36,269 bases of DNA from Fragilaria crotonensis (Eukaryota; Bacillariophyta; Fragilariophyceae; Fragilariales; Fragilariaceae): positions 1 through 36,269 of the forward strand of contig JAKSYS010000638.1 of NCBI GenBank assembly GCA_022925895.1. The letters are read 5' to 3'. Of the stretch, positions 1-36,269 are shown piece by piece; the stretch's first letter is position 1, and each line of letters starts with the position of its first letter. The notes under the pieces are model-generated. The model was not told the origin of the DNA and ran no database searches. It saw nothing but the letters and a program-made list of their open reading frames with translations. The position numbers and the translations under genes are program-made.

Positions 1-112
1 GCATGATACAAGTATTCTGCAGAAGGGTTAAGGGTAAACGGATGCCCCCATGCCGGCCACTCGAATTTCCAGTCTGTGGACCAGATTCAAACATTAGGCA
101 AAGAGTACAAGC

Positions 113-120
113 ACCTGGTA
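113..120 (+). promoter_or_regulatory. ACCTGGTA motif upstream of the PPR-like gene
   Basis: One of ten copies of ACCTGGTA/TACCAGGT in the window. It lies about 110 nt before the chosen start codon at 230. That it is a regulatory site is inferred only from its recurrence upstream of genes. Confidence 0.35.
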
Positions 121-229
121 GACTGTTCGCCGAGGTTAGAAGGAAGGAAAATCGTGCAATCGACATGTCATACCGTTGACCTGCTAGCTTTCAGCCTTCA
201 ACCAAAGGTGATAAACTGAGTACTCTCAC

Positions 230-3200
230 ATGCTGTCTCATCACCTGACCCGAAGGTCTCTTCGAGAATTACGCTACAGGCCCCGACTTCATCGATCCAC
301 CCTTGTCCACGAACGGAGGGCAGAATTTCCTCCGTTCCGAGCTTTCTCAGCAGGCAGTCTCATCAACAAATCAGACAATCCTCGATCGCAGCTCAGCGAG
401 TGGTACGATAAAGAACACGAAATCAAGATTTCGTATAAGAATTCCTTCCAAGTCGACGACCACTTTCACGATGGGAAGATCTGGTGGTCAGCTCGATTCG
501 TTTGTCCATTGACAATCAAGTCTATTACGCTGATTCTCCCGCATCGTACGCCGATCCGAAGAGTCCTTGGATGAAGGACAACGACGCAGCACCGATTCAA
601 TTCGAAGGCAAGGTCTTTTTCAGCAAACTTAAGACAGCGGTTCATGCAGCTGCAGCCAGGAGGTTGGACGCGATCGAAACTGCGCAGCAGGGCGGTAGCT
701 CATTGGAAGGCAGCCCTTCTTCCGATGGTGGTTTCGACGAAGCTGCCACCGGAAGAGAACATTGCAGCCGTAGACATTGCGTCCATGGAGGTATCCGCTG
801 TTCCGCTAGAAACAGACGAGTCAACGGAAGAAACCGCTAGTTCACTCGAAGCAAATATTCTTGATGTTGATACGGCTAAGGACTTGACCACATCAAAGGC
901 CTCCAAGGCTCTCCCACCACCCGGCAATCCTAGCGCCCACGGAAATCCTTTGGACACGCTCGCCATCTACTACAGCCGAATGAAAGTTCCAAAGTTCAAG
1001 GACGGGTTTGAAACAGTTATGCATAAGGACAAACATATTTTGTTGTGGTCAGCAACGTTTGTGTGTCCGATAACGGGAAAGAAGTATTGGTCCGGGACGT
1101 TGCGAGATGAATCGAATTATGGAGAAGCTAGCTATCTGAAGGGCACGCCTTACTATACTCGTCGTAAATCAGCCGTGCACGCAGCAGCGGCCCGGGCTAT
1201 TGATGACATGATGTTTTCCTTCACGAACGACGTGAATCTGCCTAGGCTTTGCTACGACGACCCCAGTCTCCCCAGGAAAATTTTTGTTCACCCCCAAGCG
1301 GATGATCGTCAATTAACGGAACCAGAGGACGACATCAGCCTCAGGCGGTTGGAGGAAGAACCCTCGGAGGAAACCGTCAGCCAGTCCGCGCTCAACGACA
1401 TCTCGTTTACTGTCCTATCAGATGTCTCCACTTCGGCGACGACTCTTGGGAGAGTTATGGCTGCCTGGGCTAACAGCGTCGCTGTGGAAAGCCATTCCTC
1501 GCGGCGGTCGTCGAGGCCAACACTTTCTTCGTCGACTTGGACTCCACTCCAAGAGCGACGCAGAATCTGTGACGAGGCCTTGTCTTGGCTGACGGCCGCG
1601 AATGATGCTGGAGGGCCCTCTCGCAAGTACACTCGGTTTCATTGCCCACTTCACGTGAATGCCCTGGAGGCGAGTAATGCCATTCTCTCCGCCCTGGGAA
1701 GGGCAAATGAAATCGAGAACGGTCGTGATGTTCAAGAACTAGCTGTCAAGGTTCTGACCTACCTTGCAACACGCACCAATCCGAATGCTGATACCTATGC
1801 TGCCTATTTCCAATGTCTTCACGGAGAACCGAAATCGGTGGCATGTACGGCGCAGAAAATCCTCGAGCAAATGATATCTGGCGAATTGGTCGATGGGAAA
1901 GGTTTTCCACCACCAACACTACAGGTGTTTAACACCGTGATTCAGCTGTGGGCAGATGCTGGTGACAGCGAGAAATGCCAGAGAGTGTTGGATTTGTTGG
2001 TGTCTTCAGGATTCGTTGCAAATCGCGACACCTGCTTTGCAATGTTGTCGGTGATGGCGCACCGAGCGTTTGACCCTGATGCCGCGAACGACCTGATCAA
2101 GCGAATAGGGATTATCGATGCGTTGGACGCCGAATTGTATTGTGCACCCCTTCGTTGGAGTGGCAAAAAAGTTGGGGCCATGAGGGTTAAATGGGATAAT
2201 GTGTCAGAAGTATTCTGCGACGGTTTTAAGGAGTCAGCAAGTGAAGATACTGCTCAGGAGGCTCGGGCTGTGGAAGCATGGGTGTCGAATATGGAAAGTG
2301 TCGTGGAGGTGAATACTACTAGCTGCTACGAGGCTGCAATACAAGCGTGGGTTCGTACTGGAACTTTGGAAGGCCTCCTTCGAGCCGAAGCCTATGCTCA
2401 GCGTTTGCTTGCCGGCACTTCCACGGTCGAGGGGATGAAGCCAAGCCTGCAATGTTTCTTTCCTATTCTTGCAGCTTGGACGTATAGCGGAGAGGACTCA
2501 TCAAATTTGAAGCGTTGGATCCATCGACTAGAATCAAGTGGGATTTTGCAAAACGACGGGAGGGTTACCTCGATGCTCATTCTTGCTAGTAGGCGCCGAG
2601 CAGAAGCACTCCTCCTCTCGAGCTCCGAGTATGACGTCGCGGAGGGAAACTTGATAGCGACGGAAGCATTCGAGGAGCTTGCTCGCGTATGTGACCAACT
2701 CATCAATCATAATTTCTCAGAGGAAGATCTCCCGTTTTACTTGGAAACTTCGGCCTTCTGCGACGCTATATCATGCATTGGATGTTTCGGCAAGCAGCGA
2801 GCTGAACACGACGATCTTGACGAAGCAAAAGCGGCTACCGAATTGATCCTTCAGGTGGTCGTGCGGTATCAGAAATTGATCCAAAGGTTAAGCGCTGTTG
2901 TGTCCGAAGGAGACCAAAGAAACAAACGCATTGAGTTTCCTGGCGACGGATCAAGTGAGGGCGCAGCTGCACCGTCGGCTGAGGTTGACCAACAACTGCG
3001 ATGTCTCCTTCATGGAGCTGCGGGAGTATATCATAGCGCCATCTCCTGTTTGGATGATATCGATCTAGCATCCCCTGCGACCGAGGAGGATAGCGAAGGT
3101 GATGAGTTACAAGAGGATTGCGAAGATGCACTAGGATCACTACGTATGACCCACCTTCCAGACATTGAAGGTATGGTGAGGAACGAGGCGGAGTGCAGCA

Positions 3201-3903
3201 TGTTGCTCGCATCCCTCGGTGCTTGCGAAGGCGGCGGTAGAATAACGTACCCTGATGGCTTTTCCTATGATGAAAACCCAGGAAAACACCTGAACTCGAA
3301 AGTGGAACTCCTCGCGAAGGTTGTGGATTCGTTGGCGAAGAGGACTACAGGCCAACATTTTAGCGATCAGGCAAGAATTCTGTGGCTCGTTGTTAACTTG
3401 GCCTCTGAAACGAGCCCAATGGAAAGTGACAGCTCTAAGTTATCTGACCTTTTCCTAGATGCAGCGAAAGTTCTTTTGGCCCAGGAGCAAATCGGCGAGG
3501 AGCAGGTTGTGACAAAGCATATCCTCAAGGTCATATCGCGCAAGATCGAGGAAACTGCCGGTTCACAGGGCTTCGATGCATTGTTAACTTCGAGCAGTGG
3601 TAATGCGAGGAGAAAGCCGTCAGTGAAAGTGAAAGCGAAAGCGAAAGTGAAAGCGGCACACGCGACAACCAAAGCCGTAAGGCAGGCGTTCAGCAAATCC
3701 AAACCTATTGAGGCTCCCAGTAAACGCGTGTCAAGCAAAGTCAAACCCCTTGAGTCTCCCGAAAAAAGCGAGATAAACAAAGGCAAACCCACGGAGGCTC
3801 AAAAAAACGCGCGACCGGCAAAGCCAAACCCATTGCTGCGGCTCCGAAAAAGCCGAAGCCCGCGTCGTCGAAGCGATACTCCGTAAATAAGGCGGCGTCG
3901 TAA
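230..3903 (+). CDS. PPR-like organellar RNA-binding protein with duplicated dsRBD-like domain; three apparent frameshifts
   Basis: A long frame is open from 644 to 3886, but coding similarity starts earlier. From ATG 230 the protein begins with an Arg/Ser-rich, acid-poor stretch like a mitochondrial presequence. A domain follows (WSARFVCP ... KTAVHAAAARRLDAI) that is repeated downstream near 1010-1210 as WSATFVCP ... KSAVHAAAARAIDDM. The Lys/Ala-rich final helix resembles the second helix of double-stranded-RNA-binding domains; this is inference. The middle (about 1680-2450) has helical pairs such as LQVFNTVIQLWADAG, typical of degenerate pentatricopeptide repeats. The tail is rich in Lys, Ala and Pro. 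The frame changes near 512 and again between 690 and 755. It changes once more at the A7 run 3801-3807; after a one-base correction the tail repeats continue and stop at 3903 instead of 3886. Corrected length is about 1,224 residues. A role in organellar RNA processing is likely but unproven. The start at 644 is the conservative alternative. Confidence 0.6.
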
Positions 3904-4059
3904 TCCTAGCAAAGCTTGACCCTGAATTGAATAGCATGAGATAAGTGCTATAAATAGAGTCTAGGAGTAAGTCCTAACAAACTGTTGGACTACACGATCC
4001 AGCGAGAGTTGGTCACTCTTCAATACTTGAATTGTAGTGACGAGTCGGAAACAAGAGGA

Positions 4060-5334
4060 TTACATCGTACGGGGTTTATTGGCCCTGGTACGATAGCGCT
4101 TATTGGTATGTTCCCGGGGATTCAACAAGATTTTGATGTACATCTCAGGCGTTACCCTCGAGCCAAACATTTGTGTCCGGCCATGCTTAGGGTGGTTCAT
4201 AGAAGTCTTCATCGTCGCCGTTGTGAAGTACCAATCCAGTTTGATTTCATCCTTTTCAAAAAACTCTACAAACTCATCACTCCCCGTAAACGTCCAACCA
4301 AACTCAGACGGGTCGGGATATAGCTCCAAAGAGACGCGACCAGCATGCGAAGGTCGAATCCCATTGTAGCGCTGAGCGTTTGATTTCTTCGCCTTGCGCT
4401 TACCTTGAACTTGGACTCGAGACTTCAATCTCTCAACCTCTTGTTGGGCCTTGTCGGTGTCCATAGCCGACATTTTGAGCAGAGCTGCTTCGATTTCGCG
4501 TAATTCTTGTTCATCCTGTTTTCGCATGTCCGCCTGGCGGTTGTGAGGGTTAGGATTGTTCGTCCACCGCTCACCCCATGCACTCTTTACTGCATTACGA
4601 GAGTCCCATTGCGGATTCAATTTCTTTAACAAGCGTTGCTTTCGCGCCTCGCCAGCACGTTTGAAAGCAGAGCATTCCTTCGTCAAAAGTCCGATCGACA
4701 CTGCAACAATGTCTGCATCCTCCTCCAATTCAGAGCACTGACGAGCATCCTTATCGAGCAGGCGAGAAATCTCTGAGTCTGCTAGAGCCAAGGCATTGTG
4801 AATCCTGTAGAGACTAATTTGATAGAAATCTGCTCCTGCCACCCACTGGGGCGGCGGGAAACTGCAGTTGCAGCCTTTCTTGGCAAAAATGTCGCTCTGT
4901 GTCGAGACAATTCGAATCATGAGCCTTCGCATACTCATTCCACCCTGATTCGGTGGAAGGGGAGTATGATTCAACATTGGAACGTCTCCACCATCATCCA
5001 TGTCTTGCTCCTCATCTTCCGAGCTGTCATCGCCATACTGAATGCTAGCAAACCGATTTCCATTCAAAGGAGGCATTGCAATCGAGCTCTGACCATGCAC
5101 GTGTTCACCAGCGGCATTGCCACCGGATGCTGCAGTGGATGGAGGAGGCACGGTGGGCGGATTGTCCCATTGATCTTCCAGATTGAGCAAGATCCTCTCC
5201 AAGTTAACCAATGATGCTAACGAGACGTCAATCATGGTTTCTGTGTTCGCTCGATGGCCATTAGTATGCAAGCAAGATGAGGCCACTGCAATCGCATCCA
5301 GCCATGCGTTGCTAACAACTTCGCCACTGCTCAT
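4060..5334 (-). CDS. Conserved hypothetical protein with C-terminal WTFTGSDEF segment
   Basis: A single open frame of 424 residues starts at the ATG complementary to 5332-5334. I do not recognise the family. The N-terminal 90 residues look helical. An acidic patch (SSEDEEQDMDDGGD) lies around residue 105. A charged, probably coiled-coil stretch rich in Lys, Glu and Arg covers about 270-320. The last 85 residues look the most structured, with the motif WTFTGSDEFVEFFEKDEI and a very basic end. No signal peptide or membrane segment is visible. The basic C terminus and acidic patch would fit a nuclear or nucleolar protein, but that is only a guess. It converges on the PPR-like gene about 160 bases away. 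Confidence 0.7.
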   Translation of the reverse strand: MSSGEVVSNAWLDAIAVASSCLHTNGHRANTETMIDVSLASLVNLERILLNLEDQWDNPPTVPPPSTAASGGNAAGEHVHGQSSIAMPPLNGNRFASIQYGDDSSEDEEQDMDDGGDVPMLNHTPLPPNQGGMSMRRLMIRIVSTQSDIFAKKGCNCSFPPPQWVAGADFYQISLYRIHNALALADSEISRLLDKDARQCSELEEDADIVAVSIGLLTKECSAFKRAGEARKQRLLKKLNPQWDSRNAVKSAWGERWTNNPNPHNRQADMRKQDEQELREIEAALLKMSAMDTDKAQQEVERLKSRVQVQGKRKAKKSNAQRYNGIRPSHAGRVSLELYPDPSEFGWTFTGSDEFVEFFEKDEIKLDWYFTTATMKTSMNHPKHGRTQMFGSRVTPEMYIKILLNPREHTNKRYRTRANKPRTM

Positions 5335-6215
5335 TTCGTCGATTTCTCGTCGAAAGTACAGGTGTCAACGATCAGAAACGATGTTGTCGTCTGTGCATCG
5401 AGTTGGCTCCAATTCGGATCATGCAGGAATTCTCATACTGCCAACAGGTAATCGGATTACTTAATTGTACTGGAGTACTTCGTACGCCACATACTGGGGA
5501 GATGTGCAGATACGTAGATACCAAGAAGAGGTTGCAGATAAATCGAATTGCCACTCACCTCCTCGTCGCCTGTCTCCGTCTCCATCAACCTCCATCCAAA
5601 AAAGGTTTCACAATACCATGGAGTAAAGGCCCAAACAGTTTTTTTAAAAACCAAATACTCTAAGGTATAGTGTACTCCGTACATTGTAGTACATACCGAG
5701 TTCCAAATCTCGTCTCAAGTAACGAAACCTTTCGGTGAAATGTCAGGATTTTCTCTATTCATCCTTCTTTAAGCAGTAAATATCGGACAGAAATAGAAAA
5801 AACACACTTGTTTCTGAAAAGGTGATGGATGCTGGAGTCCGTACTCCGGACAGAAGCTGAACAATGTCTGTCACATACGAGTACACATGAACGGTTGGAC
5901 CGACCGACGTGATAGCCCTCGTGATGAAGTTGTATCATACTGGAATACCTAACTGGAGTGCATACCTTCTACAAAGGTACTCGAGTAGAACTCCAGTACT
6001 CGTGCTCGATACTGGATTCGATACTACAGTACTGTACCCGGCAACCCATCGACCGCCCGACCGGAAAACAATCCCTTTCACACACTTCGATGTTTAAGCA
6101 TAGAGCCGTCGACGACCGATACACCTAACGGGTTTGGATCATCAATGTACCAGGTAGTAGTACTTAATACCTCATATCGGATACAGCGTTGCAGTCTTGG
6201 CCTTATAATTTCACC
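5335..6215. other. Divergent intergenic region, 5.3-6.2 kb
   Basis: No credible gene. The second half is rich in overlapping GTAC-containing palindromes (for example around 5980-6040). It holds one TACCAGGT motif 61 nt before the next start codon. It probably contains promoters for both flanking genes. Confidence 0.5.
6148..6155 (-). promoter_or_regulatory. TACCAGGT motif upstream of the ankyrin gene
   Basis: Copy of the recurring intergenic 8-mer, 61 nt before ATG 6216 and next to further GTAC palindromes. Function is inferred from recurrence only. Confidence 0.35.
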
Positions 6216-7433
6216 ATGAACCAAGACACCGAGAGGAAGCGCAAGGCGGACGTCCTCGGTCGGTGGGAGACATCATCAAAACTGGGGCGAGGTTCCTTGA
6301 GCGGTTGGACGACTTGTTCTTTGTGTCCAACGAATCGGAAAAAGCAATACGCTCTAGGACGAGGCATATCAGCCCACTTGCATGCCGTTCATGCGCCTTG
6401 GAAGATCAAGAAGGAGAAAAGCAAATCATCAAAGCGGCCTAGGACGAATGCAGGAGGGAAGGAATCAACGCAGGTCCTTAGCGATCAACGGAATCCAACG
6501 ACGCAAGAAGAGGAAGAGTGGTCAACGCGAGTTGCAGAGATTACAGCCGAGTTGGAACGAGACCATAGAGGCAAGCTTGGTACAGATCGTACAGGCAAGG
6601 TGTCGAAATCCTATCGCGAGAGCCTCCCTGCTTTTCTGCAAGCTGCTGCCGATGGTGATATTGTTCTGCTACAGAGCATGCTGGAACATGCTTCCCAAAC
6701 GAAGGGGGGTCTTGCTGAGCTCTTGTCCACACGTGATCGAAACGGATCCACGCCAGAGCACTGGGCTGCGGGAGGAGGACACATAGATTGCCTGAAAATC
6801 CTCCTCGAATCACGTGAGAAGGTATCCAATGGAACGGCAACCCCTCCCGATCCACCTACCGAGGCGCACGCCAACAAACGACTGAGACGACGCGATGGCA
6901 AAACCAGCTTGCATTACGCCGCACGTAACGGAAAGCTAGAGTGTATGCGGTATTTGGTCGAGGACCGCCACCATTCCGTGGATAGTAGTTCTGGGGATGG
7001 GTCAACGCCGCTGCACCTGGCCTGTTTCGGAGCCTACCCCCAAGCAGTGCAATACTTGATCGACAAGGGCGCCGACATTCACGCCATTAATGATTGGTCC
7101 TGTAGCGCTGCGCACTGGACTGCAATGAGTCAATCGCAAGACGCAGATGCCATTGTTGCGATATGTAAACTGTTGCACAAGGCTGGGGTCTCTTTCGTCG
7201 TGGCGCAGAAGCAAGGACATTCTCCCCTGCACAAAGCGGCACAGAAGCAAAATCAAATCGTTGCCAGATGGCTGTCAAAATCTACTGAATGCGGTGGACC
7301 TGGGTTGACTCAACCAGAGCGACGCATGGCAAGCAAACCTGACAATGGCGGGCACCGGCCGAGCGAAATCTGGTTGAGCGCGGGTGGAGACGCTTCCTTT
7401 GCCTCGTGGATTGCGGAGGTGTTCGAGAACTAG
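6216..7433 (+). CDS. Zinc-finger plus ankyrin-repeat protein
   Basis: The 405-residue frame starts at the first ATG (CACCATGAA). The N terminus is basic (ERKRK). It carries a C2H2-like cluster, CSLCP at residues 34-38 and HLHAVH at 54-59, with 16 residues between the last Cys and first His. A Lys/Ser-rich linker follows. From about residue 140 there are five or six ankyrin repeats, three with clear TPLHLA-type cores (GSTPEHWAA, KTSLHYAA, GSTPLHLA) and one GHSPLHKAA near the end. Ankyrin repeats bind proteins. The finger, if it binds metal, could contact nucleic acid or protein. A nuclear adaptor role is plausible but not shown. The stop codon is only 41 bases from the stop of the convergent LtrA-type gene. 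No intron is needed. Confidence 0.8.
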   Translation: MNQDTERKRKADVLGRWETSSKLGRGSLSGWTTCSLCPTNRKKQYALGRGISAHLHAVHAPWKIKKEKSKSSKRPRTNAGGKESTQVLSDQRNPTTQEEEEWSTRVAEITAELERDHRGKLGTDRTGKVSKSYRESLPAFLQAAADGDIVLLQSMLEHASQTKGGLAELLSTRDRNGSTPEHWAAGGGHIDCLKILLESREKVSNGTATPPDPPTEAHANKRLRRRDGKTSLHYAARNGKLECMRYLVEDRHHSVDSSSGDGSTPLHLACFGAYPQAVQYLIDKGADIHAINDWSCSAAHWTAMSQSQDADAIVAICKLLHKAGVSFVVAQKQGHSPLHKAAQKQNQIVARWLSKSTECGGPGLTQPERRMASKPDNGGHRPSEIWLSAGGDASFASWIAEVFEN

Positions 7434-7474
7434 TAAAGGATGAAGGCTATAGGAAAACTGTACACTCGTTAGAT

Positions 7475-9426
7475 TCAGGGGTCCTGGCACACTGCCTCAC
7501 CGGCATCTTTTTGGTGCGCAAATTCGTTCGTTTCATGACCAGCCACGTCCTCGCTAGGAACATCATCCGCTTCATTGTGTCCTTTGGACAGTGTCTCCTC
7601 AATGTCCTGCTGCATTTTTTCACCCTCGCAATTATCTTCTTCCGCTTCATCCTTCTCACGATCGAGAAAAATTATGCGGCCGAGCTTACGAATTATCAGC
7701 TGAGCAACAACACCAGCAAGACCTAACACAGAGAGATGCTGTGGGTTGGTCGCGTACTGACTTAGTGTAGCGAAGAAAAGCGCCAGACTAATTCTGGCAA
7801 CAGTTAAGAGAATCCCGTTCCAATTCATCACCTTGGTCTTGGGGCATTGACACCGGTTGATACTAGAGTTCAATCCGCGGTGAAGAAGGATCATCAAATC
7901 GAGGCAAACAAAGACAAGCGTAATGGCAGCACTGAACACGTTTGCAGCGGCTTGGCGGCGTTCGTCTGAAGTGAGACCGACGCCTCCAGCGAGATCCCGC
8001 TCAATGAGCGAATCTTCACCATTTTCCAGGCGTCTCTCCCCGTACGTAAACTCATACATGAACAGTTTATAGGAAACACCGACTGCAATCAAACTCGCGG
8101 AGTATACGGCGTTCACCATGCTCCACCAGATACCCGCGTCCTTGTGGCGCCGAGTGGCATGATCGTCAGCATCATGAGGTTGGCTTCGATAATGCAAATA
8201 GTGGAGTGATACAACTGTCAAAATGCCACAGTAAAAAGTAACGTAGTAATCTTCACCGTCGGAAACATCGACAATGAGCAAACTCAAAATGCTGCAGGAC
8301 AGGCGGTTAGCACTTCCACAAGGAGCACGCAATCATTCAGGATCTTTCGGACTCACCTTTCTCCGAGCATCAACATTATCCATTCGCCATCTCTGTGGAT
8401 GACAAGGTTGATATTTAAAGGTACGGTGAACTCTTTGTGGCTTCCATCCTTCGGAAACATAATTTGGACTGAAATGATCAGGAACATCCATTGGCTCAAG
8501 ACTGCTCCAAGCAAAAGGTAGATTGGGAGGTCATTCTGATACGACGACGTTGAGGAATCGGCTTAGCTGACTGCCAGCATGCGGTTATCACTTGCACCTG
8601 CTCCGTGTACAAAGTACTCCATCCCAGCCACAATCGTAGCGGCCGCCTGGAGGGCAAATGCTACCAACCGAATGCGAACGTCCCGGATGGCAACCTTTTT
8701 CAGAACTTCCCTCTGACCCACGCCGTTAAAGTATATTTCCAGATAAACAACAACACCCATACAGGTAAAGATGGTCGCCACGAGCGCCACGGCAAACATA
8801 TCTGGATGCTCACGGGGATTTGCCATGATCGGAACCGGGTTAATGTGAACAATGCCGAAGGCAACCACCACAAAAAGCATGGCCTCCACGAAGCGATGGT
8901 ACAGATCATCTTCCACCACAAATCTGGCATCATAAAACAACTTATCGCGCCACATAGCCAACGATATGAAGAAACATGTTACAAAGTATAGAACACCATG
9001 TCCTGTAGGGGACACCACAATTATGTTCCCGACATTGTATGCTGCGGCTACAAAGAACAAATCGAAGAATGTATCTCCCCAATTGACTCTGCCGGAGGGA
9101 GAACAGGTTAAGTAAAGTGAAAATCGCAAACCGTATCAATACCACGTTGTTGACCTTGAATTGCTAAAGCAACACTTGTCTCTGTGGGAACGGTCTAAAC
9201 GTGCTGCGAGACTGAATACATACCTTGGTAGGATCTGCGAATCGCCCCACTTTTGCCGCTGCTTGGGTGGACTGTAAAGAACCACTTTTCCGGGATGGTA
9301 TGAGACGTCACGAACGCTTCCATCGCGCAGCGTGGCTGGTGTGATACTTATTGTGTCATCAAGTTCTTCTGGGCCGTCGTCAAAATCTTGGGGCTCAGGC
9401 TCATTTTGCTCTCCAGATGTAATCAT
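7475..9426 (-). CDS. Low-temperature-requirement A (LtrA) family membrane protein
   Basis: Read on the minus strand in four exons: 9426-9224, 9088-8611, 8535-8357 and 8291-7475, giving 558 residues. Exon 2 opens with the family signature WGDTFFDLFFVAA, an N-terminal acidic transmembrane motif of LtrA proteins. Exon 3 ends in the conserved core HRDGEWIMLMLGES, completed in exon 4. Many hydrophobic helices follow, and the last 65 residues are acidic and hydrophilic. Introns 1 (9223-9089, GTATGT...CAG) and 3 (8356-8292, GTGAGT...CAG) are clear. The boundary between exons 2 and 3 is uncertain because a TAA lies in frame; I used 8610-8536 (GTACAC...CAG, 75 nt). LtrA proteins were named from Listeria growth at low temperature; their biochemical role is unknown. 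The protein should sit in a membrane; no plastid signal is evident. Confidence 0.8.
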
Positions 9427-10779
9427 AATTGTAACAGGACTGCGCTTCTCTAAGAGAAGTGATGACTTCTAGGGCGATTGCGAATGATGCTTTGTTCACA
9501 GAAATACTCGACTATCGTATTATTAACAGGTACAGGAGAACTGAAGTTCATCGTCGTTACGATGGCAACCAAGTAACGACAGATGATTAACCTCGAAGTT
9601 CCAACCGCCTACGCGAATTGTACCGTAGACAGGTAGTGTAGTACTACATACAGTACATGTAGAGATTAGAATTAAACTCGTATTCATACATCGTACCAGG
9701 TACCAGCTACTGTACTCTATACCACTATACCTGGCACTGTACTGTGTCAAACGGAATTTCATCTTGGAAGCAGTTTGACCGTTACCATTCATAGCGCTAT
9801 AAGGCCTAATGGAATGATGTTGGAAGCAGTATATGCATAGATGACATTCATATTAAGTCCACGCTTCATACACAAAGATTTATATGAGTATCTTATGGCT
9901 TGTCGGATGTCCTCGTGTGAGGTCGTGTCGTCGTATATTGTTTCTCGGAATAATCAAGACAAAATGGAAGATTGAAGCGCTTAGAATACATCTTCTGGGA
10001 GTAGTCGGAGTACGACGGCGTGGGACGACGCTGAGTAAGAAGGTTCGGACTTTAAGACATTTGATCCGTCAGGACCATGACATTTGTGAGAATTCCGTTC
10101 TGGATTTTGCGAACTCGTACACGTACTGTATTCACCGGAACATCATCGAAGCACGTGCATTCTTAAGGAGTTCTTGGTATGATATGAGAATGAGACGTAA
10201 TTCGATTTTGTCTACGACATGACCTGGATCGTGATTTCCAAAATCATTGTACGACGCATTTTCGGAATACTCTTCGTCTCCGAGTACCTTCGATAAATGT
10301 CGAAGAGTGACGGTGTGTGGGCTGGATTTTGCATTCCCGTCGCCGCAGCTTGGAAAGTCATCCCGAAGTCCGGAAGTTCGAGACCCCGCTAAAGTATCAT
10401 TTCCTGGAATAGGATAAGATCGTTTGCCCCCATCCGTCAAGCACCTGCAGGTTATTGAACGCCCTTCATCGCTTCCTCCAGGAAAGGACTTGCGCCAAGA
10501 AGAGATCACGTCCACTCTCGTTGAACAATGGCGTTTCCTGAATCCAAATCCGTAAGTCAGAAGGCGCATGGCTGAATTGATTACTTCCGTATCAGTTTTT
10601 TATCAGATATCTATTTTTTCTACGTCGGAATTAGTAATCTGGGCACTTTCAGAACCCGCTAGAGACACTCCCCCCGTTTCGGATTCTTTCCCCCTCTACA
10701 AATCCCACACCGAAACCTCTCTCTGGCTGCCAAAATCGAGCGAACTCTCCGACTCATCAACGAAGAATGTTGAAACGAT
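9427..10779. other. Intergenic region, 9.4-10.8 kb
   Basis: No confident gene. The part 9,600-9,760 is dense in GTAC palindromes. A 145-codon ATG-started frame lies on the minus strand (10132-10569), and the 5' leader of the kinase gene should begin near 10.6-10.7 kb. Neither has recognisable domains. Confidence 0.45.
9694..9701 (-). promoter_or_regulatory. TACCAGGT motif upstream of the LtrA gene
   Basis: Copy of the recurring intergenic 8-mer, about 270 nt before the LtrA start, inside a GTAC-rich stretch. Function is inferred only. Confidence 0.3.
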
Positions 10780-12951
10780 ATGGCGGTGAGCCATTGTTCC
10801 GTTGTTTCTTTTTTCGTTTATAAGATCCACTGCCACTTCGGCTTTTGAACTGTTCTGTGTTCCGTTTTTCATTCGCAGTATCGTTCATCAAGTCACATGC
10901 AGGAATGCCTTTCCCGCGTTGCAAAGCGTTTTCAACTCTCCATGGGACGTTTGTCAGTCAACTAACATATTTTCCATCGCGTCGCACAGGAAGTAGATGG
11001 TAGAGGTGACGACTATAGCGTCATGATCGTGGCTGCAGGGCCACTTCGTGATGGGGGTATCGCTCATGCGGTTGTCGTGACTCAGCCTGTGACATCTTGG
11101 ACTGTCCTCCGCAGTTACGATCACTTCAAAACTGTGGGCGAATCGCTGACTCAATTGTTGCCAGGTCTACCAGTGTTTCCAGCTGCATCACATGTTGATG
11201 GCATTGATATCAACGTTATTGTGCAGTCTCGAAACGATTTGCAGCTTTGGCTGGACAGAGTTCTCATGTACCCAGGAGCTCGAGAAAGTCCATTAGTGAG
11301 AAACTTCTTAACCTACGATGCCAACATGATACCCCTGAGTTCGAGGGAGTTTCTTGGACCAACTTTTCCCCAAACCTCAACACTTCTTCACACACTGAAG
11401 CCCACCAAGTATCTGATTTCGATGATATGGAGATGTCTGATATGTTTGATCCTGATGATGACGGTGCGAGCGAGGAAGAGGTTGACGATACAGATGACTT
11501 TGTCCGGGCGTCCATCCGGTACAAGGCGACTGACGAGCCAATTACCGACGAGGATGAAATGGACCTCATGGCCTTCGCTTCTGAAGTCGAAATGGTCGAC
11601 GATATGGGTTCCTTGGCCCTAAGTCTCGGTGCATCTCACTTGGGACGATCGCTCCAACGGCAGGCAGAGATAGCTAAACTGAATCATGCACGTCAGCTTC
11701 CGCCACCCGCAGATGACCGTAAATTTCTCGGACTTCAGTTAGGGCTTCCTGCTCCACAGCCTAAGAGTGGAGGCGTCGGAGGCCTTTCGAACGTTATGGA
11801 AATGGCTAAGCAACAAAATAAGGTTCAGGGGCTTGGGGACAGCTTCTTTCAGAAAAGACCGGTGTCTGCTCCGAAGCTGGACTCGTTCAAGATGGTCAAA
11901 GTGATAGGAAAAGGATCCTTCGGTAAGTTGGTTGTCGAACGTCGCTTGGACTCTCAGCATTCTGTCTCACACTTCTTTCATAGGCAAAGTATTCCTCGTC
12001 AGAGAAAATAAGACTGGCGAAATGTTTGCGTTGAAGGTCCTCAGAAAGGATAACATCATCAAACGCAACCAAGTTGAACACACCAAGACTGAGCGCAGCG
12101 TTCTCGGTTACGTCAAGCACCCCTTTATTGTTGGCTTGAATATGGCATTTCAATCCAAGGATAAGTTATACTTCGTATTGGACTATTGTGCCGGTGGGGA
12201 ACTGTTTTTTCATCTTGGGCGGCTCGGGAAGTTTGCTGAGCCCCGAGCTCGATTCTATGCTTCTGAGATCATTCTCGCGATCAGCTATGTCCATAGTTTG
12301 GACATCATTTATCGTGACTTGAAGCCTGAAAATGTCCTCCTTGATGCGAAAGGGCACGTGCGCTTGACTGATTTTGGTTTATCCAAAGAAGGTATCAGTT
12401 CCAGCTCGAGCGGTGCCCATAGTTTCTGTGGTACACCTGAGTATCTTGCTCCTGAAATCCTGAATCGCCAAGGCCACGGTCGCGCTGTTGACTGGTGGAG
12501 TCTAGGGGCGCTGTTGTACGAGATGTTGACTGGGTTGCCTCCTTTCTACTGTCAAGATCGGGAAAGATTGTTTGAAAAGATTCGGAGGAGTGAACTTCAT
12601 TACCCAGCGAGCCTTAGCAGGCCTGCGAAGAGCCTGCTCCGTGGACTTCTCACCCGCGACCCCACCCAGCGTCTGGGTAGCGGACCTGGCGATGCGGAGG
12701 ATATTAAACGCCACGAGTTTTTCTCTGACATTAATTGGGTGAAGCTTGCAGCAGGAGAAATCCCCCCACCATGGGCGCCTGATATCAGTGGTAGCATGGA
12801 CACCAGTCAGTTTGACAAGGAGTTCACGAATATGCCCGTGCACAGTCCGCAGAGTTTGCAACCGCAGCATGGCTTCGGGACGACTCCCGCCGATAATCCT
12901 TTTGAAGGATTCACCTTCACCGACAAATCCTTCCTGGAAACCGGAGCGTAG
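10780..12951 (+). CDS. AGC-family Ser/Thr kinase with N-terminal PX domain
   Basis: Exons are 10780-10785, 10990-11922 and 11984-12951; one base appears missing at 11332-11335, giving 635 residues after correction. The first coding exon is only ATG GCG: the frame of exon 2 (GAA GTA GAT...) joins in phase 0, and the upstream ATG at 10767 would hit a stop. Residues about 12-118 form a PX domain (VLRSYDHF, FPAAS, a terminal SPLVRNFL), which normally binds phosphoinositides. An acidic linker follows. The catalytic domain (about 300-560) has GKGSFGKV, Lys331, YRDLKPEN with Asp425, DFG Asp443 and activation loop HSFCGTPEY with Ser460 at the PDK1-type site. The tail carries an AGC hydrophobic motif FEGFTF with Thr624. 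The layout matches SGK3-type and S6K-like kinases. It probably acts on endosomal or vacuolar membranes, and PDK1/TORC-type activation is likely. Confidence 0.88.
11332..11335 (+). other. Frame-breaking C run inside the kinase gene
   Basis: The PX domain reads in one frame up to this CCCC run; the acidic linker and kinase domain continue in another. A fifth C would join them as PPEFEGV with no loss of residues. No plausible intron explains the change, because the only good donor nearby would remove the conserved PX end and give a 44-nt intron. A consensus error is the simplest reading. Confidence 0.65.
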
Positions 12952-13768
12952 TGTATTGATGTTTCATAGCTAGATCATTGTATGTCGTTTCGTGCCTATT
13001 GATTCTAGCTTGGCTCCTAGTAGAGTCATTGAAAAAACAACCCTGATTGCAGACGCAAGACTTCCTTAAGCCGAAGCGTCCGTGTCGATTGTCACTATCG
13101 AGCAATGAATGGGCTAAACGGTCGTGAGTACTGAGGCGATTCCTACCGTAGCCCATTGAAATACACAACGGGTCGCAGGTTGGACAAAAAGGCGCCTAGC
13201 TCCTTACGACTTCTGTTGGTCGTCGTCGCGACTGCGAAATGAATCGTCCAAAAGATTTCGACCAAATGCGACTTGCGATAAGGAGAGATCGCCTCTTATT
13301 CTATCGATTCCATGGCTCATGTGGCGAGTGCCTTATTCTCAGAACCCGAAGAATGCATGAATGTCTGGCACACATGCTGGTGTCACACAAAATTGGAGGT
13401 GTAAGGTTCAGACACTTCCAGGCAAAAACAAGTTACTGTAGTTGATTGAGGCTCCCTATTCCACAACCGGAAGCTGAAGGCGTTGGAGGCCACTTTCTCG
13501 TGTGATGGTGATGGCCAAGGTCCAGGGGCTTTGCTGCGACAACTTCCTGTGTCTGCTCCAAGGCAGAAGCCTTCGACAATTCCGAGTAGACATTTTCGTA
13601 GCTTTCACATCGAACATCCACGAAAACACGGGCAGTACTCTCTTTTCCGATGTGTCCCCGTGTTTGTAACTGCAACACTATTTTGGGACGACACTGACCA
13701 AGTAATCCTTCCCAGTCTGTTTCAAGGACGGTTCCGAGGAATACAAGCATTACTAAATGAAGTCGAGG
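12952..13768. other. Intergenic region holding a kinase-like fragment
   Basis: Apart from the degraded kinase-linker copy listed separately, no supported gene is visible. Short open frames on both strands across 13.43-14.00 kb lack domains. Confidence 0.45.
13441..13575 (+). pseudogene. Decayed copy of the kinase linker region
   Basis: The segment aligns with 11735-11880 of the upstream kinase gene. In translation, LPIPQPEAEGVGG matches LPAPQPKSGGVGG, VMVMAKVQGL matches VMEMAKQQNKVQGL with a four-residue gap, and RQLPVSAPR matches QKRPVSAPK. These three pieces fall in different frames, so the copy cannot encode the domain. I could not see clear PX or catalytic-domain remains around it. It looks like a remnant of a tandem duplication of the kinase gene. 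Confidence 0.65.
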
Positions 13769-14593
13769 CTAGTCTGGTTTCACACATTCGAAAGAACGAA
13801 ACAATCCCGATACAAATGATTTGGTGTCGTCAATCTTTAAGACCTCGGTCTCCAGAATCATGGAAGCAACATCTTGATTATAGACACACCCCTTGCCTCC
13901 AACCGAAGCGGCAGCATTTGCTGTCAAATCCTGATACCAGCCGAGAGCCGGGCTTGATGATCGCGAGTTCTCGAGAAGCAAAACACGGCCGATCGAAGGC
14001 TTGACAACTGCAGCCATTTGCTTTAGGCACTGCCTTGCGCCCTCGTCGCCCATAACACATAACGAGAAACTGTCTACGACAGTATCAAACGAATTAGGAC
14101 CAAAAAGTCCGATCAACTCCGAGGTCGCATCAGCCTTGATGAATTCTACCGGAATCGACAGGTCCATCGATGCGGCACGCGCACGTGCTTCTGCGAGCAT
14201 TCCTTCCGCGATGTCCACTACAGTGAGCGAAGAAACTTGGCTCGCGTCATACTTGGATAGGTTCAGACCAGTCCCAACCCCGATTTCCAATACCTTCCCT
14301 TTCGCCTTGCGGAACAGGGAAGCACGAGCGCCATCTAAACCCAAAACCGTCGAGGCCGTGCCACCGTCGAGTGCATCATAGTTTGCCGCGTAGGAGTCGT
14401 AGGCGACGGACGCCTCTTCTGGGGTAAGGGCGTCAGCGACATTGCAATGGGTGACCACAATTAAACCCCCGAGGAATAGTCGACGATTCGAATCACATTC
14501 GAAGCGCGGTTGTGACCAAAGCTGTGTCGAAGAACTTCGTTTGGTCGATTGCAGAACCAAGCATGCGACAATGGCCATCGGTGCGACCGTCAT
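13769..14593 (-). CDS. SAM-dependent class I methyltransferase, probably plastid-targeted
   Basis: The first ATG on this strand is at 14593 (274 residues). A second at 14578 is possible. The catalytic part has motif I LEIGVGTGLN at residues 102-111, the acidic loop VVDIAEGML, and SFDTVVDSFSLCVM as the motif IV region. This fits the Methyltransf_11 type, broadly like METTL7 or small ubiE-like enzymes; the substrate is unknown. The N terminus has a hydrophobic start (MAIVACLVLQ), a Ser/Arg-rich stretch, then a twin-arginine-like signal, NRRLFLGGLIVV (Arg37-Arg38), ending in ADA before LTPEEAS. This would suit entry to the plastid and then the thylakoid lumen by the Tat route. No intron is seen. 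It is divergent from the plastid-targeted gene at 15103. Confidence 0.82.
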   Translation of the reverse strand: MTVAPMAIVACLVLQSTKRSSSTQLWSQPRFECDSNRRLFLGGLIVVTHCNVADALTPEEASVAYDSYAANYDALDGGTASTVLGLDGARASLFRKAKGKVLEIGVGTGLNLSKYDASQVSSLTVVDIAEGMLAEARARAASMDLSIPVEFIKADATSELIGLFGPNSFDTVVDSFSLCVMGDEGARQCLKQMAAVVKPSIGRVLLLENSRSSSPALGWYQDLTANAAASVGGKGCVYNQDVASMILETEVLKIDDTKSFVSGLFRSFECVKPD

Positions 14594-15102
14594 GTGGACT
14601 GTGGACCAGTGCTGTTTGCGTCTCGCGAAGAAAAAATGTGATGGGTGCAAATGGATGGTGATGGTTGTCGGTGATAGGCGGTCGGCTGTTGTGCGCCATT
14701 GGCCAACAGTTTGTACATGCTCGCATGTGATGATACAAGGTGCAAGTACAGTACTACGAACTTGAAACTGGTACCAGTACTCCGTCTACTTTCGTCACAA
14801 TGAGCTGTACATATGATGATAAACCGTTACCTAAATCATATCTACAGGATCGACTATCTTTTGATATTTATCATTTATCATACTGTTATCAACTGTGCAT
14901 ATATTAACATTTCCATGATACGAAAATACACATGGTGAATGGTGACGTCAATTGTGAAAAGTTCCGTGGTTACGTAGTTACGTACTTGGAGTACTAAGAA
15001 CAAAATACTGACTGTCGGAATGGGCATATCTGGTATCTGCATTTACATTCAGTGGAATCATTTTCCTGCGGCGTTCGACACCTGCCGACCCAGCCGTTCA
15101 CC
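14594..15102. other. Divergent promoter region between two plastid-type genes
   Basis: Non-coding. It holds GTAC palindromes (ACTGGTACCAGT around 14767), an AT-rich core at 14.82-14.93 kb and a perfect TGACGTCA element. It may drive both flanking genes. Confidence 0.5.
14943..14950. promoter_or_regulatory. TGACGTCA, CRE/CCRE-like bZIP site
   Basis: A perfect cAMP-response-type palindrome 153 nt before ATG 15103. In Phaeodactylum, TGACGT elements (CCRE) mediate CO2/cAMP repression of a carbonic anhydrase gene. Here the function is inferred from sequence and position only. Confidence 0.4.
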
Positions 15103-16283
15103 ATGACGACGTTTCCCTGCATCTTCACCCTGGCCACATTGGTCGCGGCACTTACACCCATCTCAGGATTTTCGTTTGTATCGCTTGAATCAAGGGCATC
15201 TGTTGCAACTCAATTAAATATGGCAACATGGTCAGACTCACGAGCGGTGAGAGAATATCAAGACTTTCTTGCTTCCGGCCGTCAAGACATTGAGAAGAGG
15301 CCTGATCTACCAAGCGTCATTATCAAACCAGCCGTTGGCGACACTGAAATGGCCGACGCTATTTTTAAGATGGGTATGGGTGACGATGTTGTTCTGCTAC
15401 CGGGCCAAGAACCTCCTGCACAAATCGACGGTTTTGCCTCGTATCCAATTTACATCACAATTCCTCCACAACAACTGAAGGAGTTTCTGATGACTCTACC
15501 TGCATCACTCGAGGAACGGCGAGATGACTTTGTGTTTATTTCAGGAGGACCGAAGTATGGAAACATTGAGAAGACTCTCAAGGACACGGGATTTTGTCGA
15601 GATGCTATGACGCAGATGCTTGCCACAGGCTTCAAGATCAAGCCATTTATTCAGGACATCAGCGTTAAGCTTGGAACAAGTGCAAATGGCGAGGAAAAGA
15701 TAGCCGGAGAATGTGCAGCGTGTGGAAAATGGAGCGGTTCTGTTGAAGGACGATTGGGACGCAACAACATTGTGTGCAAAGCTGTGTTTTACCGGGAATG
15801 GCGTCGGCTTATGGTAAGATCTTCAAATTTTTCTGTTCCTTCTCTGAAAGACTTTTCTCATCAAACTGACTGTAGTGGGAGCGAAATATCTATGACGCAA
15901 TTTTCAATCTCGTGGGTGCAGTCCGAACTGAGCCGACAACGCTATGTGACGTCGCCTTGTACTATGGCGACGAAGTAAGTGAAATTGTGTGGCAGATTTC
16001 CGGCATTCTGCGAGGCATGAAAGCCATCACCATGACATACGGCTTTGAAGAACGGATGTTCGGAGTTGCAGAGAACACGGGATCCGACACGCAATGTGAA
16101 CTAGTGGATGACATGTTTCCTTACATGTTTGAGGCGTTTGAGATGGCGAGTATGGTGAACGAGTACTTGGGATATGCGCAAGACGAGCGAGGCCTCCTGC
16201 AAGGAGTGACATTAGCGCGGAAGCCTGTCGATAGCAAGCCGATCATGCGTCAAGGTAACCTCAGAGCTGACGGGGTAGTTTAG
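15103..16283 (+). CDS. Plastid-targeted conserved protein of unknown function
   Basis: Two exons, 15103-15813 and 15876-16283, are joined by a 62-nt intron (GTAAGA...TGTAG, phase 0), giving 372 residues. The ATG (CACCATGAC) is the first in frame. A signal peptide (MTTFPCIFTLATLVAALTP) is followed by SGFSFV; a Phe just after the predicted cleavage site is the diatom plastid-import signature. The mature part includes EMADAIFKMGMGDDVVLL, a CAAC pair at residues 205-208, and a helical C-terminal half around ERNIYDAIFNLVGAV. The central region recalls ketopantoate-reductase-like folds only vaguely, and I see no GxGxxG dinucleotide motif. I do not assign a function. Confidence 0.8.
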
Positions 16284-16660
16284 ATTTTAGATCCATTACT
16301 GGCTGCAGTATGCTTTTCGTGTTGCCTCCATGGACAACGTTACTGGTTGTAGTCTAGTGAGCGGAGAGCGGGTAGCAGAACAACAAGCTATTTCAAAGAC
16401 TATGGTACTCATACCAAAGCCTTGGGAAGATCGCCAGACAGAAAGTTTAGCTGTAAGATTTGGGCTCATCATCTGTCCCTAACATGGTTGACCGCAGTAC
16501 GTAGTTCTTCTTCGGTGCTGTAGGCGATAAGGCCTACGGCTGCCACTTCTTTTCAACTCTATAGTACAAGTAGTACGTGTATGACGGTACTTTACCAATC
16601 AGCCGGTACAGTGCCGACGGCGAGTGGATTCGGTGAGAAACACAAGTACAGTACTATAGT

Positions 16661-16675
16661 ACCTGGTACCTGGTA
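16661..16675 (+). promoter_or_regulatory. Two overlapping ACCTGGTA motifs
   Basis: Two overlapping copies of the recurring 8-mer within a GTAC-rich palindromic stretch. This is the one cluster not directly upstream of a start codon; it lies 380 nt after the stop at 16283. Confidence 0.3.
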
Positions 16676-16800
16676 TGGTACCACCCTTCCCCATAAAGAC
16701 CTACATGTACTACATAGTAGTCTACCGGTAGCTGACAAATTCTGGCGTTTCACCATGGTCGTCATATGCCATTTTTGAAATCTAACCATGTATGTACCAG

Positions 16801-17560
16801 TACACTAATTTATACAGGCATCTCCTTAAGACAAAACACCTTGTCTCGTTGAAGTTGTAAGTCTCTCCATCCATGATTGATAGTACCAGAAGTCAGATTA
16901 TCAATACCACAATAAAATTCATATCCTTAAAGTGATGTTTTAGGTACTTGTGTGACCATGATAGTAGGACAATGGTGGATTGTGTACCTTCACATAGAAG
17001 CATTGGAATGTTTTCATTTATAGAACCTGGCTGTAGGAGTGGTGCCATGCGTCCTCATTGTACCATCATAACAAGAATAGTTGCGTTGTCTGCTGGGAAC
17101 AACAAGGTTGTACCTGCAAGAATCAAAACACAGTGGCCAGCCACGGATCAAGATAGCATAGAGGAGGTTAGGGTTTTGACATTAGGGGTCAAAATGCTAG
17201 AGTGCACAATTTCTTATCCCAACATTCCAAAAACATAACCATCATGAAGGCATCCTACAATGCTTTCCTACTCAAGGAGACAGAGACAGCCAGCACCTTA
17301 TGCTTGTTAGAATTAGTACAGCCTGTGAGTTCTTTTCTCTTCCAATGTTTGGTGAGGCATGTGGTACTCTCTTTAGTTACATCATGGTTGTTTGAATTGT
17401 CACAACATAGCATATGTGTCTTCTAGGAGGGGCGGGGAAATGGGAATTGTAGCAATGTGCCAACTTCTGATGCACCATTTTCAATATCACAGCCATTGGT
17501 AGTATCCCTTGGAATGAGTTAGTGCCCTTGAAATGCTGATGTGTTTGTGGTTAATCAATT
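16801..17560. mobile_element. CpG-depleted tract, possible decayed transposon
   Basis: I count about six CpG in 760 bases, against roughly four or more per 60 bases in nearby exons. TpG and CpA are abundant. All frames are broken. It shares the 14-mer GACAATGGTGGATT with the larger CpG-poor tract (16968-16981 and 30647-30660). It is probably an old, methylated repeat; the family is not recognisable. Confidence 0.4.
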
Positions 17561-17755
17561 CTTGCAGTCGCCTCAAGTTTTAGGGTTTTGCCAACTCTGC
17601 TATGATCATCATCTACTTCAGTAACAATAGTCCACTCCGATCATTTCTACTGGTATCTGAGTAGAGCAAAGCATCTCCGTGTAAGACTATTTACTGCATT
17701 TTTTGCACTGTGCTTTTACCCTCGGGAGTCGGATTACTTTGCCTCGCGTGGCTTC

Positions 17756-17766
17756 TATATAAAAAA
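17756..17766 (+). promoter_or_regulatory. TATA-like box
   Basis: TATATAAAAAA in a GC-normal stretch. It is about 530 nt before ATG 18290, so a long leader or an unseen first exon would be needed if it serves that gene. Confidence 0.3.
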
Positions 17767-18035
17767 GTCCACACAATACCCCGAAGTCGAATTATTTCAT
17801 ACAGCTGGGAGTGCATGAAATACATCGTGGAGTGTCACACGTCACCTGTCGTAGGCAATCCGGATCCGAGATTCAACTTCGGACCCAAAAAGTCACTGAC
17901 GCGCAAAACCGTAAGAATTGTTGCGAATCTCAATTGCAATGACACACATAAAGATGCGCCACACACTCTGCAGCTGTCAAGTTGCCTAAGCGGAAATAGT
18001 CTACGCATCCACCGGTGAGAACCCTATTGACATGG

Positions 18036-18045
18036 TTGACGTCAA
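18036..18045. promoter_or_regulatory. TTGACGTCAA palindrome (CRE-like)
   Basis: A second perfect TGACGTCA core, here in a 10-bp palindrome, 245 nt before the small Ser-rich gene. Possible bZIP site; function inferred. Confidence 0.35.
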
Positions 18046-18289
18046 AACGATTTGGTGTGGACCACCGGCAATGACATCACTTTGGCCTTCGATAAATTTA
18101 GTATATTCCCGGTAGATGCCCTCTAGTATGCAACACCCTTACATGTCACCCATTTTCGTTTTCAGGAGTTTTGGCGGACCTGACAAAAATTGCCCCTCCT
18201 CCACTGCGATTCACGGCAGCAGACCACAATTCTTCGCCCTCGGATCCAAGAACATCCTCACGTAACTCGACCACAATTCACAACAGACA

Positions 18290-18586
18290 ATGTCCGCCTA
18301 TTCATCAACAAGCTTCAGCCATGCCTTGACTGGATCAAGAAATGAAGACCTTGACCTGTCAATTGGACTCCTCACGATTTCAGAAGATGAACCACTGAGA
18401 ATGTCTGAGTACAGCTTATCGTCCAACAGCCTTAACCACACGATGTCAAGGAGCAAGTCCTACAAGGTCGACCTCTCGTCGCTTGGAGGTGCTTCAGACA
18501 TGCAGCTATCAAGTAATGCTCATCGCAGTAACTGCAATGACCCCGCATCGTGGGGATACTTCGTGGATTCGGTGAATCCACACTAA
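18290..18586 (+). CDS. Small Ser-rich protein ending in WGYFVDSVNPH
   Basis: A 98-codon frame starts at ACAATGTCC. It is rich in Ser, Asn and Leu with several acidic patches (NEDLDLSIG, SEDEPLRMSE) and SKSYKVDLSSL. It ends in an aromatic motif, SWGYFVDSVNPH. Small Ser-rich diatom proteins with a short W-G-[YWF]-[YFW]-V-like C terminus are something I recall only loosely; no function is known to me. Two promoter-like elements lie upstream. It may be a disordered regulatory peptide. Confidence 0.5.
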   Translation: MSAYSSTSFSHALTGSRNEDLDLSIGLLTISEDEPLRMSEYSLSSNSLNHTMSRSKSYKVDLSSLGGASDMQLSSNAHRSNCNDPASWGYFVDSVNPH

Positions 18587-18600
18587 GACTACAACCGCGC

Positions 18601-18757
18601 TATCGGCCATCTTGTTATCACAGAACAATTTCACCGCACACATCACACAAAAATATTGGCTGTCTTGTTTATAAACGCCAACTTCAACACGCAATCCACA
18701 TCACGAATATTTTGGCCGTCTTGTTCATTGCCAATTTCATCACGCAAACCACATCAC
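18601..18757. repeat. Imperfect 53-bp tandem repeat, three copies
   Basis: Copies begin at 18601, 18654 and 18708. Each has TAT(T/C)..GGC..TCTTGTT followed about 20 bases later by CAA(T/C)TTCA(C/A/T)C(A/G)C(G)CA and CACATCAC. The third copy is slightly shortened. The array begins 14 bases after the small gene's stop codon. Confidence 0.75.
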
Positions 18758-19102
18758 TACCCGTCTTTAGTGGTGCACCCTGGACGCTAAACAACCCAAG
18801 CACTGAAGGTCGAGCTACGCCCTCGCGCTATTAGCCTATTAGCAGCTACTTCATGGTTCCCTAGAACCGGTCGCTACTTGTAAATATAAAGCACGATGTC
18901 TCAACAATTGATCCTTCTGCATTTCCTAGCTAGTCGCATATCAATAGCACACATTTTGTGAATGTATGTTCTGAATGCGAATGGTCGCGGGATTCAACTG
19001 TTTAATCCAAGTACCGAGCAGCTTCGGTAGGCTTGGTCGATTTCAGACTACTGCCATCTACTGAACAGCTCTTGGATTTTTACACAAACATTCACTTACT
19101 CC

Positions 19103-20551
19103 TTACGTTAGCGTCATACTCACTCCACCCGACCCGCGCTTTCTGGAGCGCCCCACGTCGTCGTAGACTAGTGCTAATCTGCCAACTTGTGGAGAGCCGT
19201 TGTCCTCCAATAGGGCAGCGTCTATGGTGTCGCACATCAATGTCTCAATGACGCGAGAGAGGCGTGTCCCCGTCTGCTTAAAGTCTGGACCAGGATTGAC
19301 TTCGAGTAGTGAAACCTTCCAGTCTTGTCCCACCATGAAATCAAATCCAAAATGTTCGAAACAGCCTTCAAGGGGTGCGAATACACCAAACTCGTTTTTG
19401 TAAGCTTGAAAGAGCTCGCCAGTAATTAGTTCCATTTGATCCACAATATCCTTGACCCGGCTCTTCGCGTCGTCGAGGGTGCGGCACGTGCCATCCTGGA
19501 CCAATATCTCAGCTGCGTCGTCGTCACTCCACAGCCGCACGCAGTCATCTTCCACAAAATCAGGATCCAAATCTTGATAGGCCGTATTCGTCAAATGCGC
19601 AAATTTGTTGGATGTGTCAAATCGTTTGTATTTTCTCCCGCAGCACAATGCCAGGCAATCACGGAAGAAGTAGACGCGAAGGGCAGAGACGGCTAGAACA
19701 TAAGCTCTAATATGAAACTTGCGCTTTCCGAGGAGCAGCGGTGGATCTATGTAACGCTGCAATACCCATTCTCGGATGTCACACTCGCTCCAGCAGATAT
19801 CGACAAGTTGTTCATACAGATGCACAATCTCAATACCTGCTCCTTTGTTGACTGTACTGGGTTTGAGTATCCAAATTGGTGCATCAGCTTTCGGGTTCCA
19901 TTTTAGGCAATCTTCATATCGTTGCTCTTCTTCACTCATCACGAGTTTCGCCTCTTTTAAACACTTCTCTAGTATCTCTTTTCGGTTGATACCGTCGGCT
20001 TTGCAGGATGACCCTGTCAGAATGTCATCCAAGCCACCGGCACCCGCATTGTAGTTGTCCTCCCATACCGGCCATGTGTCGAGAATAACTGTCTTTGGAA
20101 TCGCGTCCTTCAACAAAGAATCTGGGTTCTTACAGACATGGAGACGCGTAAAATGAGCGAGCTGTGCCTTGCGACTAATCCCCTTGCGTACAAAGTATGA
20201 GGATGCTCCATGCTTTCCAGCTAGAACAGCCGACCAGTCAATACGTTCATATTCGCTCCATTGGAAGTCGCAATGTGGAGGGAGAGGTATTTCCTCATCT
20301 CCTTCACCTGGTCCATATACAATACGAGCATTTGGTACTCTCGTTCGCAAGGCATTCGAGATGACTCGACGGGTGTACTCCTCATTGATGTCGAGAAAAA
20401 TGGTGAATTTCTTCTTGGAGGGCGATCGTTTCGATTGTTCCTGATGTGGTTCGGAATGAGCTAGAATCGAATCCTGTTTTTCATCCTTGGTACCAATGAC
20501 TTGAAATCTCAACGTTCGGAGCAGTAGAAGACCGTTCGTGGTCGCCATCAT
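19103..20551 (-). CDS. Tubulin-tyrosine-ligase-like (TTL/TTLL) enzyme
   Basis: The first ATG gives 482 residues, intronless. The frame stays open to 20620 but without an earlier ATG. ATP-grasp motifs of the TTL family are present: WILKPSTVNKGAGIEIV, RKFHIRAYVL (the RxY strand), KFAHLTNTAYQ and the metal-binding SLLEVNPGPDFKQTG near the end. TTL-family enzymes ligate Tyr, Glu or Gly to tubulin or other proteins. The short length, with no long extension after the catalytic core, is closest to TTL or TTLL12/PBY1-type proteins; substrate choice cannot be read from sequence. A Lys/Ser-rich stretch (RSPSKKKF) precedes the fold. The last 25 residues are basic. It is likely cytosolic or associated with microtubules. 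Confidence 0.9.
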   Translation of the reverse strand: MMATTNGLLLLRTLRFQVIGTKDEKQDSILAHSEPHQEQSKRSPSKKKFTIFLDINEEYTRRVISNALRTRVPNARIVYGPGEGDEEIPLPPHCDFQWSEYERIDWSAVLAGKHGASSYFVRKGISRKAQLAHFTRLHVCKNPDSLLKDAIPKTVILDTWPVWEDNYNAGAGGLDDILTGSSCKADGINRKEILEKCLKEAKLVMSEEEQRYEDCLKWNPKADAPIWILKPSTVNKGAGIEIVHLYEQLVDICWSECDIREWVLQRYIDPPLLLGKRKFHIRAYVLAVSALRVYFFRDCLALCCGRKYKRFDTSNKFAHLTNTAYQDLDPDFVEDDCVRLWSDDDAAEILVQDGTCRTLDDAKSRVKDIVDQMELITGELFQAYKNEFGVFAPLEGCFEHFGFDFMVGQDWKVSLLEVNPGPDFKQTGTRLSRVIETLMCDTIDAALLEDNGSPQVGRLALVYDDVGRSRKRGSGGVSMTLT

Positions 20552-20953
20552 CAGTTCCGCTGTTTGAACAAGTGTCCTTGTTTTCGCATCGGTGCCGTTG
20601 TTGAAGTCCACCGATGGCACCCTACTACTGTGCTACTGACACAAAAGGCCAGTGCTATTGTACGACCGGAGAGTAGTATCGGTTCATCGGTGCTAACCAG
20701 CTGTTGCTTGATCGTGGAATGGTTCTACCGGTAGCTGGTAGTTTAAGGAAGATGATGCCGCTACCTTCACTACGGCTATAGCTGTACCAAATACCACTGC
20801 AAGGATGGCGGCATGTTGCATTCTTACAAATACTTAAATTCAAACCACCTGTAACATCATGACGGACTTGATCTCCAAGAACTCTGACATTACAGAATTT
20901 GCATGCATGGTTTCCAACGTAGTTGCTCGAAGGTTCTTGTGCCGGAGAAATCA

Positions 20954-21118
20954 TCATACCTGAAAAGTCCCTCCAATCTGAATTCTCCATGCCGATGGCC
21001 AATCGTCGTTGTCTTCCGTCGATTGACCGAAACATTCACCCTTCTCAACACCAGCTGAAGTTATGTTGCTTGCAAGTTCAAGGTAAAGCATGATCTTCTC
21101 GAGCATGTTCACTTCCAT
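20954..21118 (-). CDS. Possible short exon or peptide
   Basis: A 54-codon frame from ATG 21118 (MEVNMLEKIMLYLELASN...) ends with GGTFQ followed at once by GTATGA, a good splice donor at 20959. The composition looks coding, with Trp, balanced charges and few Ser runs. I could not find a convincing next exon: the nearest acceptor (CTTGCAG) gives only six more codons before a stop. It could be a small peptide gene, the end of an unseen gene, or chance. Confidence 0.22.
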   Translation of the reverse strand: MEVNMLEKIMLYLELASNITSAGVEKGECFGQSTEDNDDWPSAWRIQIGGTFQV

Positions 21119-22104
21119 ACTCCTAGTAATGGTAACGCGTACCCCCTCAACGCTATCGGCAAATAAACGGGGGCGTTGACAGGGAACAGTATTTGTAAAG
21201 TGCAGTGGATTGATAAGGAACCTGCCTTATGGTCCATTTAACTATGCATCTGTCCTTACGCAATCGAACAGAGTTGATGCCGTCGCTGGATAGTTCGTTC
21301 AGTCCGCCGACAAATTGTGACACAATTGTGTACCACAGTTACAGGTCGATCGACATCATTACAACTAACTTGTCAGTTAGACAAATACGGTAACAGAACG
21401 CTCATTCTTATCGTACCCCGACCACGTGCTTGCTCACAACATTGAAAGGCTTGTTCAAGCCAGATGGAACAGCCGATGGGACGCTGAGAGAAATTTCTGA
21501 TACTTTCGATTTCTTGATCTTCGGTGCTACGACTGGGATCTTGAGCGCTCTGGAAGCACCAACAACAACTACGGTGGAAGAAACAAACAAAAAATGTGAG
21601 CCTTTCGGTTTCGTGTCGACCAAGAAGCAACTCGGGACGACATCGTTAATACTCACCAGACTCGAATGGGACAAAGCTCTTGAATTGAGCTGGTAACCTG
21701 TGGCGAGCAAGGCAATAGAGAGGTGTAAGTCCAATGTGTTACAAAACAATCATTCGTGTGACGTTGAAATTCCTTCACGCAATGGTTTTGGTTAACCCAG
21801 ATGGGAATCCCGCATCCTAAACCGCAGGAAAACGCAACAATTCGATTTATCGCAACTGTTCCTTGCTTTCTGAACAGTCTCTTACCCAGTCATGATGGTC
21901 TTATTGGTAATGACACGAGGAATCGAAGACATGGTGTACTCAACAACGATGTGTTCAATGGCAATTATCACTTCACTTCGCCGATTGCTGTTTTGATGAC
22001 GTGTCGGTTGGGTGCAAGTGTGGGTTGTTTCAAGCTTCACGGACTCGAGAGTAGACTTGTACTTGTACACCATGGCAACGGAGAATACGGTGCCTGGTAT
22101 ATTT

Positions 22105-22112
22105 TACCAGGT
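22105..22112 (-). promoter_or_regulatory. TACCAGGT motif upstream of the SAP-domain gene
   Basis: Copy of the recurring 8-mer, about 340 nt before ATG 22451, facing an inverted near-copy (CCTGGTA) about 13 bases upstream. Inferred regulatory site. Confidence 0.35.
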
Positions 22113-22450
22113 GCACAAGTACTGCTTCAGTGCAGATCATCGTCTTCGTATCCGTGCATCTGTGTCGGTGTGTCCAACCAAAGTACATCATAACTTAGAT
22201 ATTCGTGTATGGTTAGTTTTAACCACTACTCGCTACTCGCTACTCGTTCACTGGAGTGCTACTCGGACCGTGTATTGTACTACAGTATGTAATACAGTAC
22301 GTGTCTACACTGGATATGTACTATGTGCTACTTGCGCCATCTGGAATCTGGATGCTTGCTGCTACAGCTGACAGAACAAGTGTATCGAATTGACAACTGA
22401 CACCAACATATGATCAATGATCACTCTGGCAAGTGGAATGATATACGTCC

Positions 22451-23155
22451 ATGTTTCTCCTCCGAGTCCTCGTATTGCTCTTATTGTCGACAGCATCGTG
22501 GTCCTTCCAGATCCTCTGTCGATCGCGTAGTTATGTGAACAAAATAGGCTATCTCCAAGGCAAAGGCCCGAGCAACGATGAAATGTTGGCTTTGGAGCGA
22601 GAAGTCATTGAATCAACAAAAGCGAAGCTGGATCTGAAACGGATAAACGACGCATTTCTGGAGGAAGATGATATGATAGGACCGAATGATGCTTGGAAAG
22701 TAGCTCTAGCAGCAGCTCTTGTTGCGTCAGTCGCTTCCAACACGCTTTTGTTCCACAGTCTTGTTTTGTCTTCGACCGTCGGCATGGTAGTCTTTTTCGT
22801 GGCAAACGGCGATCCACTCGAAGAAGACTCGGTCGCCGGATCCTTAGCGCGAGTGGTAGGGCGTTTCACTCTCAAATCGGTGCAATCCTCGCAACCAAAG
22901 GTTCGCGCTGTGGCCCGAGCTGTTGTGCGGGGTGATGAGGATATGGCGCAACTCCAGCGGCGCGTTGAAGAACTGGAGGCTGAGAATTATGAACTCATGT
23001 TGTGGAAGCTCCGACGACAAGCCGTCGATGAGAAGCTAGCTGATTTTAATGTGGATGAACTCAAGGCAAAAGCTAGGTCCAATAAAATTCCAATTGGAGG
23101 CACCAAATCGCAACTGCTGATGAGACTTGTGGAAGCTGGAATCGTAAACCTATAG
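22451..23155 (+). CDS. Plastid-type membrane protein with C-terminal SAP domain
   Basis: An intronless 234-residue protein. It starts with a hydrophobic signal peptide (MFLLRVLVLLLLSTASWS) followed by FQ, matching the aromatic +1 rule for diatom plastid proteins. Residues about 75-110 contain one or two hydrophobic helices (ALAAALVASVASNTLLF, TVGMVVFFVA). A Glu/Gln/Leu coiled coil lies at 170-198 (QLQRRVEELEAENYELM). The C terminus is a SAP motif, FNVDELKAKARSNKIPIGG then SQLLMRLVEAG. SAP motifs bind DNA or RNA, and some plastid nucleoid proteins carry them. A membrane-tethered nucleoid protein is a reasonable inference, not a demonstrated role. It converges with the secreted-protein gene 82 bases away. 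Confidence 0.8.
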   Translation: MFLLRVLVLLLLSTASWSFQILCRSRSYVNKIGYLQGKGPSNDEMLALEREVIESTKAKLDLKRINDAFLEEDDMIGPNDAWKVALAAALVASVASNTLLFHSLVLSSTVGMVVFFVANGDPLEEDSVAGSLARVVGRFTLKSVQSSQPKVRAVARAVVRGDEDMAQLQRRVEELEAENYELMLWKLRRQAVDEKLADFNVDELKAKARSNKIPIGGTKSQLLMRLVEAGIVNL

Positions 23156-23237
23156 TGGGCCTGCATCTGGAATGCCAAAAACGAACTGACGCAGTGGGAA
23201 GAACTCCGGAAGCTATAGATTACGTTCAAACTGAATT

Positions 23238-24066
23238 TTAAAGATGATAACAAATAGATGGAGGAGGAGGAAATGTTCCATTCCATGCTACGTTTATCGC
23301 GTTTAGACAGGACCTGTCATTTGACATTTGATTGAGAAAGGTTGAGTTCGCTTCATTGTTTTGGGTGCGATGCAATTCCGTTATCTTGTCCTCAGCTCCG
23401 CGGCAATATGCCAGAATCTGAACCTGTTCGTGAAAGTATTTGCGATTGTCACCTCCGTCATTCTGACATTCTGTAGTTATGCGCAAATCAAAAGTTACGC
23501 GTGCAAAGTGCTCCCCGTACACAGCAACCAGGTTGCTATACTCCCAACCTGAGATCAGAAAGGTCTCTCCGTAGTTGAAGGAAACAAGTTCCTCGAATGT
23601 CTTCGCTTGCATCTTTCCATCGTAGTAGAGGCCACTGAACAGTGGAGCATCCACAATGTCGTTCCACAGGGCATCTAGAACAAGACAGCTCAGCTGACTT
23701 CGAGTTCCAAAAACTTTCGTTTGAAGTACGTCCATCAAGGTAACTTGGATATCTGGACAATTCGACGAGGCGGGAGCTCCATGAGGTTCAATTTGATGCC
23801 TAAACGCATGTTCGTACCCAATATTGTTGGAAACACCTTGAAGTTCATCGTCCTGCTCCCGAATTTGCACCAGCGAATGCGAATCGGTAAGTTGAACGTT
23901 GTCGGAGATGTTGTCCGTTCAAGAAGCTTTCACTCACCAAGTTACCAGTCAGCACATGGTGCTCGTCATGGTCACAAATCTGACCTCGGCTTTCAATGCA
24001 GACGGCGCTGACACAAGCGGCAAGTGCGAAGCCCATAAACCCAGACGAAATCCCAGAAATCTGCAT
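23238..24066 (-). CDS. Predicted secreted protein, unknown family
   Basis: Two exons, 24066-23938 and 23852-23238, are joined by an 85-nt phase-0 intron (GTGAGT...GCAG), giving 247 residues. A signal peptide covers about residues 1-23 (GFALAACVSAVC). The mature protein has eight or so Cys residues and a compact central part with VLDALWNDIVDAPLF and FGTRSQLSCL. The C terminus contains NGT sequons and ends PPPPSICYHL. No membrane helix follows the signal peptide. The family is not one I recognise; an extracellular or frustule-associated location would be an inference from the signal alone. Confidence 0.65.
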
Positions 24067-24336
24067 GATCCTTCACGTCGCAACTTTCTTCGATGAGTTC
24101 GGAGCCAGATTATATGATCTATGATTGATTACTGTGCCATCGAAGAGATTGATCTGCGTGTATGGCTCCGACCTGACAGCCGTTCATTCGTGAATGCCGA
24201 ATGCTAGAATTGGTTTACGTGCACCGAGAGCACATGTTTCGGAAGAAACGATAGGTGTGTTCCGCTCATAGCGACCGCGGGTAACGGATTTTGTTTATAT
24301 CTTGAACACTTGAACGCTCGTTAGCTATTATGTTGG

Positions 24337-27120
24337 TCATTGTTCGGTCTGTGTTGGTGCTGGTGTTGGTGTTGGCGTCGTTCGATATTCTAATCCGCCG
24401 AGGACTCTGGGACCTCCAGCTTGTGCAGCCCATAGGTCCATACGGGCGCCGCTCAAGACTTCATCTGCCAGCGTTAACACTAGGCGCGCAATGAGGTTCG
24501 CGATTTGGGCGCGGAGCATCCCGCTACCCAAGGCGCGTTCGTGCCACCGGTCCAAAATTTTCAACCCTTGAGACACATCTTCCGCTGTCGCCATGACCGC
24601 AGCTTCGAATTCTTCAGGCTTTGTTCTTCGATGGTTGATCCCTTTGTCCGCCAAACCAATGTGCCGAATCATGTCGCTTTCCGTGATGGGCTTGAAGGAA
24701 AACGTCAGTGCATGGCCAAGGATCTGAAGTTCTATGCCTTCTGCAAAGTCAGATATCACGTGGGTGATAAGGGTAATCATATTAGCGAGAAGTGCGCGCT
24801 GCCAAGCGAGTGGGAAAAGTTTGAGAAGCGGTGCTGATATTTGGCAGTGGGACAATAGAGTCTCAACAATAGCATCACGTTGAATGAAGGCCTCCTCAGA
24901 AAGTTTGGGCATACCACCCTTCTTCTTTCGCTTTCGACTCTTCATCATAGCACCCTTGATGGCTTCTTCGGCATAATCGTTTCGCGGCAGCATAGTTCTA
25001 CTTAGTGGTGGAAGATCTGGTACCTGCTCCATAAAGAGTCGAATATCAGAGTGATCCATGATGTTCATTCCGTGTATTGCAGAAATGGAGCGTGCGAGTG
25101 ACGACATAACTGCAGTGCACACAGCCTTATAACCTGCGATTTCAGCTGCTTCGCCAATTTTCTCTCCAAGGCTACCACCTTTTCCAATAGACTGGCGCAA
25201 AATCCAACTGCCACCACCACCGTTGCCATTAACGCTTCGGCGCTCAAAAGGCGGACTAATTTTTTGAGGATACTCGCTGTATAGTCTGCTTGCATCGGCT
25301 GAAGGAGTAAGCAAATCATCACCAATACTTTCATCTTCATCGTCATCAAAACCAACTCCACTCTTCCACAAGTGCGTGTGGTTCATCTTTATTAGCCGTC
25401 CGTGAGCAAACAAGTCATCAAGATAGTCTTCCACTAGAGTTTCAGATGGGAAACTGAATTCTCGACTAAACTTGACTGTGCCGTTCCCACCCTTCGTGGT
25501 GGTGTAATTATACAGAGGATTTGGCCGCATTTGCAGTGCATCCTTCTCACATGCTAACTCGAGTAGACGAGCTTGACTCTGCTTAATGAGTCTATCGATT
25601 TCCATCACGCGTTCTTGGGTTCGACGAGCCTCTGCATCATCAAACGACTCTTCTTGGATTCGGACACCAATATCTTCATTCGGTACATCCTTGTCGGTGC
25701 TTAATTCAGGGATAACGACCGTCCATTCATCGACTTTACGACGTCTACCAAAGAGACCACGCCCTTCTTGTTCACCAGCTGCGTCTTCCTCCTGCTTGAG
25801 CTCGACTGATTTTCTAGCTCTGTCAATGGCGGCTATGCGACGACGGATCAGGCCCAAATCTTCTTCATCCAGGGTCTCCATCTCCTCCTCAGGTTGTGTA
25901 ATCAGAGTGCCCGACTTCGGTTTTCCACTTACCACGCCGTGCAGTCCAGTTGCTTTGGCAATCGCTTTTCGCATCGGACGCAGGTGGCGAGAAAACCTTA
26001 GCTGTGGACTGCCGTTGCTGAGCCCGAGAGACAAAATTTTGTCGATTGCTTGCCACTGGCGTGGTTCCGTTAGCACATGCTTGACATCCAAAATTCATCC
26101 ACAAGCAAGCGATTCACTTACCGCGCCAGATGACATGTAGGGGCTCTCTCCAACTACAATTGCTGGTCCTAGGTCCTGTTCTGACTCGGTATCATCTCCG
26201 AAGTCGCTCATTTGCCCGACCTCTGCATCTCCATTAAGATTTGACGGCACCACAATGTCAGTCTTTTCTTCGACAATCTTTGGCTCAATAGCAGAGCCAT
26301 TCTCTAGTGTTACCGAGGCAACATGGGTTTCTTCTTTTTCCTTTGCAGCAACGCCTTCGTTTTTAGTGGTGTCAACATTAACACGCATTTGCTCACTTGC
26401 AGAAGTGTCACCTGGTTCAATCTTTTCTATCTGAAGCTGCGAAACCTCTTGGTTCCGTGCAGCTGCTCTCTTCTTGATGATTTCGATGTTTGCTTCTGAT
26501 TCGACGCTCCGTCTGGAGACCTCTCTCCGTTCTACCTTTTCTATTACTTTTTGTGGCACGGGGAGAGTTTCGGCGTTATTCACAGAGATATCCTCAACCG
26601 TGGCCTCTGTATCCACCACATCGTACATGGATTCTCGAAGGTTGGCCCACCAAAATCGAGCTACTCCTGAAACAGTCGCGGCTGACGATTGCTCCTCAGG
26701 TTGTCCCGATGCCGTCATCGGTTCCTCTTCCTTGGACTTGAAAGTGAGCAAGAACTTTGGAGGCGACTTGGGGATGGATAGAAATCGTCGCTTTGGCTTG
26801 ACCGCGGTCAGTGCCCCTCCCCGTCCGCCGTTGGTTGGAGGCATGGCACCGGCCTGAAGTGCAGCGTTCTCTTTTGCGTCAGCCGATAGCTCCAACAACG
26901 CTCCAACATTCCAAAATCGACGTTGTTTCGGTTTCTGCAGGTCTTCCAGATGTTCGTCATCTTCCTTAGCTCCTCCGCCTCGTCCTTGCCACGATACCCA
27001 TGACATCACAGTGGATCGCATGGAGGGATGCTCCGAAGCCGAGCAAGGCCCTGTCAATATTGCCCAAAGATAAATCAACAGCATTGCTAATGCTTGCCAT
27101 CGTTTCCGGTAGCATGTCAT
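24337..27120 (-). CDS. Large protein of unknown function with signal peptide
   Basis: Two exons, 27120-26122 and 26055-24337, are joined by a 66-nt phase-0 intron (GTAAGT...GCCAG with a branch-point-like TGCTAAC), giving 905 residues. It starts with a hydrophobic signal (ALAMLLIYLWAILTGPCSAS). Residues about 30-330 are charged and of low complexity, probably disordered. The C-terminal half looks folded: a DDEDESIGDD acidic patch, a basic patch MKSRKRKKKGG, and hydrophobic helices around SAPLLKLFPLAWQRALLANM and ITHVISDFAEG. The end is Thr/Pro-rich (TPTPTPAPTQTEQ). I do not recognise the family. The signal suggests ER, secretory or plastid routing. Confidence 0.75.
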
Positions 27121-27462
27121 CCTATTCTATTCGGCGTTGTGATTGAAAAATTGTCTTAAAAGGACGATGAGCTCGAACTGCTTGCTCGAATCTTGACAAC
27201 TTGTTGAAACCTTGGACGATGTGTAGGTGACAATTCAGATTGGATGGCGAGTGTAGGCGAGGTGTCGAGTGTCGACTGTTTGGCAACCTCCACCCGAGGT
27301 TGAATTTTGAACTGGGATTTCATCGGTGCATATCCGGAACGTCATCAATGGGCAGTCCAACTTTTTCCGGGTGTCTAATCGTCCCACCACTCACAATCCC
27401 CTATCCCTATCCCCAATTCCACAGTGTCGAATGAGGACAGTGCACGCGTCATCCAGTAGTAG

Positions 27463-27470
27463 TACCAGGT
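27463..27470 (-). promoter_or_regulatory. TACCAGGT motif upstream of the 905-residue gene
   Basis: Copy of the recurring 8-mer, about 340 nt before the start at 27120. Inferred regulatory site. Confidence 0.35.
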
Positions 27471-27757
27471 ATGAGGTACTACGACAGTTATTAGCCTCCT
27501 CTTTTTGTCAAGTCATGCTGGCGAGCGAGTGACGAGTGCTTGAGAATCTACCGTAGTAACATGGCTGTCCCTTGTAAGACCGACCTTCCATGTCTTGCTT
27601 GAAGGGGTTTCATAGCTGTCGAACAACAACTTGCTGTTGACTCAGCATTTATTGTCTTGATGCTGTCATCTGATCATGCGCAAGATCTTGCCAACCAAAA
27701 TAGAATTACGACAATTTCATCAACTTCCACTTCAAAACAATCATCCCTTTGGACGCA

Positions 27758-27805
27758 CCAGCCAGCAGTCACTTTCATCTTCAAAGTGAGGGCAGTGGCT
27801 GGCTG
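27758..27805. repeat. Hairpin with CCAGCCAG arm
   Basis: CACTTT (27770-27775) pairs with AAAGTG (27783-27788) across a 7-base loop, and AGCCAG pairs with CTGGCT outside an internal loop. The left arm, ACCAGCCAGCAGTCAC, recurs with one change at 27961. Confidence 0.5.
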
Positions 27806-27958
27806 TTTGCAAAGGTCACCAGCTGCTTGAACATAAACAAAGACACTTGCAAGCAAGTACAGTAGCTAGTCATCAAGCAAAAATGACACTTTCATGACAA
27901 TTCACCGACAAATTTGCTACACATCCATTCCTCGTCCACCTTAGTGCTTCCTCCTCTG

Positions 27959-27993
27959 CAACCAGCCAGCAGCCACGACCATCTGGCTGGTTG
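27959..27993. repeat. Perfect 11-bp inverted repeat
   Basis: CAACCAGCCAG and CTGGCTGGTTG flank a 13-base loop. The left arm repeats the sequence of the hairpin 200 bases earlier. Confidence 0.65.
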
Positions 27994-28535
27994 TCTTGCT
28001 GGATCCGCCGTATCACGTTCATGGTACCCAAGCCAGAAGCAGGCATAAAAGCACAAGCATACATGGAATTCTTCATTAATAAATGCACAAGTTTACATGA
28101 CTAAATGGCTTTAAGAAATGAGTTCATTTGGATTCTAAACTTGCACCAATCAATTCCCCAGTATCCAAGCCTTTTCAATTCCAGATGCACTCGTCCTTCA
28201 TCTTTTTGTCCCTTTCTGCAATTATCTTTGAAGGATGATGCTTCTCATCTCTGGACCAAACTGTCAGTCATGAACCTACTTGGTTTAACCTTGGTGTTGC
28301 CAGGCCTCATAATAGAAGTTTCCTCTGACAACAAGTGGCATTGAATTTGGATAGAATACCTTAATGACTGATGTGGCTTGAATAGAAAGGTTGTGCTTTT
28401 TAGCTTGTTCCTCCTTGGTCAGCACCATTTAAATCAAGGCTGCTGTCAGTTCAAACACAGTCCTAGATTGTTGGAAGTGGTTTGAAAAATAATTTCTGGA
28501 AAGGGCATGGAACTCACATTACTCAGTATGCTTGT

Positions 28536-28611
28536 GCTGCTGGGTCTATTTTCCCTTGATGCCCACACTGTGCTTTACTAGCAGATGTTAAATGTCAATT
28601 GACCCAGCAGC
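28536..28611. repeat. 11-bp inverted repeat with 54-base spacer
   Basis: GCTGCTGGGTC at 28536-28546 pairs with GACCCAGCAGC at 28601-28611. It lies inside the zero-CpG stretch. Confidence 0.5.
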
Positions 28612-28985
28612 TTTTTATAATAAATGACATTCCAAAGTAGGATTGAAATGCCTGCAATAACGCCAATACCGCAGTTGTATACATCGCTTGTTTAGATGAT
28701 GAGAAGGCAATGTTTCAAGGAAAGAAAAAGGCAAAGAACACCTTCCTCCTGCTGGATAGCAAGCCAGAATTCTGATCAACTGGTGGAGGAGGTTCATAAT
28801 GCCTTGAATTATCCAATAAAGCTGTTCCATATGTCAAAACTTTTCTTGTTCTCTCCTCCTCCCAATATTACTTTGGTGGAATGATTCTGTGACCAATTGT
28901 CAGAAGACAATTACTATGCCAGGGTCAATGGTCATCAGACTTGGAGAGTTATGCAACTCGTACTGGTCTGATCCCGGCCATTGAT

Positions 28986-29030
28986 AATGGTAGGGTCAAG
29001 ACTTGCAATACCAGTCTTGACCCTACCATT
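28986..29030. repeat. Perfect 18-bp stem-loop
   Basis: AATGGTAGGGTCAAGACT at 28986-29003 is the exact reverse complement of 29013-29030, with a 9-base loop. A second imperfect stem lies just outside (about 28924-28983: CAATGGTCATCAGACT against GGTCTGATCCCGGCCATTG). No T-run follows, so it is not an obvious terminator. It may be the core of a foldback element. Confidence 0.75.
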
Positions 29031-30376
29031 GCTTATTACATGTAAGGAGTTGCAAAACCAATCTCAGTCTTATCCTGACGGACCACGCGAATGGTTGTGG
29101 TCAGGAAGGTCAACGAAGAGCTCCAAACACCCTAGTAATTGACAACCCTGTGGAGACAGCTGTTGCAACACTGAAATTAACCATGCATCCATAGTGTGCT
29201 TTAGAAACAAGCACTGACATTAGCATTCAGGCCAATTGTCATGAGTATCACAACTGTTCATGCAGCAGTCATTGATTCATCTTTGAATAACCACCAATAC
29301 AACTTCACTAAGCCATTGATATATAATTCCTTGCTATTGTGTCTGGTATGTACTATCCTTGTTGAGGCCATATCATACCAGGCCATCTACAAAAGTTCAT
29401 GATGAGAGCAAGCACCTTTTCTTAGTAGGGCTTCACACTCCCCACCAAGCAATGCATGATGCACCACATCAGATGTGACCTTTTCATGGAAACCTTCCTC
29501 AAAAGCCCATCTTGATGAAGTTGGTCATTGTGGTGCTCTCCTCCTGTCAACAGTCACCATCACAACCCCTCATTAGGTCTTAGATTTCTGCACTTCTGGT
29601 AGGATATTGACCTTCATGCATGCCTGTGGTGGTGCCATGCATCACCAACTCATCGCAACTGCATGTCTACTAGGTTGTGTGACCAACACAACAAAGTACT
29701 AATCGTGCATTTGCACACAACTTGCAATTGTGTTTACCACTATTTCTGCTCATCCGTTGATGGAAAACAGAACAAAGCAGCCCATAAAGCTCAACTATGG
29801 GGGTGAAAAATTCAGTGAAGCCCTCTCAAAGGCAGCACATTCCACCCTGCTTGGCAGGGTTGGACTCTTACTACGACCTCCGAACGGGTTGCTGCAAGTG
29901 TACCTCCAACAAAAAATACTCCGAGTACACCATGCGCCACTACTAGTAGCTAGGTATGCCCTGTGTTCCTATGAGGTGACCCAGCAATAGTGGATTGGTG
30001 CTGCACTATACAACCTCCGATGCGGAGGCAGTTTGTAAGCACTCTGTTGTTTTCACTGTGATTTTCTTCACATGCGCGGCTACTAGTTTCCCTCACTCTG
30101 CCTGCCAAATGAAGGATACGGTGTACACTTGATACCAGAAGCTACAGGTACAAGTTGTGAATTTCCTTTACTGGACCATGCTTGCTTACCTGTGTGCACT
30201 CAAACCGTTGCAGTGGTGCTTGTTGGAACTAGTCTGACAATCTTTTGTTGGAGGTACCCTTGCAACCTGTTTGGAGCTAGCACAGTCAGCCAACTAGTGG
30301 CAGTTTGCAAGATGATCAATTACAAAAAGAATGAGCTTGTTATCAACTTAGTCTTTAATGTCCTGATGTCCTGACC

Positions 30377-30499
30377 GCCAGGCATTCCGGTTGGTCATCC
30401 TATGGTACAACAGTTGGACTTTCTGAATGGATCCTATCATGATATCAGGTTATTCAGACATGCCAACACTAGGATTGGCTGCCTGGCTAGGATGACCAA
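30377..30499. repeat. Two crossing inverted-repeat pairs
   Basis: GCCAGGCA (30377-30384) pairs with TGCCTGGC (30480-30487); TTGGTCATCCTA (30391-30402) pairs with TAGGATGACCAA (30488-30499). The order is A, B, A', B', so both stems cannot nest. The pattern is that of an H-type pseudoknot, or of rearranged foldback arms. Confidence 0.6.
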
Positions 30500-31084
30500 T
30501 GGGATAGAAAAGCTCCCAGCCATGTCAAGACTGTGGTTCTAGATCATAGTAGTAAAGCTCACTCTTTTATCTGATGATAGTAGATCAAAGTTGCATGCTG
30601 CTACTCCTAGATGATTTAACTGAGTTACTTGTAGAGTCAATCCCTTGACAATGGTGGATTTACCGCACTTGCAGGGGATTTGAGTGATTTCCAAGACAAG
30701 CCGAGACCACCACCTGTGCAGACCCAACACCCAACACGCGTCATTCGCTCGTACCGTCTGTCCGGGCGTCCGAATATCGAGTCTACTGGTGCATACACTT
30801 GTATGATACATGGAACATGGTACAACTACTGTGTGTAACCTACGAGATTGTACTAGCAGTGGTAGTAACACGACATCTCGACATGGGCGACGAGGTCATT
30901 TTGCTCCTTGGTCGACTGCCATGGCACTTCACTCTTTCAACACAGTGGCGCATCTTTCGACTCGACAGAATACAGCTTAGAGTTTCGTCGTCGTATTGCT
31001 ACAGTCGCCACAGTAACCATATTCACGGCTGTTTTTCACTGTTGTTGCGCTTCGTCACCGTTCAGGAGAGCAGTAAAGGCATCA

Positions 31085-33481
31085 ATGACGCGACTGTGGG
31101 ACAGTCTGTTCGGACGAAAGAAAAAAATAGCAGAAAAAGATGTAGACTTATCCACTGGAGTGGGGTCGACATCAAGTTCGGGAGGACCTGCAATCTTTCG
31201 TTTTACAGTCCCTGACAATGTCAGTCCTGGCGAAGAATTTCAAGTTAATGCAGGAAGTAGAATTGTGAAAGTAACGTGCCCCCCTGATTCCGGACCAGGA
31301 CAGTCTCTGCAGATAACAGTTCCAGTGGATCCAAGTGGCAGTAGCAGTGGACCTCCTTCTCCCAATCCAGAAATCCCTACGGATTCTCCAAATGTTAGAA
31401 GAATCAATGATCCAAACGCGACGGGAGGACCTGCTGCGTACATGGTCACCATTCCTAATGGTGTTCTCAGTGGTCAGCAATTCCCGATCATTATTCAAGG
31501 ACATCAACTCATTGTTACATGCCCCCAGAACGCTCGACCTGGAATGGAGGTTCGAATCGTACCCTCCCCACATCCAGACGGTGTAGATCTGACCAGGGGT
31601 CCCAGTAGTGGTCCGGATGGCTCGGGACAGTTACAGCTCTTCGAAGTTGAAGTGCCACCCGGCGTTCAACCAGGTCAGCCGTTTGCTCTCATGGCCGGAG
31701 GCGTTCGGATTCTGGTCACATGTCCACTCAACGCCTCACCTGGACTGCGCATTCGATTCAAGGTGCCACTCGCCCTTATGCAAAAACCTAAGACTACCAA
31801 CGCGGCTGCAAGAATCAAGCTCTCCTACGACAAAGACGGTTGGCAGCGCACGATTCGCCTGTCAGACATGAAGTTCCAGTGGGTCCGCGTCGATGGCAAA
31901 GGTGATATCGAGAATAACACAAGATTCCACATTACCAAATCAGCCTACGTGCGCAAGTTGCAATTCAGACCAGGAACGGATCCCCGTATCCGAGCTGGAA
32001 TCTTGTCCCTAGTTCCGGCCACAGAGGGTGTGGTCGATTCCAGGATCATGTCTACCGATAAGCGAGACCTGGTCTCCTATTCGGATATTGCCAACGCACA
32101 AGTAAAGGCATTTGAAGAAAAGGCTCAATGGTTCCAAAGCAAATGTGCTTCATTGTGTGCGGAATGGCATGAGGGGCACGTGCGCATCAAGATTCGACGT
32201 CAATTCCTGCTGCGAGATTCCGTCGACGCCGTCATGTCTTTGAAAAGACAAGATCTTCGCAAGTTGTGGCGATTTGAGTTTATTGGAGAAAAGGGTATTG
32301 ACGCTGGTGGGCTTGCAAGAGAATGGTTCCAGCTCGTAACAGAGGGCGTATTCAATCCAGACATGGGTCTGTGGCAGTCGAGTGCCGTCAATCAAATGTG
32401 CATGGAAATCAACCCAGCAAGCGGTACGTATGTATTTCGTAGGACTCCCTTTGGTTTTTGGACCAAACTGGTGTCGTCTCATTTCGCGCACGTTTTCACT
32501 CGTTCACATCGGTGATCGTATTCAGAATTCTGCTGCGAGGATCACTTGATATACTATCGATTCCTGGGTCGCGTGATGGGCAAGGCGCTGCTTGACATGC
32601 AATTGGTCGCCGGACACATGGTTCAAAACATTTACAAGCACATTCTTGGTTGGCCCATCACTTTCAGCGACTTGGAAATGGTGGACGATGAGTATTTTCA
32701 TCACCTGAAGGCGCTGGAAACGATGAACCAAAATGGAGATGATCTTGAAATGCTTTGTTTGGACTTCAGCATGACTCAAGAAGTAATGGGAATCAAGGAA
32801 ACAATTGAGTTGGTCGAGGACGGTGCCAACATTGACGTGACGAACGAGAACTTGCCAGAGTACTTAGAGGCTTGCCTAAAGTACCGAATGCTCGATCGCG
32901 TGAAACCGCAGTTGAATGAATTACTGCTCGGATTCTTTGATGTCATTCCTGAGCCACTCTTCACAATTTTCGATTTTCAGGAACTTGAGCTCCTCATGTG
33001 TGGTCTACCTAAGATCGAGATGGCTGATTGGATGGAACACACAGAATATTCAGGCGAGTACGATGGTATCGGAGTTAATCATCAATCATGCAAATGGTTC
33101 TGGGAGGTGGTTGCTGAGTTTGACCATGAAATGAAGGCGCGTCTGTTGCAGTTTGTGACTGGAACGTCCGGGGTCCCAAGTCGAGGTTTTGGTGTCCTGC
33201 AGGGTAACGACGGCAATATTCGCAAGTTCACCATTCATGGTGTCGCTCTTGGTGTCTGCCTCTATCCTCGTGCTCAGTAAGTGATTTTGGCTGTTGCAAG
33301 GTGAGCCGAGTTCGCTTTTGACTTTGTTCTCACACTTAATACAATCTTTCGCTCGCTCTATTGACGCCACAGTACATGCTTCAATCGTCTCGACTTACCG
33401 CTGTACGAATCGAAGTCTGAATTGGAAGAGAAATTGAAGCTTGCTGTAACGATGCTTGCCACTGGTTTTGATATCGAGTAG
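31085..33481 (+). CDS. HECT-type E3 ubiquitin ligase with three N-terminal PG-rich repeats
   Basis: Exons are 31085-32423, 32526-33276 and 33373-33481, with introns GTACGT...TTCAG (102 nt) and GTAAGT...CACAG (96 nt), giving 732 residues. ATG 31085 is the first in frame. Residues about 35-83, 116-165 and 185-234 are three copies of a roughly 45-residue repeat: (F/Y).V.(V/I)P..V..G..F....G....VTCP....PG. The HECT domain follows: the N lobe has IGEKGIDAGGLAREWF and YYRFLGRVMGKAL; the C lobe has TGTSGVPSRGF. The active-site HTCFN is split by the last intron, with catalytic Cys699 34 residues from the end, the usual distance. HECT ligases take ubiquitin from E2 as a thioester and pass it to substrates. 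The repeats probably select substrate or membrane; their role is unknown. Confidence 0.92.
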
Positions 33482-33977
33482 GGTCGGCAAGTGTAGGTGT
33501 AGTGTTAGATTTTAGTTATATTAGGAAGGAATGTTAAGGCAGAAAAACGTTTAATTTTCCAGGCTTTTGCTATGGACGTGCCATTCAAACCAGTGGCACA
33601 AAAGCGAATTGATGGTAGGTTTGTGTGCCTGTGAATGCTGCTGGTGTTCGGTTTGGGAGCGACAGCTGTAATTAATTCTTTGAAACCCCGGAGGGGCTGC
33701 GGTCACCGTGAATTCCTCAACTTCGCGAAAGAACAGAAATGAGATGCTCAAGCCGAACGCTGGTAGAATTCCAGGCATTTGTGAGCTGAGACTTGATAGA
33801 CCCGGCTGGACGCTGTACTCTAAAAACGTGGAGCAGCCTCTCTCCTGTCTCCTGGAATCCTTGCGACGATCGCGCATTTTATAAGTGTAAAAACGTAGTG
33901 TACTACTACTAGGTACTCCACAATATATTACCCGTTGTCGATCGATGAAGTACATCCTAGAGGTACCTTGTCTTCGC
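33482..33977. other. Convergent intergenic region between HECT and DRG1
   Basis: About 500 bases holding the two 3' ends. A 135-codon minus-strand frame is present but has no domain and sits in 3'-flanking sequence. A short GTAC/TACTACTACTAG stretch lies near 33.90 kb. Confidence 0.5.
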
Positions 33978-35315
33978 CTATCCTCTCAGCTTCGTATGCT
34001 TGACCTTCTTGGCCTCGAACTTCTTCTTGGCATACTTATCTGCGAATCCTTGAACTATTTTCTGGTAGTTCTTGTCCTGCCGTTGCTGATTGTTGGTCTT
34101 CGTGACAATCTGCACCACATCCTCATCGTCAAGTAGGTGTGAGAGTCCACAACGTTGGGGTGAATGCTTGGCACTTGTTCCCCACACCAAGGCATAGTTG
34201 AAATCTCGGAGCATTTGAGTCGAAATGTTACCGCAAAGGGAACTGACAGCAGTCCCTTTTCGGATTGCACTCAATACGACAGGTTCCGCTAAATCGGGTT
34301 GGTCTCCTCGTCGCTTGGTGTACACACGAGTGAGACCGAGGTACTCCCACATTTTCGCCTTGAGTGGGTCATCTTCCAAAGGATGCCCAATATTGAATCC
34401 TTGTTTCACAGATCCGACCAAGGAATGCGGCATACGGGCTAAGGAATCGATTTCTTCAATCGTCACTGTATCAATCTTGTTGTACAGATAGAGACATGGT
34501 TTGTACTCTCGATTCCCCTGAATCACATCCACAAGTTGATCAACTGTTATATCTTCACGAGCCAATAGGTCGGCATTGCTAACCTTATACTCTCTTAATA
34601 TCTGCGTCGCCACCTTCACTGGATCAGGTCCCAATTTGGTCAAGGTCACTGTCGACGCAAACTTGATTCCACCGGTAGCCTTCTTCGTAAATGTCACGTT
34701 CGGTGGTCTTTGATTAAGCCGAATGCCCACTGTTTCCAACTCCTTTTCTAAAATTTCACGATGGCGGTTAAGCCCTTCCTTTCCCGCATCGAGTACGATC
34801 AGAATCGCATCGGCATTTCGGGCGACAGCAATGACTTCTCGTCCGCGTCCTTTGCCGTGCGCAGCACCTTCGATAATTCCCTGGCAAATCTAGAATTTGA
34901 ACCTTGGATCCCTTGTAGTGCATAGTTCCGGGAATGCAAGTTAGGGTTGTAAATTCGTAATCTGCTGCTTCTGATTGTGTCGCCGTAAGCTGATTCAATA
35001 ACGAGGACTTTCCCACGGATGGAAATCCAATAAGTGCCACACGGGCGTCTCCCAAGCGGGCGACATCAAACCCTTCGCCAGCGCCTCCACCTCCACCACC
35101 ACCTTGTTCGACAAGAAGATCGTTCCGAAGCTTTGCAAGCTTGGCTTTCAGGGTTCCTAGATGATACTAGAAAAGGCGAGCGGAAATGGTCGTTGAGTTC
35201 GAGGTGAGCTCAAGTATGGTTGGATCAAGCGAGGTAGACTTACGTTGGTTGCCTTATTCTTTTGCGTTCGGGCCATTTCGGCCTCGATCTCTTTGATGCG
35301 TTCCAAGACTCCCAT
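33978..35315 (-). CDS. DRG1: Developmentally regulated GTP-binding protein 1 (DRG1)
   Basis: Two exons, 35315-35244 and 35166-33978, with a 77-nt intron (GTAAGT...TTCTAG). Exon 1 encodes [20 protein letters not shown], nearly the textbook DRG1 start. The OBG/DRG GTPase fold has G1 GFPSVGKS (71-78), a switch FTTLTC, G3 DLPG (117-120), G4 NKID, and the DRG-specific [14 protein letters not shown]-like C-terminal part contains [13 protein letters not shown]. An extra base in the run 34879-34881 breaks the frame just after DLPG; removing one gives [17 protein letters not shown]. Corrected length is 419, against 367 for human DRG1: the surplus is a seven-Gly loop near residue 46 and a basic 37-residue tail. 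DRG1 works with DFRP1 on translating ribosomes to relieve stalling. Confidence 0.93.
34879..34881 (-). other. One-base surplus breaking the DRG1 frame
   Basis: The invariant DLPGIIEGA block is read in two frames around this CCC run (GGG on the coding strand). Exon 2 is one base longer than a multiple of three. A consensus error is likelier than real loss of an essential gene. Confidence 0.7.
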
Positions 35316-35515
35316 GGTGAATAAAAGCAGTGGCAACGACAATAGAATTTGACTCAAGAGATGTTGTTGAAGACGCACACCGAGACTGGTTAGGAATGTA
35401 GAATGGCTTTACATTCGTTGCTACTACAGGTAGTATGAAAAGAGTTGGTTTGACAGTTCAATGTAGTACTCAAGTATTCCGAGTTGACGTCCACTGCAAA
35501 ACTACAAGTACTTGT

Positions 35516-35523
35516 ACCTGGTA
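35516..35523 (+). promoter_or_regulatory. ACCTGGTA motif upstream of DRG1
   Basis: Copy of the recurring 8-mer about 200 nt before the DRG1 start. Inferred regulatory site. Confidence 0.35.
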
Positions 35524-35590
35524 CTAGAGTACTTGCATACCGCTGCATTGACGCGGTCCTTGTGTATACTTGAATATAGGACATGCCGGT

Positions 35591-35612
35591 ACCTGGTACA
35601 GCTGTACCAGGT
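35591..35612. promoter_or_regulatory. Perfect 22-bp palindrome made of two motif copies
   Basis: ACCTGGTACAG is followed directly by its reverse complement, so the recurring 8-mer is present twice, head to head (35591-35598 and 35605-35612). It lies about 280 nt before the DRG1 start. A dimeric protein could bind it; this is inference. Confidence 0.5.
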
Positions 35613-36100
35613 GATCCAGTAGACGGGCGGACCTCGTCAACAACAGCGACGAACAACAACTACGACAGTAATTCTATGTACAGTATGTTGCTTCGCCTTG
35701 TATGCCCGTCCTACTGGAGTGCAAGTAAGTACTTGCACTTGAGTTTCGCCGTTCACTCTTGCCTGAAATCTATGACAGAGAGATCTGGGGATAACTTCAT
35801 ATTCAGGGACAGGTAAGGAGTAACCCACCCTACCTACTTTGTGGTACTTGTCCTTGTAGGTCTTTACGGTGCCTAACTACAGTCAGGCATTGCCGTTGAC
35901 ATATTGCATAGGACATAACACATAACGCACTGTGCATAGGACACGAGACACGAGACCCTAACCCTTGTTACAAACCTTTTCCACATTGAGCATTCACCAC
36001 TTCACCTATTTCATCATTGCCAGAGCATCGCTACGGGCCGTATGACAGTTGTTATTTGATGTGTTACGGGCTTGAAAAGAAGCGTTAATTTTTTGTCTTG

Positions 36101-36269
36101 ATGATGAATGCTCGCCCCAATCCATGTATGGACAGCAGCAACGACGTGGCCAGTAATTTCCTTGACGGAGAAGCCGCATCGGACGACATGAAGATCGAAA
36201 GAGGTGGCGGATCCATGTCAAGGGCACTGAATGGGATTGTTCATGCGATACAACATGACGCGTCGGGAC
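36101..36269 (+). CDS. 5' end of a gene running off the window
   Basis: The frame stays open from ATG 36101 (or 36104) to the window end, at least 56 codons, beginning MMNARPNPCMDSSNDVASN and continuing with acidic, then Gly-rich residues (MKIERGGGSMSRAL). There is no signal peptide. Composition is coding-like and CpG is frequent. No family can be named from this stretch. Confidence 0.5.
   Translation, partial: MMNARPNPCMDSSNDVASNFLDGEAASDDMKIERGGGSMSRALNGIVHAIQHDASG

Follow-up and report, generated by a model that had tools for sequence, protein, structure and literature searches.

A recurrent intergenic palindrome and TAC/GTA-rich islands in a 36-kb contig of Fragilaria crotonensis

Gene content of the window

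The window, which is the whole stretch of DNA analysed here, comprises the 36,269 nt of contig JAKSYS010000638.1 from the diatom F. crotonensis. From ORFs, coding score and start codons we derived 14 gene models, which are our own and carry no transcript backing; all distances given below run to start codons, not to transcription starts. The Pfam domains found in the window are ankyrin, PX, kinase plus a kinase C-terminal domain, methyltransferase, tubulin-tyrosine ligase (TTL), SAP and HECT; the matches to LtrA and PPR fall below the curated cut-off, and the DRG1 protein matches structures of Rbg1/DRG1. ARAGORN predicted no tRNA in the window and there was no Rfam match at the gathering threshold. 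No relative was confirmed in viral, phage and prokaryote DNA collections, and the HECT stretch did not match any phage. Judged by eye, signal-peptide-like N-termini with a phenylalanine motif occur (e.g., in the gene starting at 15103), which we take to be a sign of an ochrophyte-type plastid and which suggests such a plastid here.

Our early models placed the starts of the TTL, HECT, LtrA, PX-kinase and methyltransferase genes, of the gene starting at 15103 and of DRG1 differently. The counts of start distance, upstream bias and clump-based E values use the corrected starts, whereas the early models underlie the dyad and TAC/GTA pair counts, the comparisons of intergenic with genic word counts and the listing of islands; gene 23238–23918, whose start is unclear, was excluded from all start-distance counts.

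An overrepresented intergenic 8-mer is the core of a palindrome

The 8-mer ACCTGGTA/TACCAGGT occurs ten times in the window, as compared with a mean of 0.59 and a maximum of 4 in 100 dinucleotide shuffles, and the ten coordinates given for it in the initial annotation are exact. Allowing one mismatch gives 43 matches to the 8-mer vs. 19.6 in shuffles; the exact copies are among these 43, as are their near-palindromic opposite strands. As also annotated initially, no copy falls in an exon: all ten are intergenic and none is genic in the gene models of this analysis, and the corrected starts also give ten. Mechanically called ORFs at 21801–22193 and 22012–22371 do span the copy at 22105, and a stop-to-stop frame at 9523–9852 spans that at 9694; no coding-score segment lies over either copy.

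What had been overlooked is the palindromic nature of the 8-mer, which is the core of the 11-mer GTACCWGGTAC. The inner TACCWGGTA is exact in seven of the ten copies, with one end base differing in those at 112, 22105 and 35605, and the full 11-mer is fitted by four. TACCWGGTA is found seven times in intergenic DNA and never in genes, against 0.06 in intergenic shuffles, and CWG fills the middle of 7 of the 15 intergenic TAC-N3-GTA words. The ten copies, listed below, merge into eight clumps.

112–120, CACCTGGTA: differs from the palindrome at one base, 117 bp ahead of the PPR-like start codon (230); outside the called TAC/GTA islands
6148–6156, TACCAGGTA: 68 bp ahead of the ankyrin start codon (6216)
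9693–9703, GTACCAGGTAC: complete 11-bp palindrome, 268 bp ahead of the LtrA-like start codon (9426, minus strand)
16660–16675, TACCTGGTACCTGGTA: two overlapping copies 7 bp apart; no identified start codon nearby
22105–22113, TACCAGGTG: one mismatch, 346 bp ahead of the SAP-domain start codon (22451)
27463–27471, TACCAGGTA: 343 bp ahead of the start codon for the 905-residue protein (27120, minus strand); small island at 27456–27482
35514–35524, GTACCTGGTAC: about 200 bp (201) upstream of the start of DRG1 (35315, minus strand)
35589–35613, GTACCTGGTAC then TACCAGGTG: 276–290 bp upstream of DRG1

The two copies at 35589–35613 form a perfect 22-bp palindrome (35591–35612); this mirrored pair (35590–35613) and the overlapping pair at 16660–16675 look like local multiplication of sites.

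Counted on clumps, the 8-mer ranks first among intergenic 8-mers, and TACCAGGTA among intergenic 9-mers, under order-1, order-2 and order-3 nulls. The clump-based E value of the 8-mer, corrected for all 8-mers, is 0.0004 at order 1, 0.029 at order 2 and 0.038 at order 3, and that of TACCAGGTA is 0.00007, 0.012 and 0.015, respectively; the copies were kept in the training of these nulls, which makes the values conservative. Among about 360,000 tests of 4-mer dyads, the top one was ACCT-n0-GGTA (10 vs. 0.49; p = 1.4e-10, not corrected for clumps). The 8-mer is thus enriched over a composition-matched background, a result that applies to this window, and on 36 kb its excess is genuine, if not overwhelming.

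The palindrome lies mostly upstream of start codons

Six genes (PPR-like, ankyrin, LtrA, SAP, 905-residue and DRG1) have copies ahead of their start codons, eight of the ten in all and at distances of 68–346 bp; these are the six genes for which a spacing of 60–350 nt had been annotated. Among these eight, ACCTGGTA runs with the gene in four cases and against it in four, a balance that suits a symmetric (near-palindromic) site. Seven of the eight clumps lie at most 350 bp upstream of a start codon, a zone that covers 4,238 of the 14,782 intergenic bases (28.7%; binomial p = 0.001, which is not independent because the 350-bp limit was derived from the finding itself). With other limits, seven clumps lie within 400 bp (p = 0.002), five within 300 bp (p = 0.029) and only two within 200 bp (p = 0.42). 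The positional bias proposed initially is therefore present when measured on the start codons of the window. The exceptions are the copies at 16661 and 16668, which are 378 bp past a stop codon at 16283 and 1629 and 1622 bp, respectively, away from the next modelled start.

We also considered whether the copies could be 5′ splice donors (CAG/GTA), a candidate that we rejected; the equal numbers of CAGGTA in sense (four) and antisense (four) among the eight upstream copies speak against it.

TAC/GTA-rich islands

The initial annotation also missed the broader setting of the 8-mer, since nine of its ten copies lie inside islands rich in TAC and GTA. The combined rate of these two trinucleotides is 2.1 times higher in intergenic than in genic DNA, and GTAC occurs 108 times vs. 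50 in shuffles. TAC/GTA hits clustered in 17 islands above threshold, 13 of them intergenic and four genic according to the early models; with the corrected TTL start, one of the latter (20623–20794) comes to lie upstream of that gene. Scattering the same hits over intergenic bases produced 12.1 islands on average, so that the number of islands alone is unremarkable. Six islands, though, score from 23.1 to 44.2, above the 95th percentile of this null for the best island (22.4), and order-1 simulations, which averaged 5.6 islands, never scored above 20.2. After dropping the genic islands at 2314, 4061 and 32424 and the short intergenic ones at 10117 and 21118, we used 12 islands in later tests, which include the following.

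5436–6184: 58 hits, between two divergent genes, one copy
9505–9742: 32 hits, upstream of the LtrA-like gene, one copy
14713–15008: 28 hits, with the divergent methyltransferase gene on one side and gene 15103–16283 on the other, no 8-mer
16497–16815: 40 hits, holding both overlapping copies, with no start codon identified alongside
20623–20794: weaker island, 15 hits, upstream of the TTL-like start (20551, minus strand), no 8-mer
22051–22331: 31 hits, upstream of the SAP-domain gene, one copy
30751–30867: 15 hits, upstream of the start of the HECT gene (31085), no 8-mer
33887–33966: 13 hits, immediately beyond the stop codon of DRG1, without the 8-mer; does not follow the promoter rule
35398–35880: 48 hits, upstream of DRG1, three copies

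Seven of the eight clumps fall in islands, which represent 19.5% of the intergenic DNA (p = 7e-5); this test is partly circular, because islands are defined by TAC/GTA and the motif contains both TAC and GTA, and for the same reason the tests on islands and on the motif are not fully independent. Conversely, half of the 12 islands contain no copy (those starting at 14713, 20623, 29869, 30117, 30751 and 33887).

As with the palindrome, TAC/GTA is not distributed evenly with respect to genes. Its density per 100 bases upstream of starts is 1.9 at 1–50 bp, 3.5 at 51–100, 7.3 at 101–200, 6.9 at 201–300, 5.5 at 301–400, 3.3 at 401–600, 2.9 at 601–1000 and 3.7 at 1001–2000, with a peak at 101–300 bp upstream of start codons and backgrounds of 1.8 in genes and 2.7 in the intergenic DNA that precedes no counted start. 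Among 32 trinucleotide pairs, TAC/GTA shows the strongest bias to the 51–400 bp upstream (z of 8.6, the next being 3.7), and only 0.1% of circular shifts within intergenic DNA matched the observed bias. More than 5 TAC/GTA per 100 bases were found 51–400 bp upstream in 9 of 13 genes, two of them sharing one island, as compared with the downstream side of 1 of 14 genes, where several stretches are very short. The four genes below this value are the PPR gene (3.9, at the window edge), the PX kinase gene (0.9), the ORF at 18290 (1.7) and the 905-residue gene (2.9). Two islands, at 16497–16815 and 33887–33966, are not upstream of an identified start; the first may be part of an unannotated or decayed gene. 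At 16748–16758 it contains a TTTCACCATGG context similar to those at the starts near 6210, 15097 and 35313, although the frame is closed by a stop within a few codons.

The palindrome exceeds the composition of the islands

The 12 stretches were simulated at order 3 (300 simulations), with the copies masked in training. The 8-mer was observed nine times in islands vs. 0.54 simulated, and TACCWGGTA seven times vs. 0.27, with none of the 300 simulations reaching either count; on this window, the palindrome is unexplained by island composition. Other words were near the order-3 expectation, including AGTACT (14 vs. 10.3, reached in 53 of 300 simulations), TACWGTA (9 vs. 6.3, in 55 of 300) and TACTAC (22 vs. 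19.3, in 90 of 300). For the tetramer GTAC, found 76 times, the expectation was 68.7 at order 2 (count reached in 56 of 300 simulations) and 64.9 at order 3 (26 of 300), a null that largely fits words of four bases. Nevertheless, the palindrome is not wholly alone, since TAC-N2-GTA (15 vs. 7.3 at order 3, reached by 3 of 300) and, at order 2, AGTACT (14 vs. 7.8, 4 of 300) are high, leaving a weaker excess of other paired words.

Comparison with known motifs

Of the known systems, the closest that we found comes from the diatom Fistulifera solaris, in a study of whose promoters TABASTA was the most abundant motif (PMC5935921). The two subgenomes have 2113 and 1588 homoeologous genes with TABASTA in the 500 bp preceding the predicted start; TACAGTA is among its patterns, genes bearing it tend to a higher expression than the homoeolog without the motif, and it is reported to be enriched in genes of particular annotations (PMC5935921). 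TABASTA is comparable in kind to the palindrome, a short TA...TA word in many diatom promoters, but a different word: it has 7 bases and no CCWGG core, and TACCWGGTA does not fit its consensus TA[CGT]A[CG]TA. Separately from the palindrome, TABASTA words occur 27 times in intergenic DNA of the window vs. 10.3 simulated (largest 23), and five times in genes.

Sites with a GTAC core are bound by SBP/SPL-type factors, a green-lineage family from green plants and algae. These sites resemble the palindrome in having a palindromic GTAC core in promoters; unlike them, GTAC in the islands is near the order-2 expectation (76 vs. 68.7) and it is the longer palindrome that is in excess. CAGGTA/TACCTG, in turn, is a site for zinc-finger factors such as ZEB/Snail or Zelda; CAGGTA occurs once within the palindrome, but those sites are asymmetric and from animals, and the window gives no sign of such a factor.

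TACCWGGTA was not named as an algal promoter motif in the titles and abstract openings among the matches listed, in a type of search where base strings can match primers, and a term search found GTAC, CCAGG, CCTGG, TACC and GGTA to be absent from the main text of PMC11267843, PMC12538271 and PMC4686930. Within this scope of listed matches and main texts, these results are a weak indication that the word is absent from the algal literature.

Discussion

Our favoured proposal, which we hold to be about as likely as not, is that GTACCWGGTAC, with its core TACCWGGTA, is a palindromic, orientation-free putative protein-binding site in several promoters of this genome and one preferred word within TAC/GTA islands. 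These islands sit about 100–400 bp upstream of start codons, and the word itself is intergenic and mostly promoter-proximal. We infer a binding protein, dimeric binding and activation: a homodimeric DNA-binding protein would recognise two GTACC half-sites separated by a single base, additional copies within an island (overlapping at 16660, mirrored at 35590–35613) would raise occupancy, and the bound protein would keep the promoter open or recruit the transcription machinery at unrelated genes. Several observations weigh against this proposal, namely the corrected E value of only 0.03–0.04 on eight clumps at orders 2 and 3; the copies at 16661/16668 and the islands at 16497–16815 and 33887–33966, which do not precede an identified start; the 4 of 13 genes that are TAC/GTA-poor upstream, together with the 6 of 12 islands without a copy; and the excess of TAC-N2-GTA over the order-3 simulation (15 vs. 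7.3).

Alternatively, the 8-mer could be the commonest word of a mutational or compositional TAC/GTA texture in promoters, arising from open chromatin, templated palindrome growth or slippage and unread by any protein. We regard this as possible, if somewhat doubtful: it would account for the islands without a copy (6 of 12), for AGTACT, TACWGTA and TACTAC being near the order-3 expectation and GTAC near that of order 2, and for the nearly equal numbers of inverted and direct TAC/GTA pairs (713 vs. 690, gaps 0–39), but not for the 8-mer and TACCWGGTA exceeding the order-3 simulations of the islands (9 vs. 0.54 and 7 vs. 0.27), nor for the CWG middle in 7 of 15 TAC-N3-GTA words. The same ratio of pairs led us to reject a general inverted-repeat texture. 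It is very unlikely that the word was simply picked by chance, by eye, from 36 kb; its clump-corrected E is modest (0.029 at order 2 and 0.038 at order 3), but the word holds the first rank under three nulls, with an E of 0.0004 at order 1, and shows a location bias.

Structure and mobility were weighed in the same way. If the copies paired as a hairpin, in DNA or in 5′-UTR RNA, most loci would be expected to fold well; using DNA parameters, three of the eight loci fold better than shuffles (22055–22163, z = -4.1; 35466–35574, z = -1.9; 35550–35658, z = -2.2), one of them carrying the perfect 22-bp palindrome, but z ranges from -1.0 to +0.8 at the other five and inverted pairs are not in overall excess over direct ones, so we rejected the hairpin as improbable. 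The initial annotation proposed a general promoter element or a dispersed micro-repeat rather than a regulon. The former fits with seven of the eight clumps lying near starts. A small mobile or dispersed repeat, with the 8-mer as its conserved remnant, would agree with ten dispersed copies of identical core; against it, when the eight clumps are aligned together with some 30 bp of flank at either end, only the eight core columns are invariant, no copy lies within the 20 direct-repeat families listed out of at least 60, and the copies cluster near starts. With flanks that do not align beyond the core, we rejected the copied element as very unlikely.

To our knowledge, the promoter grammar of diatoms and their relatives is poorly known. 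Extending the proposal of a protein-binding palindrome, it is conceivable, though rather unlikely, that a large class of promoters in ochrophyte algae is marked by TAC/GTA islands of 100–700 bp, which would be read by an undescribed dimeric protein via GTACCWGGTAC and related GTAC half-sites. If this were true, TAC/GTA islands would be lineage-specific equivalents of CpG islands or of the sites for general regulatory factors of yeast. The combination of an island and a specific palindrome offers a simple promoter signature, testable genome-wide, for the annotation of starts, as well as a handle on the protein that would read the palindrome.

A possible start-codon context, and repeats

Counting both strands, the 9-mer TTCACCATG occurs six times in the window, and three of these copies (at 6210, 15097 and 35313) coincide with start codons of our gene models, which suggests that it is a favoured start-codon context.

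Two repeats were also recorded:
22226–22246, tandem repeat of CTACTCG in three exact copies, within the TAC- and GTA-rich island upstream of the SAP gene
28986–29030, perfect inverted repeat with arms of 18 nt and a spacer of 9 nt

The inverted repeat sits within a long region (27121–31084, slightly less than 4 kb) that is devoid of strong coding segments as judged by coding score, the rest of the window being gene-dense. Beyond it, at 31085–32515, the HECT ubiquitin ligase gene shows in its translated N-terminal portion what look by eye like three repeats carrying a VTCP motif.

TAC/GTA islands

As a rule, the islands lie about 100–400 bp 5′ of start codons; an exception is that at 33887–33966, immediately beyond the DRG1 stop codon. 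The scan of the window gave its top score to the island at 16497–16815, which contains two overlapping copies of the palindrome TACCWGGTA, a putative promoter site, and a start-like context, TTTCACCATGG, with no coding signal downstream of it. This island is possibly the promoter of a decayed or noncoding gene.
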